DNA from: Congeria kusceri
Taxonomy: Eukaryota > Mollusca > Bivalvia > Myida > Dreissenidae
Direction of reading: 5' to 3'
Assembly: GCA_027627225.1 (NCBI GenBank)
Contig: CM051029.1
Span: forward strand, 15,459,956-15,523,955
Length of the DNA stretch: 64,000 nt
Under the pieces are notes generated by a model. The model was not told the DNA's origin, searched no databases, and worked only from the letters and a program-made list of their open reading frames with translations. Positions within the stretch are counted from its first letter, which is position 1. Each line of letters opens with the position of its first letter. A program made the position numbers and the translations under genes. Below, piece by piece: positions 1-64,000 of the stretch.

Positions 1-92
1 ATAGTTCACTCTTTTTTCTGAATCAGTAATCACTGTCCATGATGAACCCATTACAAACAATACAAGCCCGAGTTAAATAAAGGAAATAATTC

Positions 93-456
93 AAGCCTTT
101 AAACGATGTGTGCACAGATTGGCAACATTTGTCATAGATTCCAAAAAGCAATTATAAATTATATACAAACAAGCGAAATAACAATCATGACTAAGAAATA
201 TATTGGAAATATTGTTTTATTTATGGATAATCGTCAATCAAAATGGATAAAATTATACAGAGTTTGTAAAGCTTTTCATCAGTATTTTGGAAAACACATG
301 TATCACTTACATAGTGTTAAAAACACACAACCAAATGTACAAGTCTGAATGGCCGAGTGGTAAGCACATGAGATTTTTTATCTCCAAGGTTCCGGGTTCA
401 AGTCCCGGCGAAGGCCAATATTTTAATTAAATAATCTGTGAACAAGTCCCTTTAAA
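93..456 (+). mobile_element. TIR element with internal tRNA-like sequence (copy 1)
   Basis: The right end AATCTGTGAACAAGTCCC is the inverse of the left end GGGACCTGTTCACAGATT seen intact at 43862 and 59803; the left end here is eroded (gtgcacagattggc). The interior shares the ATTCCAAAA and GCGAAATAACA blocks with the other copies and carries a tRNA-like region at 343-417. Confidence 0.7.
343..417 (+). pseudogene. tRNA-Ser/Leu-like sequence inside the TIR element
   Basis: An A box like TGGCCGAGTGG and a B box GGTTCAAGTCC with a perfect CCGGG/CCCGG T-stem are present. The acceptor stem does not pair and the anticodon arm is U-rich and irregular. It is probably a pol III promoter of the repeat rather than a working tRNA. 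Confidence 0.6.
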
Positions 457-562
457 TTATGATAGTAGACTAACAGAGTTCAGAAGTTAAATGTTTTAAC
501 TAAATAACATGTTAGGTTGCAGTGGTGTAACATATATTGTGTCCACTTTGAATCGGGACATT

Positions 563-3500
563 TTCTAGTGCCATTCTATGAAGCACTGTAGCCATTATAC
601 CCACCTTTCTAGTGCCGTCTATGAGGAAACTGTAGCCATTACACCCACCTTTCTGGTGCCATCTATGAAGCACTGTAGCCATTATACCCACCTTTCTAGT
701 GCCATCTATGAGGAAACTGTAGCCATTACACCCACCTTTCTAGTGCCATCTATGAAGCACTGTAGCCCACCTTTCTAGTGCCATCTATAAGGAAACTGTA
801 GCCATTACAATCACCTTTTTAGTGCCATCTATGAATCACTGTAGCCATTACACCCACCTTTCTAGTGCCATCTACGAATCACTGCAGCCATTATGCCCAC
901 CTTTCTAGTGCCGTCCATGAAGCACTGCAGCCATTACACCCACCTTTCTAGTGCCACCCATGAAGCACTGCAGCTATTACACCCACCTTTCTAGTGCCAT
1001 CTACGAAGCACTGCAGCCATTATGCCAACCTTTCTAGTGCCATCTACGAAGCACTGCAGCCATTACACCCACCTTTCTAGTGCCATTCTATGAAGCACTG
1101 TAGCCGCTATACCCACCTTTCTAGTGCCATCTATGAAGCACTGTAGCCATTATACCCACCTTTCTAGTGCAATTTATGAAGCACTGTTGCCATTACACCC
1201 ACCTTTCTAGTGCCTTCCATGAAGCACTGCAGCAATTACACCCACCTTTTGAGTGCCATCCATGAAGCACTGCAGCAATTACACCCACCTTTCTAGTGCC
1301 ATCTATGAAGCACTGTAGCCATTACACCCACCTTTTTAGTGCCATCCATGAAGCACTGCAGCCATTACACCCACCTTTCTAGTGCCATCTACGAAGCACT
1401 GCAGCCATTACACCCACCTTTTTAGTGCCATCCATGAACCACTGCAGCCATTATACCCACCTTTCTAGTGCCATCCATGAAGCACTGCAGCCATTACTCC
1501 CACCTTTTTAGTGCCATCCATGAAGCACTGCAGCTATTACACCCACCTTTCTAGTGCCTTCTACAAAGCACATTGCCATTATACCCACCTTTCAAGTGCC
1601 TCTATGAAGCACTGTAGCCATTATACCCACCTTTCAAGTGCCGTTTATGAAGCACTGTAGCCATTACACCCACCTTTCAAGTGCCGTTTATGAAGCACTG
1701 TAGCCATTATACCCACCTTTCTAGTGCCATCTACAAAGCACTGCAGCCATTATGCCAACCTTTCTAGTGCCATCTACGAAGCACTGCAGCCATTACACCC
1801 ACCTTTCTAGTGCCATTCTATGAAGCACTGTAGCTGCTATACCCACCTTTCTAGTGCCATCTATGAAGCACTGTAGCCATTATACCCACCTTTCTAGTGC
1901 AATTTATGAAGCACTGTTGCCATTACACCCACCTTACTAGTGCCTTCCATGAAGCACTGCAGCAATTACACCCACCTTTTGAGTGCCATCCATGAAGCAC
2001 TGCAGCAATTACACCCACCTTTCTAGTGCCATCTATGAAGCACTGTAGCCATTACACCCACCTTTCTAGTGCCATCCATGAAGCACTGCAGCCATTACAC
2101 CCACCTTTCTAGTGCCATCTACGAAGCACTGCAGCCATTACACCCACCTTTTTAGTGCCATCCATGAATCACTGCAGCCATTATACCCACCTTTCTAGTG
2201 CCATCCATGAAGCACTGCAGCCATTACTCCCACCTTTTTAGTGCCATCCATGAAGCACTGCAGCTATTACACCCACCTTTCTAATGCCTTCTACAAAGCA
2301 CATAGCCATTATACCCACCTTTCAAGTGCCTCTATGAAGCACTGTAGCCATTATACCCACCTTTCAAGTGCCGTTTATGAAGCACTGTAGCCATTACACC
2401 CACCTTTCAAGTGCCGTTTATGAAGCACTGTAGCCATTATACCCACCTTTCAAGTGACATCTACGAAGCACTGCAGCCATTATGCCCACCTTTCTAATGC
2501 CATCTACAAAGCACTGTAGCCATTATGCCCACCTTTCTAGTGCTGTCGAGGAAGCACTGTAGCCATTATACCCACCTTTCTAGTGCCATCTATAAGGAAA
2601 CTGAAGCCATTACACTCACCTTTTTAGTGCCATCTATGAAGCACTGTAGCCATTACACCCACCTTTCTAGTGCCATCTACGAAGCACTGCAGCTATTATG
2701 CCCACCTTTCTAGTGCCATCCATGAAGCACTGCAGCCATTACACCCACCTTTCTAGTGCCACCCATGAAGCACTGCAGCTATTACATCCACCTTTCTAGT
2801 GCCATCTACGAAGCACTGCAGCCATTACACCCACCTTTCTAGTGCCATTCTATGAAGCACTGTAGCCGCTATACCCACCTTTCTAGTGCCATCTATGAAG
2901 CACTGTAGCCATTATACCCACCTTTCTAGTGCAATATATGAAGCACTGTTGCCATTACACCCACCTTTCTAGTGCCTTCCATGAAGCACTGCAGCAATTA
3001 CACCCACCTTTTGAGTGCCATCCATAAAGCACTGCAGCTATTACACCCACCTTTCTAGTGCCATCTATGAAGCACTGTAGCCATTACACCCACCTTTTTA
3101 GTGCCATCCATGAAGCACTGCAGCCATTACACCCACCTTTCTAGTGCCATCTACAAAGCACTGCAGCCATTACACCCACCTTTTTAGTGCCATCCATGAA
3201 GCACTGCAGCCATTATACCCACCTTTCTAGTGCCATCCATGAAGCACTGCAGCCATTACTCCCACCTTTTTTAGTGCCATCCATGAAGCACTGCAGCTAT
3301 TACACCCACCTTTCTAGTGCCTTCTACAAAGCACATTGCCATTATACCCACCTTTCAAGTGCCTCTATGAAGCACTGTAGCCATTATACCCACCTTTCAA
3401 GTGCCGTTTATGAAGCACTGTAGCCATTACACCCACCTTTCAAGTGCCATTTATGAAGCACTGCAGCCATTATACCCACCTTTCTAGTGCCATCTACGAA

Positions 3501-5024
3501 GCACTGCAGCCATTATGCCCACCTTTCTAATGCCATCTACAAAGCACTGTAGCCATTATGCCCACCTTTCTAGTGCTGTCTAGGAAGCACTGTAGCCATT
3601 ATACCCACCTTTATAGTGCCATCTACGAAGCACTGCAGCCATTATGCCCACCTTTCTAATGCCATCTACAAAGCACTGTATCCATTATACCCACCTTTCT
3701 GGTGCCATCTATGAAGCACTGTAGCCATTATACCCACCTTTCTAGTGCCATCTACGAAGCACTGCAGCCATTATGCCCACCTTTCTAATGCCATCTACAA
3801 AGCACTGTATCCATTATACCCACCTTTCTGGTGCCATCTATGAAGCACTGTAGCCATTATACCCACCTTTCTAGTGCCATCTACGAAGCACTGTAGCCAT
3901 TATACCCACCTTTCTAGTGCTGTCGAGGAAGCACTGTAGCCATTATACCACCTTTCTAGTGCCATCTACGAAGCAATGCAGCCATTACATCCACCTTTCT
4001 AGTGCCATCTACAAAGCACTGTAGCCATTACTCCCACCTTTCTAGTGCCATCTACGAAGCACTGTAGCCATTACTCCCACCTATTTAGTGCCATCCATTC
4101 AGCACTGCAGCTATTACACCCACCTTTCTAGTGCCTTCTACAAAGCACATTGCCATTATACCCACCTTTCAAGTGCTGTCTATGAAGCGCTGTAGCCATT
4201 ACACCCACCTTTCTAGTGCCATCTACAAAGCACTGTAGTCATTACTCCCACCTTTCTAGTGCCATCTACGAAGCACTGTAGCCATTACTCCCACCTTTTT
4301 AGTGCCATCCATTAAGCACTGCAGCTATTACACCCACCTTTCTAGTGCCTTCTACAAAGCACATTGCCATTATACCCACCTTTCAAGTGCCGTCTATGAA
4401 GCACTGTAGCCAGTACTCCCACCTTTTTAGTGCCATCCATGAAGCACTGCAGCTATTACACCCACCTTTCTAGTGCCGTCTATGAAGCACTGTAGCCATT
4501 ATACCCACCTTTCAAGTGCCGTCTATGAAGCACTGTAGCCATTACACCCACCTTTCTAGTGCCATCTACAAAGCACTGCAGCCATTATGCCCACCTTTCT
4601 AGTGCCATCTACGAAGCACTGTAGCAATTACACCCACCTTTCTAGTGCCATCTACGAAGCACTGCAGCCATTATAACCACCTTTCTAGTGCCATCTACGA
4701 AGCACTGTAGCAATTACACACACCTTTCTAGTGCCATCTACAAAGCACTGCAGCCATTATGCCCACCTTTCTAGTGCCATCTACGAAGCACTGTAGCAAT
4801 TACACCCACCTTTCTAGTGCCATCTACGAAGCACTGCAGCCATTATACCCACCTTTCTGGTGCCATCTACGAAGCACTGTATCCATTACACCCACCTTTC
4901 TAGTGCTGTCTAGGAAGCACTGTAGCCATTATACCCACCTTTCTGGTGCCATCTACGAAGCACTGTATCCATTACACCCACCTTTCTAGTGCTGTCTAGG
5001 AAGCACTGTAGCCATTATACTCAC
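563..5024 (-). repeat. 43-bp tandem array made of the pank4 exon 10 donor edge
   Basis: About 104 tandem copies of a 43-44-bp unit in the intron after exon 10. On the gene strand each unit reads TGGCTACAGTGCTTC...GGCACTAGAAAG|GTGGGTATAA. This is the last 33 nt of exon 10 plus a 5' splice site, changed from GTGAGT to GTGGGT. Blocks of about 17 units (730 bp) and 24 units (about 1031 bp) recur, for example the tagcYgctat variant at 1101, 1831 and 2862, showing later segmental amplification. Confidence 0.93.
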
Positions 5025-5180
5025 CTTTCTAGTGCCATCTACGAAGCACTGTAGCCAGTATTCCCTGGCCTGCGTGTCCTGGGTGAGATCCACCGTGTCC
5101 GGCTGGTACCTGTCAGGGTCCAACAGTAGTGGGCAGGGCAGTGTGGCCTTCTCCAGTCTGTCCAGCTCCAGCATGTCAAA
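5025..5180 (-). CDS. pank4: pank4 exon 10 (start of DUF89 domain)
   Basis: 156 nt, exactly 52 codons. The acceptor is tttttgttgccag and the donor AGAAAG|GTGAGTATA. It codes for [30 protein letters not shown] and AREYWLQCF, matching FDLLEMDRLER..PDTVDLT..YWLTCF of human PANK4. Its last 33 nt and donor are the first unit of the 43-bp array that fills the next intron. Confidence 0.92.
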
Positions 5181-8100
5181 CTGGCAACAAAAATGGTTTA
5201 GTACAACTATATGTGATTTGGCAATATACAAGAGCTGTCAGAGGACAGCGCGCTCGACTATTCGAAGTATTACAGTTGGTACATATTTTGGATAGTGGAA
5301 CGGGCATAAATTTGTTAAAATACAAAAAAATTTAGTGAAGCCTTGTATAGTTTCTAAATTTTTGGAACAAAAACTTTAACCACACAGTCTATGTAAAAAC
5401 TGGGCTAACTCTGTCAAAATACAAAACAGATTTATGGGTAATGTTGCCCCTGATACTAGAGTTGATGACAAAGGTTAGTGCCAAGTTTCAAGTGAATAAC
5501 TTACGTAGTCTTGAAGTAACAACACTTTTGAATATAAACTTTAACTAGAAAATATATGTGAAAAAGGGGCATTACTCTGTCAAAATACAAAACACAGTTA
5601 TGCGTAATGTTGCCCGTGACACTGGAGTTGATGACAAAAGGTTAGTTCCAAGTTTCAAGTGAATAACTTATGCAGTTTTGAAGTTACCAAACTTTTGAAT
5701 ATAACTTATAACAGAAAATCTATGTGAAAAGGGGGCATAACTCTGTCAAAATACAAAACAGAGTTATGGTTAATGTTGCCCCTGATACTAGAGTTGATGA
5801 CAAAGGTTAGTTCCAAGTTTCAAGTGAATAACTTATGTAGTTTTGAAGTTATCAAACTTTTGAATATAAACTTTAACCAGAAAATCTATGTGAAAAGGGG
5901 GAATAACTCTGTCAAAATACAAAATAGAGTTATGGGTATTGTAACCCCTGATACTATTGTTGATGACAAAAACTAGTTAGAAGTTTCAAGTGAATAACTT
6001 ACGTAGTTTTGAAGTTACCAAACTTTTGAATATAAACTTTAAACAGAAAATATTAGTAAAAAGGGGACTAACTCTGTCAAAATACAAAACAGAGTTATGG
6101 CTATTGTTGACCCTGATACTAAAGTTGATGACAAAGGTTAGTTCCAAGTTTCAAGTGAATAATTTATGTACTTTTGAAGTTACAAAACTTTGGAATATAA
6201 ACTTTAACAGAAAAACTATGTGAAAAAGGGGCATTACTCTGTCAAAATATAAAAGCGTTACGGGGAATTTACACCCTGATACTGGAGTTGATGACAAAGG
6301 TATATTCCAAGTTTCAAGCAAATAGCTTCTGTAGTATTGAAGTTACAAAACTTTTGAATATAAACTTTAACAAAAAAATGTATGTGAAAAAGGGACATAA
6401 CTCTGTCAAAATACAAAACAGAGTTATAGGGAATGTTGCCCTTGATAATAGAGTTGATGACAAAGGTTAGTTCCAAGTTTCAAGTGAATAACTTATGTAC
6501 TTTTAAAGTTACAAAACTTTTGAATATAAACTTTAGCCAGAAAATCTAAGTGACAAAGGGGCATAACTCTGTCAAAATACCAAACAGAGTTATGGGGAAT
6601 GTTGCCCCTGACACTGGAGTTGATGACAAAGATATATTCCAATTTTCAAGTGAATAACTTATGTAAATTTGAAGTTACAAGACTTCTGAAAAAAAAACTA
6701 ACCAAATTCAGATGCGGATGCCGACGGCAGTAGGAAAGCTCACCTATTCTTCAAATAGTCGAGCTAAAAATGTGGCATTCAAAGGAAAGTCATCAGCTGA
6801 TTGGAAAAATCACACCCCTGATATCAAAAACTTGTGAAAATACTATATAAACATTATTTTTAAGGATGAAAATGAATAATTGAAAAATCTTTGGTGTATT
6901 TTTAATATGATAATGGTTATGAAGACCTTGTCGCTTGTTGTGGTGATGTTGTTGATGATGATGATGATGTCGATGATGATGATGGTGGTGGTGATGATTA
7001 TGATGATGGTGTTGTTGGTGGAGTTGATGATGATGATGATGATGAAATAAAGAAGAAGTGTAGTAATGATGACATGAATACAAGGACCTAATACTCAAGT
7101 ATGTTCGAATAATGAACTAGAATATTCAAATGGCATATTAGTTTACATTGCCATTCCTAATTTTTTTCTTATCAACACATCCAAAGTTTTTAGTTTTTAT
7201 TTTAATTGGACAAATACAAAAACTCCTGAAGAAAGCGAACCACATAAACACATTGTTAGCAAACGTATTCAGGTTATAAGGACTTTGATCAGGAAAAAAC
7301 TAGCTAAAAAGTTTGAGCTGCATAGAAATATCTTGGAAAGAGGACAAAAAGATAGAAAACTGTTCTAAGTGTTCTCTGTTTTTGTACAGAAGGTCTCTGG
7401 TTCAAGCCAATGACAAAAAAGAGTGCATCTAGTGTTCTGCCTAACTAAAGATGAGGTAAAAGGAAATCTGAACTTAACACCAAGTAAGAGCCATGTATGA
7501 CATTTTTTCTTTACACTTGAAAGTAGTCCATATTAAGTTTGTCAGTTTTCTGAGCAATGTACCACGAAATTGCAAATGGCAATAATCTGGTACTCTGTTA
7601 GATATGAGTGAAATGTTTTACAATCATCGCCTATAACGCAAATCTATTACACAGTTAGTAGTTTTTGTCCAATTCTCTTGAGAAAGTTTATTTACATATT
7701 TAAACATTATATTTGGCGCGTCGTGAGGAAACCGGTCATTATGCATGTGCGTAAAGTGTCATCCCGGATTAGCCTGTGCGGAGTGAACAGGCTTATCCGG
7801 GATGACACTTTTCGCACATGCATTAAGAGTGGTTTTCTCATGACGTGCCACATGTCTTCACCCAGTCACAAACTTAAAAACTATTTGATATATACACTGT
7901 ATTGTGGAAGCAGTTTGCCATACCTAGATTGTTCTTTGAGATCTTCCTGGTACTTTAAGCTTTATGGTATTTTCTGTTTCAAGGAGGTCCCTTCTAAACA
8001 TAAATCCACTGTAGGTGGAAAGTGTTGTCCCAGATTAGCCTGTATGGACTGCACAGGCTAATCCAGGACGACACTTTACGCACATGCATTAAGACCGGTT

Positions 8101-11100
8101 TTCCCACGAAGCGCCACAATAAATACTAATACATACATACCAGCATAATATCTCTCGTTTATTTTACAGCCGACAACTGGTCAGAAACATTACATGTATG
8201 CCATATTTCAACAAAATAAGATGCATTCTAACAAACATTCCAATTATTATAATGTTCTAACAAAATTATCGTTGTTAAACTACCCAATAAACAACGCAAA
8301 AAGAAGCACTGGTTCTGAGTGGAGCATAGTTAAATTTACAATTGCAAAAATATATGTCAAATCATGTTAGAATCCAAATAATTTTCGCATTATCGTTGTT
8401 AATTGGCCTAAAACAACTCTTTGTCATTCTGAAGTGTGGCTATTAAACAACTCAGGCTAACTCCCTCAGGGTTTAATTCCAACGCATCAGAACTCCAAAT
8501 CGTTGTTAACTGGCCAATAAACAACGATAAATCGAAAATCATTCTTAATTAGTCATGCTGAGGAGTAGACACAGAACAAAATTACCTGGCATTCTATAGT
8601 ATAACAAAACAAAAACGTATATTATATAAAGTTATAAAATTTAATCGTAATAATTTGCACTCTATGCTATCTTCTATACACTTTTGTTAGCTTCTATCGT
8701 TTCAGTTTAGAATACAAAATGTATAGTGAAATAGTACATGGTAGAAGAAATCACAGTAAGTACATGTAACAGTGGACTCTAAGAACATATAGGACAGGAC
8801 AGGCAGCATGTACTTCATATGAATACGCTCGGAATTGTACTGCAACTTATGTGTTAAGGTAGTCTTCAAACTATGCATTTCTTCTTAAGAAAATCTTATT
8901 ATAGAATTTCAAAATTTTAAGCTTTTTCTTAATTTTGGACTAAGATTCATTCAGGTTTACTTCGCTTTAAAGAATAAGCCCTCCAAACTGTTTGAACCCA
9001 CCTAAAATGATAGTACAAAACAAACCTACCTTGCTGCTTAAATCATACATTAAAATTCTACCTCAAGCATTTTGGAAACAAATCTGACTGGTTAACTCCT
9101 TCTAGAACCTAAGGATTTACTGTGCTGTTGAGGAAAATAACTACACACTCACGTTTGAGTTTTGCGTCTGCTGGACGCAGGACGTATTTCAAAATACTAT
9201 TTCCAATATTGTGGACAAATCTGACCAGTTAACTCGAGTGGAACATTACACATACAAATCATCATGAAGTTCAAACCGAATAACCAGACTCAGATTTGCA
9301 TTATGTATGTAACAGATAACAAAACCATTTTGGCTCCATATTTGACCAGTTAACTCGAGTGGAACATTACACATACAAATCATCATGAAGTTCAAACTGA
9401 ATAACCAGACTCAGATTTGCATTATGTATGTAACAGATAACAAAACCATTTTGGCTCCATATTTGACCAGTTAACTCACCATAACCATTCAGCATACTGT
9501 TAAGAAAATAACTGCAAACTCACATTTCAAATTCAATCGACCAGTACTAAAAATGAGGCGGATCCTGGGAAAACCAGGCTTAATGCATGTGCGTAAAGCA
9601 GACTCCTGAAAACCGTTGGTTCAACGGACATGACCGGCAAATTTTGAGTGGGTCCGATATTTATTTCCTAGGAATTGGTCAGACCGTCCGAAAGCTTTTT
9701 AAAAAATCATTCCTATATATTACTGGATAACAAAATACCAAATATCGGAGCAATCGGAACATCGCAAATACCAAATATCGGAGCAACCGGAACATCGCAA
9801 ATCGGCAGTGGAGTACAAATATTTGTTTTCATGATCTTAAATAATTTCCTTATTAGGTCAGATACCAGTATTTCCAATTCCCATAGGGTCCCATTATAAA
9901 ACCGCAAACTTTCCAAGCATTTTTCTAGCATATTCTTTTTTTCAGATTGTGCAAGCCTGGTATCAATTGAAAGATCAATCTGTCCTCTTCCAAAATTTGC
10001 AATAAAAAAAGAATGTCATAATACTTCTAAGATAATGCATCTCACTTGATTGCAGGCACCGTTAGAAAACAGGGTTTAGGCAGTCATATTTCGACAAAAG
10101 CCCCATACCATAGTAAACACACCCTAAAAGTTCACCTTTCAAGTTAGCCTCCAATGAAATGCACCAAAATGACATGCATAGGATATTAGAAATAACCGCA
10201 AAAGGCATGTCTGAGATTCCTAAATGGCTTTTATGCCACAAGAGAAGAGGAACTCTTTAGTAATAGGCAATACTTTTGAATGGACCACGGAGGGATACAC
10301 AATGATTTACTGGTATCTAACCATTATACCAATTGCCGTAAATAAATGCCGTTTGGATTTTCCCGCCTTCATCGCTACTTTTTTTCAATTAATCTAGTGT
10401 TGTGCGACAAAGTATAACCTGACCTGCGCAACATCAAAGGATAAGTTTGGCGTCACCAGCTCATATTGCGCATGCTACCCAAGCCAATGTCTTTTCCCTT
10501 CAGTCGCTATAATTAGCAGCCCAAGTACAAGGTTTTCACATGCTGCCCGTGGACAGGTCTTTCCTACGCAGAAAGCCAGACTCAAGGTCAATATCCGACT
10601 TACATACCGGAAGGCGACACAAATGCCGCAAATTTGAATCACATAAAGAAGATGTCTATCGGATGGTTCTTTCTACCATGTTTGCATGTACTTTTTCTCA
10701 GTTCATCTCCTTAATATTGGTATGAAATTTATAACGTAACACGCACATAAATAAATGTTCCAAGACTGTAAAATATAATTCACATTGTATGGCAGAATTT
10801 GTTTTCGGGTCAAAGAATCGGATATATTTTGTATTATCATTGTTTATCTGTAAATAAAGAACGATTTGTCGTGCTGATGCTAAAGCACTTGTGGTAAATT
10901 CCTTCGCATTGGACCTGTTATTATTTCTTTATTAGCCGAAAGCAACTCGCAATCGAACATAATGTCTTATTCAATCGTTTATTGATATAAGAAAACACCA
11001 GTTGTCCATAAACAAAAAGACATTTCTTTATAAATTAAACAATTAACAGTATATAAATAGTTGGCACATTTTAAAACAAAAAATTAGTAAAAAAGTATCA

Positions 11101-14100
11101 CTAAATAAGAAACTGAATGGCTTTAATGCATGGTATAGTTAGCATATGTTTTTTTCTAGGATACAATAATAAAATGATATACGTTGCATTAATTTTTTTT
11201 ATAGAAAATAATATATTGTGTCGTACAATTAAAAAAACCAATCTGTTAAAAGTCACTATATTCATAACAAAATTGTTTTCTGCCTTGACATGTAATATTT
11301 ATTTTGTTTTTTGTACATGCAGTTGAAATAACATATGTATGCAGAAAGTCCAACAAATGAACGTGTGCGTGCACATGTATGTATTTTAGAACTACATCAT
11401 GAAGTACACATGCTTCTCGTGGACAAGTCTTTCTGTGAACAATACAATCCTCGTGCACGGGTCTTTTTGCACGTGGACCCGCACATGAGGATTGTATTGT
11501 TCTCACAGATCGTTCCGAAAAGTATAGACCCGAATGAAATAAAGAAGTAGGTATGTAAACATGGGTACATGCACTAGTATGGGTCGTGAAAAACATCCTG
11601 CATGTCGTCCATGTGGTGGTTGTTAAAAGTAACTGTAAGTCATAGACCTAAATCTCGATACCTCGTAATTGCTTTCGTGTTTTATAGGTAATATAATGGT
11701 CAACAAAAGATTGAGTAAAATATGCGGCATACGTATAGAAACTTAATAATTGTGTTGTTTTGCGCTACGAAACTTTTATACAAAAGTAATGACTTCAAAG
11801 TTCTTTGCGCTACAAACTTTTTTTTATATAACAGTCAATACGTCCACGCTTTCCATGCGGATGACACGACGTTGTGATTGTCGGCATAATTTTTGCGGGC
11901 TTTTTAGCAAACCATGGGTTTTACATGCGCATACTAAATATCAATAGAATTTGTGTGTATGTCTCGTGAACAGTAAATCTGGACGGGTGTTTCGGATTTC
12001 ATTTTTATTATGTGCCTTGTCATATCGTAATTTGATATTAATTAAAATAATAATGGCAACGGTTGGTTAAGTGGGTTTGCTTTTTATATCGCGAAAATAC
12101 GTTAGTGTATACATGTATACATACTTAGATGAATGATTCGGTCTGGCAAATTTTATTTCGGTCCGGCAACTTTTGACAGGTTTGCACAGGCTAATACAGG
12201 ACGGCACTTTCCACCTTTTATGATATTTTCTTTTTCGAGGAAGTATCTTCTAAACATAAATCCACTGTAGGCGGAAAGTGCCCTCCTGGATTAGCCTTTG
12301 CCGACTGCACAGGCTGATCCAGAACGACACTTTACGCACATGCATTAAGTCCGGTTTACCCACGTCATGCCTCAAATATGCTATTTCCAATACTGGTACT
12401 TTGGACAAATATCTGATAAAAGCTAACTCAGCTAGAACATTCACAATGTCTTTTCAGACTCATGTTTGAGTTCTGGGAGTGCATAATGCAATAAGCATTT
12501 CAATATACTATTTAACAGATACCTTCCAACATTCTGGACACATATCTGACCACTTAACTCTACAAGGACATACAAATCATCACATATTTCAAATGAAAAA
12601 AATGCCGCGACTCACATGTGAGTTCTGTGTCTGAAGGGACGGCTGGGCCAGACCAGAACTGCCGGCAAAGTTCTCCTCCCAGCAGTATTTCTCTGCATCT
12701 GAAATCACACAGACCGACTACACATTGAGGAGATTTGTTGATTTCGGTGTGAGATCGTATTTTATTTCATGAGTGTTCATGGAAAATGATATTTTCACGA
12801 GTGGCGCAGCACGACGGCACGAATAACTTCTGTAGTTCTGAACTTACAAAACTTTTGAATATAAACTTTAACCAGAAAATCTATGTGAAAAAGGGGGATA
12901 ACTCTGTCACATTACAAAACAAAGTTATGGAGAATGATGCCCTTGATACTGGAGTTGATGACAAAGGTATATTCCGAGTTTTAAGTGAATTACTTGAGTA
13001 GTTTTGAAGTTACAAGACTTTTGAATAAATACTTTAACCAAATTCAGACGCGGACGCAGACGCTGACGCTGGGGGTAGTAGGAAAGCTCAAATATTCTTC
13101 GAATAGTGGAGCTAAAAATGTTCAAAAGCCTTTTTCTAACATTACTGCACTCAAATGGTGTTGCTACATAATTAAGGATTATTACAATAATACTAAGTTT
13201 TTTTACAGATTGCAATGATTTGTTGCGTGTAAGTTTACTACCACTTATTTTACAAAGAGAGTACATTTACCCCCATAATTTCTGGTGAGTGTACATTTAC
13301 TCCCAAATTTTTAGAAGTATGCGTCATTTATCCCCAGTACAAAAGCTTATTTGGAGCACTGCATGGCACTGCACCCGGCCCCTTTTTGGTTCCCCCCTGC
13401 TGCCTTTCTGGTCTGGTCAACAATCGAGTGTTGATTATCATTTAAAATTTAATACATTTTTGCTAATTTTCAATCATAATTTGAAGGGAACTTGTTTAAA
13501 AACCTTACTTAGAAGCATTATATTCATTATCAACACATATTTTTGAACACTTCAAAGAAATGGTATGTTTTTCCCCCCTGCTCCTTTTTAGCAGCACCCG
13601 GTACATGTTCTATTCCTTTACCTATGAAAGACAGAAGGGCCTATCAATCTTCTTTACAAATATGCTGATATGACACCTGGCTGTTAAAGGATGATATATA
13701 CATGTAGTTTGAACAGTTAAACTGTCAACAGACTCACCCCGATCATAGATTTAAAGCAAACCTAGTTATGCAAAATACAATTCATATCATATAATTAACA
13801 TGTACATCTTAATAAAAAACTAGAAATATTACTTTTCTATGGAAATTACTTTATGGTTTAAAACAGTGGGTTACAAAATAGATTGTATTGCTGTTGTTGT
13901 GATTTGTAATTAATTAATTTTGATGTGTGCGAGTTATTGTGGTTGTTTTTTCTTTTAAATCTAAATTCTGGAGTATTATATTAAAGCAGCAAATACAACA
14001 AACAACAACCTACTTTTCATGTTTCATATGTTGCAAATAATGTCCCCTTGACAGCGAGAAGGGGCTATCAGCCTTCTCTGCACATATGCTAATGATGCCT

Positions 14101-17100
14101 TCTGGCCCTCAAATGACAAGAAGCTTGAACAATAAACACTTTGGACTTTGGACTTTAAAAAGGGGACTGTACGATTTTAAATGAAAATTATACTGTAAAA
14201 CCACCCATTGATTCGAATGATCTCAATACATTTTTTCAATAATATTATAATAAATGTTGAGAATAAAACTTATGTTCAGACTTGCGTATTTAGAAAGAAA
14301 TTTTAAACTAAAATAATAATTTGGTGCGCAGAAAACTATTATTTAGATGTATATACAGCATCTAGACAATTCAAATCGATTGTTAGTGTTCTTACTTTCT
14401 CATTCAAAGCCGAATGTAGATGTACCTGCATTTTTCAATAAAAAACAGATTTTGTCTACGTTGAAGTTTTTTTATGTTATATAAAGCTGTTTTTTTGTTA
14501 GTGGGTAATGAAAGAGACCTGGTGACTTGATTTTATGATTTCAAACATACCATCTTCCTCAGCCCCTTTTAGGAAGGCCCCTATGGCCCCTAGGTACCCT
14601 TCATGTCGCAGGAACAGGGGCTGAATCTCTCCCTGGAACAAAAGCACCAGAACAACAATACAAATACGAGACTATGATGTAACATGTCGCAGGAACAGGG
14701 GCTGAATCTCTCCCTGGAACAGAAGCACCAGAACAACAATACGAATACGAGACTATGATGTAACATGTCGCAGGAACAGGGGCTGAATCTCTCCCTGGAA
14801 CAAAAGCACCAGAACAACAATACAAATACGAGACTATGATGTAACATGTCGCAGGAACAGGGGCTGAATCTCTCCCTGGAACAAAAGCACCAGAACAACA
14901 ATACAAATACGAGACTATGATGTAACATGTCGCAGGAACAGGGGCTGAATCTCTCCCTGGAACAAAAGCACCAGAACAACAATACAAATACGAGACTATG
15001 ATGTAACATGTCGCAGGAACAGGGGCTGAATCTCTCCCTGGAACAAAAGCACCAGAACAACAATACGAATACGAGACTATGATGTAACATGTCACAGGAA
15101 CAGGGGCTGAATCTCTCCCTGGAACAGAAGCACCAGAACAACAATACAAATACGAGACTATGATGTAACATGTCGCAGGAACAGGAGCTGAATCTCTCCC
15201 TGGAACAAAAGCACCAGAACAACAATACAAATACGAGACTATGATGTAACATGTCGCAGGAACAGGGGCTGAATCTCTCCCTGGAACAAAAGCACCAGAA
15301 CAACAATACGAATACGAGACTATGATGTAACATGTCGCAGGAACAGGGGCTGAATCTCTCCCTGGAACAAAAGCACCAGAACAACGAGACTATGATGTAA
15401 CATGTCGCAGGAACAGGGGCTGAATCTCTCCCTGGAACAAAAGCACCAGAACAACAATACAAATACGAGACTATGATGTAACATGTCGCAGGAACAGGGG
15501 CTGAATCTCTCCCTGGAACAGAAGCACCAGAACAACAATACGAATACGAGACTATGATGTAACATGTCGCAGGAACAGGGGCTGAATCTCTCCCTGGAAC
15601 AAAAGCACCAGAACAACAATACAAATACGAGACTATGATGTAACATGTCGCAGGAACAGGGGCTGAATCTCTCCCTGGAACAAAAGCACCAGAACAACAA
15701 TACAAATACGAGACTATGATGTAACATGTCGCAGGAACAGGGGCTGAATCTCTGCCTGGAACAAAAGCACCAGAACAACAATACGAATACGAGACTATGA
15801 TGTAACATGTCGCAGGAACAGGGGCTGAATCTCTCCCTGGAACAAAAGCACCAGGACAACAATACAAATACGAGACTATGATGTAACATGTCGCAGGAAC
15901 AGGGGCTGAATCTCTCCCTGGAACAGAAGCACCAGAACAACAATACGAATACGAGACTATGATGTAACATGTCGCAGGAACAGGGGCTGAATCTCTCCCT
16001 GGAACAAAAGCACCAGAACAACAATACGAATACGAGACTATGATGTAACATGTCGCAGGAACAGGGGCTGAATCTCTCCCTGGAACAGAAGCACCAGAAC
16101 AACAATACAAATACGAGACTATGATGTAACATGTCGCAGGAACAGGGGCTGAATCTCTCCCTGGAACAAAAGCACCAGGACAACAATACAAATACGAGAC
16201 TATGATGTAACATGTCGCAGGAACAGGGGCTGAATCTCTCCCTGGAACAAAAGCACCAGAACAACAATACGAATACGAGACTATGATGTAACATGTCGCA
16301 GGAACAGGGGCTGAATCTCTCCCTGGAACAAAAGCACCAGAACAACAATACAAATACGAGACTATGATGTAACATGTCGCAGGAACAGGGGCTGAATCTC
16401 TCCCTGGAACAAAAGCACCAGGAAAACAATACAAATACGAGACTATGATGTAACATGTCGCAGGAACAGGGGCTGAATCTCTCCCTGGAACAAAAGCACC
16501 AGAACAACAATACAAATACGAGACTATGATGTAACATGTCGCAGGAACAGGGGCTGAATCTCTCCCTGGAACAAAAGCACCAGGACAACAATACAAATAC
16601 GAGACTATGATGTAACATGTCGCAGGAACAGGGGCTGAATCTCTCCCTGGAACAAAAGCACCAGAACAACGAGACTATGATGTAACCTGTGCTTGGTAGT
16701 TATTGTTTATTTGTGCAATAATAAAACAATAATATATTAATTTGTTAATATTGGAAACATTGTGACATTATTTCTATGTATATTACATTTAATAATTATA
16801 CTTATACAGAATTTTAATTCATGTAGGGTCGATTTGGGTCAATTTAGGTAGATTTGGGTCGATTGGGTTGATTAGGGGGAATCATGCTGTCAGACTGTAT
16901 AGTTTACATGTTTTTATCAGATTTTTTGAGAAAATTAATATTTTACAGATTACCAAAATAAACTACTAGTTCTACCCAAGAAATAGACTGAGCAGTTCCC
17001 TGGCTAAATGGTTTTCAAGACTAGAACTAACTCTTATTAGCTTGTAAAATAACACATCTTTGAAAAATTACAATGTAATTGAACTTCAATAGCAGTGGGA

Positions 17101-20100
17101 TTAAGTTACTATGTATTCTAATCTTTAAACAGCTGTTATTACTGCAGTTAAAATGTTTTTAATCCTTCAAGTCTTTAGCCTCTGATGTTAGAATTTATTC
17201 TTTTTAAAGTATTTTCATTTGATTCGTTGTTGCTGAAGCTGTTGTTATACCATAGTCTTTAAATATTATCAGTTTATCACCACACCATGGTTGGCAAAAT
17301 CATATATTGACCTACTTGTCCTTTTTGACAAAATGATGTTTGCTGCATGTTTGTTTTTGATGTTAAGCCATATTCAACAGTTTTTCAGTCAGTTAACCTA
17401 GTGGCACTTTTCCTAGGCAAGCTTAGCCGATCTAAGCGGTTTACCAGTACCGAGTGCACATACTTATGCCAGTAACTGACAACTGCCCTACCTTATGTGG
17501 CCAGGCTGGGGCTCGAACCCACGAACCCCAGAGTGACAGTCCAGCGCTCTACCAACTGAGCTAGCTGGCCCCGGCTTGATGCTTTTTTGTAAGTAATTAT
17601 CATAAATTATGTAATAATTTTGACAATATTTTACAAGTCGGTACATGCTTGGCAATACGAACGGAAGACCTTTCCATTCGGTACATGCTTGGCAATACGA
17701 ACGGAAGACCTTTCCAGTCGGTACATGCTTGGCAATACGAACGGAAGACCTTTCCAGTCGGTACATGCTTGGCAATACGAACGGAAGACATTTCCAGTCG
17801 GTACATGCTTGGCAATACGAACGGAAGACCTTTCCAGTCGGTACATGCTTGGCAACACGAACGGAAGACCTTTCCAGTCGGTACATGCTTGGCAATACGA
17901 ACGGAATACCTTTCCAGTCGGTACATGCTTGGCAATACGAACGGAAGACCTTTCCAGTCGGTACATGATTGGCAATATGAACGGAAGACCTTTCCAGTGG
18001 GTACATGCTTGGCAATACGAACGGAAGACCTTTCCTCCAGTTTTAAAACTAATATTTAAAATCCTCCCAAGCTGTTGTTTAATTATTTATTTGAGGCATG
18101 TCGTGGGAAAACCGGAGTTAATGCATGCGCGTAAAGTGTCGTCCCGGATGAGCCTGTGCAGTCCGCACAGGTTAAACCCGGGATGGCACTTTCCGCCTAC
18201 AGTGGATTTATGTTTAGAAGAAGCTTCCTTGAAACAGAAAATACAAAAAAAAGTGGAAAGTGCCATCCTGGATTAGCCTGTCCGCACAGGCTAATCCGGG
18301 ACAACACTTTACGCACATGCATTAAGACCGATTTTCCCACGATGCGCCTTATTTCTATTTAGGCCATACAAATTTGATTCTATGTTGAGCGTCCCCATGA
18401 TTCTTTGAAACCTACCAACCAGGCTGGAAAAAACAAGCAAGTCAATAAAAACACATTTTTCTTTCACAACTTATTAATGGCAGTGGTACAAGCTAAAGCA
18501 AATGTTTATTTGCAAAACTGGTATCTATCATCTTTATATTGGGAACTTACTGTAATACAGTATTTTAATTGTGTAAATTGACTAAGTGCACGCTATGTTT
18601 TACAAATATTAGTAAAAATCCAAGTCATTTTTTCCCCCCAATTGTTTATATGCTTTCTATCTTGATTTTGCACATTGTCAAAATTTATTTTTTTTTGTTC
18701 AGGTATCCGAAAACCTACCAGCCCGAAGACGCTAAACATAGAATTAAATTGGTACGGCCTTACTGATAATCACAAAAACATCACAATATTTACTGCATGC
18801 TCTCTTTTGAGTAAAATAGGTTAACCATTAGACATGCGATATTGTAGTATTATATGGATTAAATGCATATGGGTGTCATTTGCAAAAACATCTATTGATT
18901 TCACCATCACTGTCACAAAATTTGACTGACCTTTGACCAGAAGTTGATAGCATACGTGATAGTGTGCATGGTCAGTGGATGACCGCGGATGAAGTAGCCG
19001 CCGAAGTAGATCTTCTTGAGCCCGTGTAGCCGCGCATGGAGGTATGCAATCTGGCCAATGTCGTTACTGATGGAGAGCAAGAGACTCCGGGCTAGGTCCT
19101 CCTCCTTAAACATGGTCTCCTCTAAAGGAAGAACAAAACACTCACATTTTTTTCTGTAAATGGCGGAATTAAACACTTACATGTTTAACAACGTCCACTG
19201 AAGGAACAATACTCTAGCACTTTTTCTGTTAATAAACACTGAACATTCAAATGTTTAACAACGTCCACTGAAGGAACAATACTCTAGCACTTTTTCTGTT
19301 AATAAACACTAAACATTCAAATGTTTAACAAACGTCCACTGAAGGAACAATACTCTAGCACTTTTTCTGTTAATCAACACTGAACATTCAAATGTTTAAC
19401 AACGTCCACTGAAGGAACAATACTCTAGCACTTTTTCTGTTAATAAACACTGAACATTCAAATGTTTAACAACGTCCACTGAAGGAACAATACTCTAGCA
19501 CTTTTTCTGTTAATAAACACTGAACATTCAAATGTTTAACAAACGTCCACTGAAGGAACAATACTCTAGCACTTTTTCTGTTAATAAACACTGAACATTC
19601 AAATGTTTAGCAACGTCCACTGAAGGAACAATACTCGAGCACTTTTTTTGTTAATAAACACTGAACATTCAAATGTTTAACAACGTCCACTGAAGGAACA
19701 ATACTCTAGCACTTTTTCTGTTAATAAACACTGAAAATTCAAATGTTTAACAAAGTCCACTGAAGGAACAATACTCTAGCACTTTTTCTGTTAATAAACA
19801 CTGAACATTCAAATGTTTAACAACGTCCACTGAAGGAACAATACTCTAGCACTTTTTCTGTTAATAAACACTAAACATTCAAATGTTTAACAACGTCCAC
19901 TGAAGGAACAATACTCTAGCACTTTTTCTGTTAATAAACACTGAACATTCAAATGTTTAACAACGTCCTCTGAAGGAACAATACTCTAGCACTTTTTCTG
20001 TTAATAAACACTGAACATTCAAATGTTTAAAAACGTCCACTGAAGGAACAATACTCTAGCACTTTTTCTCTTAATAAACACTGAACATTCAAATGTTTAA

Positions 20101-23100
20101 CAACGTCCACTGAAGGAACAATACTCTAGCACTTTTTCTGTTAATAAACACTAAACATTCAAATGTTTAACAACGTCCACTGAAGGACAATACTCTAGCA
20201 CTTTTTCTGTTAATAAACACTGAACATTCAAATGTTTAACAACGTCCACTGAAGGAACAATACTCTAGCACTTTTTCTGTTAATAAACACTGAACATTCA
20301 AATGTTTAAAAACGTCCACTGAAGGAACAATACTCTAGCACTTTTTCTGTTAATAAACACTGAACATTCAAATGTTTAACAACGTCCACTGAAGGAACAA
20401 TACTCTAGCACTTTTTCTGTTAATAAACACTGAACATTCAAATGTTTAAAAACGTCCACTGAAGGAACAATACTCTAGCACTTTTTTTGTTAATAAACAC
20501 TGAACATTCAAATGTTTAACAACGTCCACTGAAGGAACAATACTCTAGCACTTTTTTTGTTAATAAACACTAAACATTCAAATGTTTAACAACAACTTCT
20601 CTAGTGGAGTAAAACATTGATATGTAAATCAGCATTGCCTCTGATGGGGTAAATCGTATTTTTAACAATATCTGGGGATTATTATCCTCTGAATAGGAGT
20701 TAAACACATACATGTTTAACAACATCGCCTCTTAAGGAACAATACACTATCACTTTTTCTGTTAAAGAAGAAGTTAAACACATCTCCTCAGAAGAGGAGT
20801 AAAACAGTCAAATGTTTAACAAGTTCTCTGCTAAAGAGGAGTAAAACAGTCACATGTTTAACAAGTTCTCTGCTAAAGAGGAGTAAAACATTCACATGTT
20901 TAACAAGTTCTCTGCTAAAGAGGAGTAAAACAGTCACATGTTTAACAAGTTCTCTTCTAAAGAGGAGTAAAACATTCACATGTTTAACAAGTTCTCTGCT
21001 AAAAAGGAGTAAAACAGTCAGATGTTTAGCAAGTTCTCTGCTAAAGAGGAGTGGAACAGTCACATGTTTAACAAGTTCTCTGCTAAAGAGGAGTGAAACA
21101 GTCACATGTTTAACAAGTTCTCTGCTAAAGAAGAGTAAAACAGTCACATGTTTAACAAGTTCTCTGCAGAAGAGGAGTAAAACAGTCACATGTTAAACAA
21201 GTTCTCTGCTAAAGAGGAGTAAAACAGCCACATGTTTAACCGATTTTTGAGTCGAATTCCTAGATCTAATCAGAACTTTGTATTTAAGAAAAATCACTTG
21301 AACACTGCCTGAGAGATTAAACTCATGAACTTCCAATTGCAAGCTAAATATTGTCTTCACCCAGTCACACATTTAAAAACTATTTGATATATACACTGCA
21401 TTGTGGAAGCAGTTTGCCACACCTAGATTGTTCTTTGAGATCTTCCTGGGTGACCCTGCATTAAGAACACACTAGACCATGACCCTAACTTTGTCATAAC
21501 TTTCCTGTAAATAGACTGTTAACATTAAACCATGACCCGGATTTTGTCATAATTTTCTGTATCTAGACTGTTAACACTAGACCATGACCCTAACTTTATC
21601 ATAATTTTCTGTACCTAGACTTTTAACACGAGACCATGACCCTAACTTTGTCATAATTGTCTGTATCTAGACTGTTAACACTAGACCATGACCCTAACTT
21701 TGTCATAATTGTCTGTATCTAGACTGTTAACACTAGACCATGACCCTAACTTTGACATAATTGTATGTATCTAGATTGTTAACACTAGACCATGTCCCTA
21801 ACGTTATCATAATTTCCTGTATCTAGACTGTAAACACTAGACCATGTCCCTAACTTTATCATAATTTTCTGTACCTAGACTTTTAACACAAGACCATGAC
21901 CCTGACTTTGTCATAATTGTCTGTATCTAGACTGTTAACACTAGACCATGGCCCTAACTTTGTCATAATTGTCTGTATCTAGACTGTTAACACTAGACCA
22001 TGACCATAACTTTGTCATAATTGTCTGTATCTAGATTGTTAACATTAGACCATGACCCTAACTTTGTCATAATTGTCTGTATCTAGATTGTTAACACTAG
22101 ACCATGACCCTAACTTTGTCATAATTGTCTGTATTTAGACTGTTAACACTAGACCATGACCCTAACTTTGTCATAATTGTCAGTATCTAGATTGTTAACA
22201 CTAGACCATGACCCTAACTTTGTCATAATTGTCTGTATGTAGATTGTTAACACTAGACCATGACCCTAACTTTGTCATAATTTTCTGTATCTAGACTGTT
22301 AACATTAGACCATGACCCTAACTTTGTCATAATTTTCTGTACCTGGACTTTTAACACTAGACCATGACCTTAACTTTGTCATAATTGTCTGTATCTAGAT
22401 TGTTAACACTAGACCATGACCCTAACTTTGTCATAATTGTCTGTTTCTAGATTGTTAACACTAGACCATGACCCTAACTTCGTCATAATTGTCTGTATCT
22501 AGATTGTTAACACTAGACCATGACCCTAACTTTGTCATAATTGTCTGTATCTAGACTTATAATACTAGAACATGACCCTAACTTTGTCATAATTGTCTGT
22601 ATCTAGATTGTTAACACTAGACCATGACCCTAACTTTATCATAATTGTCTGCATCTAGACTGTTAACACTAAACCATGACCCTTACTTTATCATAATTTT
22701 CTGTACCTGGACTTTTAACACTAGACCATGACCCTAACTTTGTCATAATTGTCTGTATCTAGACTGTTAACACTAGACCATGGCCCTAACTTTGTCATAA
22801 TTGTCTGTATCTAGACTGTTAACACTAGACCATGACCATAACTTTGTCATAATTGTCTGTATCTAGATTGTTAACATTAGACGATGACCCTAACTTTGTC
22901 ATAATTGTCTGTATCTAGACTGTTAACACTAGACCATGACCCTAACTTTGTCATAATTGTCTGTATCTAGATTGTTAACACTAGACCATGACCCTAACTT
23001 TGTCATAATTGTCTGTATGTAGAGTGTTAACACTAGACCATGACCCTAACTTTGTCATAATTTTCTGTATCTAGACAGTTAACACTAGACCATGACCCTA

Positions 23101-26100
23101 ACTTTATCATAATTTTCTGTACCTGGACTTTTAACACTAGACCATGACCTTAACTTTGTCATAATTGTCTGTATCTAGATTGTTAACACTAGACCATGAC
23201 CCTAACTTTGTCATAATTGTCTGTTTCTAGATTGTTAACACTAGACCATGACCCTAACTATGTCATAATTGTCTGTATCTAGATTGTTAACACTAGACCA
23301 TGACCCTAACTTTGTCATAATTGTCTGTATCTAGACTGATAACACTAGAACATGACCCTAACTTTGTCATAATTGTCTGTATCTAGATTGTTAACACTAG
23401 ACCATGACCCTAACTTTATCATAATTGTCTGCATCTAGACTGTTAACACTAAACCATGACCCTTACTTTATCATAATTTTCTGTACCTGGACTTTTAACA
23501 CTAGACCATGACCCTAACTTTGTCATAATTGTCTGTATCTAGACTGTTAACACTAGACCATGACCCTAACTTTGTCATAATTGTCTGTATCTAGACTGTT
23601 AACACTAGACCATGACCCTAACTTTGTCATAATTGTCTGTATCTAGACTGTTAACACTAGACCATGACACTAACTTTGTCATAATTGTCTGTATCTAGAC
23701 TGTTAACACTAGACCATGACCCTAACTTTGTCATAATTGTCTGTATCTAGATTGTTAACAATAGACCATGACCCTAACTTTGTCATAATTGTCTGTATCT
23801 AGACTGTTAACACTAGACCATGACACTAACTTTGTCATAATTGTCTGTATCTAGATTGTTAACACTAGACCATGACCCTAACTTTGTCATAATTGTCTGT
23901 ATCAAGACTGTTAACACTAGACCATGACCCTAACTTTGTCATAATTGTCTGTATCTAGACTGTTAACACTAGACCATGACCCTAACTTTGTCATAATTTT
24001 CTGTATCTAGACTGTTAATACTAGACCATGACCCTAACTTTGTCACAATTTTCTGTATCTAGACTGTTAACACTAGACCATGACCCTAACTTTATCATAA
24101 TTTTCTGTACCTAGACTTTTAACACTAGACCATGACCTAACTTTGTCATAATTGTATGTATCTAGACTGTTAACACTAGACCATGACCCTAACTTTCTCA
24201 TAATTGTCTGTATCTAGATTGTTAACACTAGACCATGACCCTAACTTTATCATAATTTTCTGTACCTGGACTTTTAACACTAGACCATGACCTTAACTTT
24301 GTCATAATTGTCTGTATCTAGACTGTTAACACTAGACCATGACCCTGACTTTGTAATAATTGTCTGTATCTAGATTGTTAACACTAGACCATGACCTTAA
24401 CTTTGTTATAATTGTCTGTATCTAGACTGTTAACACTAGACCATGACCCTGACTTTGTAATAATTGTCTGTATCTAGATTGTTAACACTAGACCATGACC
24501 CTAACTTTGTCATAATTGTCTGTATCTAGATTGTTAACACTAGACCATGACCCTAACTTTGTCATAATTGTCTGTATCTAGATTGTTAACATTAGACCAT
24601 GACCCTAACTTTGTCATAATTGTCTGTATCTAGACTGTTATCACTAGACCATGACCCTAACTTTGTCATAATTGTCTGTATCTAGATTGTTAACACTAGA
24701 CCATGACCCTAACTTTGTCATAATTGTCTGTATCTAGACTGTTAACACTAGACCATGACCCTAACTTTGTCATAATTGTCTGTATCTAGATTGTTAACAT
24801 TAGACCATGACCCTAACTTTGTCATAATTGTCTGTATCTAGACTGTTATCACTAGACCATGACCCTAACTTTGTCATAATTGTCTGTATCTAGACTGTTA
24901 ACACTAGACCATGACCCTAACTTTGTCATAATTGTCTGTATCTAGACTGTTAACACTAGACCATGACCCTAACTTTGTCATAACTGTCTGTATCTAGACT
25001 GTTAACACTAGACCATGACCCTAACTTTGTCATAATTGTCTGTATCTAGACTGTTAACACTAGACCATGACCCTAACTTTGTCATAATTGTCTGTATCTA
25101 GATTGTTAACATTAGACCATGACCCTAACTTTGTCATAATTGTCTGTATCTAGACTGTTATCACTAAACCATGACCCTAACTTTGTCATAACTGTCTGTA
25201 TCTAGACTGTTAACACTAGACCATGACCCTAACTTTGTCATAACTGTCTGTATCTAGATTGTTAACACTAGACCATGACCCTAACTTTGTCATAATTGTC
25301 TGTATCTAGACTGTTATCACTAAACCATGACCCTAACTTTGTCATAATTGTCTGTATCTAGACTGTTATCACTAAACCATGACCCTAACTTTTGTCATTA
25401 TATTCTGTATCTAGACTGTTAACGCCAGACCATGGCCTAATTTTTGGCGTACCTTGATTGTTCTGTGAGCTCTTTCTGGGCGAGCGTGCTGCCTTCCCGA
25501 AGCTGCTGGCGATGACATCTCCTGGAAGACCGATCAGTGAGTACGCTCCGCCGTAGATGTCCTTGACCAGCATGTCGACCTCGCGGTGGTCTCCCTTCTC
25601 TGCCAGCAGCAGAAGGTCATCAAATGTCTGGAAACAGTTGAAGTTAAACCTCTAACATTAATTTAGCCAAAAAAAGAAACTGGCAGTGTATCAAAACTAT
25701 CAATGTTCCGGGAAGGGGATTATGATATATCATAAACACTAGTTGAATATTAAAACGCAATGTTTTTATAACACAGATGTTCATTTTATCTTTTTTTAGA
25801 CATGTATTGATAAATGTTTTTTTACATAATGGTTGAAATTTAATCCACAAACTAAAAAGATACGACAAATTATAAAGCATCAGGTTTGTTTTGGGGCCGA
25901 CTATATAAGGCCATAATGACAGCATAATTATCAAACATATGTCAACAGTTGTAAAGTGATGTTACAGTTGAAATCTTGTGCAACTGATGGGTTGTCAAAT
26001 AATTTAGAACATGGTGTAGATAGATGTTACAGAAAAATCTTGAATTTAAGGTCATGGTGACAAAAAGATGGATGTTACAGATTAACCTTGAAATCTGAGT

Positions 26101-29100
26101 TCACACCAACAGCACTATAACACATGATACTGGTAATCCATGGGGGTTAAGAAATCTTGAAAAAAGTGGTACATTGATATTACAGTTAAACCTAAATATC
26201 TGTGAATTACTGCACTATAACACATGATACTGGTAATCCATGGGGGTTAAATAATCGTGAAACAAGTGGTACATTGATGTTACAGTTAAACCTAAATATC
26301 TGTGAATGACAGCACTATAACACATGATAATAAATCTATGAGAGGTTAAAATAATCTCGAACAAGTTATAGTTAAAACTTGAAAGCTGACATCATCCTGA
26401 CTGCACAATAAAGTAAGTATGAGAATCCATGGCGGGTTTTAATAATCAAGTAAAAGTTGAAGATACATGTAGGCGTTAGAGTTAAAGCTTAATCAAGTAG
26501 AAGTTGAAGATACGTGTAGGCGTTAGAGTTAAAGCTTAATTATCTGAGATCGCCAAGACTGCATTATAGCACATGAGAATCCATTTGGTGGTTCAATTAA
26601 TCTAGAACAAGTTATATGAAAAACAGGAGCTGTCAGATGGCAGAGCACTTGACTATTCAAAGTATTTTAGTTTCTGCATTTGTTTGAAAGTGGTCAGATA
26701 ATGAAACAATTTCAATACAAATACCTAGAAAGATAGACTTGTTTATAAAAAGTGAGTAAAATAAGAGATATACTAGAATGGTGTCCTTGATAAATCAAAA
26801 ACAAGAGGCACACGAGTGCCTGTATCGCTCCACTGGTTTATTAAGTAAGCAGTGTCAGAAAGCAAGGACCCTGATAGGCACACGAGTGCCTGTATCGCTC
26901 CACTGGTTTATTAAGTAAGCAGTGTCAGAAGCAAGGACCCTGATATGGTAATTCAGAAAAACAAGAGGCACACGAGTGCCTGTATCGCTCCACTGGTTTA
27001 TTAAGTAAGCATTGTCAGAAGCAAGGACCCTGATAGGCACACGAGTGCCTGTATCGCTCCACTGGTTTATTAAGTAGGCAGTGTCAGAAGCAAGGACCCT
27101 GATAGGCACACGAGTGTCTGTATCGCTCCGCTGGTTTATTAAGTAAGCAGTGTCAGAAGCAAGGACCCTGATATGGTAATTCAGTAAGCAGTGTCAGAAG
27201 CAAGGACCCTGATATGGTAATTCAGTAAGCAGTGTCAGAAGCAAGGACCCTGATATGGTAATTCAGAAAAAAAGGCCCAGCCCTCTGGCAGCCATAAATC
27301 TAAATAATTTTAAAAGTATTTTGGTAGAGAACCGCCAAAGAAACATTTCTGTACAATTATTTTGAAATACAACCAGTGGTTTCTGACAAAAAAGATTTTC
27401 AGTTCTTTCAATATAGTCATATAAAGTAAAATGGCCCAGCCTTTGGCCAGTGGAGCAAACAAGTTTTGAAGTTCTAAGAATTTTGAAAAAAAATAACCTT
27501 ATATCTATGTGAAAAGGAGGCATAACTCTGTCAAAATACAAAACAGAGTTATGGGGAATGTTACACCTGATGCTGGAGTTGAAGACAAAGGTATATTCCA
27601 AGTTTCAAGTAAATAAATTACATGTATATACTTTTAAAGCTATAGACTTCTTAATAAACACTTTAACCTGAAAAATCTATGTAAAAAGAAGGCATAACTC
27701 TGTGAAAAAAAAAAGAGTTATGAAAAATGTATTTATTACCTGATGTTGGAGCTGATGACAAATATATATTCCAAGATTGAAGTGAATAACTATGTAGTTT
27801 TGAAGTTATAAGACTTTTGAATTTACACTTTAACCTGAAAATCTATGTGAAAAAGGGTCATAACTCTGTCAAAATACAGAGTTATACTGATTGTTACACC
27901 TGATGTTGGAGTTGATGACAAACATATATTCCAAGGTCCAAGTGAATAACTTATGTAATTTTAAATTATAAGACTCTTGTTATGTAATTTTAAATTGTAA
28001 GACTCTTGAATAAAAACTCGAATCAACTTCAGAACGCAGACTCTATCGCTGGGGTGAATAGGAAAGATCACCTATTAATCCAATAGCCAAGCTTACAAGA
28101 GCTGTCCCAGGACAGCGCGCTCAACTATTCATACCGCTTTGTCAGAATATGGGCCTTGGCCAGTGACCTTACATAATGACCCTGAAGACATCTGTAAAAT
28201 TTTATTTGAATATCTGTAGTAGATATAGAGATATGAAGTTGTTAAGTGCAAACTTTAACCTTAATTTGAAGTATAAAAAGGGCATAATTCTGTGAAATTG
28301 CAGGTCAAGTTATGGGACTTGGTCAGTGACCTAACATAATGACCCCCAAGGCTTGTGTGAAGTTTCAATTGAATATCTCTAGTAGTTACAGAGATATGTA
28401 CTTATAGCATGCAAACATTCACCAGAGCATTACGGTGACGCCGACGCTGATGAACAGGTGAGTACAATATGTCAAACTATTCGGTGAACGGTCGAGCTAA
28501 AAACACGAATCATTCATAGTGCTTTATACAATTGCAGGTAATATTTGAAAAATTCCAACCCTGGCCTTAGTGAGTAGGGACCCCAGAAGGTTTCCCCCCG
28601 ATGGCTGTACCAGTTTCCCCCCGATGGCTGTACCAGTTTCCTCCCGATGGCTGTACCAGTTTCCCCCGATGGCTGTACCACCTATCAAAATCATTCATAG
28701 TATCATATAATATTGGATGTAACATACGATATATTCCATCCTTGGCCTTTGTAAGTAGGAAGCCCAGGCCCCAGAATGTTCCTCCCCCTGTGGCTGTACC
28801 CCCTATCAAAATCATTCATAGTATCATATAATATTGGATGTAACATACGATATATTCCAACCTTGGCCTTTGTAAGTAGGAAGCCCAGGCCCAGAAGGTT
28901 CCTCCCCCTGTGGCTGTACCCCCTATCAAAATCATTCATAGTATCATATAATATTGGATGTAACATACGATATATTCCAACCTTGGCCTTTGTAAGTAGG
29001 GAGCCCAGGCCCCAGAATGTTCCTCCCCCTGTGGCTGTACCCCCTATCAAAATCATTCACAGAATCATATAATATTGGATGTAACATACGATATATTCCA

Positions 29101-32100
29101 ACCTTGGCCTTTGTAAGTAGGGAGCCCAGGCCCAAGAATGTTCCTCCCCCTGTGGCTGTACCCCCTATCAAAATCATTCATAGTATCATATAATATTGGA
29201 TGTAACATACGATATATTCCATCCTTGGCCTTTGTAAGTAGGGAGCCCAGGCCCCAGAAGGTTCCTCCCCCTGTGGCTGTACCCCCTATCAAAATCATTC
29301 ACAGTATCATATAATATTGGATGTAACATACGATATATTCCAACCTTGGCCTTTGTAAGCAGGGAGCCCAGGCCCCAGAATGTTCCTCCCCCTGTGGCTG
29401 TACCACCTATCAAAATCATTCATAGTATCATATAATATTGGATGTAACATACGACATATTCCAACCTTGGCCTTTGTAAGTAGGGAGCCCAGGCCCCAGA
29501 AGGTTCCTCCCCCTGTGGCTGTACCCCCTATCAAAATCATTCATAGTATCATATAATATTGGATGTAACATACGATATATTCCAACCTTGGCCTTTGTAA
29601 GTAGGGAGCCCAGGCCCCAGAATGTTCCTCCCCCTGTGGCTGTACCCCCTATCAAAATCATTCATAGTATCATATAATATTGGATGTAACATACGATATA
29701 TTCCATCCTTGGCCTTTGTAAGTAGGGAGCCCAGGCCCCAGAATGTTACTCCCCCTGGTGGCTGTACCCCCTATCAAAATCATTCACAGTATCAAATAAT
29801 ATTGGATGTAATATTTGATATATTTCAACCTTGGCCTTTGTAAGTAGGGAGCCCAGGCCCCAGAATGTTCCTCCCCCAGTGGCTGTACCCCCGATCCTGT
29901 CAAACTGGTTCTCGGACTCCACCTGCAATGTACAGCAAAAGAACATTTTTTCAAAAAGCTATATGAAAAAATTGATCACAGAACATATTTCCCTTGGGAA
30001 CATGTTCTTATTTATGTTTCCCTTGGGAACATGTTCTTAATATCTTCTGACTGTTGGATTGATGTGTTATTTTGTAGAAATGGTGTTTATTTCTTAACTG
30101 ATGGCTAATGTTTACTTTTTGGAATATTGCATCAGACACAAAATTAATCTTACATATGACCAATATGAAACATCAGGCATACTTTAATCAGGCTGACCCC
30201 TGAGCCAATGTTAACGAGCAGATAAGGGAAGATGTTGTGGTCGACCCCATGGAACTTGTACTCGGGGGAGCCGTGGCGCTGGTAGATGAAGACCTCGTCT
30301 GGAATGTTCTTCAGTAGGAAGTTACATCCTTTGATTAGACATGTGATTTCATCCTCTCGATCAACCCTGAAAAACACTTAAACTGTTTAAACTATTATAT
30401 CTGTGAGCTGAAAACTGTCTTTCAATATCCAGGGGTGTGGAAATATCCAAATTTTTAACTTGTTAACATGGACAAGTTCATTGCAAAAATCTACTTGTCC
30501 GCAAACTACAGTCACTTGTCCAGTTTTTATTCAGGCTTCCTGATATATTTTTTTATTAAATTATAAATAAAACACAATTTGTCACTCAAATGTATAAGGG
30601 TATAATAAAACGATAATTAGCTTCCAAATTAAATATCATTTTTACACGCTGAAATTGTCCATGGACAAGTAGAGAGGAAAAAATCACTTGTCCGACAGTA
30701 AAATTACCCGTGTCAGACAAGGCGGACATAGGATTTCCACACCCCTGCAATATCCATACGGAATGTGGCGTCAGTTTTTATCAATTTTGTTGGTTTATTA
30801 CTTTTACAATATTGGTTGTGTTCCATTTTTTGTACTTTCAAAAAATCAAGTTGGCAGATCCGAGAAACTACAAATCAACAAAGTATGGCCTTACTTAACA
30901 GAGAGTTTCTTTCTGATATACCCTGTGTACTTGTAACAAGCAGATTTTCTACATTAGTATATCTACGACCATCTGAGAGCTTAGGCCCGGTATTAGGCCT
31001 GGTGAAGAAACTGTTTTTTTCCAAACTTTGTTTGTTTGTTTGTTTGGATTTTTCACCGTTTTTAACAGTATTTCAGTCATATCACGGCGGTCAGTTAACC
31101 TACTCACACTTTGCCTGGGCAAGCTTAGCCGATCTAAGCGGTTTACCAGTACTAAGTGCACATACTTATGCCAGTAACTGACAACTGCCCTACTTGAATC
31201 AGAGGTAGGGGGAGAATGGCCGTAGAAATAAATTCATAACCAATCAACACACAAGCTATGTGGCCGGGCTGGGGCTTGAGCTCATGATCCCCGGATTGAC
31301 AGTCCAGTGCTCTACCAACTAAGCTAGCCGGCCCCGACTGATTTTTTTCCAGCCTACTTATTATGTTTTGCCTTACTTTACTGACAGCTTCTTATTGTGT
31401 AGGGACATTGATTCGAAAATGCAACTTATAATCGGGTTGGAATCAGTTGTTGCTTCCGATGCGACATTACGGATTATCATCGGTTTCAAATGTTATTTGT
31501 ATTACCCATATTTCTGTTCATTTAACGTAGAGAATGCACTAAATGCGTTTCTTTTGTGCATCAATAATAAATGTTAACTAATAAACAATAAGTTCAACAA
31601 GGCAGTCCAATAGACAGCTATATCCCCCGCCATGATCCTTCATTAGATTTCAAAGGTGACTTTGAAGTATCACACTGACCTTAATCTGGCACAGTTGGAC
31701 CAGATATGAAAGTACAGTTTCAGAAATTTAGATATGGAGCTGACACGATAATGGAGGCTCAAACATTTGACCTTCTAAGTGTGGCCTTGACCTTGAGGTG
31801 GCAAGACTGCTCCATGGCTTCTGCACATCGCCTCAATGTGATAAACAAGTTTTATGAAAATCCTTCAAAGGGCATAGGAGATATGGAGCAGACACAAAAA
31901 ATGGAGGCTCAAACATTTGACCTTCAAGTGTGACCTTGACCTGGAGGTGGCGTGACTGCCTCATGCCTTCTGCACATTGCCTCAATGTGATAAACATTTG
32001 AGCCAAGTTTCATGAAAATCCTTCAAAGGGTATCGGGGATATGGAGCGGACACGAAAAACGGACACGAACATGGAGGCTCAAAAATTTAACCTTCAAGTG

Positions 32101-35100
32101 TGACCTTGACCTTGAGCTGGCGTGAAAGGCCCATGCCTTCTGCACAGCATCTCAATGACCTAAACATTTGAGCTAAGTTTCATGAATATCCTTCAAAATG
32201 CATAGGAGATGTGGAGCCCACACGAAATGGCGGCTCGAATATTTGACCTTGAGCCGGCGTGACTGAGTCATGCCTTCTGCACATCATCTCAATGACCTAA
32301 ACATTTTAGCCAAGTTTCATGAAAATCCTTCAAAGGGTATAGGAGATATGGAGCGAACATGAAAATGTTACGGACAGACGGACGGACAGACGGACGGACA
32401 GACGGACGAAGGGCATTCTTATAACCCCCCTCCAGCTTCGCGGCAGGGGATTAATAACAGCAGTTTTATATGCTAAACAGCTGCTCATCAATTGCGAACA
32501 TATAAAACAAGTAGGCCTGTAGATCAAGTAAATTTAAAGTCTAAACTGTAAAATAATTCAAAATGATTTGGTCTAAATTATGGAACTCGCATCTCACTCC
32601 ATATTTTGCGCTTCAAATCCAATGATTGATTTTATAACTGTGACATCGAAAATCGACATCTAAAAACTGTTACATGCCGCTAATTGATTTTTTCCAATCG
32701 TCGTCCCATCGCGACTGATAAGCCCTGTGTACTTGTTACAAGTATATTAGTATATCTACAACTATCTCAGAGCTTAGGCCAGTTTTTTTCCAACCTACAT
32801 ACACTGATTTGTTTTGCCAGTTGTGTTTTTTCACCTTTGAGGGAAAGGTGGCAGGGCCCTTCAGATGAGGAATTTTACGAAAAAAGGGCTTTTTTTTTTT
32901 TAAGCGGTAGTACATTCTACTTTCTTATAAAACATTAATCAATTGCTTAACCGCTTAGATCGGCTACCGAGTATGCTTGCCCAGAAAAAGTGTGAGTAGG
33001 TTAACTGACCGCCGTGATATGACTGAAATACTGTAAAATACAGGGACAAATCCAAACAAACAAACATTTATTATGTTTGGCCTTACTTCACTGACAGCTT
33101 CTTGCTGATAAGCATAGTGCACTTCTATCCCCTGCCTACCTGTGCAACTATTACAACTGTGAGCTGAATTTCTCAGTTAATATTCAAAGAGAAAATGGGC
33201 ATCAATATTAATGACCTTTATCAATATTTTGTTTATTATTTTAACAATACCGGTATTGGTTGTGTTCCAAGTTTGTTTTTTATTTTTTCAAAGGTTGGCG
33301 GATCCCAGAAACTAAGAATCCCCAAGCCTTACTTCACAGAGAGTTTCTTGCTGATAAGCTCTGTGTACTTGTATCCACCGCCGCCCGTAACCTTGAGGCA
33401 CTTCTCTCGTAGGGAACTGTTCACGCCCCCTATGTGATGCTGAATGAAGTCCAGGCAACTCTCGATGAACTTCGTCTCAAACTTCACGAAGTGCAGGCGA
33501 ACTACGGTCTCGTTGGTGTCAGACACTTGGTAGATACTGTCCGCATCCTGCCATATAAGCAGAGAAACACTAGACAGGTCATTTATAAAAGTATACTGTA
33601 CAAAAATTACATTCTGTAGTTCAAATTAAGGTCTATTTTCACATTTTGTGTGAATTCTTTTTCCAAAATGGCAGCTACTTTTGCAATATCGAAAACAAAA
33701 TGGCTATTTAATGTGTTATTATTTCTTTGTGCCAAGTATAAATGTAAATCTAGAAACCTAGAAGTCTTAGAATATGCGTAACGTATTGAATAGCTTTTGT
33801 AAATATGTTCAAACTGCTGTTATACTGATAGCATGAATAAATAACCATCGTGATAACCACAGTTTTCACAGGTAATGACAAAAACTTTGAGTGACAATTC
33901 TAGTTGCTTCACTAGCAACAAGAATTCAGTTCAGGTAGGTATGGCTTACTCAATCTGTAAACACATTACACAAGTGTGTTAAGGGTCCTGCATTATCCTA
34001 GGCCTGCATTATCCTGCATTATCCTAGGCCTGCATTATCCTGCATTATCCTAGGCCTGCATTATCCTGCATTATCCTAGGCCTGCATTATCCTGCATTAT
34101 CCTAGGCCTGCATTATCCTACATTATCCTAGGCCTGCATTATCCTGCTTTATCCTAGGCCTGCATTATCCTGCATTATCCTAGGCCTGCATTATCCCAGG
34201 CCTGCATTATCCTGCATTATCCCAGGCCTGCATTATCCTGCATTATCCCAGGCCTGCATTATCCAGCATTATCCCAGGCCTGCATTATCCCAGGCCTGCA
34301 TTATCCTGCATTCACCAACCCATTCTTACGCTTTGACAGTTTTTCTTTAGGGCCAATCTGGGGCCGAAATTCGGCCCCATTCCTCTGCTTAAAACATATG
34401 TGGCCCGTCGTGAGAAAACCGGCCTTAATGCAAGTGCGCAACGTGTCGTCCCGGATTAGCCTGTGCAGTCCACACAGGCTAATCCGGGATGGCACTTTCC
34501 GCTTTTATGGTCTGTTTCAAGGAAGTCTTTTCTACCCATAAATCCACTTTAGACAGAAAGTGCCGTCCTGGATCAGCCTGTGCGGACTGCACAGGCTGAT
34601 CCGGGACGACACTTAACGCACATGCATTTAGACCGGTTTTCACACGACGCGCCACATATATATTTTTCCCTTATATTTACCTTAAAATTCCCCTCAAAAT
34701 ATAAGCTTTATTTGAAAAGAAAAATGGACCAAAATCAGACAAAACTGACTAAGAATTTTTGTAAACAATACCAGAAATTTTCATAAAACCAAGTTGGTGC
34801 ATAATCTAAGTTATAATTTGTGACAAAAAAATTCATTAACGTTTTATAACTAAGTAGAATATAAACATGTAATAATGTTTTTCCAAAAACAGAATTCCCC
34901 TTATGGCGTAAAATTCCCCATCTGAAGAGCCCCGACACCTTTATCTCAAAGCTCATAAAAAACAATGTTAGACCGTAGAAAACATCCGTGTGTGTTTGCA
35001 AATACACTTGCTGGTACCAATGTTGCTTATGTTGAAAACAAATTGTTCTAACTAAACAATGCTATAATGAGCCCCTTAGCTCTTTATTATATGAATGACG

Positions 35101-38100
35101 CTGGCCTTTACCATGACCTATTTGCTGATTGGTTTGTAGCTTTGATTGATTAGGGCACAGAAGAGCGTGGCTAGGGACAGAAGGGCGGGACAAATAGGCA
35201 GAAGGGCCGGGCCAAAAAGGGGCAGGGGGGGCCGCCCCGCACTTCCACTGTAGAAAAATCCCTCTGAGGGTTAGCCAATACCACGTAAGATTCAAATTAA
35301 CGGCATTTTCAGAATAAAGCAGTTTTAAGAACATTCTTAAGTCTAACAATACGGGTCCTGGTCTAAGGACAAAAATAAACGAGGCACGTCGTGGGAATAC
35401 CAGGCTTAATGCATGTTCGTAAAGTGTCGTCCCGGATTAGCCTGTGCAGTCCGCACAGGCTAATCCAGGACGTCACTTTTCGCCTACAGTGGATTTATGT
35501 TTAGAAGAGACTTCCTTGAAACAGAAAACCGGGCTTAATGCATGTGCGTAAAGTGTCGTCCCCGATTAGCCTGTGCAGTCCGCACAGGCTAATCCAGGAA
35601 GGCACTTTCCGCCTACAGTGGATTTATGTTTAGAAGAGACTTCCTTGAAACAGAAAATCGGGCTAAATGCATGTGCGTAAAGTGTCGTCCCGGATTAGCC
35701 TGTGCAGTCCGCACAGGCTAATCTAGGATGGCACTTTCCGCCTACAGTAGATTTATGTTTAAAAGAGACTTCCTTAAAACAGAAAATACCATAAAAGCGG
35801 AAAGTGCCGTACTGGATTAGCCTGTGCAGACTGCACAGGCTAATCCGGGATGACACTTTACGCACATGCATTAAGTCCGGTTTTCCAACGAGGCGCCTCA
35901 AATTAACTATGTTTGCCATTGCCTACCTACCCGACGAAAAGGTCCCTACTCAAGTTTTTTTCTTTGTTAAATCAAACCAGTTGTTGTTTTTTTATTCCAA
36001 ATATTATATTTTTTCTTTCGGTTAAATAAAAGCTTGCTATTCTTTAATGTTGGTCGTTTTCCATTGGGTTAATTAACTAACTGTATCCGCTAAACCCTTG
36101 CTTATAATAGGCCATATCAAAATGCAATTCTAATCATGTTTTATCAAACTTGTGAAAACAACAGGCAGTGTGTCAGCATTCATTGTCAATTAAAGATGAT
36201 TGCTAGCAAGCTCTCGTTATATCAACAGACACTGGATTATATTATCAAAAGCAATGTCTGTGTTCTATGCTATATTCTGACACTAAATGGATCATTAATA
36301 AATGTGCTCTTTTTTTTCCAAAAAAAAAATAGCCTACGTTCCTACCTTTTACCAGCAACCTCTCCCCCTACCTCTGATTCAAGTAGGGCAGTTGTCAGTT
36401 ACTGGCATAAGTATGTGCACTCAGTACTGGTAAACCAGCTTACCCAGGAAAAGTGTGAAAAGGTTAACCGTTATATGACTGAAATACTGTTGAATACGGC
36501 AAAAAATCCAAACAAACAAACAACACAAAACATAAGGTTGGCCTACCTTGTCATCTTCCAGGACCATGGATGTCTTTCGCTGCACAGTCGCAGTGTACGC
36601 CAGCTTGGCCAATGACCCCCCTGCAAGAAATAATTGCAGCAGTCTTCACGACAAACCAGTAGACCATGGACCAAGTCCACCAAATTTTTGCTTGGGCCAG
36701 CAAAATTTGTAAGCTTATTGAACCAGCGGTCCATCAATTTAAGGTGCCTTGGTTTAAAAAAAATGGCAGTCCCTTAGAAAATAAAAATAAAGTATTTTCC
36801 ACTTAATATACATGTAGAACCACCATTTGTATGGAATTTTTCAATGCGATAAACAAACTACTGTCAGTAACAGAAAATCTCCAAACCATGGTCCACTTAA
36901 TTTTATTCAGGTCCAGTCTTTTTAAAATGTATTCGTGACTGTTGTAGTGATTTTTTCGTTCATAATTTCTTAACTGCCTGTACCAATGAAATGGGGAACT
37001 TCATCTCGACAAATTTCAAAATAGGGAAAGTTTAAACAAGTATATTTTTCATGACGTGTGGTTATTTGGCTTTTTTAATAATTAATATATTAAAAATTTT
37101 CATTTATGAACTTCTTTTGAGACAATGGTTCAAATTTGACAATTGTGGGTTTTTTTTCCATTTAAGCACCCACCTGTAAAATACTATAAATTACTTGGAG
37201 AAAGAACATTGCAGAAAGCAGTCTTCTCAACCGTTTTTTGGAAGGACATTTCAGCCAATTCAGGTTGCCAGCACCTGGGGCAAAACAAATTCCCTGACTT
37301 TTCACTTACTTTTCCCTGACTAAATCCAGTTTTTCACTGACCAAAACCACCCATTTTCAACGGCCTCCTGCTCCACTTTTAGCCGTCCAAATCTTCAGGA
37401 AGGGAAGTCCAGGAACAAATCATACTTAGTCACACTAGGACATTTACAAAAACTGTTAAGATATATATTTTTTACTAAAAATCAGCATATTATGTATTTA
37501 TACATACATTTTAGTAATTCAAAACACATTCTATAGCTACGGCCATTATCTTCTAATTTGTAAAAATTATTTTTTTACCTTCAGGCATGTTTTTCCCTGA
37601 CTGTTCACTAACTTTTTTGGAATTTGATTGTTCACTTCCTTTTTTTCAAAATTCCCTGACAATTCACTGACCTTGAAAAAATTTCAAATTTCCCTGATTT
37701 TTCAAGGTTGCTGACAACCCTGAATAAGGCCATACAATTTTAACTTGCCCTAATATGCAAATCCTCCTGAACTTGTCTGAAATGTGGAAATCTATACATT
37801 ACCTGAATCGGTCCAAATGAAAATGATGTTCATGTAGTCATATGGTACAAAAATCGGGTGATTATGACAATTTAGAAAAATATTTCTGGTAGTAGTTGTT
37901 TTTTTGGTAATTAAATCTTTTAATTTTAAAATCTTTCACCATCTTATACTTGCCCTTTCGTGGCAGACAGGTAAGAATTTTAACTTGCCCGAATACGTTT
38001 TTACTTGTCCTGGGTTTAAGGCAAGTGGATTATTTTATTTTAGAAGACTACTTAAAGACAGTGAAAGCCGCCTCATACCTGCTTTATGTCACTTTGACTT

Positions 38101-38769
38101 CATTATATCAGGTGAAATAGGTGCTGTTTTACTGTCGATCAGGGCTTGCATTAAGGGAAGTTTGGGAGTAATTTACTCCCAGTTTTATTGTCAAAGGACT
38201 TCCAAAAATGCATACATGGAAGTTGCAGAATTTCCAAAATTGCAGCCATGGAAGTGCCATCATGTCAGGATGAACAAGTTAGAAAAAAATTAAGTAAATT
38301 ATCTAAATGTATACTCTTTCACTGAATAAATTGGCATATAAACACTAAATGAAAAATAACTGGCCTTAAAAACACCTTGAATTTTATACTTAATTTCATT
38401 TCTGAAATACTCAGGACTTATGTAGCGCAATACTGTAAAAACTTCCAAATATTATTAGCAAAACTTCCGAAATCAGAGGCCAGGCAGTTTCAACTTCCAG
38501 TTTTCAAAAGTTAAAGAAACCCCTGGTCCATGTTTGCTCGTTGATTTTGCAAATACAGATTTTGAAATTGGTTTATTCCATCAGGGAAAAATACACATTT
38601 TTGGGTGATTGGACCAATGAAAACGATATAAAAGAACTGAAAGGAAAATGTCACTTCCTATACCGATATCAATGGCAAATCGTCTGGCAGTTTTCAGGTT
38701 CTTAAAAACATTTTCGTCAGGAAGCTGGATACTTTTCACGTGCGATTCTACACTCTCTGTGGCAAACAT
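5025..38769 (-). CDS. pank4: Pantothenate kinase 4 (PANK4), exons 1-10, 3' end outside window
   Basis: Ten exons on the minus strand: 38769-38664, 36620-36547, 33547-33333, 30366-30183, 29922-29830, 25627-25453, 19121-18931, 14632-14551, 12698-12616, 5180-5025. They have AG/GT borders, compatible phases at every junction, and total 1359 nt = 453 codons. Residues about 30-375 form a type II pantothenate kinase (acetate/sugar kinase fold): FAIDIGGSLAKL phosphate loop, [72 protein letters not shown]. Exon 10 opens the DUF89 metal-dependent phosphatase domain ([11 protein letters not shown]). Animal PANK4 is about 770 residues, so roughly 320 C-terminal residues are not in the window. Pantothenate kinase phosphorylates vitamin B5 in the first step of CoA synthesis; the PANK4 DUF89 domain is reported to dephosphorylate 4'-phosphopantetheine and related metabolites. 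Mammalian PANK4 is a pseudokinase, but this copy keeps Glu138 and the Arg equivalent to human PANK3 Arg207. Introns are packed with minisatellites and transposons. Confidence 0.93.
5228..6768 (+). mobile_element. Repeat element starting AGCTGTCAGAGGACAGCGCG with internal tandem units
   Basis: It begins with the palindromic head and the ctcgactattcgaag motif and ends with the inverse cttcaaatagtcgagctaaa at 6750-6768. Between are about eight imperfect units of roughly 170 bp (cataactctgtcaaaatac ... gttgatgacaaagg). Related copies occur at 12818, 27440, 28096 and 58780. No coding capacity was seen. Confidence 0.7.
6925..7050. repeat. (GAT)n-type microsatellite
   Basis: Interrupted GAT/GGT trinucleotide tract. 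The His-rich reading frame across it on the minus strand (6793-7098) is a by-product. From 7051 to 7713 I see nothing recognisable. Confidence 0.8.
7714..7851. mobile_element. Palindromic MITE (GCGCGTCGTGRGRAAACCGG family), short copy
   Basis: Ends pair as GGCGCGTCGTGAGGAAACC and the inverse ...TTCTCATGACGTGCC. The centre is the near-palindrome gattagcctgtgcgg...aacaggcttatccgg, flanked by gtgcgtaaagtgtca and tgacacttttcgcac. Confidence 0.85.
7853..7952. repeat. Copy of 21352-21450 (pank4 exon 6 edge and intron segment)
   Basis: About 100 bp nearly identical to 21352-21450, starting tgtcttcacccagtcaca. Its right end, read on the gene strand, is CCAGGAAGATCTCAAAGAAC followed by AATCTAG|GTATGG, a copy of the pank4 exon 6 end and donor. 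It sits between two MITE pieces. Confidence 0.75.
7959..8119. mobile_element. Palindromic MITE, right half
   Basis: Matches the right half of the family: tatggtattttctgtttcaa, tccactgtaggtgg, the acaggctaatcc palindrome, acgcacatgcattaagacc and the end gttttcccacgaagcgcc. Confidence 0.85.
8215..8545 (-). mobile_element. MITE-like element with aaacaacgataatgcgaa motif
   Basis: Reverse-oriented relative of the elements at 49584-49822 and 57476-57690. It shares attatcgttgtta, cattctaacatgat and ctgagtggagca blocks in the same order. From 8546 to about 9060 nothing else was recognised. Confidence 0.6.
9060..9553 (-). repeat. Degenerate 118-150-bp repeats carrying the pank4 exon 9 donor edge
   Basis: Units share ggacaaatctgaccagttaac, gaacattacacatac and an exon-like core. 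On the gene strand 9150-9175 reads CAGACGCAAAACTCAAAC|GTGAGT, versus CAGACACAGAACTCACAT|GTGAGT at the end of exon 9. Two units at about 9230-9465 are nearly identical 118-bp copies. Confidence 0.65.
9554..9600. mobile_element. Palindromic MITE, left end (interrupted)
   Basis: gaggcggatcctgggaaaac and gcttaatgcatgtgcgtaaag are the left arm; the right part resumes at 12180. The two pieces probably belong to one element split by the DNA at 9601-12179. Confidence 0.65.
9601..12179. other. Non-coding insertion of about 2.6 kb inside a MITE
   Basis: Bordered by accggcaaattttgagtggg on the left and tctggcaaattttatttcgg / gtccggcaacttttgacagg on the right, which look like eroded related ends. It holds a long hairpin (about 11428-11515) and a related segment at 10540 (ctgcccgtggacaggtcttt). 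No convincing gene or transposase domain was found; all reading frames are short. Confidence 0.45.
12180..12374. mobile_element. Palindromic MITE, right part (interrupted)
   Basis: tttgcacaggctaatacagg, tccactgtaggcggaaagtg, gcacaggctgatcc and the terminal tccggtttacccacgtcatg match the family's right half. Confidence 0.75.
12380..12615 (-). repeat. Degenerate copies of the pank4 exon 9 donor edge (second block)
   Basis: Continuation of the array at 9060-9553. Position 12455-12478 reads on the gene strand CCCAGAACTCAAACATGAGT, parallel to the real exon end CACAGAACTCACATGTGAGT. It is followed by the same actatttaacag and gacacatatctgacca blocks. Confidence 0.6.
12616..12698 (-). CDS. pank4: pank4 exon 9 (linker between kinase and DUF89 domains)
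   Basis: 83 nt, phase 1 to 0. The acceptor is gtgtgatttcag and the donor TCACAT|GTGAGT. It codes for [19 protein letters not shown], matching the YSWGENYAGSSGL linker of vertebrate PANK4. It is too short to be seen as a free-standing ORF; it was found because it is the only piece in the interval that joins exon 8 (phase 1) to exon 10 (phase 0). Confidence 0.87.
12818..13120. mobile_element. Fragment of the AGCTGTC element (right part)
   Basis: Two units of ataactctgtcacattacaa / gttgatgacaaagg, then the terminal cagacgctgacgctgggg and ttcttcgaatagtggagct. Confidence 0.65.
13121..14550. other. Intron sequence without recognised features
   Basis: AT-rich pank4 intron between exons 8 and 9. 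A weak repeat, ccttgacagcgagaaggggctatcagccttct (14045) against gaaagacagaagggcctatcaatcttct (13625), is the only structure noticed. Confidence 0.5.
14551..14632 (-). CDS. pank4: pank4 exon 8
   Basis: 82 nt, phase 0 to 1. The acceptor is gcttttgttccag and the donor GAAGATG|GTATGT. It codes for [20 protein letters not shown] and LKGAEED, the C-terminal signature of the PANK fold. Its first 31 nt and acceptor are repeated about 25 times immediately upstream. Confidence 0.92.
14633..16684 (-). repeat. 81-bp tandem array made of the pank4 exon 8 acceptor edge
   Basis: About 25 copies of an 81-bp unit directly upstream (gene sense) of exon 8. On the gene strand each contains gtgcttttgttccag|GGAGAGATTC and the first 31 nt of exon 8 (to CGACATG), then 50 nt of intron starting ttacatcatagtctcg. 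Units are about 97-99% alike by eye. Two shortened units (about 15378 and 16670) lack 11 bp. Because 81 is divisible by 3, two frames stay open for more than 1.3 kb; the exon 8 frame hits TAG in every unit. Confidence 0.94.
16690..17349. other. Intron sequence without recognised features
   Basis: AT-rich. The only pattern is a short gggtcgatttgggtcaattt run at 16826-16875. Confidence 0.5.
17350..17574 (-). mobile_element. tRNA-derived SINE (GTC anticodon-like head)
   Basis: On the minus strand the head reads TAGCTCAGTTGGTAGAGCG (A box) and GGGTTCGAGCCCC (B box), with CTGTCAC in the anticodon-loop position. The body contains gcataagtatgtgcactcgg and ccgcttagatcggctaag. Relatives are at 31029, 32950, 36360 and 47812. 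Confidence 0.85.
17638..18036. repeat. 40-bp tandem array, 10 copies
   Basis: Unit ggtacatgcttggcaatacg + aacggaagacctttccagtc. Copies differ at one to three positions. Many frames are open on both strands because few stops occur in the unit. The gene strand has a weak donor-like ctggaaag|gtcttc resembling the end of exon 7, not enough to claim origin. Confidence 0.95.
18092..18351. mobile_element. Palindromic MITE, full copy
   Basis: Left end gaggcatgtcgtgggaaaac, right end gattttcccacgatgcgcct; two internal palindromes around gagcctgtgcagtccgcaca and gcctgtccgcacaggc. From 18352 to 18930 nothing else was recognised. Confidence 0.88.
18931..19121 (-). CDS. pank4: pank4 exon 7
   Basis: 191 nt, phase 1 to 0. 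The acceptor is gttcttcctttag and the donor TCAAAG|GTCAGT. It codes for [40 protein letters not shown] and [20 protein letters not shown], the C-terminal part of the kinase domain. The two arrays upstream in the sense direction carry acceptor copies. Confidence 0.93.
19187..20600 (-). repeat. 70-bp tandem array related to the pank4 exon 7 acceptor
   Basis: About 20 copies of aacaacgtccactgaaggaa...caaatgttt. On the gene strand each unit reads acagaaaaagtgctagagta + ttgttccttcag|TGGACG. This parallels the real exon 7 border acagaaaaaaatgtgagtgt + tttgttcttcctttag|AGGAGACC. The array therefore multiplies a branch/pyrimidine-tract/AG cassette. Confidence 0.88.
20601..20774 (-). repeat. Transitional degenerate units between two acceptor arrays
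   Basis: Mixed units combining aggaacaatacactatcact (70-bp type) with gaggagtaaaacattgat (42-bp type), suggesting both arrays share one ancestor. Confidence 0.55.
20775..21240 (-). repeat. 42-bp tandem array related to the pank4 exon 7 acceptor
   Basis: About 11 copies of aacaagttctctgctaaaga...cacatgttt. The gene strand reads tgtgactgttttactcctct + ttag|CAGAGAAC, close to the exon 7 border tgtgagtgttttgttcttcc + tttag|AGGAGACC. The unit is divisible by three, so a 133-codon spurious frame runs through it. Confidence 0.87.
21352..21455 (-). repeat. Duplicated pank4 exon 6 edge with possible 33-nt microexon (21423-21455)
   Basis: Gene-strand sequence ttcttaatgcag|GGTCACCCAGGAAGATC + TCAAAGAACAATCTAG|GTGTGG. 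The 33 nt would be phase 1 to phase 1, so it could join exon 6 to exon 7 in frame, adding [15 protein letters not shown] residues similar to the exon 6 tail [10 protein letters not shown]. The donor is weak. It may be only a relic. Confidence 0.5.
21456..25445 (-). repeat. 52-bp tandem array starting at the pank4 exon 6 donor
   Basis: About 77 copies of gtcataattgtctgtatcta + gactgttaacactagaccat + gaccctaacttt. The proximal degenerate unit begins within 10-20 bp of the exon 6 donor: GTACGCCAAAAATTAGGCCATGG aligns with tgacaaagttagggtcatgg of the repeats. The array is probably seeded at the 5' splice site region, but unlike the others it contains little exon sequence. Confidence 0.93.
25453..25627 (-). 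CDS. pank4: pank4 exon 6
   Basis: 175 nt, phase 0 to 1. The acceptor is ctgtttccag and the donor AATCAAG|GTACGC. It codes for [20 protein letters not shown] and [16 protein letters not shown], then a more variable tail ending [10 protein letters not shown]. The tail has been copied to 21423-21455 and to about 7921-7950. Confidence 0.92.
25940..26600. repeat. Degenerate tandem repeat of about 100 bp upstream of exon 6
   Basis: About six loose units sharing gatgttacagttaaacct, gcactataacacatgata and aatccatgggggttaa. The core resembles the intron side of the exon 6 acceptor (acagttgaagttaaacctct); the similarity is weak. Confidence 0.6.
26625..26800. mobile_element. AGCTGTC element fragment
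   Basis: aggagctgtcagatggcaga + gcacttgactattcaaagta + tttt matches the head of the element family seen at 5228 and 58780. Confidence 0.5.
26805..27265. repeat. About 70-bp tandem repeat (aggcacacgagtgcctgtat)
   Basis: Five to six units of aggcacacgagtgcctgtat + cgctccactggtttattaag + taagcagtgtcagaagcaag. Some alternate with a shorter gatatggtaattcagtaagc unit at 27170-27265. Confidence 0.85.
27440..28095. mobile_element. AGCTGTC-family element, internal units
   Basis: Four units of cataactctgtcaaaatac and gttgatgacaaa type, ending in the actctatcgctggggtgaat terminal segment. Confidence 0.6.
28096..28502. mobile_element. AGCTGTC-family element, variant with both ends
   Basis: Starts agagctgtcccaggacagcg + cgctcaactattc and ends ttcggtgaacggtcgagct. 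The interior (ggccttggccagtgaccttacataatgac, split over two units) differs from the other copies. Confidence 0.65.
28561..29829 (-). repeat. 121-bp tandem array containing copies of pank4 exon 5 and its donor
   Basis: Ten full or partial copies downstream (gene sense) of exon 5. Each full unit holds 60 nt nearly identical to the exon end, coding for [20 protein letters not shown], followed by donor AAG|GTTGGAATATATCG and about 60 nt of intron. The unit also brings ATTTTGATAG just before the exonic part, an acceptor-like AG. Unit length is not a multiple of 3, so each copy opens a 77-codon frame. A 23-bp subrepeat tttccccccgatggctgtac occurs about four times at 28595-28680. Confidence 0.94.
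29830..29922 (-). CDS. pank4: pank4 exon 5 (GGGTFWGL motif)
   Basis: 93 nt, exactly 31 codons, phase 0 to 0. The acceptor is tgtacattgcag and the donor GCCAAG|GTTGAA. It codes for [21 protein letters not shown] and SLLTKAK. The Arg in FDRIGG matches Arg207 of PANK3, which is Trp in human PANK4. The 3' two thirds of this exon, with its donor, is the source of the adjacent 121-bp array. Confidence 0.93.
30000..30040. repeat. Two copies of tttcccttgggaacatgttc
   Basis: Short direct repeat in the intron between exons 4 and 5. Confidence 0.6.
30183..30366 (-). CDS. pank4: pank4 exon 4 (catalytic Glu, VNIGSGVS motif)
   Basis: 184 nt, phase 2 to 0. The acceptor is gtgtttttcag and the donor ATTAAA|GTATGC. 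It codes for [20 protein letters not shown] and [16 protein letters not shown]. The Glu before ITCLIKG aligns with the catalytic Glu138 of PANK1-3, which is Val in human PANK4. Confidence 0.93.
30745..30930 (-). repeat. Degenerate copy of pank4 exon 3 donor edge with intron
   Basis: Parallels 33195-33380: attggttgtgttcca, ttggcagatccgagaaacta, then ccttacttaacagagagttt + ctttctgatataccctgtgt + acttgta. On the gene strand it keeps the exon end TCTCTGTTAA|GTAAGGCC. Shorter echoes lie at 31369-31402, 32711-32740 and 33078-33140. Confidence 0.7.
31029..31337 (-). mobile_element. tRNA-derived SINE, long copy
   Basis: Minus-strand head CTAGCTTAGTTGGTAGAGCA plus B-box-like tgagctcaagccc; the body has gaatcagaggtagggggaga, gcataagtatgtgcactta and a (tttg)n end. 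Confidence 0.85.
31620..32455. mobile_element. Element with 160-bp internal units and GGACAGAC tail
   Basis: Five imperfect units containing gtgtgaccttgaccttgag, ccttctgcacatc and agtttcatgaaaatccttca, ending in (cggacagacgga)n and a tataacccccctccagcttc end. No coding frame was recognised. Confidence 0.6.
32950..33065 (+). mobile_element. SINE fragment (body only)
   Basis: ccgcttagatcggctaccga, gtgtgagtaggttaactgac and caaacaaacaaac tail, opposite in orientation to the copy at 31029. Confidence 0.75.
33333..33547 (-). CDS. pank4: pank4 exon 3
   Basis: 215 nt, phase 0 to 2. The acceptor is tatatggcag and the donor GTGAA|GTAAGG. It codes for residues 61-131, containing [18 protein letters not shown] and [12 protein letters not shown], typical of the PANK4 kinase core. 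Degenerate copies of its 3' edge lie in the following intron. Confidence 0.93.
33548..33970. other. Intron sequence without recognised features
   Basis: No repeat or coding pattern seen. Confidence 0.4.
33986..34315. repeat. 26-bp tandem array (cctgcattatcctaggcctg)
   Basis: About 13 units of cctgcattatcctaggcctg + cattat, some shortened. On the gene strand every half unit reads ataatgcag|g, an acceptor-like AG, but it lacks a pyrimidine tract and clear exon 3 sequence. Confidence 0.92.
34338..34968. mobile_element. Repeat with ggggccgaaattcggcccc palindrome, split by a MITE
   Basis: Matches 46084-46445 (accttaaaattcccctc, aacgttttataactaagtag, gaattccccttatggcgtaa). The GCGCGTCGTG MITE at 34400-34655 is nested in it. 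Confidence 0.7.
34400..34655. mobile_element. Palindromic MITE, full copy
   Basis: Left end tggcccgtcgtgagaaaacc, right end ggttttcacacgacgcgcca. Both palindromic cores are intact. Confidence 0.88.
35381..35900. mobile_element. Palindromic MITE with tripled left arm
   Basis: One left terminus (gaggcacgtcgtgggaatac) and one right terminus (ggttttccaacgaggcgcct) enclose three successive left-arm units of about 131 bp, each running from the gcttaatgcatgtgcgtaaa region to gacttccttgaaacagaaaa, then a single right arm. Confidence 0.85.
36360..36526 (+). mobile_element. SINE fragment (body only)
   Basis: Contains tccccctacctctgattcaa, ttactggcataagtatgtgc, ccgttatatgactgaaatac and a caaacaaacaaac tail. 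Confidence 0.75.
36547..36620 (-). CDS. pank4: pank4 exon 2
   Basis: 74 nt, phase 1 to 0. The acceptor tatttcttgcag precedes GGGGGTCATTG; the donor is GACAAG|GTAGGC. With exon 1 it completes [17 protein letters not shown], the N-terminal kinase motif of PANK4. Confidence 0.9.
36621..38663. other. pank4 intron 1, no recognised element
   Basis: The only internal pattern is repeated ttccctgac / ttcactgac motifs at 37290-37345 and 37580-37715. No exon was recognised and none is needed: exon 1 and exon 2 join in phase. Confidence 0.5.
38664..38769 (-). CDS. pank4: pank4 exon 1 (start codon, phosphate loop)
   Basis: Codes for residues 1-35 plus the first base of codon 36, ending FAIDI-G at donor ATCG|GTATAGG. 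The ATG at 38769 (context ttaccATGt) gives an N-terminus close in length to vertebrate PANK4. The frame stays open to another ATG at 38820 that would add 17 residues (MPVHVEATH...), so the start is not certain. No upstream exon or promoter element was recognised. Confidence 0.85.
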
Positions 38770-39408
38770 GGTAATTTCTTTGGAGTGTACTGTATGGGTA
38801 GCTTCTACATGTACAGGCAAGCTTGATCATTCACAGAATCTGAAATATTGAAACAAAAATGTATCTAAAACTAAAATCACATCATGGTGGTACCCAAATT
38901 CAATGAAATGAGGACCAGTGTTCTGCCGTGGATGTGGCCTTGCGCCATTGGCGCAAAAATAAATTATTTGTCCCCACCAAATTTTCGTAAGCGGGTCCGC
39001 GGATGCACACAATTTACAAGTTAATCATTCGGCGTATTTAGTAAAATTTATATCATTGACCATGACGTCAATTTATAACCAATTTTTTTCACTAGAACAC
39101 TAATTCATTAACGCTTTATCGGCAGTGCTTGAACAGTTCAGATACAGTAGTATCAATCTATAATTGTACATGCGGTCCACATGCTAAGTGTGAAACACGC
39201 CTTTCAGCGATAAACTGCTGGACGACAGCCGCATTTCGGCAGGAACATCAAAGATGTTTGAAGTCGAATTACCGACACCGTTGCTATGAGTGTTGCTAAC
39301 GGCATACAGTTTTGGAAGCCCGGCTAATTGACGATGTAGCACTGTTACACTTTGTAGTTTTAACAGGTTTCATTATTAACGCCTTGTGTCTATAACGGAT
39401 TTTATTGT

Positions 39409-42309
39409 TTGTTCAAATGTAGAGGTGGATTTGTTCTCTATTACAAAGAAAGCTTACAAGAAGGTATTCAAATAATTCGTAATCATTATGATACAATAAT
39501 TTGGCTAAAACTTGATAAAATTTTCTTTAAAACTGACCAGGATATTTATCTATGTGGAACGTATTTATGGTGCGAAGATTCACCTGCATACAATATTGTT
39601 GACATTGATTTATTTGATGTTATGGAGAATGATGTCTTTGAATATAGCAATATAGGGGCTGTTTTTCTTGTTGGCGATTTTAACAGCAGAGTTGGTAATA
39701 AAAATGATTTTATTACCCATGATAAATTTAATATATTAATCGATGACATTGATTATGAACCCGACTGTACACCAATAAGGGCCTCTGTTGACCGATCACA
39801 TAATAATCATGGTATTAAACTATTAGATTTGTGTAAATCACTTAATATTCGCATTGTTAACGGCCGTGTTGGCGATAGTAATAACTTCACATTTTTGTCA
39901 CATAACGGTTCGTCCATGATTGACTATGTACTTTACTGTGAACGCAATTTTTCATTGATAAGTGATTTAAATATTGGGCCATTTAATGAGTGGAGCGATC
40001 ACGCCCCAATACGTTTATCATTGTTGTGTAATACTATCCAAAATAGAGATAATAGCTATTCAGAAATTAAATATAAATGGAACGATACGTTTTTACAACA
40101 GTTCCAATCGGGTATAATTGCTAGTTTACCGAATTTAAATACCATTGTTCACAATATAAACTGTGATAGCAAACAGTCTATAAATAATGCACTAAACGAT
40201 TTTACTAATGTTTTACGCAGTGTAGCGAATCCATTGTTTTCTAAACACCGACTAGTCAAGCCCATTTATAGTTTTGATGAAAATTCACATACGAATCAAT
40301 CTGATTGGTTTGACCTTGAATGCACACATGTTCGCAACACGTACCTAGCAAATCTGCGTCGTTTTAATGTTTGTCCGTCTGACGCCAATAGAATACAGCT
40401 ATGTGAGAGTAAAAGGAATTATAAAAATTTCATACGTAAAAAGAAGTCAATATTTTACAAGCGAAAGATGGTTGAAATTCAAAACTTAAAAAAGAGTAAA
40501 CCAAAAGAGTTCTGGAAATATTTCAGCAAACGAACGAGTAATGTGGGAAATAATTTATCATTAAATGAGTTCAAAGAATATTTTTCAAATTTGAGTAACA
40601 ACATTTTTGATTGTGAAAATGTTCAGGCGGAGACTTTTTGTGAAAACAATGATTTTAATTATCCTAATGAATATTTTCCTGAACTAGATCAACCTTTTAC
40701 CGTTAATGAAATCGTTACCGCTGTGAAATCTTTGAAACGGAACAAAGCTTTTGGCAGTGACTGTATTTTAAATGAATACTTAATTGAAAGTATTGATATT
40801 TTATCATCACATTTGTGTGATCTGTTTAATTCTATACTAAATTCTGGTTATTTTCCAGATAACTGGACTGAAGGTACAATTATCCCATTGCATAAAAAGG
40901 GTGATAAAAACGATGTGAATAATTATAGAGGAATTACATTGGTTAGTTGTTTAGCGAAGCTTTTTACTACAGTTATAAACAAACGAATTGAGCAGTATTG
41001 TAATGATCACAACACTGTTTCGGATGCGCAATTCGGATTCTTGAAAGGTAGATCCACTGTTGACGCAATATTTGTACTTATGTCAATGGTGCAAAAATAT
41101 ATTAGTGAAAACAAAAGGTTATATGTTATTTTCGTTGACATGATGAAATGTTTTGATTCTATTTATAGAAATGGTTTGTGGTTGAAATTATACAATTGTG
41201 GTGTACGTGGAAAACTTTTAAGAATTGTAAGAGATATGTATCAGCATGTTAAATCTCGTGTTAAACTGTGTTCGAATTATTCTGAATACTTTGAAGTGGG
41301 CTTGCGTCAAGGTGAAGTAATGTCACCCCTATTGTTTTCTATTTTTGTCGAAGATTTAGAGTTGTTTTTACAAAAAGGTACAGACTGTGGCCTAGTTTTA
41401 GATGATATTGTATTGATACTTCTACTTTTTGCAGATGATATGGCCATTTTAGGTAAAACCCCATGTGAGGTACAACAACATTTAAATAGTTTAAAGTCAT
41501 ATTGTGATACCTGGGGACTCAAGGTAAATACTTCGAAGACTAAAATTATGGTTTTTCGTCAAAGGGGTGGATTATTAAATATTGAAAACTGGTCATACGA
41601 TGGACAAAAAATAGAAGTTGTAAATGATTTTAACTATTTAGGAACAATTTTTAATTACACTGGAAATTTTATTTTAAATCAGGAACACCTAGTTGGTAAA
41701 GCTTTGAAAGCAATGAACATTCTTTTATGCAAATGTAAGGAGTTTGACTTAAGTCCTAAGACAATGTGTCAGTTATTTGATGCTTTTGTGAGTCCTATAT
41801 TGAATTATTCCTGTGAAGTATGGGGTTATACTAAGTCAAAGGAACTTGAAAGAGTCCACCTTAAGTTTTGCAAGCGATTGTTAAAGGTTAAAATAAATAC
41901 TTGTAATGCAATTACATATAGTGAGTTGGGACGTTACCCATTGTTTATTAGTAGATATATTCGAATGATTAAATACTGGCTGAAAATTGCTAGCTCAAAC
42001 AATATTATTGTTAAAACTATTTATTCCCAATCTGTTATTGATAGTTATAACGGACGTTTAAATTGGGCAGCAAATATAAGAAAGTTGTTAGCTGATTATG
42101 GATTTGCATACGCATTTGATAATGTTAGCAGTATCAATCAGGATTTATTTTTGAATGAGTTAAAAACCCGTATTATAGACACCTTTAAACAAGAAATGAT
42201 GTCAAAAATTGACAACAGCTCAATGTTGTGTCAGTATAAATTGTGTAAATCAACACATTATTACGAGCCATATTTAGATATTTATCAAAACGTTATTGCT
42301 TATACATGA
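39409..42309 (+). CDS. LINE ORF2-like protein: partial endonuclease plus reverse transcriptase
   Basis: 966 codons. It enters in the middle of an apurinic endonuclease domain (GGFVLYYKE at residues 4-12, GDFNSRVGN near 89, SDHAPIRL near 196); the N-terminal catalytic Asn/Glu motifs are missing. The reverse transcriptase follows: NNYRGITLVSCLAKLF, QFGFLKGRSTVDAI, catalytic VIFVDMMKCFD (Asp near 577), LRQGEVMSPLLFSIF and FADD (near 674). The first ATG is probably not a native start. The frame stops at 42307-42309. A C-terminal Cys-His motif continues in another frame at 42310-42620, so the protein has lost its tail. Sense strand is opposite to pank4. Confidence 0.85.
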   Translation: MFKCRGGFVLYYKESLQEGIQIIRNHYDTIIWLKLDKIFFKTDQDIYLCGTYLWCEDSPAYNIVDIDLFDVMENDVFEYSNIGAVFLVGDFNSRVGNKNDFITHDKFNILIDDIDYEPDCTPIRASVDRSHNNHGIKLLDLCKSLNIRIVNGRVGDSNNFTFLSHNGSSMIDYVLYCERNFSLISDLNIGPFNEWSDHAPIRLSLLCNTIQNRDNSYSEIKYKWNDTFLQQFQSGIIASLPNLNTIVHNINCDSKQSINNALNDFTNVLRSVANPLFSKHRLVKPIYSFDENSHTNQSDWFDLECTHVRNTYLANLRRFNVCPSDANRIQLCESKRNYKNFIRKKKSIFYKRKMVEIQNLKKSKPKEFWKYFSKRTSNVGNNLSLNEFKEYFSNLSNNIFDCENVQAETFCENNDFNYPNEYFPELDQPFTVNEIVTAVKSLKRNKAFGSDCILNEYLIESIDILSSHLCDLFNSILNSGYFPDNWTEGTIIPLHKKGDKNDVNNYRGITLVSCLAKLFTTVINKRIEQYCNDHNTVSDAQFGFLKGRSTVDAIFVLMSMVQKYISENKRLYVIFVDMMKCFDSIYRNGLWLKLYNCGVRGKLLRIVRDMYQHVKSRVKLCSNYSEYFEVGLRQGEVMSPLLFSIFVEDLELFLQKGTDCGLVLDDIVLILLLFADDMAILGKTPCEVQQHLNSLKSYCDTWGLKVNTSKTKIMVFRQRGGLLNIENWSYDGQKIEVVNDFNYLGTIFNYTGNFILNQEHLVGKALKAMNILLCKCKEFDLSPKTMCQLFDAFVSPILNYSCEVWGYTKSKELERVHLKFCKRLLKVKINTCNAITYSELGRYPLFISRYIRMIKYWLKIASSNNIIVKTIYSQSVIDSYNGRLNWAANIRKLLADYGFAYAFDNVSSINQDLFLNELKTRIIDTFKQEMMSKIDNSSMLCQYKLCKSTHYYEPYLDIYQNVIAYT

Positions 42310-42786
42310 GTAGATTAAGATGAAATGGACTTCCTCTCAGAATACAAACAGGAAGATATAATCAAATTCCACGAGAGGAAAGATATTGTACACTTTGTAA
42401 TTCTACAGATATAGAGGACGAATACCATTTTGCCATTATTTGCAATTGTTATACTGACATCAGAAAAAAATATATTAGAAGATATTTCTATGTAAAACCT
42501 TCTGTCTATAAATTTACCCAGCTTTTAAATTCAACTAATAAATCAGATGTTTTTAATCTGTGTAAGTTTATTAAGGAAGCTATGAATGTTAGAAATGCAC
42601 TAACTTTCGTTAATAATTAACACACGGTTAACGTTCATCCTCCGAATTCCTCGATCGAAATACACATTGATTAGAATTATTTAACACTACGCTATGTCAT
42701 GTTGATTGCATGTATTATATTGATATGTGTTGTAGACGATGTACTTGTACAAGTCTTAAATAAAATGTTCTGTTCTGTTCTGTTCA
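39415..42786 (+). mobile_element. 5'-truncated non-LTR retrotransposon (LINE)
   Basis: Carries endonuclease and reverse transcriptase sequence and ends in a TGTTC pentamer tail (tgttctgttctgttctgttc at about 42767-42786), typical of a LINE 3' end without poly(A). The 5' end is lost inside the endonuclease domain, so this copy is probably dead. Clade not resolved; the NYRGITL motif argues against CR1/L2, which usually have NYRPIS. Confidence 0.88.
42310..42620 (+). pseudogene. Out-of-frame C-terminal Cys-His region of the LINE protein
   Basis: In the frame starting agt-aga-tta-aga there is one TGA, then GLPLRIQTGRYNQIPREERY followed by CTLCNSTDIEDEYHFAIIC, a C-x2-C-x9-H-x4-C motif common near LINE C-termini. 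The frame stays open to TAA at 42618-42620. A frameshift near 42300 and the TGA separate it from the main frame. Confidence 0.7.
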
Positions 42787-43439
42787 AATTAAAATTAATA
42801 ATGCAAGGTTATACGGTATTTAAGAATGCAGTGTAAGATTGATCAACAGAACGTTATGAATTAATTAAGAACACAGTATTATGTATTAATCATTTTGTTA
42901 ACAGAAAAAACAAAACATGAATGAAAACAGTTAGTACGTTAATGAGGTGAACAACTTTTTTGTCTCTGTGTCCCTACATTTTTGTAATTTGTCCCCACTT
43001 TTTAAAGCCAAGAGGACCCTTGTCCCCAATAGTTCAAATTCACGGCAGAACACTGGAGGACTGTAAATTAAGATTGGAAAAATTGTTGAGTTGGAAAGCA
43101 AATAATTTGGACATTTAACATTTATATTTTAATGTGAAATATTTCAAAAAATCTTGTGTAATTTCACATAACACAATGGCTTTTCAAATTTAGGCTAGTG
43201 AGTTTGGGTTGGTGGCAACATTTGATCATTACTGATCATGGTTCTTTGCATTGAATTTATTTTTACCCTTAGTCTGTCATTGAAATGTGAAATGATCTAA
43301 TCATTGTCATTGTAATGTAAAATGATCTAATAGGCCGACTGATTTACATTGAATTTTCCAAGGCTGTGTGCTGATGACCCCAGTTTTACTCATAATTGTG
43401 TTTTTATATGTACAGTGAATATTGAAATCAAAAGTTATG

Positions 43440-43760
43440 CAATTATAAATATTTTCCCCCGGGGGGGGGGGGGGAGGAGCGATGGGCAGACCTAGGAGAA
43501 TTTGACAAATGTTATATTTGGGGGTCTAATTCCCCACCCTAGAGCCAAGTATATTTGTCTAAATCCCGTCAGTGGGAGATGCTATATATCTATCAATGGC
43601 CCAGGGGCGTATATTACCGGGATCTTAAATCTGACCAAAGTCTATTTCTCCGGGACCCAGAATCATTTGGCGTGTCAAATTCCCGCCTGTCGGGAATCGC
43701 TTTCAGTCTAAAGTCCCCTTATGTTCGCCGATCCCTCCCTGGGGAAAAACATTGATAGGT
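43440..43760. mobile_element. G-rich MITE-like element, copy 1
   Basis: Starts tattttcccccggggggggg and ends cctggggaaaaacattgata, inverse of each other in outline. The interior has tagagccaagtatatttgtc and aaatcccgtcagtgggagat. Relatives are at 44896, 45470 and 62697. Confidence 0.65.
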
Positions 43761-43861
43761 GCATTAAGTCAGATAAGGTTTGTGGCTAGTTGGGTGTGGA
43801 AGGCCTCATCATGAGCCATGATGAGATGGTATTTAAATTTCTTCCAAAGGTTTTATTTGCT

Positions 43862-44372
43862 TAAAGGGACCTGTTCACAGATTGGCAAATTGACTATTTG
43901 CTAACTTTTTATCACAGATTCCAAAAATAAAAGAATAGTATATATAAAGGAGCGAAATAACACTACAGACATAGAAACATACTATAAACACCTTTCCGTT
44001 AATGAGTTATCATCAGTTAAACTTGATAAAATTATAAATCGTTTGTAATGCTAATCAACAGAGTAATTTGAAGTATTTCTGTTGTTTTAGTTATAATTGT
44101 TGACAACATGTGGATCACTTATATAAAGTAAAAACTGGGGATTCAAATTTAGAAAGCGGAATGGCCGAGTGGTTAAGGCGTTAGCATTTCGATCCAGTGG
44201 TCTGAGGTCCGAACCCAGTGGGAGCATCTGTTTTTTATTTTCCTTTTTTATCCTTTTCCTGAACAATTATACCTGAGCTCTTAAGTTGTGATGCTTAAAT
44301 ATGTCAAGTTAAGACATTTTTTTATAGCATACTTCATAAAATACAAATATCTGTGAACAAGTCCATTTAACT
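43862..44372 (+). mobile_element. TIR element with internal tRNA-like sequence (copy 2)
   Basis: Left end TTAAAGGGACCTGTTCACAG (43862) is inverted at the right end ATCTGTGAACAAGTCCATTT (44350-44372). The interior holds ttccaaaaataaaagaatag, gcgaaataacact and a tRNA-like region. Confidence 0.8.
44155..44228 (+). pseudogene. tRNA-Ser/Leu-like sequence inside the TIR element
   Basis: A box ATGGCCGAGTGGTTAAGGCG is excellent. The B box is altered (aggtccgaacccagtggg) and the acceptor stem is unpaired, so it is not a normal tRNA gene. Confidence 0.6.
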
Positions 44373-44895
44373 TTAATCTTTGTTTCCGATTATACTCGCA
44401 CCAATGAAGATTTTTTTTTTTAAAGAAAAATTAAGTAATTTATAGAAAATGTGACTCAAATAGGCTACACAGTAAATTTCAGTTAATTTCATGTTTCATT
44501 CAAACTTCTGATACAGCTAACTAATCGTTGTTACGAAAAGTCATGTGTACGAAAGGTATCATATAAAGTTTAGGGCAAATTTCTGCTTATATCATGCGTC
44601 AAAGTACTCAAACTTCAAACAATTTTATTCAGAATAAAAAAACATCTTAAATCGTTTTAATTGTAAGCAAACAGGCGACGAAAGCACAAAAAGTTCTTAC
44701 CTAATGTAAATAAACATTCCGGTTGCACTGCAGTAATTCTTTACGGTTATACATCACGGTGTACTTCCACCTTAATACATGGTCAGTTCGAAGTTGCAAA
44801 ATCCAGAAGCCCAATCACGGCTAATGTTCTATCCGGGTTACAATAAACAGCTTACAGCTTACATAACCTCTAAAAAGTAATACGAAACATGCACA
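44373..44895. other. Intergenic sequence without recognised features
   Basis: AT-rich, no coding or repeat pattern recognised. Confidence 0.4.
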
Positions 44896-45535
44896 CGCAA
44901 GCAAGTACATAACGCATGGGGAGAGCAGCGTGCTGATCCAGGGCAATTTACTTAATTTTACTTGTTTGCGTCTAATTCCTGATCCTAGAGCCAAGCAGTT
45001 TTGTCTAAATCCACACAGTGGGAGATTCTTTGTGTATCAAATTGTCGGGAATTGCTTTCAGTCTAACGTCTCGTATATGCCCGCCGCTCCCCCTCCCCTG
45101 GGGAAAAATACTGATATGTTCATTGTTTTGAGCTGGACGAGATATATGTGTAGAGAATTGTTTGATACAGTCAGGGTAGGAATCATGTGGGGGTGGGGGG
45201 GGGGTTCGGGGGAGGTGGAATAGTTTGTTTATGGAAAATATGAACACCGCAGCCCGCGAACAAAATTTTAACAATACAAATGTACAGACAAGACATCTTC
45301 GCAGTTAATAAAAGGTTGTTCAAACAATGAAGTAAATGGAGACACAGAGAGGATTCCATGTTTTTAGACGAGCGATAAGAAGAGATTTTCAAACGTTTCC
45401 ATTAAAGCGATAAACGAATTATCTTCCATGCTCTTCACCTCTACATATATATCTCGTCCAGCTCAACACACTGCACATATCAATATTTTCCCCCAAGGGG
45501 AGGAGGGAGCGGCGGGCATATACGGGCCTTTGTTT
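44896..45535. mobile_element. Nested G-rich elements with inverted flanks
   Basis: 44940-45112 matches the G-rich family. 45095-45150 (gagctggacgagatatatgt) and 45440-45495 (acatatatatctcgtccagc + tcaacac) are inverted copies enclosing about 290 bp, making a long fold-back. Confidence 0.6.
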
Positions 45536-45640
45536 AAGTAAGCAAACATATCTTTATTCACAAAGCTCCTTAGGGAAACCTCAAGTAAATTTCTAGGGTT
45601 GAAAACCACAACGTACCAACTGCCATTGAAATCACCAGCA

Positions 45641-45902
45641 GGGCGGGTATTCACAAAGCTCCTAAGGGAAATCTTAACTTAAGTTGTACTTAGGTTGCAT
45701 TTTCATCTCAAATTTTCTACGTGAAATCTAATGATTTCTGTTTACAAAAGGGTAAAATATGTAATATTGGAGCACATTTTCTTAGTATAAAACCTTTAAA
45801 TGTAAAAAGGGATATATATGAAACAGCAAGAGACTTAAGGAATTTTATGAATTTAAGGAATTTACTTAAGTTTTCCCTTAGCAGCTTTGTGAATACGGGC
45901 CC
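45641..45902. mobile_element. MITE with GGGCGGGTATTCACAAAGCT ends
   Basis: Left gggcgggtattcacaaagct + cctaagggaaatctt; right is the inverse, ttttcccttagcagctttgtgaatacgggc across 45871-45900. A truncated relative lies at 45555-45600. Confidence 0.75.
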
Positions 45903-46083
45903 AGTTCAGTAAACCAGGCGCGGTTACATGATATAGAGTTAAGGGGGGCGGAATATTGAAGTCCTACCATCTTATACATGTATAAATGATACATTTTGCA
46001 AACCAATATGATAGTCTAATTGCAGGGTATCATTGTTTAGCTTTTGCGCAACACATAATATCACAAGAAAGCATATACGCCAG

Positions 46084-46445
46084 TGTTTTTATGGCCAATT
46101 TGGGGCCGAAATTCGGCCCCATTTCCCTGCTAAAAAAGTATATATTTCTCCCCTATATTTACGTTAAAATTCCCTCAGAATGTAAGCTTTAGTTTGAAAA
46201 AAGCTTGGCCAAAATCGGACAAAAATTGACTAAGATAGAGGAATTTTCGTAAACAATCCCAAAAAGTTTTTTATCAAGCCAAGTTTGTGCATTATCATTT
46301 GTAGCAAAAAAAAAGATAAATGTTTTATAACAAAGTAGAATATAAAAATGTAATAATGCTTTTCTACCAAACAAATTCCCCTTTTGCCGTAAAATTCCCC
46401 GCCTGAAAGGGCCCCGCCACCTTTCCCCCAAAGGTGAAAAAAACA
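46084..46445. mobile_element. Repeat with ggggccgaaattcggcccc palindrome
   Basis: Uninterrupted relative of 34338-34968; it ends tgaaagggccccgccaccttt and aaaggtgaaaaaaacact. Confidence 0.7.
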
Positions 46446-46560
46446 CTGTAAGCTTATATTATTCTTACCTCATGAGAATGTCAGAGCTATATAAAGGTTT
46501 AAAAAGTCGAATTGTTGACAATATTACGGAGGGAGAGGGGGGGGGGCGCCACACTCCGCG

Positions 46561-46761
46561 CCCTCTAAATAATAATAATAATAACTTAATTTTTTTACGA
46601 AGGTGACATATAAGACATATAATTGTCATGACAAAAACATACCTTATTTTCATATGGCCTTCATACACATTAAAACATTAAAACATATTCACATTTAACA
46701 TATAATAACAAAACAAGCACACAGTAAATTTATTAATGATAATGATAATTATGAGAATGGA

Positions 46762-46793
<32 letters not shown>

Positions 46794-46820
46794 TAATAAT
46801 AATAATAATAATAATAATTT
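46561..46820. repeat. (AAT)n microsatellites
   Basis: Short tract at 46567-46582 and a longer interrupted one at 46762-46820. Confidence 0.9.
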
Positions 46821-47397
46821 TCTCAATTAAATAACAATTACAAAGCATCGACAGACAGCAATATAAAATAGAAAATATGCACAAGAAAAGTTACTCATAG
46901 AAAAGTTACATTTTCATATAAAAACTCTCCATATACAAAACAAATATAATTATTTTCTAAACCTACGTTATGTTATACAAAATGTATTATGAATATAATT
47001 GTTCTAGCAGTAGACAAACCCCTTTAATATCGTTCAATATAGCTATATTGATTTTCTCTTCTGATATCCAATAGATAGATAGAGTTGTTAAATAAACACA
47101 CAAAGCATTCAAAATAGTTTGGGCAATGGTTGTAATTCAATACATAAATGTAGACTCAAAACACTACCGTGTGTGTACAAAATAGACAATTAAATATGCA
47201 ATTCTTAATATTTGCAAAAAATCTTTTTCCGAAAGGAATAATATTACATGGATAATAAAACTGTCTCTTACGACCATGTGCCATAGAAATACTGGATCTA
47301 TTTGAACTTTTGATTACAACTGATTTTAACTATATAGATGAAAATCAGCAATTCGTATATTATCGATTTACGAATACTAGATTGCATTCTAGCCAAT

Positions 47398-47570
47398 ATG
47401 CACGGGAAGTTGTTCACATCGTTTTCTTTGACTGTTCTCGTGCATGTGCTGGTGACCCCAGAAGTGATGACGTCACGTGAATATGTGACGCCTGGACTTC
47501 CGGCTTGCTTCGTGTCGTTGTCGGAATACGAGGCTGTCGATGGGTTGGCTAATAGGTGTAATGCAAATGT
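47398..47570 (+). CDS. Gene A exon 1 (signal peptide)
   Basis: Starts ATGCACGGGAAG and ends AATGT|GTAAGTATA. Codes for a signal peptide and the start of the ectodomain (PGLPACFVSLSEYEAVDG). An upstream in-frame ATG at 47338 would add 20 residues ahead of the signal and is less likely. Confidence 0.65.
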
Positions 47571-48270
47571 GTAAGTATACATAGGTCAAGCTATTTCGCA
47601 TTGTCTTCTTAACAGTAGTTGTATAATTGTAGTATTCCAGTATATTGTAGTATAAGTAGTATTAGTAGTGGTGGTGGTGGTGGTGGTGGTAGGAGTAGTA
47701 GTGGTAGCAGCAGTAGCAGATGTAGAAGTAGTAGTAGTAGTAGCAGTAGAAGCAGTAGAAACAGTAGAGTAGTAGTAGTAGTAGTAGTAGTACTAGTAGT
47801 AGTAGCAGTAGTAGTTTGTTTGTTTGGGTTTTTCGCCGTATTCAACAGTATTTCAGTCATATAACGGCGGTCAGTTAACCTACTCACACTTTTCGTGGGT
47901 AAACTGGTTCTAAGTGCACATACTTATGCCAGTAACTGACAACTGCCCTACTTGAATCAGAGGTAGGGGGAGAATGGCCATAGAAATAATTTCATGACCA
48001 ATCCCCACACAAGTTATGTTGCCGGGCTGGGAATCGAACCCGCGATCCTCGGATTTGTAGTCCTGTGCTCTACCAACTGAGCTAGCCAGCCCGGCTAGTA
48101 GTAGTAATAGTAGTAGTTGTAGAAGTAGTAGTAGCAGCAGGAGCAGCAGTAGTAGTAGTAGCAGTTGTAGTAGTAGTAGTAGTAGTAGTAATAGCCGTAG
48201 CAGTAGCAGTAGCAATAGCAGCAGTAGCAGTAGCAGTAGTAGTAGTAGTAGTAGCAGTAGTAGTTGTAGC

Positions 48271-48306
<36 letters not shown>

Positions 48307-49030
48307 TGTTGTTGTTGTTGTTGTAGTTGTAGTAATATCAGTAATAGTAGTAGTAGTTGTAGTAGTAGTAGTAGTAGTAGCAGTAGCAGTAGTAGTAGCA
48401 GAAGTAGTAGTAGTTGTTGTAGTCGTAGTATTAGTACTAGTAGTAGTAGTAGAAGTAGCAGCAGTAGTAGCAGCAGTAGTTGTTGTTTTTGTTTCTTAAG
48501 CAGCAGTAGTAGTAATAGTAGTCGTCGTCGTCGTAGTTGTTGTTGTTGTAGCAGCAGCAGTAGTAGTAGCAGTAGTAGTAGCAGTAGTAGGAGTAGTTAT
48601 GGTTGTTGTTTTAGCAGTAGCCGTAGTACTAGTTGTTGTTGTTGTTGTAGCAGCAGCAGTAGTAGTAGTAGTAGTTATTGTTGTTGCAGCAGCAGCAGTA
48701 GTAGTAGCAGTTGTAGTAGCAGTAGTAGTAGAAGTTGTTGTTGTTGTAGCAGCAGCAGCAGCAGTAGTAGTTGTTGTTGTTGTAGCAGCAGCAGTAGTAG
48801 TAGCAGTAGTAGTAGTAGTTGTTGTTGTTGTTGTTTTAGTAGCGGCAGCAGTAGAAGTAGTAGAAGCAGCTGTAGAAGTAGTAGCAGCAGTAGTAGAAGA
48901 AGTAGTAGAAGTTGTTGTTGTAGCTGCAGCAGTAGAACCAGTAGTAGTAGTAGTTGTTGTTGTTGTTGTTTTTGTAGTACCAGCAGCAGTAGAAGTAGTT
49001 GAAGCAGTAGTAGAAGTAGTAGCAGCAGCA

Positions 49031-49062
<32 letters not shown>

Positions 49063-51658
49063 TGTTGTTGTTGTTGTTGTTGTTTTTGTAGTAGCAGCAG
49101 CAGTAGAAGTAGTAGAAGCTGCAGTAGAAGAAGTAGGAGTAGTAGTAGTAGTTGTTGTTGTTTTAGTAGTAGCAGCAGCAGTAGAAGAAGTAGCAGCAGC
49201 AGTAGAAGTAGTAGCAGCAGCAGTAGAAGTAATAGAAGCAGCAGTAGAAGTAGCAGCAGCAGCAGCAGCAGCTTCAGGAGTATGAGCATTTATTTTAAAA
49301 CAAACAAAAAACTTATGTATACATTCACTCATTCACTCAATTAATGTTTCAGTCCCGATTCTCAATGCTCGCAGACTGGCCAAACCTCGTATTATTTCTA
49401 CTGTAGTCCGGACCACAGCTGCTGTCTTCAGACAGACGGATGCCCGGCCTGTTGTCCGAAGTAAGTGTTCATGCCTTTCGCATCCGCCTAGAGTGTATCG
49501 GGTACCATTGTCCACTATCAATTTCTTGAATTTACTGCATGCAAATATTGTGGAATATGTATTTATATCAACTAGATTTTTGTCTCGCTAGCCACGCATC
49601 AAAACGACAAAGAGTTGTTTATTGGCCGATAAACAACGATAATGCGAAAATTATTTTGATCCTAGCATGATCTGAGATATATTTTTGCAATTGCAATTGG
49701 AACTACTTTTTATATTGCTCCGCTCAGAATCGGGACTACTTTTGGCGTATTTCATTGGGTAGGTTAACAACGATAATTTGTTCTTTGCCTATAAAAAAAA
49801 ATAGCGAGTATCATGTTAGAATGAATTATTTGCAGTCGTTCATCTCTGAACAAAAAGGAAGTGGCCGGAATTGTGATCGCCTGCGTGGCTATGACCAGCT
49901 TCATCATGGTGTCGACCTGCGTCATTTCCGGGAAGATCTGCAAGTCAAGTATGTCATGAAATCTTGCTTTTTCGCGGTGTATACATTTCGCGCATTCTTG
50001 AAAAAACACTAAATCTCTGCGATCTGAAGGGTTATGTTAAGAGAATTTTCGTATTTTTGAAGAATGTCAATAAATGTCTTTACTACAAAAACTACAGCCT
50101 CTAGAATAATATTAAATAAATATTATATAAAGAAAAAAGGTCAATTCAAAAATTTGCATTCACCGCGACTCGAACCCGGGACCTTTGAGATATTTCTATA
50201 TAATGTATAATTTCTTTTTGGAATTTATGACACTTTTTTTTAATTGTCAATTTGCCAATCTGTAACTAGGCCACTTTAAATGCGGGTTTCCATTATTATG
50301 TAACTTCAAATCCTGCAAAAAGATATCGAATAACTTTTTATTTTCTTATTCGTAGCCTAGCTAGCGTTCCGTGGCAGGTGATCCACACTGACTAATAAAC
50401 AATACTCGTTTATAGAAAGTTATATACACAGAATTGTAAGAAACTCATCGCATCATGTGTCCACTGATACAGAACTGTAAGAAACTCATCGCATCATTTG
50501 CCCACAGATACAGAACTGTTAGAAACTCATCGCATCATTTGCCCACAGATACAGAACTGTAAAAAACTCATCGCATCATTTGCTCACAGATACAGAACTG
50601 TAAGAAACTCGTCGCATCATTTGTCTACTGATACAGAACTGTAAGAAACTCATCGCATCATTTGTCCACTTATGCAGAACTGTAACAAACTCATCGCATC
50701 ATTTGTCCACTGATGCAGAACTGTAAGAAACTCATCGCATCATTTGTTCACTGATACAGAACTGTAAGAAACTCATCGCATCATTTGTTGACTGATACAG
50801 AACTGTAAGAAACTCGTCGCATCATTTGTCCAGTGATAATGATATACATGTATATACTAAGTAACATAAGTTTAGCAACAACTAGGATGCCAGCAAATAT
50901 GTAATGCATCTTAAAGTGAAAACAGAACTTTGTATTTTGGTCGAATTTTATTAAAACATTGTGGCATTCATACCAATCATGAAGTTGATTGTCACTAGTT
51001 AACTGTCTTTAACTGGAAGGACCAGTATTATAAGAAGAAATTAAATGCTATTTCTTTAATGATAGTTCATTGAAATACATCAAGTTTTATTTGTGCTGCA
51101 AAACTTAGTTTACTTAGTACATGTATATATAGATATACACGAGGTCATACATTCGCGCTTTGTTTGGATCTCGAAATACTCGAATATTAAACCATCGCGA
51201 AATTAAATAATTTTTCTGTAGCGACTCTTTCCTCATGTCCAGTGAAGCAAACAACACAATTAGTTATACAACTATAATTATCAAACAAGTAATTAGTATA
51301 ATTACTAGTACCAAGAGCTAATGTATTTCAAGAAATAAATGTTTTTCTCCTTTAATTGTCGTTTAGGAGAATTGATAAAGTGGTATTGTGTTACCCCTTT
51401 GGTTATATTCAATTAGTATTTTTTCTATCTTAGTTTGTGCTCTCCTTATTTTATTTCTACTGACTCATCTATAATACTTACCGTTGGTTATTCGATAATA
51501 AACTATAATAGAAAAATATTATTTGATAAATAAAGTATATTGTTATTTTCTTACTTTGTCTATGGAAAACTAGCTGCGTGTCAATCGGTTCTTGTTTACA
51601 TTACAGAATCCCCAGATATGATCGATGGTTGAACCAGGCAAACGACGAGCGGCAGTGA
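47398..51658 (+). CDS. Small Cys-rich type I membrane protein A (Shisa/CYYR1/WBP1-like)
   Basis: Exons 47398-47570, 49353-49460, 49836-49943 (or -49948) and 51607-51658 (or -51632). Borders are AATGT|GTAAGT, gtttcag|TCCCG, CCGAA|GTAAGT, tttgcag|TCGTT and cattacag|AATCC, with phases 2, 2, then 2 (or 1). Protein of about 146 residues (139 with the other donor). It starts with a hydrophobic signal peptide (KLFTSFSLTVLVHVLV), followed by a Cys-rich ectodomain (SYYFYCSPDHSCC, GCPACCPN) and one membrane helix (VAGIVIACVAMTSFIMVSTC), then a short tail. A compact Cys cluster before a single helix is the plan of the Shisa/CYYR1/VOPP1/WBP1 (STMC6) superfamily of membrane adaptors. No family member was matched exactly; function unknown. 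The 4th exon is the least certain part. Confidence 0.68.
47640..47811. repeat. Compound trinucleotide repeat, first part
   Basis: (GTG)n then (GTA/GCA)n in intron 1 of gene A, interrupted by the SINE at 47812. Confidence 0.9.
47812..48096 (-). mobile_element. tRNA-derived SINE inside the trinucleotide repeat
   Basis: Minus-strand head GCTAGCTCAGTTGGTAGAGC and GGGTTCGATTCCC; body gaatcagaggtagggggaga and a gtttgtttgttt end. It is inserted in the middle of the (GTA)n tract. Confidence 0.88.
48097..49275. repeat. Compound (GTA/GCA/GTT)n trinucleotide array, about 1.2 kb
   Basis: Almost pure trinucleotides alternating GTA, GCA, GAA and GTT blocks. All frames are open for hundreds of codons, giving poly-Thr/Ala, poly-Leu/Gln and poly-Val/Ala by-products on both strands. 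Confidence 0.95.
49353..49460 (+). CDS. Gene A exon 2 (Cys cluster)
   Basis: 108 nt, phase 2 to 2. Acceptor ttaatgtttcag, donor CCGAA|GTAAGT. Codes for PDSQCSQTGQTSYYFYC, SPDHSCCLQTDG and CPACCP, with eight Cys in 36 residues. Confidence 0.75.
49584..49822 (+). mobile_element. MITE-like element with aaacaacgataatgcgaa motif
   Basis: Shares cgataaacaacgataatgcg, ctgagatatatttttgcaat, gaatcgggactacttt and gcgagtatcatgttagaat with 8215-8545 and 57476-57690. Its right end abuts the branch region of gene A exon 3. Confidence 0.65.
49836..49948 (+). CDS. Gene A exon 3 (transmembrane helix)
   Basis: Acceptor attatttgcag. Codes for RSSLNKKEVAG then a helix of about 20 uncharged residues and the basic stop-transfer SGKICK. 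Two overlapping donors exist: CTGCAA|GTCAAG (49943, phase 2) and TCAA|GTATGT (49948, phase 1, the stronger match). Confidence 0.72.
50130..50278 (-). mobile_element. TIR tRNA element, truncated reverse copy
   Basis: Minus strand: B box GGGTTCGAGTCGCGG (tRNA 3' half) upstream of attgacaattaaaaaaaagt and the attccaaaaagaaattat block, in reverse order to the full copies, ending tttaaagtggcctagttaca. Confidence 0.6.
50390..50845. repeat. 41-bp tandem array, about 11 copies
   Basis: Unit ctgatacagaactgtaagaa + actcatcgcatcatttgtcca; lies in the intron between gene A exons 3 and 4. Confidence 0.93.
50846..51606. other. Intron sequence without recognised features
   Basis: AT-rich, no repeat or coding pattern recognised. 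Confidence 0.4.
51607..51658 (+). CDS. Gene A exon 4 (C-terminal tail, tentative)
   Basis: Follows acceptor ttcttgtttacattacag. Read in phase 2 it gives IPRYDRWLNQANDERQ-stop (51658); in phase 1 it gives KSPDMIDG-stop (51632). The choice depends on the exon 3 donor. Confidence 0.5.
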
Positions 51659-52334
51659 CGTCAAATGCGTACCAGTGACGCCCACAGCATTTGAATTGTC
51701 AGTTGTCACTATATTTAAGTCCCTCTTTGTGATTATATATACGGGTTTACTTATTTTAGAAAAAAAAACGTAGTTACTTGTTGAAACACTGTCACAATGT
51801 TATAAGTACAGAATACTCGATTTTCATTGGTTTAGCCGGGTCACGTGCTGACCGTGTATTATTCCATACGATGTCAGTATCATTTAATATCCAGTCAGTA
51901 TAATATATATTTCAAAATAAACAGAAAATGATTAATAAAATGTTGGTATATATATTAAAGAACGGTACTCGCTAAGATAGATTCGTTACATGGATTTTTA
52001 TACAGACCCAGTACGGTGTGATACAGGGTCAATAAATTAATATTGGGCGAGAGCGTACGGGGTCAGTTAAAAAAAAAAAAAAGGGCCCCCACTCACAAAA
52101 TCATTCTTAGATTTAAGACTTACAAATACAGAGTATTCTTGTAACTGTTCTGATCGAATACAGCTTTTTATTTGCATTAATATGTTTATATGGTATTCAC
52201 CGATGCCAACTTAAGCATTCTTTACTTAGAGTTAATTATTAATGACATAAGCAACAGTGATACACGGCATATTTGCGAACACAATTATTTCGTGGCTCAA
52301 AAACTATTCTTTATTATTAAGCCTAAGAATCAGA

Positions 52335-52670
52335 CCTTTTTCTATTAGCCTCATGGGTCAGAATATCTGACCCATTCCCATTGCAAAATATGGTTAGTTT
52401 TTCCCAATTGAAAAATAAAATTCCCCTCTGCTACAGAAAATCGTCAAAAAAAATTACATCAACAAATATTTTAAGAACAAAAACATTAACAATCACAATG
52501 ACATTCGGATATATAATGCAATTTTATCAACTTATCAGTGGAAATTGATACTGCAAACAAGATTTATCTTTACATACTTTTCCCAATTTTGCAAATTTTA
52601 CGATGACAAATTCCAAATTTTAAACCAGGTACTTTTTCCCCAAAAGGTCAGAAAAAAGGCCTGAGAATAG
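52335..52670. mobile_element. Relative of the ggccgaaattcggcc repeat
   Basis: tgggtcagaatatctgaccc palindrome in the position of the ggccgaaattcggcc palindrome, followed by tttttcccaattgaaa and aaattcccctctgctaca, ending tttttccccaaaaggtca. Distant similarity. Confidence 0.45.
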
Positions 52671-52745
52671 GTTGGTCAATACCGGGCTACGTCGTGGTGT
52701 GAACCGCTCCTCCCCGTAAACGTTTGGTAGAGTGTAGCTGTTTTA

Positions 52746-52810
52746 GTGCACAATCTGATTTAAGTGCACAATCTGATTTAAGTGCACGATCTGATTTAAG
52801 TGCACGATCC
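52746..52810. repeat. 18-20-bp repeat tgcacaatctgatttaag, 3-4 copies
   Basis: Direct repeat agtgcacaatctgatttaag at 52746-52810. The 52811-53636 stretch holds nothing else recognised. Confidence 0.8.
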
Positions 52811-53636
52811 TCTTACAGGAAGATCTGATAAATGCTTTTCGAGAAGCATTACGTCGTTTGTTTCGTGTTGTAATTTACGACTAGATTTATTGTTTTCCAT
52901 GGAATGTTGAAAATAATAGATACTTCTACCAAACATTGTTATTATTTGGCGTATATCCATAAAATTGACCCCATAATGTGTTAAAAGTGTGTTTATATGG
53001 TAAAAATAAGAATGTTTAATTAATTACACGTTGGGATCCCAGCTAATTTCACTTTCACTTTCAAAACCATGAAAGCAAGGCTCTGATTGGCTGACTGAAA
53101 AGTGGTCAGAAGATTACCTTCTACCTGGTCGTCCTCAGATCCTAATGCGAAGCGTATGTTAGGATTTAATTTTAATCAGATTGTTTTAGTGCATTACTGA
53201 CAGGAGATCACAAAATGCAATTTTGTTCCATAAACATGTAAATAAAGTACATAAACTAGATTGTTTTTTAAACCACGAGCAAGATTCTACATCGGTATTA
53301 CGTTAAGTGCCTTTAATAGGTTTGGTGAATGTCGCCATTCCCCAGTACAAACTGACGGACGTTGTAAGACCATATTTGTCACAAATTTTCTAGATCTGTG
53401 CAAATAGGTGTGAAAATTGAGATCTTATTCTTCACATATTATAGTCTTATTCTTCACATTTTCTGTGAAGTTCGTAATCGCATCCAGTTTTTGATAGGCA
53501 ATGAAATCATATTCTTCTGTGATCCTCACGCATACCCCGTTTTGGGCCAATCACTTTCTTCACACTTAAAAATGCGACAAATGATATCCTATTCTTCACA
53601 TGTATATGAAAAATATGATTTGTAAAAAATACAATT

Positions 53637-53896
53637 GAGGCGCGTCGTGGGAAAACCGGGCTAAATGAATGTGCGTTAAGTGTCGTCCGTGATTAGCCTG
53701 TGCAGTCCGCAGAGGCTAATCCGGGACGACACTTTCAGCCTACAGTGGATTTATGTTTAGAAAATACTTCCTTAAACAGAAAATACCATAAAAGCGGAAA
53801 GTGCCGTCCCCGATAAGCATGCGCGGACTGCACAGGCTAATCCGGAACGACACTTGACGCACATGCATTAAGCCCGGTTTTCCCACGACGCGCCTC
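53637..53896. mobile_element. Palindromic MITE, full copy
   Basis: Left gaggcgcgtcgtgggaaaac and right gttttcccacgacgcgcctc are perfect inverted ends of 20 nt; both palindromic cores are present. The best-preserved copy in the window. Confidence 0.92.
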
Positions 53897-55285
53897 ATAT
53901 GATCATACAGGGCATTACCCAGATTACATTTATTATGTTTACATTGCAAAGGGTGTCAATAAATGTACGGGACTGCACAACGGTTAAGACTTTTGTAAAA
54001 CAAAACAGAAAAGAAAACAGCTTTGAAGAAATGTGCCAAATACACAAATGTAATGTTTTTATTTAATCCTAAAATGCGTTGGTATTTTACAACATTTTTA
54101 CACTGTGCTACATGCACTGCATTATACGTGTATTCAAGTTGTTTTCAATCATAATAAAGTGTTTATTAAACATCTTTTATATCTCAATTAATGTCTGAAC
54201 ATAGTTACGTATGATTGATCATATGTAAATCCATGAAATATCAGTTAGCTGCATTAAACAGATGTATCATCTGTTTCGAGTTGCCGCTGGTGTTTTGACA
54301 GTATTTTTCATATCTAAAGCGTCCACATCCGCATTGGACATACAATATTCTTTATAAGAACAAAGTAAGCAAATGAATAAAACAATGTTTATTATTTTTA
54401 CGCCAATAATACTACAATAAATTTAAAAAAAAAAACGTTTTCTTAGACCAAAACTAGAAAGTTCTGTGTTTCCAGCAACCCGACCCTACCTAGCGAAAAC
54501 CGCCCAACACTAAAGTTTTTTTTAAAGACGATTGTGTTCCGTGAAATCTGACTGTCTGATTTTTATGTTTTCAAGAAAGATCATCGTGGTTAACTAGATA
54601 ATCCTTGTCGAAAAGGTGTTTTATATTATTAACGGAATATTCTGGATCTTTTCATGGATGAATAATATTGCCGGTTAGGTGTTTGTCATTCGTTTGGCGT
54701 TTATGGCTTAACTAAAAAAAAAACACACAACAAATTTCTCTCGCCCTATCGTACTTAATTTTTTGGAGAACGTTGCTCGAAACACACACAGTATTAATTT
54801 TTTGTTGGCCTTATCCAAAACATATTGTTAAAGGCACATACATGCTGTTGCACGTGAAGACAAACATTACAAACATTAGGCGTGTAATGTAGATTTTACA
54901 ATGATATACAATGCTGATCGAAAAACTATACCACATTTTCTTAAAATAAGTAGTGTTTGATTAATTTTAATTCCAGCCTATTGTTTACATTTTCAGCAAG
55001 ACGAAACTAGCCGAAGTTCTTCCTGTTTATTTAGAATACCGCGATGTTCGCCGAAAGTTAACGGTGAATATTCGGATTGAGTCCGAGTGGCCACGATGAT
55101 GAGCAAACAAAGAAAGCTAATGTTTATAAACAGTTTACTTGGAGGATCAGTGTTTCGTGAGGTACGGTATCAACAAGCTTGTAACATGTACTTAGGCAAA
55201 ATGCCAGGCTATATTAAATGTTCATGCACAATTTTGTTATTTGTCTATAGAAAAATTAGCGAGTATCATATTATAATTTGATATT
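53897..55285. other. Intergenic sequence without recognised features
   Basis: AT-rich. A possible acceptor (tgtttacattttcag at 54983-54997) is followed by open frames to 55074 or 55100, but nothing ties it to a gene. Confidence 0.35.
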
Positions 55286-55502
55286 TATTGTGCCTTTTTG
55301 CGTAAATCATTACTAGGGTATGTCTACCAGGTAGCAAATAAGTCTCGAAAAAAAACACAGATATTCGTCAAAAATTTAACTTTGCACAAGCAATTAGCTT
55401 TCAAAACTTTGAAATATTAACAATAAATTATTATAGAACAGTAATAATTCAGTTTTATAAAATTATTTATCGCAGCCAAAAACTGTGAAACTGTGCCTTT
55501 AA
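55286..55502. mobile_element. MITE fragment (ctgtgaaactgtgccttta end)
   Basis: Matches the right two thirds of 57977-58331: catgtctaccaggta-type segment, cagatattcgtca, tttaactttgcacaagcaat and the end ctgtgaaactgtgccttta. Confidence 0.65.
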
Positions 55503-55938
55503 TAATTCATACAAGGAAGACGGTATTATCGATTTTCTTCTGATAAAGAACAACGTTTCAATCGTTTACTTCAATATTGAACTGAAACGCTGTGCAAACA
55601 ATGCCAAAAAAGAAGAACCTGTAGTCAAATTACAAATTACGAACAACTATATAAATATAGGCTTTTTGTGCAAGCTATGGCGTACCGTTTGAGACATATC
55701 TTCAAGGTTTACCTCACTGTTGCTGTATTTTTCATGTTTATATAATTACTTTCTATTTTGCAAGGTTTCAGGAAGCGAAAAAAAGAAATATCAATTTAAA
55801 GAAATGTCTGTACGATGAATACCCAAATATCAAGAATAGTTTATGACATTTTTAATATTTGGCAAATACATCAAATACCAAGTATCGAATACCCTGTTTC
55901 TCTACTCCAAAAATAAAATAAAGAAATTTATTAATTAC

Positions 55939-55941
<3 letters not shown>

Positions 55942-55996
<55 letters not shown>
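55942..55996. repeat. (AAT)18 microsatellite
   Basis: Pure taa repeat of about 54 bp. Confidence 0.95.
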
Positions 55997-55998
<2 letters not shown>

Positions 55999-56169
55999 GA
56001 AATGTTTGTAAAACATGTATGACCCCCGACTTGCAGCCAAGTCGTCAATATGTGCAATTGTTAAGAGTTTTTTTTTAAGATTGTATGTGCACATTAACAC
56101 ATGGAGAGGAAATTAAAGTTGATGCTTTAGAAAGCTCGAAGAAAGATAGAGTATAATTATGAATTTATT

Positions 56170-56680
56170 TTTACAGTCTATTATATAAGGATACATGTTT
56201 TCTGTTTAATTTAAACATCAAATAGGCCAAAACATCTCTAGATATCCTGCGGAAACAAAAATGTTTTACGGAGAAAAAAGTTTTCATGCTACAAGCCCCT
56301 GTGACCTTGACCTTTGACCTGTTGACCTCAAAATGTATAGGCGTCTTCCTTTCCTCCCGAGTAACCAGCATACCAACTTGGATGATCGTAGGTCAAAGCG
56401 TTTTCTACATATCATGCGGAAACGAAATGGTCTACAGAGGAAATAGTTTTCATGTTACAAGCCTGTCAGCTTAACCTTTGACCTGTTGACCTCAAAATTG
56501 ATAGGCGTCTTCCTTTCCTCCCAAGTAACCAGCATACTAACTTAAATGATCGTAGGTCAAAGCGTTCTCTAGATATCGTGCGGAAACGAAATGGTCTACG
56601 GACAGACCGACCGACCATCCGACCGACGGACAGGTGCAAAGCAATATACCCCCATTCTTCTTCGAAGGGGGGCATAATAA
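56170..56680. mobile_element. Element with two 180-bp units and GACCGACCGACC tail
   Basis: Units share tgacctttgacctgttgacctc, aggcgtcttcctttcctccc, gatcgtaggtcaaagcg and cggaaacgaaatggtctac. It ends acggacagaccgaccgacc and ataccccc...gaaggggggcat. Similar in design to 31620-32455. Confidence 0.65.
56291..56331 (-). promoter_or_regulatory. Cluster of AGGTCA-type half-sites in a repeat
   Basis: Minus strand reads gaggtcaacaggtcaaaggtcaaggtcac, with four TCA-ending half-sites spaced as DR2, DR1 and DR0. DR1 of AGGTCA is the binding site of HNF4/RXR-type nuclear receptors. A second copy at 56474-56493 keeps DR2/DR1. Binding is not shown. Confidence 0.35.
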
Positions 56681-57069
56681 TAATAAGAAGAAGAAGAAGA
56701 AGAAGAATTTTACAATGTGGTCTCCAATGAACATACATTAGTCTAGATAAACCAAAACCATGCATGAATAACTTACATGGCTGAACCTCGGTGTTTTATC
56801 AAACAAATTACATAACTGTGCACCATACTTGTCGAGTTTAATCTTGATGAGCATATCTTTGAGCTGATTTAAAATAGTTTATTTTTGTTATTGTTCTTAC
56901 GTCGAATTGCATGACAGTAAATGATACTTAAATTAATTTAAGTAGTAAACACAATTTGCTGAAGAAAAATACAGGATTAGAGATGTTACAACTAAAACTA
57001 ACATGTATTAGTTACCTTGTATAGATCTATTTACGGATCGGATAAGCTAGAAAATACTTTCTTATTGAA

Positions 57070-57263
57070 ATGGCACTGCACAGTCGAGGTGTTTTATTTT
57101 CAATCGCTGTTCTGTTTAACGTGCTACGCGTGGCATTTGGCCGGACGGACTGCGCGCAAATACAATACCAGGATTTCAAAGATATCAGCTCCAGCCATGG
57201 TAAGCTGTACTGCGGGTCCGGGTATCACGAGTGCGGTAACGATGGAAACGCGTGTTGTAACAA
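57070..57263 (+). CDS. Gene B exon 1 (signal peptide and Cys domain)
   Basis: ATG in context ttgaaATGg; 194 nt ending TGTTGTAACAA|GTAGGTC, phase 2. Confidence 0.75.
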
Positions 57264-59269
57264 GTAGGTCACTTAGTGTATTTTCATGACACACATAACT
57301 ACTATTTTATCGCATATCGTTCCACAAGTAGGTCATTCACATTATAATGTCGCATATTGAGTCAAAAGTAGGTCATTTAAGAAATTAGTTTCGCATTATT
57401 TTGATTATCGGCTAATAAACAATGATTTTAAGTTCTGATGCGTATATATATATGAATTAAATAATATACCGCATCCATCAGAACGACATATCATTGTTTA
57501 TTAGCCGATAAACAACGATAATGCAAACATTAGTTCGATTCTAACATGACCGGACCACATTTTCTGCAATTTCAATTCGAACAGTATATTTTACAATTTT
57601 GGAATTACTCTTTCGGGTTGTTTATTGGTAGTTTAACAATGGTGAATTTTGTTCTTTCTCTATAGAAAACTCATGTTAGAAGTCGTGTTTTAGTAAACCA
57701 TATTATAATATCACATCATGAATTAAAAATGTCGCATAGTTTTTAACTGTAATCCAATTATGAGAACATATTAAATCACAAATAGGTCAACTTTGGTCCA
57801 TTAACTAATCAAATATTGGCTTATAAATAGTTTAAGTAGTTCAATAATATATAGTTTACTTCATATATAATAATCACATTTATTTTTGCTTATTCGATTT
57901 GCAAGACATCTTATCAACATAACTTATAAACAAACATACGTATTGTATGTTTCATATATCCGCATGTCTGTGTATGTTAAAGGGACAGTTTCACAGCTTT
58001 AGGTTGGAAAAACAATTATCTAAAAATGGAATGTTAAAACAGCAATGTGTATAGTCTATCGAAACTTTCTGTCTGTAATATGTTGTTTGGTTTTAACATA
58101 ATTATTTTGATACTTATTATATTATTTATATTATTTGCGTAAAACATTACTATGACATGTCTACCAGGTAACACATATGTCTCAAACAGATATTCGTCAG
58201 AAGTTTAACTTTGCACAAGCAATTAACATTCCAAACTTTTGAAATATAAACCATAAATGTATTATTGCACAGGACATAGTCAGTTTTAGAAAAAAAAATT
58301 CAGATCAAAATCTGTGGAACTGCACCTTTTAAAATAATTATCCTCGTTATTTTATTTTTGCAGCGTACAGATTTTCCCAGCTCAACTAACACTGATCATT
58401 CTGGGCCCCGCCACGCTGATTATGGCTGTTGCCTTCTTTGCATTCATCCTGATCAAGTTTATCGCGAGCATTTCCAAGGACCCGACTGAATCTCCGCCGT
58501 CGGTAAGTGGGACCTGGGGTTGGAAAACCAAAAACATCCATAGTTTATCTTTCAATCCGTCTATTTATGTGCCGGTTTGTGTATTGTAATATTTCGAAAA
58601 CTGCATGTACGTTTATTAATCCCTTTCAGTGTTCCCTAAACCCTAATTTGGTGATCCCCCCAGTTTTAGCGATAAAAGCCACATTTTCACGAAAAACTCT
58701 TGAAAATTCAGACTCATTTTACTTAAGACTAATTTCCATATCGAAGGGGTGTACCGGGGTTTGGTAAACCCCCAATTTGACAAGAACTGTCAGAGGGCAG
58801 CACGCTCGACTATTCGAAGTATTTCAGTTGGTACATATTTTGGAAAGTGGAAGGGGCATAAATTGGTTGAAATACAAAGCTGAGTTATGGCAATAATTTC
58901 ATCAATTATATATGTGAATAACCTGTGGTGTTTTGAAGTTACAAGACTTTTGAATATAAACTTTAACCAGAAAATGTATGTGAAAAGGGGCATAACTCTG
59001 TCAAAATACAAAGTATAATTATGGGGCATGTTGCACCTGATGCTGGAGTTAATGAAAAATGTATATTTTATGTTTCAATAAATAACTTGTGTAGTTTTGA
59101 AGTGACAACACTATACACTTTAACCATGATCAGACGCCGACGCCGAGTCAAGTAACTTGGAAAGCTCACCTATTCTTCGAATAGTCGAGCTAAAAACCTT
59201 TCAAAACACTGCAGTTGTGATAACAATAGCTAATAATGAATTCTTTTATTTTCACAGGATTCTTCATAA
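57070..59269 (+). CDS. Small Cys-rich type I membrane protein B (Shisa/CYYR1/WBP1-like)
   Basis: Exons 57070-57263, 58364-58502, 59258-59269; borders AACAA|GTAGGT, tttttgcag|CGTAC, CCGTCG|GTAAGT, ttttcacag|GATTC. Total 345 nt = 114 residues and stop. Signal peptide (GVLFSIAVLFNVLRVAFG), short ectodomain (DCAQIQY, GKLYCGSGYHECG, NACCNN), one helix (LTLIILGPATLIMAVAFFAF + ILIKFIA), then a Pro/Ser tail KDPTESPPSDSS. The intron after CCN splits the Asn codon in phase 2, exactly as in gene A (CCPN), so A and B look like tandem paralogues on the same strand about 5 kb apart. Role unknown; the family contains adaptors that control trafficking and degradation of membrane proteins. Confidence 0.75.
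57476..57690 (+). mobile_element. MITE-like element with aaacaacgataatgc motif
   Basis: Third copy of the family (8215, 49584): tagccgataaacaacgataa, attctaacatgaccgga, tttcggg and a tctatagaaaactcatgttagaa end split over two blocks. Confidence 0.6.
57977..58331. mobile_element. MITE with aaagggacagtttcacagct ends
   Basis: Left gttaaagggacagtttcaca, right ctgtggaactgcacctttta, approximate inverse ends; the right portion matches 55286-55502. Confidence 0.65.
58364..58502 (+). CDS. Gene B exon 2 (transmembrane helix)
   Basis: 139 nt, phase 2 to 0. Begins VQIFPAQLTL and ends ISKDPTESPPS at TCG|GTAAGT. Confidence 0.78.
58780..59196. mobile_element. AGCTGTC-family element, copy with both ends
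   Basis: Begins aagaactgtcagagggcagc + acgctcgactattcgaag and ends cacctattcttcgaatagtc + gagct, with two internal units. It lies in intron 2 of gene B. Confidence 0.7.
59258..59269 (+). CDS. Gene B exon 3 (last three codons and stop)
   Basis: ttttattttcacag|GATTCTTCATAA gives DSS-stop in phase 0. Very short, but reading through from exon 2 leaves the frame within the intron, and this is the first well-formed acceptor in phase. Confidence 0.55.
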   Translation, partial: DSS

Positions 59270-59802
59270 TAACATCCAAAGAGAGTTTGGACATCCAAAT
59301 GGTCATTTCAATTATATATGATTGCCAAGAACATTATGGGTACGACTGCATTTCCTGGAGGAAAACGTTAAAAGGCAGCCGACATGAAAATACTTTCACA
59401 AAAGACTAAGCGTGTTAACGTCAGACGTCACGTGACGGCCCATCTTTATGAAGATTCTTAAGCCATTCTTAACCTAAGTTGAATACGAGTCCAAATCAGA
59501 ATTTGTGTTTGAAGCAGTATGCTTTGGAAAATCTTCATACACTGCATGACTTTGTCAGAAAATCGAATAGTCAAACTTGAGCATTTTAAGATTTTTCTTA
59601 ACTTTCTGCTAAGATTCTTTATAAATATCAACCCTGGGTTACTTTGTTGACTGAGTGTATTTTTGTACATGTTGTAACGTTCAATAATGTTCTTTCTATT
59701 TCCTAAAACATGTCTGCAAACGAAATGTTATTCCAAATAAGTTATATTAATATTTTTAGTGTTGTTAAATTATACTGCGGTTTAATTTTTCAAAATTTTG
59801 TT

Positions 59803-60187
59803 TAAAGGGACCTGTTCACAGATTGGCAAATTGACAATTTTCAAAATTTTGTCATAGATTCCAAAAGGAAAAATACATCAGATATAATCAAACGAAATAA
59901 CAAAACTGGCAAAGAAATATATTGGGAATATAGTCGTTTTTTTTTTTTAATCATCAACTGAAATACATAAAATTATTAAGCGATTGCAACGCTTTCATCG
60001 GTATTTTGGAAAACATGTGTATTACATGTACTTACATACCGTTAAAAATTTACTACTATGATTGAAAGTCAGAACGGCCGAATGGTCAGCACGGCAGACG
60101 TTTGATCCCGGCGGTCGTAGTTTATGCAGGTCAGACATAAAATGACAGTTTTCAAAAAAACGAGAATCTGTGAAAAGTCCCTTTAAC
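59803..60187 (+). mobile_element. TIR element with internal tRNA-like sequence (copy 3)
   Basis: Left TTAAAGGGACCTGTTCACAG + ATTGGCAAATTGACAATTTT; right AATCTGTGAAAAGTCCCTTT. The tRNA-like region (gaacggccgaatggtcagca, 60070-60135) is badly decayed. Confidence 0.8.
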
Positions 60188-60423
60188 CGCTGGTCAAAAT
60201 CCGTCGCCATGTTCACAAATACTTTCATGGGCAAATGTTTGCTTTTACAAAAACAATCAGTTTAATATGCGACTGAATTTTATTAAACAATCAGGACGAC
60301 TCGTCCAAAGTGTATATACAAATATGCAAAATTACATACAATGTGTACCAAATAAATGTTTCGAAGAACAAAATAGGCAAATATACAAATGTACCGGTAC
60401 ATGTTATTTAAGAACTGGAAAGC

Positions 60424-60465
60424 AATAATCAACATTGAAATATTTATATATATATATATTTAAGT
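60424..60465. repeat. (AT)n microsatellite
   Basis: tatttatatatatatatata tract. 60466-60940 holds nothing else recognised. Confidence 0.7.
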
Positions 60466-60944
60466 CTGTTTGTTGTTCTTTTTCTTAAAAAATACGAACA
60501 TATATTCCATTCGAAAAATAGAAATGCAAAAGTATTCTGCAGATGTGTAATTTATGTATGTCCTCCATTTCAATTTTACTATATTTTGTTTCCAAAACGA
60601 CGGCGTCAATGAATAGATGATACTTAAATATAATTGCAACTTTCGGCAGGCCTTTAGAAGTGTGTTCATGCACCTGTATATAAATGGAATAAATACAAAA
60701 TGACATTTCAACACAAATTATAACAAATATCCATATGAATGTACAAAATAAATCAAGAGAAACAATGCAGTTATGAAGGACTATTTGTAACATATTTACA
60801 CAGGCAGATGAAGTCAACAAAGTTTTTATCCATTCTCATTTTGAATGTCATTTGACAATTTTAAAAGTAAAAGAACAAATTAATATGAGGACAGATCACT
60901 TTCGCCGAGACTGGTTATAACCACCTACCGGTATGTAAGTTTTT

Positions 60945-61160
60945 ACACGAATAACTCTAAACCCGTCTATAGACACGAGTAAATAAGTACGAAACACGAC
61001 CGCTTCAGGTACGAAACTATTCGCATAAAGTACGAAACACGACCGCTTCAGGTACGAAACTCGCCGTATAAAGTACGAAAAACAACATTGTCTGAGGTAC
61101 GAAACCAGTCGTGTGAAGTACAAAACACGACTGCTTCAAGTACGAAAAACGACTGATTGG
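60945..61160. repeat. Imperfect repeat gtacgaaacacgaccgcttc downstream of cdc20
   Basis: Four to five loose units of about 30-40 bp alternating agtacgaaacacgaccgctt and aggtacgaaactcgccgta. It begins right after the cdc20 stop, so it probably lies in the 3' UTR. Confidence 0.7.
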
Positions 61161-61165
61161 GGTCG

Positions 61166-61350
61166 TTAGCGAATCCGGGAGCTCTTTAGCATGATCGTTT
61201 CCGGCTGTCCAGTTGGCTTAACGGAAGTGGACTTCTTGCGCTTGTCGACGGCGAAGCAGTTCCAGATGCGGATGGTTTCGTCGGCGGCTGCAGATGCGAC
61301 CATGGTGCAGTCCGGCGACATGGCCAGGTTGAGGACCCGAGCCTTGTGAC
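61166..61350 (-). CDS. cdc20: cdc20 terminal exon (last blade and IR tail)
   Basis: Acceptor atacgttcccag|GTCACAAG; ends CGG-ATT-CGC-TAA. Basic linker [14 protein letters not shown] precedes the tail SSRIR. Confidence 0.93.
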
Positions 61351-63699
61351 CTGGGAACGTATACGAGGGTAAATACGTATAAACCGCCAATCTTCACGAT
61401 ATACATGTATACCGATATTTAAAAAATCCGTTGGTATTCCTTTATTTCCATTAAACATAAGCTGCTCATCCTCTTCTTTCTCGTAATCGTGATCATCAAC
61501 AAATATAAAATAAAATAAGATACAATAAAATCAAGCCAATAGACACACCCACCATAATCATTATTATCGAACACACACTCGAACACATTCCGTAGACATG
61601 TCTTCCCTGGTCGTAGCGTTTCGCCGTATATTATCGTTCAACGACATAACGCGAGTTTCGGAGACTTGCCTAAGACATCTGCTCTTCTGTTTCTCGTAAA
61701 ATGTCGTCAGAAACTCGTGCTGATGTCCTCACAAGTCGTAAAGACTCGTCCACACTTGTACATTGTCGAAGACAAGTCTTCGATTGTCGAACAGATATCG
61801 TAAGCATATCTCGACTGAACTCGTGATAAAAATGTGATTATCGTACATGTGTTGTGTCAATGTCGTGTCAAGATTGAAGAGAACTCGAACAAATGTCGTC
61901 TTGAAACAATTCCGCGACCAACTTGTCCACTTTACGGCGAGTTATAACTCTCCAGAACTCGTACAGAACTCGAAATTCAAATTCGCCACAGTGTGACAGG
62001 GCCTTAAGGTTCTACGAGTTCTGGTGAGTTGTAAATCGCCACAACTCGCCAGATGTCGTGTAGATCTTGTACACACGTCGTTCTTTGTCGCAGTGATGTC
62101 TACTTATGTCTTCTTATGTCGCCAGAACTCGCAAAGTAGCGGCGAGAATTTTAAACCGTTTAAAATTCTCGCCAATTCTCGGCGACATTTTATTCTCGTA
62201 CACGTGTCGAAGACATGTCGAAGGAATCTCGCGCACTCTCAAACACACTCGAACACATTCCGTAGACATGCCTTCCCTTGCCGTAGCGTTACGCCGTATA
62301 TTATCGTTCTACGACATAACCCGAGTTGCTGCGAGTTTAGGAGACTTACCTACGACATCTGCTCGTCCATTTCTCGCAAAATGTCGTCACAAACTCGTGC
62401 TAATGTCATCACAGGTCTTACAGACTCGTCCACACTCGTGCATTGTCGAAGACAAGTCTTCGATTGTCGAACAGATCGTACGCATATCTCAGCTAAACTC
62501 GTGGAAAAATGCGATTATCGTACTTGTGTCGTGTCAATATCGTGTCAAGGCTTAGGAGTACCTGAAACAATTCCGCGACCAACTCGTCCAATTTACGGCG
62601 AGTTATAAGTCGCCAGAACTCGTACATAACTCGACACTCAAATTTGCCACAGTGTGACAGGGCCTTTATGTTTTAGCCGGTGGTGTCGTATTTTCTGTTC
62701 GTTATGCACCTATCAATGTTTTCCCCCGAGGAGGGGGGGGGGGGGGGCGTGAGCGGCGGCCATATACGGGCCTTTAGAATGAAAGCAATTCCCGAGAAGC
62801 GGAAATTTGACCCGAGTGATTCCGGGTCCCGGGGTAATCGATTTTGGTCGGATTTTAGATGCTTTTTTTTTTACCCGGTAATATAGGCCCCCGGTCCATT
62901 AGATAGACATACAGCATCTGCCACTGAGGGGATTTAGACAAATATACTAATATAAAAATTTGTCAAATTCCCCTGGGTCAGCCCGCCGCCCTCCCACCCC
63001 ACCCACCCCCCGAAAATATTAATAGCTGCATTTGCAACTTTAAGCTAAACTTTTCATGAAACATTTCTTGGAATGTTGGAAATAGGCCAATTAACATTTT
63101 TTAAATTTCGGCGTTGATCTGGATGACCCGGCGTCTGGAATCAGAATTTTTAAGGATTTTTACTGGTAATTGCTACAATATGTTGTAAAATTCGTAAACA
63201 TTACCTTCTAGATCTGCTACCTTGCTCAGGTCCGGGTAGCGCCATATTGTCAGCTGATTCTGGGAGAACCCGTGACCGGAAATGAGCTCATTGTGATGCT
63301 GGTTCCAGAGCACTGAGCAAACCTAATTCGGGAACCAGAATGAGATAACACAATGAGTTGTACATGCCTAAAATGGGTACAAGTAAAATTGATGAAACAA
63401 GTGTTGTAAGCAGAATTACCTTAGCTGAAATGTTTGCGCATATGTTTCGTCTGTAAAAAGAATAGTGGGTTTTTGTTCTAAGTAAACGAGGATATCACAT
63501 AACATAACCCAATTACAACAAAAGATCGACATCTTGCACTCTAAAAGAATATGTAAATTACAACATTTCCTACCTGAGACTTAGCGTCAATCGAGGTGAG
63601 TGGACACCCGCTCTGCGCGTTCCACAACCGGATGTGACGGTCCGCCGTACCGCCACCACTCGCCAGGATGTTGTGTTGCCATGGACACCACGCAAGCGC
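61166..63699 (-). CDS. cdc20: Cell division cycle protein 20 (Cdc20/Fizzy), last three exons
   Basis: Exons 63699-63574, 63322-63205, 61350-61166; AG/GT borders and phases 0, 0, 1 fit. They give 142 C-terminal residues and TAA. Cdc20 is the WD40 co-activator of the anaphase-promoting complex. Visible are the blade VLAW-like [20 protein letters not shown] + RHIRLWN, then VCSVLWN and [19 protein letters not shown], then [20 protein letters not shown] + [13 protein letters not shown]. The protein ends Ser-Arg-Ile-Arg: the terminal Ile-Arg tail docks on the APC3/Cdc27 subunit. Sequence details ([10 protein letters not shown], a short tail) fit Cdc20 better than Cdh1/Fzr. The N-terminal half (C-box, KEN, first blades) lies right of base 64000. 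Confidence 0.93.
61552..62667. repeat. Two direct copies of a 430-bp TCG-rich repeat in a cdc20 intron
   Basis: 61572-62006 and 62250-62667 are about 85-90% alike by eye: cacattccgtagacatg, cgccgtatattatcgtt, gacaagtcttcgattgtcga, acaattccgcgaccaact, ccacagtgtgacagggcctt. The spacer 62007-62249 is of the same composition and has a long palindrome (gcggcgagaattttaaaccg / inverse). Confidence 0.85.
62697..63030. mobile_element. G-rich MITE-like element, copy in cdc20 intron
   Basis: gcacctatcaatgttttccc + ccgaggaggggg at the left, then ggcggccatatacgggcctt, tctgccactgaggggattta and aaattcccctgggtcagccc. It belongs to the family at 43440. Confidence 0.6.
63205..63322 (-). CDS. cdc20: cdc20 exon with WD40 blade
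   Basis: Acceptor ccgaattag, donor CTAGAAG|GTAATG; phase 0 to 1. Contains [20 protein letters not shown]. Confidence 0.93.
63574..63699 (-). CDS. cdc20: cdc20 exon with WD40 blade (42 codons)
   Basis: Acceptor gacgttcgcag, donor TCTCAG|GTAGGA; phase 0 to 0. Contains [16 protein letters not shown]. Confidence 0.93.
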
Positions 63700-64000
63700 C
63701 TGCGAACGTCAACGAAATATTTAAAATACACAATTCCGGTTTTGCCACTAGCTTTATAAATTCCTTTATAAATCGGGTGAAAATTGTAAAGACTTAGAGA
63801 CAGGAACATGCTAAAACGGCCAATTTTAGGTAATTCCAGGGCCATAACTGTGCAGTTCGTGCAGTGATGTGATATTATCCCCAGATACATTTTGATAACA
63901 TTTGGCGAAGTACTGATGAAAACTAACTGTTCCACTTAGAGAGCGGGAAAATGTGGTCTAACGACAGACAGACCGACCAAAAAACAAACCGACATTTGCA
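63700..64000. other. cdc20 intron, no recognised feature
   Basis: The right edge has gacagacagaccgaccaaaa, resembling the tail of the 56170 element family; otherwise nothing recognised. Confidence 0.4.

What the first reader, a model, noticed from the sequence alone, without database searches (positions are those of the whole stretch)
5025..33547. pank4 introns are filled by tandem arrays seeded on exon-intron borders
Four arrays clearly contain the splice site and coding edge of the neighbouring exon in gene sense: 43 bp (exon 10 donor), 81 bp (exon 8 acceptor), 121 bp (exon 5 donor) and 70/42 bp (exon 7 acceptor). A 52-bp array starts at the exon 6 donor, and degenerate copies exist for the exon 3 and exon 9 donors. 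Each array has its own sequence and period, so the process happened repeatedly in one gene. Ordinary minisatellites should not favour exon edges. Possible causes are local slippage or rolling duplication started at splice sites (for example via R-loops or reverse-transcribed splicing intermediates), or selection for decoy splice sites.
Basis: partly seen in the sequence, partly recalled or inferred. Interest (0 to 1): 0.88.

Follow-up and report, generated by a model that had tools for sequence, protein, structure and literature searches.

The report
Exon-edge tandem repeats fill clam introns
In one gene of a clam-like mollusc, short pieces of DNA that straddle exon edges have been copied up to about a hundred times into the neighbouring introns; a sample of unrelated genes in the same genome also shows it, and it resembles the 'mirage' repeats reported in lancelets, so it looks like ordinary local DNA stuttering that is tolerated at exon edges rather than a mechanism that seeks splice sites.

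Summary
The gene is a complete 16-exon pank4 (779 aa, all introns GT-AG) in a 1.55-Gb bivalve assembly. In the window, arrays of 43 bp (exon 10 donor), 81 bp (exon 8 acceptor) and 121 bp (exon 5 donor) contain coding edge plus splice site. Degenerate copies exist for exons 3, 6, 7 and 9. A near-identical second copy 0.8 Mb away has different array lengths. This matches 'mirage' minisatellites, reported in lancelet genes. In pank4, borders are duplicated more often than matched intron points (6/30 against 4.6%, P=0.002). In blindly chosen CCT chaperonin genes they are not (3/106 against 5.3%), and pooled there is no excess (P=0.25). Most likely: microhomology-primed tandem duplication plus block-wise expansion, tolerated when a unit straddles one border because the exon-proximal splice site survives. 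Selection for decoy splice sites is not supported: at the three arrays tested, every decoy gives a premature stop. No RNA evidence was available.

The parts
5025..5180 (-). pank4 exon 10; donor AGAAAG|gtgagt at its low end
   Evidence: aligned with 9 mollusc PANK4 proteins
562..5057 (-). 43-bp array, 104.7 copies, each with the exon 10 donor border (about 25-41 nt of exon + GT + 18 nt intron)
   Evidence: 103 copies besides the exon copy, GT kept in 103 of 103
12616..12698 (-). pank4 exon 9
9038..9177 (-). degenerate copy of the exon 9 donor border (26 nt exon + intron)
   Evidence: score 80 against shuffle maximum 45
9222..9477 (-). 121-bp x2.1 array, degenerate copies of the region at the exon 9 donor (matched stretch 9268-9427)
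   Evidence: score 98 against shuffle maximum 51
14551..14632 (-). pank4 exon 8
14602..16670 (-). 81-bp array, 25.7 copies, 50 nt intron + AG + first 31 nt of exon 8; the copy nearest the exon is the working acceptor (inferred)
18931..19121 (-). pank4 exon 7
19181..20593 (-). 70-bp array x20.2, degenerate homologue of the exon 7 acceptor border (-75..+16)
   Evidence: score 68 against shuffle maximum 41
20594..20791 (-). further degenerate copy of the exon 7 acceptor border between the two arrays (matched stretch 20715-20781)
   Evidence: score 61 against shuffle maximum 39
20792..21240 (-). 42-bp array x10.7, degenerate homologue of the exon 7 acceptor border
   Evidence: score 76 against shuffle maximum 43
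21413..21459 (-). single degenerate copy of the exon 6 donor border (37 nt exon + GT + 8 nt) at the distal end of the 52-bp array
   Evidence: score 54 against shuffle maximum 41
21469..25434 (-). 52-bp array, 76 copies, ending 18 bp from the exon 6 donor; does not contain the splice site
25453..25627 (-). pank4 exon 6
28590..29896 (-). 121-bp array, 10.2 copies plus degenerate distal copies; each unit has 67 nt of exon 5 + donor + 54 nt intron
29830..29922 (-). pank4 exon 5
30183..30366 (-). pank4 exon 4 (no border copy found; intron 4 is 260 bp)
30777..30935 (-). degenerate copy of the exon 3 donor border (41 nt exon + 116 nt intron), 74% identical
   Evidence: (E 1.2e-25)
33080..33148 (-). 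degenerate copy of the exon 3 donor border
33333..33547 (-). pank4 exon 3
36547..36620 (-). pank4 exon 2 (no border copy found)
38664..38769 (-). pank4 exon 1 (no border copy found)

Best explanation
These are 'mirage'-type minisatellites, made by local tandem duplication at DNA level. (1) A replication or repair slip primed by a few matching bases duplicates a short segment in the transcribed region (inferred; supported by a single-unit copy of one array site). (2) A duplication inside an exon is removed by selection. One inside an intron, or one that straddles a single exon-intron border, leaves a complete exon with an adjacent working splice site, so it is nearly neutral and stays; the exon-proximal copy remains the site used (inferred from the uninterrupted protein). 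(3) The duplicate then expands and shrinks in blocks by unequal exchange or slippage (length differences between two gene copies are shown; the process is inferred), and the units homogenise. (4) Older arrays decay into the degenerate copies seen at exons 3, 6, 7 and 9. No special targeting of splice sites and no function is needed. The number in pank4 is at the high end of a genome-wide process, helped by introns with little non-array sequence.
For: Contiguous exon+intron units, head to tail, sense only, in the intron next to the parent exon. Second copy of the gene (14 of 2340 coding differences) differs in array length: 43 bp 104.7 against 59.7, 81 bp 25.7 against 9.0, 70 bp 20.2 against 2.3, 52 bp 76.2 against 38.2; unchanged for 121, 31 and 39 bp. 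A 24-copy 44-bp interior array in intron 13 is a single unit in the other copy, with AAAT at both ends (read by eye). Exon-proximal unit of the exon 5 array escapes homogenisation (7.8% from the array against 2.7% within it). Intron 6 (6331 bp) has only 200 bp outside arrays and border-like copies. Border-spanning duplications also occur in unrelated CCT genes, where the unit-placement null expects 2.96 border-spanning arrays and 2 of 23 are seen (45 exons). Pooled borders 9/136 against 5.0% of intron points, P=0.25. Unit sequences fold about as shuffles do (|z|<1.5 for six units).
Against: In pank4 itself borders exceed expectation: 6 of 25 arrays against 1.48 expected under the unit-placement null (P=0.0019), 6 of 13 against 1.12 for arrays of about 10 copies or more (P=0.00025), and 3 of 9 against 0.39 in the half not used to find the pattern (P=0.0041). 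pank4 borders also exceed CCT borders (6/30 against 3/106, P=0.0038). The null weakens if ancestral introns were shorter (all 25 arrays: P=0.042 at half, 0.37 at a quarter of the residual length), but their lengths are unknown. That the exon-proximal site is the one spliced is not shown; no RNA data.
Confidence: 0.72

Rival explanations
1. Border-directed duplication: something about splice sites or exon edges in transcription (R-loops, nucleosome edges, splicing-linked damage, GC-rich exon ends) makes duplications start there, in some genes more than in others.
For: Whole pank4: 6/30 borders against 4.6% of matched intron points, P=0.0023; unseen half 3/11 against 2.5%, P=0.0023; high-copy arrays 6 of 13 against 1.12 expected, P=0.00025. 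In the pank4 part of the window all five arrays over 1.2 kb (a sixth, assigned to a dispersed family, left out) lie within 60 bp of an exon border.
Against: CCT genes show no excess (3/106 against 5.3%); pooled P=0.25. pank4 was picked because of its border arrays. In the first half the fair tests give only P=0.08.
Confidence: 0.15
2. Selection for decoy or back-up splice sites: arrays are kept because extra donors or acceptors regulate or safeguard splicing.
For: GT is intact in 103 of 103 exon 10 decoys and AG in 23 of 23 exon 8 decoys. The exon 15 array is 39 bp (13 codons) and the two units next to the exon read on in the exon frame.
Against: 8 of 43 sites of the 43-bp unit, GT included, show no variation, so GT retention is unremarkable. 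3 of 9 exon 5 decoys lost GT. Only 1 of 103 exon 10 decoys matches the donor consensus as well as the true donor. All 101 + 10 + 24 decoys tested at three arrays give premature stops. Lengths vary widely between two gene copies.
Confidence: 0.05
3. RNA-mediated origin: reverse-transcribed pre-mRNA or splicing intermediates copied back.
For: Units are in gene sense.
Against: The clear arrays are tandem, next to their parent exon, contiguous across the splice site (not spliced, not lariat-ended). A 44-bp interior array without any exon border differs between the two gene copies, one unit against 24, in place.
Confidence: 0.02
4. Assembly artefact: array copy numbers or the second gene copy are errors of assembly.
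For: The second copy is colinear over about 100 kb (chained blocks 92.8-99.4% identical, one 79.7%), so it may be a retained haplotype; a CCT locus also appears twice 1.15 Mb apart.
Against: Units differ from each other (mean 13.3% in the 43-bp, 2.7% in the 121-bp, 1.8% in the 81-bp array), border arrays recur in both gene copies, and old degenerate border copies are not what assembly errors would give.
Confidence: 0.05

Closest known systems
'Mirage' minisatellites of amphioxus (Adh3, globins BflGb6/BflGb9, TnC, PGBD5); PMC3087553 and PMC3902484, passages read; the naming paper, NAR 2002, is not held
   Same: Minisatellite-like tandem duplications spanning exon-intron borders, at donor or acceptor side, units of tens to about 160 bp, concerted evolution with the boundary unit excluded, length differing between haplotypes, many units with splice signals
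   Different: A mollusc, not a cephalochordate. In one gene 6 of 30 borders carry arrays with exon edge and splice site, and four more carry degenerate copies; up to 105 copies against 3-6 units in the BflGb6 example. No RT-PCR here
Human internal tandem repeats at exon-intron boundaries in segmental duplications (PMC2812944, passages read)
   Same: Minisatellites at exon-intron boundaries that change gene structure
   Different: There on average 30 bp x4, seen through exon changes and possible intron gain; here arrays are intronic and the coding sequence aligns with relatives
Intron gain by tandem duplication of AG/GT proto-splice sites (Rogers; described in PMC3087553 passages)
   Same: Tandem duplication that includes splice signals
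   Different: No new intron seen here: the 16 exons join into one protein that aligns with other molluscs

Membership tests
mirage minisatellites (amphioxus) | Tandem repeat unit spans an exon-intron border | tested here: met
   exons 5, 8, 10; exons 11, 12, 15
mirage minisatellites (amphioxus) | Authentic exon and its splice site remain intact beside the array | tested here: met
   16 exons, 779 aa, all introns GT-AG; first 453 aa aligned with 9 mollusc proteins; exons 11-16 matched to Mya PANK4
mirage minisatellites (amphioxus) | Concerted evolution with the cluster boundary excluded | tested here: inconclusive
   exon copy to array against within array: seen at exon 5 (7.8% against 2.7%); not at exon 8 (1.1% against 1.8%) or exon 10 (11.4% against 13.3%)
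mirage minisatellites (amphioxus) | Length polymorphism between haplotypes | tested here: inconclusive
   lengths differ between two near-identical copies 0.8 Mb apart in one assembly; whether these are alleles or paralogues is not settled
mirage minisatellites (amphioxus) | No aberrant mRNA from the duplicated splice sites | not testable with these tools
   no RNA data; only premature stops predicted
mirage minisatellites (amphioxus) | Somatic instability | not testable with these tools
   reported for Adh3 in PMC3087553; needs reads from several tissues
intron gain by tandem duplication | A new intron position arises from the duplication | tested here: inconclusive
   the introns join conserved protein and no extra exon is needed, so none is seen; but intron positions were not compared with those of relatives

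The most novel reading that the evidence does not exclude
In this bivalve a subset of genes undergoes border-directed tandem duplication: exon edges are hot spots where new minisatellites are repeatedly seeded, so intron length in such genes is built mainly from copies of their own splice borders.
Probability: 0.15. Interest if true: 0.8.

Novelty: new member of a known kind. Interest (0 to 1): 0.5.

Why it matters
Mirage repeats have, in the papers seen, been described for lancelet genes, with the mechanism called unclear. A mollusc genome with many of them of different ages, two gene copies with different lengths and even one array site seen as a single unit and as 24 units makes the origin testable. 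It is a route by which introns grow to kilobases from little unique sequence, it litters genes with over a hundred splice-site copies that the cell must ignore, and it can confuse gene prediction. The matched test shows that an apparent preference for exon edges can largely vanish once array growth is collapsed and unselected genes are used.

Tried and rejected
Block-placement null (P 2.8e-06 for all 20 arrays, 1.1e-07 for the five largest, at distance 0) rejected as misleading: it treats grown arrays as placed objects. The unit-placement null and matched intron points replace it. Sensitive scoring gave the same picture in the first half (non-dispersed points, T60: 7/17 against 25%, P=0.11; T80: 6/17 against 14.6%, P=0.028; T45 and T50: no excess). 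Excluding intron blocks that derive from borders raised significance (P 0.004-0.04 at T55-T80; P=0.32 at T50) but is circular and not relied on. One search printed a dispersed-repeat score of 120 for every border because exons were left in the database; those rows are ignored, and mask exons.

Idea that GT is selectively kept in decoys: dropped. Idea that unit hairpins seed arrays: no support. Species identification by the LINE protein: no name; the named animal hits are clams. The fragment list was only partly followed. Rows dropped: the 49 TRF rows were merged by hand to 20 arrays in window 1-38663; four of these were set aside by eye as dispersed families (16 left), and periods under 10 and one 12-bp microsatellite-like row were dropped. 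In the second half 9 arrays were kept after merging the rows. The 33-bp array is listed by TRF in pieces and as 11.5 units of 99 bp, so x35 is 3 x 11.5.

Control caveats: CCT edges come from Pfam matches with computed splice sites, not from annotation, so a few may be gene ends or wrong. Of the 62 matches, 53 were fetched; the other nine are four at a duplicate locus, three on one small contig and two that look intronless. The CCT flanks are short (about 0.5-10 kb). The pank4 test used the top alignment in the whole intron, the CCT test the top two (intron points) or three (borders) in the stretch, so the pooled figure mixes slightly different tests. Two short CCT cases (C15, C2) seen by TRF and by eye fall below the score cut-off and are not among the 3; with them it is 5 of 106, still under the loose interior rate of 8.7%. 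A first version at Pfam edges gave 3/105.

Literature: all 10 searches used; none listed a mollusc case that I recognised from titles and abstract starts, but the library lacks most subscription papers. Passages of PMC9210306 (zebra mussel genome) and PMC4039745 (C. elegans intronic minisatellites) were also read; the passages shown do not describe border-spanning arrays.


Full report
WHAT THE GENE IS. Ten exons on the minus strand of the window give a 453-aa protein with the Pfam Fumble domain (E 2.5e-137). It is 81% identical to Mya arenaria PANK4 and 78% to Mactra antiquata. The window lies at C6:15459956-15523955 of a 1.549-Gb assembly. Fetching the sequence to the left completed the gene: 16 exons, 779 aa, all introns GT-AG, no internal stop. 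The exon 10 donor was in doubt because a GT lies earlier in the exon, but relatives continue ...YWLQCFTDSIDK|QEEQ, so the claimed donor is right. The organism is a bivalve by its nearest named proteins; no call names the species.

CHECK OF THE ARRAYS. TRF finds the stated periods. Self-comparison shows that the 43-, 81- and 121-bp arrays include the real splice site and 25-67 nt of coding edge. The copy next to the exon is part of the exon. In a control, each of 19 borders was aligned to its own intron, to the others and to both strands. Own-intron sense scores were 91 (e3 donor), 205 (e5 donor), 69 (e6 donor, intron side only), 40 (e7 acceptor), 182 (e8 acceptor), 36 (e9 donor, intron side only), 162 (e10 donor) and 36 (e4 acceptor, intron side only); the rest were 16-26. 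Antisense maxima were 22-30, except 59 at the e2 donor, apparently a dispersed element. Other-intron sense maxima were 22-30, except 42 (e2 donor), 58 (e5 acceptor, which sees the e5 array) and 44 (e6 donor). With gentler gap costs and 300 shuffles each, border-crossing copies are also real for exons 3, 6, 7 and 9 (three further candidate stretches tested there for exon 3, at 31370, 32715 and in intron 2, did not exceed their shuffles). Four borders of other genes in the window had no copy above background.

AN INDEPENDENT HALF. Three of the 11 borders from the exon 11 acceptor onward carry arrays with exon edge and splice site: exon 11 donor, 31 bp x82 (C6:15456115-15458662); exon 12 donor, 33 bp x about 35 (C6:15454550-15455709); exon 15 acceptor, 39 bp x11 (C6:15448120-15448554). 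At exon 11 only about 10-15 nt of exon are included. The 39-bp unit is 13 codons, and the two copies next to exon 15 read on in the exon frame, unlike the arrays tested; at least two units farther out carry extra bases that would break the frame.

A SECOND COPY. A colinear copy of the gene lies 0.8 Mb away (C6:16263905-16303756; chained blocks 92.8-99.4% identical, one 79.7%), with 14 of 2340 coding differences and the same splice-site dinucleotides. Intron 6 is 6331 bp here and 2647 there; intron 7 4298 and 2961; intron 9 7435 and 3678; intron 10 6221 and 3780; introns 1, 4 and 11 are equal. Array copies: 43 bp 104.7/59.7; 81 bp 25.7/9.0; 70 bp 20.2/2.3; 52 bp 76.2/38.2; 42 bp 10.7/5.5; 121 bp 10.2/10.2; 31 bp 82.2/82.2; 39 bp 11/11. 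In intron 13 a 44-bp array of 24 copies is a single unit in the other copy, with AAAT at both unit ends. This shows growth from one unit to many (or loss back to one) and suggests, by inference, microhomology-primed slippage. Exon 10 ends GCACTAG... here and GCACCAG... there; the second variant also occurs in array units, so exchange between array and exon is possible but rests on one silent site. Whether the two copies are alleles kept by the assembly or paralogues is open.

ARE BORDERS FAVOURED? Treating each grown array as a block gives P near 1e-6, but that is not a fair null: a duplication that straddles one border leaves a complete exon and is tolerated, so the chance of a unit spanning a border is about 2u/(intron+u) in the intron before growth. 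With arrays collapsed, 16 arrays of the first half give 1.09 expected and 3 observed (P=0.084); 9 of the second half 0.39 and 3 (P=0.0041); together 1.48 and 6 of 25 (P=0.0019); 13 arrays of about 10 copies or more 1.12 and 6 (P=0.00025). If ancestral introns were half or a quarter of today's residual length, the P for all 25 is 0.042 and 0.37. Matched intron points with the same alignment test (non-dispersed) give, at the strict cut-off, 3/19 against 5.4% (first half, P=0.081), 3/11 against 2.5% (second half, P=0.0023) and 6/30 against 4.6% (whole, P=0.0023); at the loosest cut-off the whole gene is 8/30 against 12.2%, P=0.024.

GENOME CONTROL. CCT chaperonin genes were chosen without looking (PF00118, 62 matches). 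Of these, 53 exons were fetched. Clear border-spanning duplications: C7:5633383 acceptor (43 bp x16.7), C16:15583397 acceptor (about 137-bp unit, two copies), C5:73088866 acceptor (about 70-bp unit, two copies). Two more short ones lie at C15:22678106 (41 bp x2.6) and C2:46935641 (33 bp x2.1). By a closely similar alignment test 3 of 106 borders score (all acceptors) against 127 of 1458 non-dispersed intron points at the loose cut-off and 77 of 1458 at the strict one: no excess, if anything fewer (P(less)=0.015 and 0.18). The unit-placement null on the first 45 exons expects 2.96 and sees 2 of 23 arrays. Pooled with pank4: 9/136 against 5.0%, P=0.25; loose 11/136 against 10.0%, P=0.81. pank4 borders still exceed CCT borders (6/30 against 3/106, P=0.0038), as does its unseen half (3/11 against 3/106, P=0.011). 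Since pank4 was chosen for this feature, I read it as the rich tail of a genome-wide process and leave border-directed duplication as a live minority view. Only one gene family could be sampled: the other family searches did not complete.

HOW IT WORKS. Shown: tandem, sense, contiguous units at the parental border; length change between two copies; a decay series from near-identical (81 bp) to degenerate (exons 3, 9); intron 6 with only 200 of 6331 bp outside arrays and border-like copies. Inferred: slippage at microhomology; unequal exchange in blocks; use of the exon-proximal splice site. Use of any decoy would end translation early in 101 of 101, 10 of 10 and 24 of 24 cases at exons 10, 5 and 8. 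The exon 10 decoys are weaker than the true donor (mean 7.7 against 9 of 9 consensus positions), but the exon 5 decoys are slightly stronger than theirs (5.7 against 5), so there is no consistent sign of selection. The donor consensus used for scoring is recalled, from no call.

WHAT IS KNOWN. Tandem repeats spanning exon-intron borders in amphioxus are called 'mirages'. I read passages of PMC3087553 (globins; it cites Adh3 and other loci, says the mechanism is unclear, and reports concerted evolution excluding cluster boundaries) and of PMC3902484 (PGBD5; [quoted passage not shown] PMC2812944 (passages) describes human minisatellites at exon-intron boundaries. Searches for mollusc cases listed none that I recognised. 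The finding is thus a new member, in a mollusc and at unusual density, of a known kind.

Noticed in passing
G000:C6:16263905-16303756 (within L010-L014): A near-identical second copy of the whole pank4 gene lies 0.8 Mb from the first on the same contig; a CCT locus also appears twice 1.15 Mb apart on C1. Retained haplotypes or recent large duplications.
   Followed up: partly
window 7853-7950 and 21352-21449: A 98-bp block at about 96% identity, beginning with an exon 6 donor-like sequence, is present in introns 6 and 9; in intron 9 it sits between pieces that look like a dispersed palindromic element.
   Followed up: partly
window 39409-42617, + strand: Non-LTR retrotransposon-like open frame (RVT_1, E 1e-36), 73% identical to an unnamed metagenome protein; a further frame 42324-42617 follows it.
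   Followed up: no
window 48096-49253: Very long imperfect trinucleotide array (TAG-type, 386 units by TRF).
   Followed up: no
window 61166-61350, - strand: Last exon of a gene with WD40 similarity (its CDC20/Fizzy match is below that model's cut-off); a 22/43-bp array (60985-61153) begins just beyond its stop codon.
   Followed up: partly
window 57070-57264 and 58364-58502, + strand: Two exons of what looks like a small cysteine-rich membrane protein gene; no Pfam match for the joined translation.
   Followed up: no
window 17400-17580 and 31050-31340: Dispersed elements with a tRNA-like end, probably SINEs; not searched with the tRNA tool.
   Followed up: no
window 5349-6690, 12840-13040, 27503-28008: A dispersed repeat family of about 160-166 bp occurs in three pank4 introns, in two of them as tandem arrays.
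   Followed up: no
G000:C6:15452256-15453308 (intron 13): 44-bp array of 24 copies that is a single unit in the second gene copy: a one-unit and many-unit pair for array growth.
   Followed up: yes
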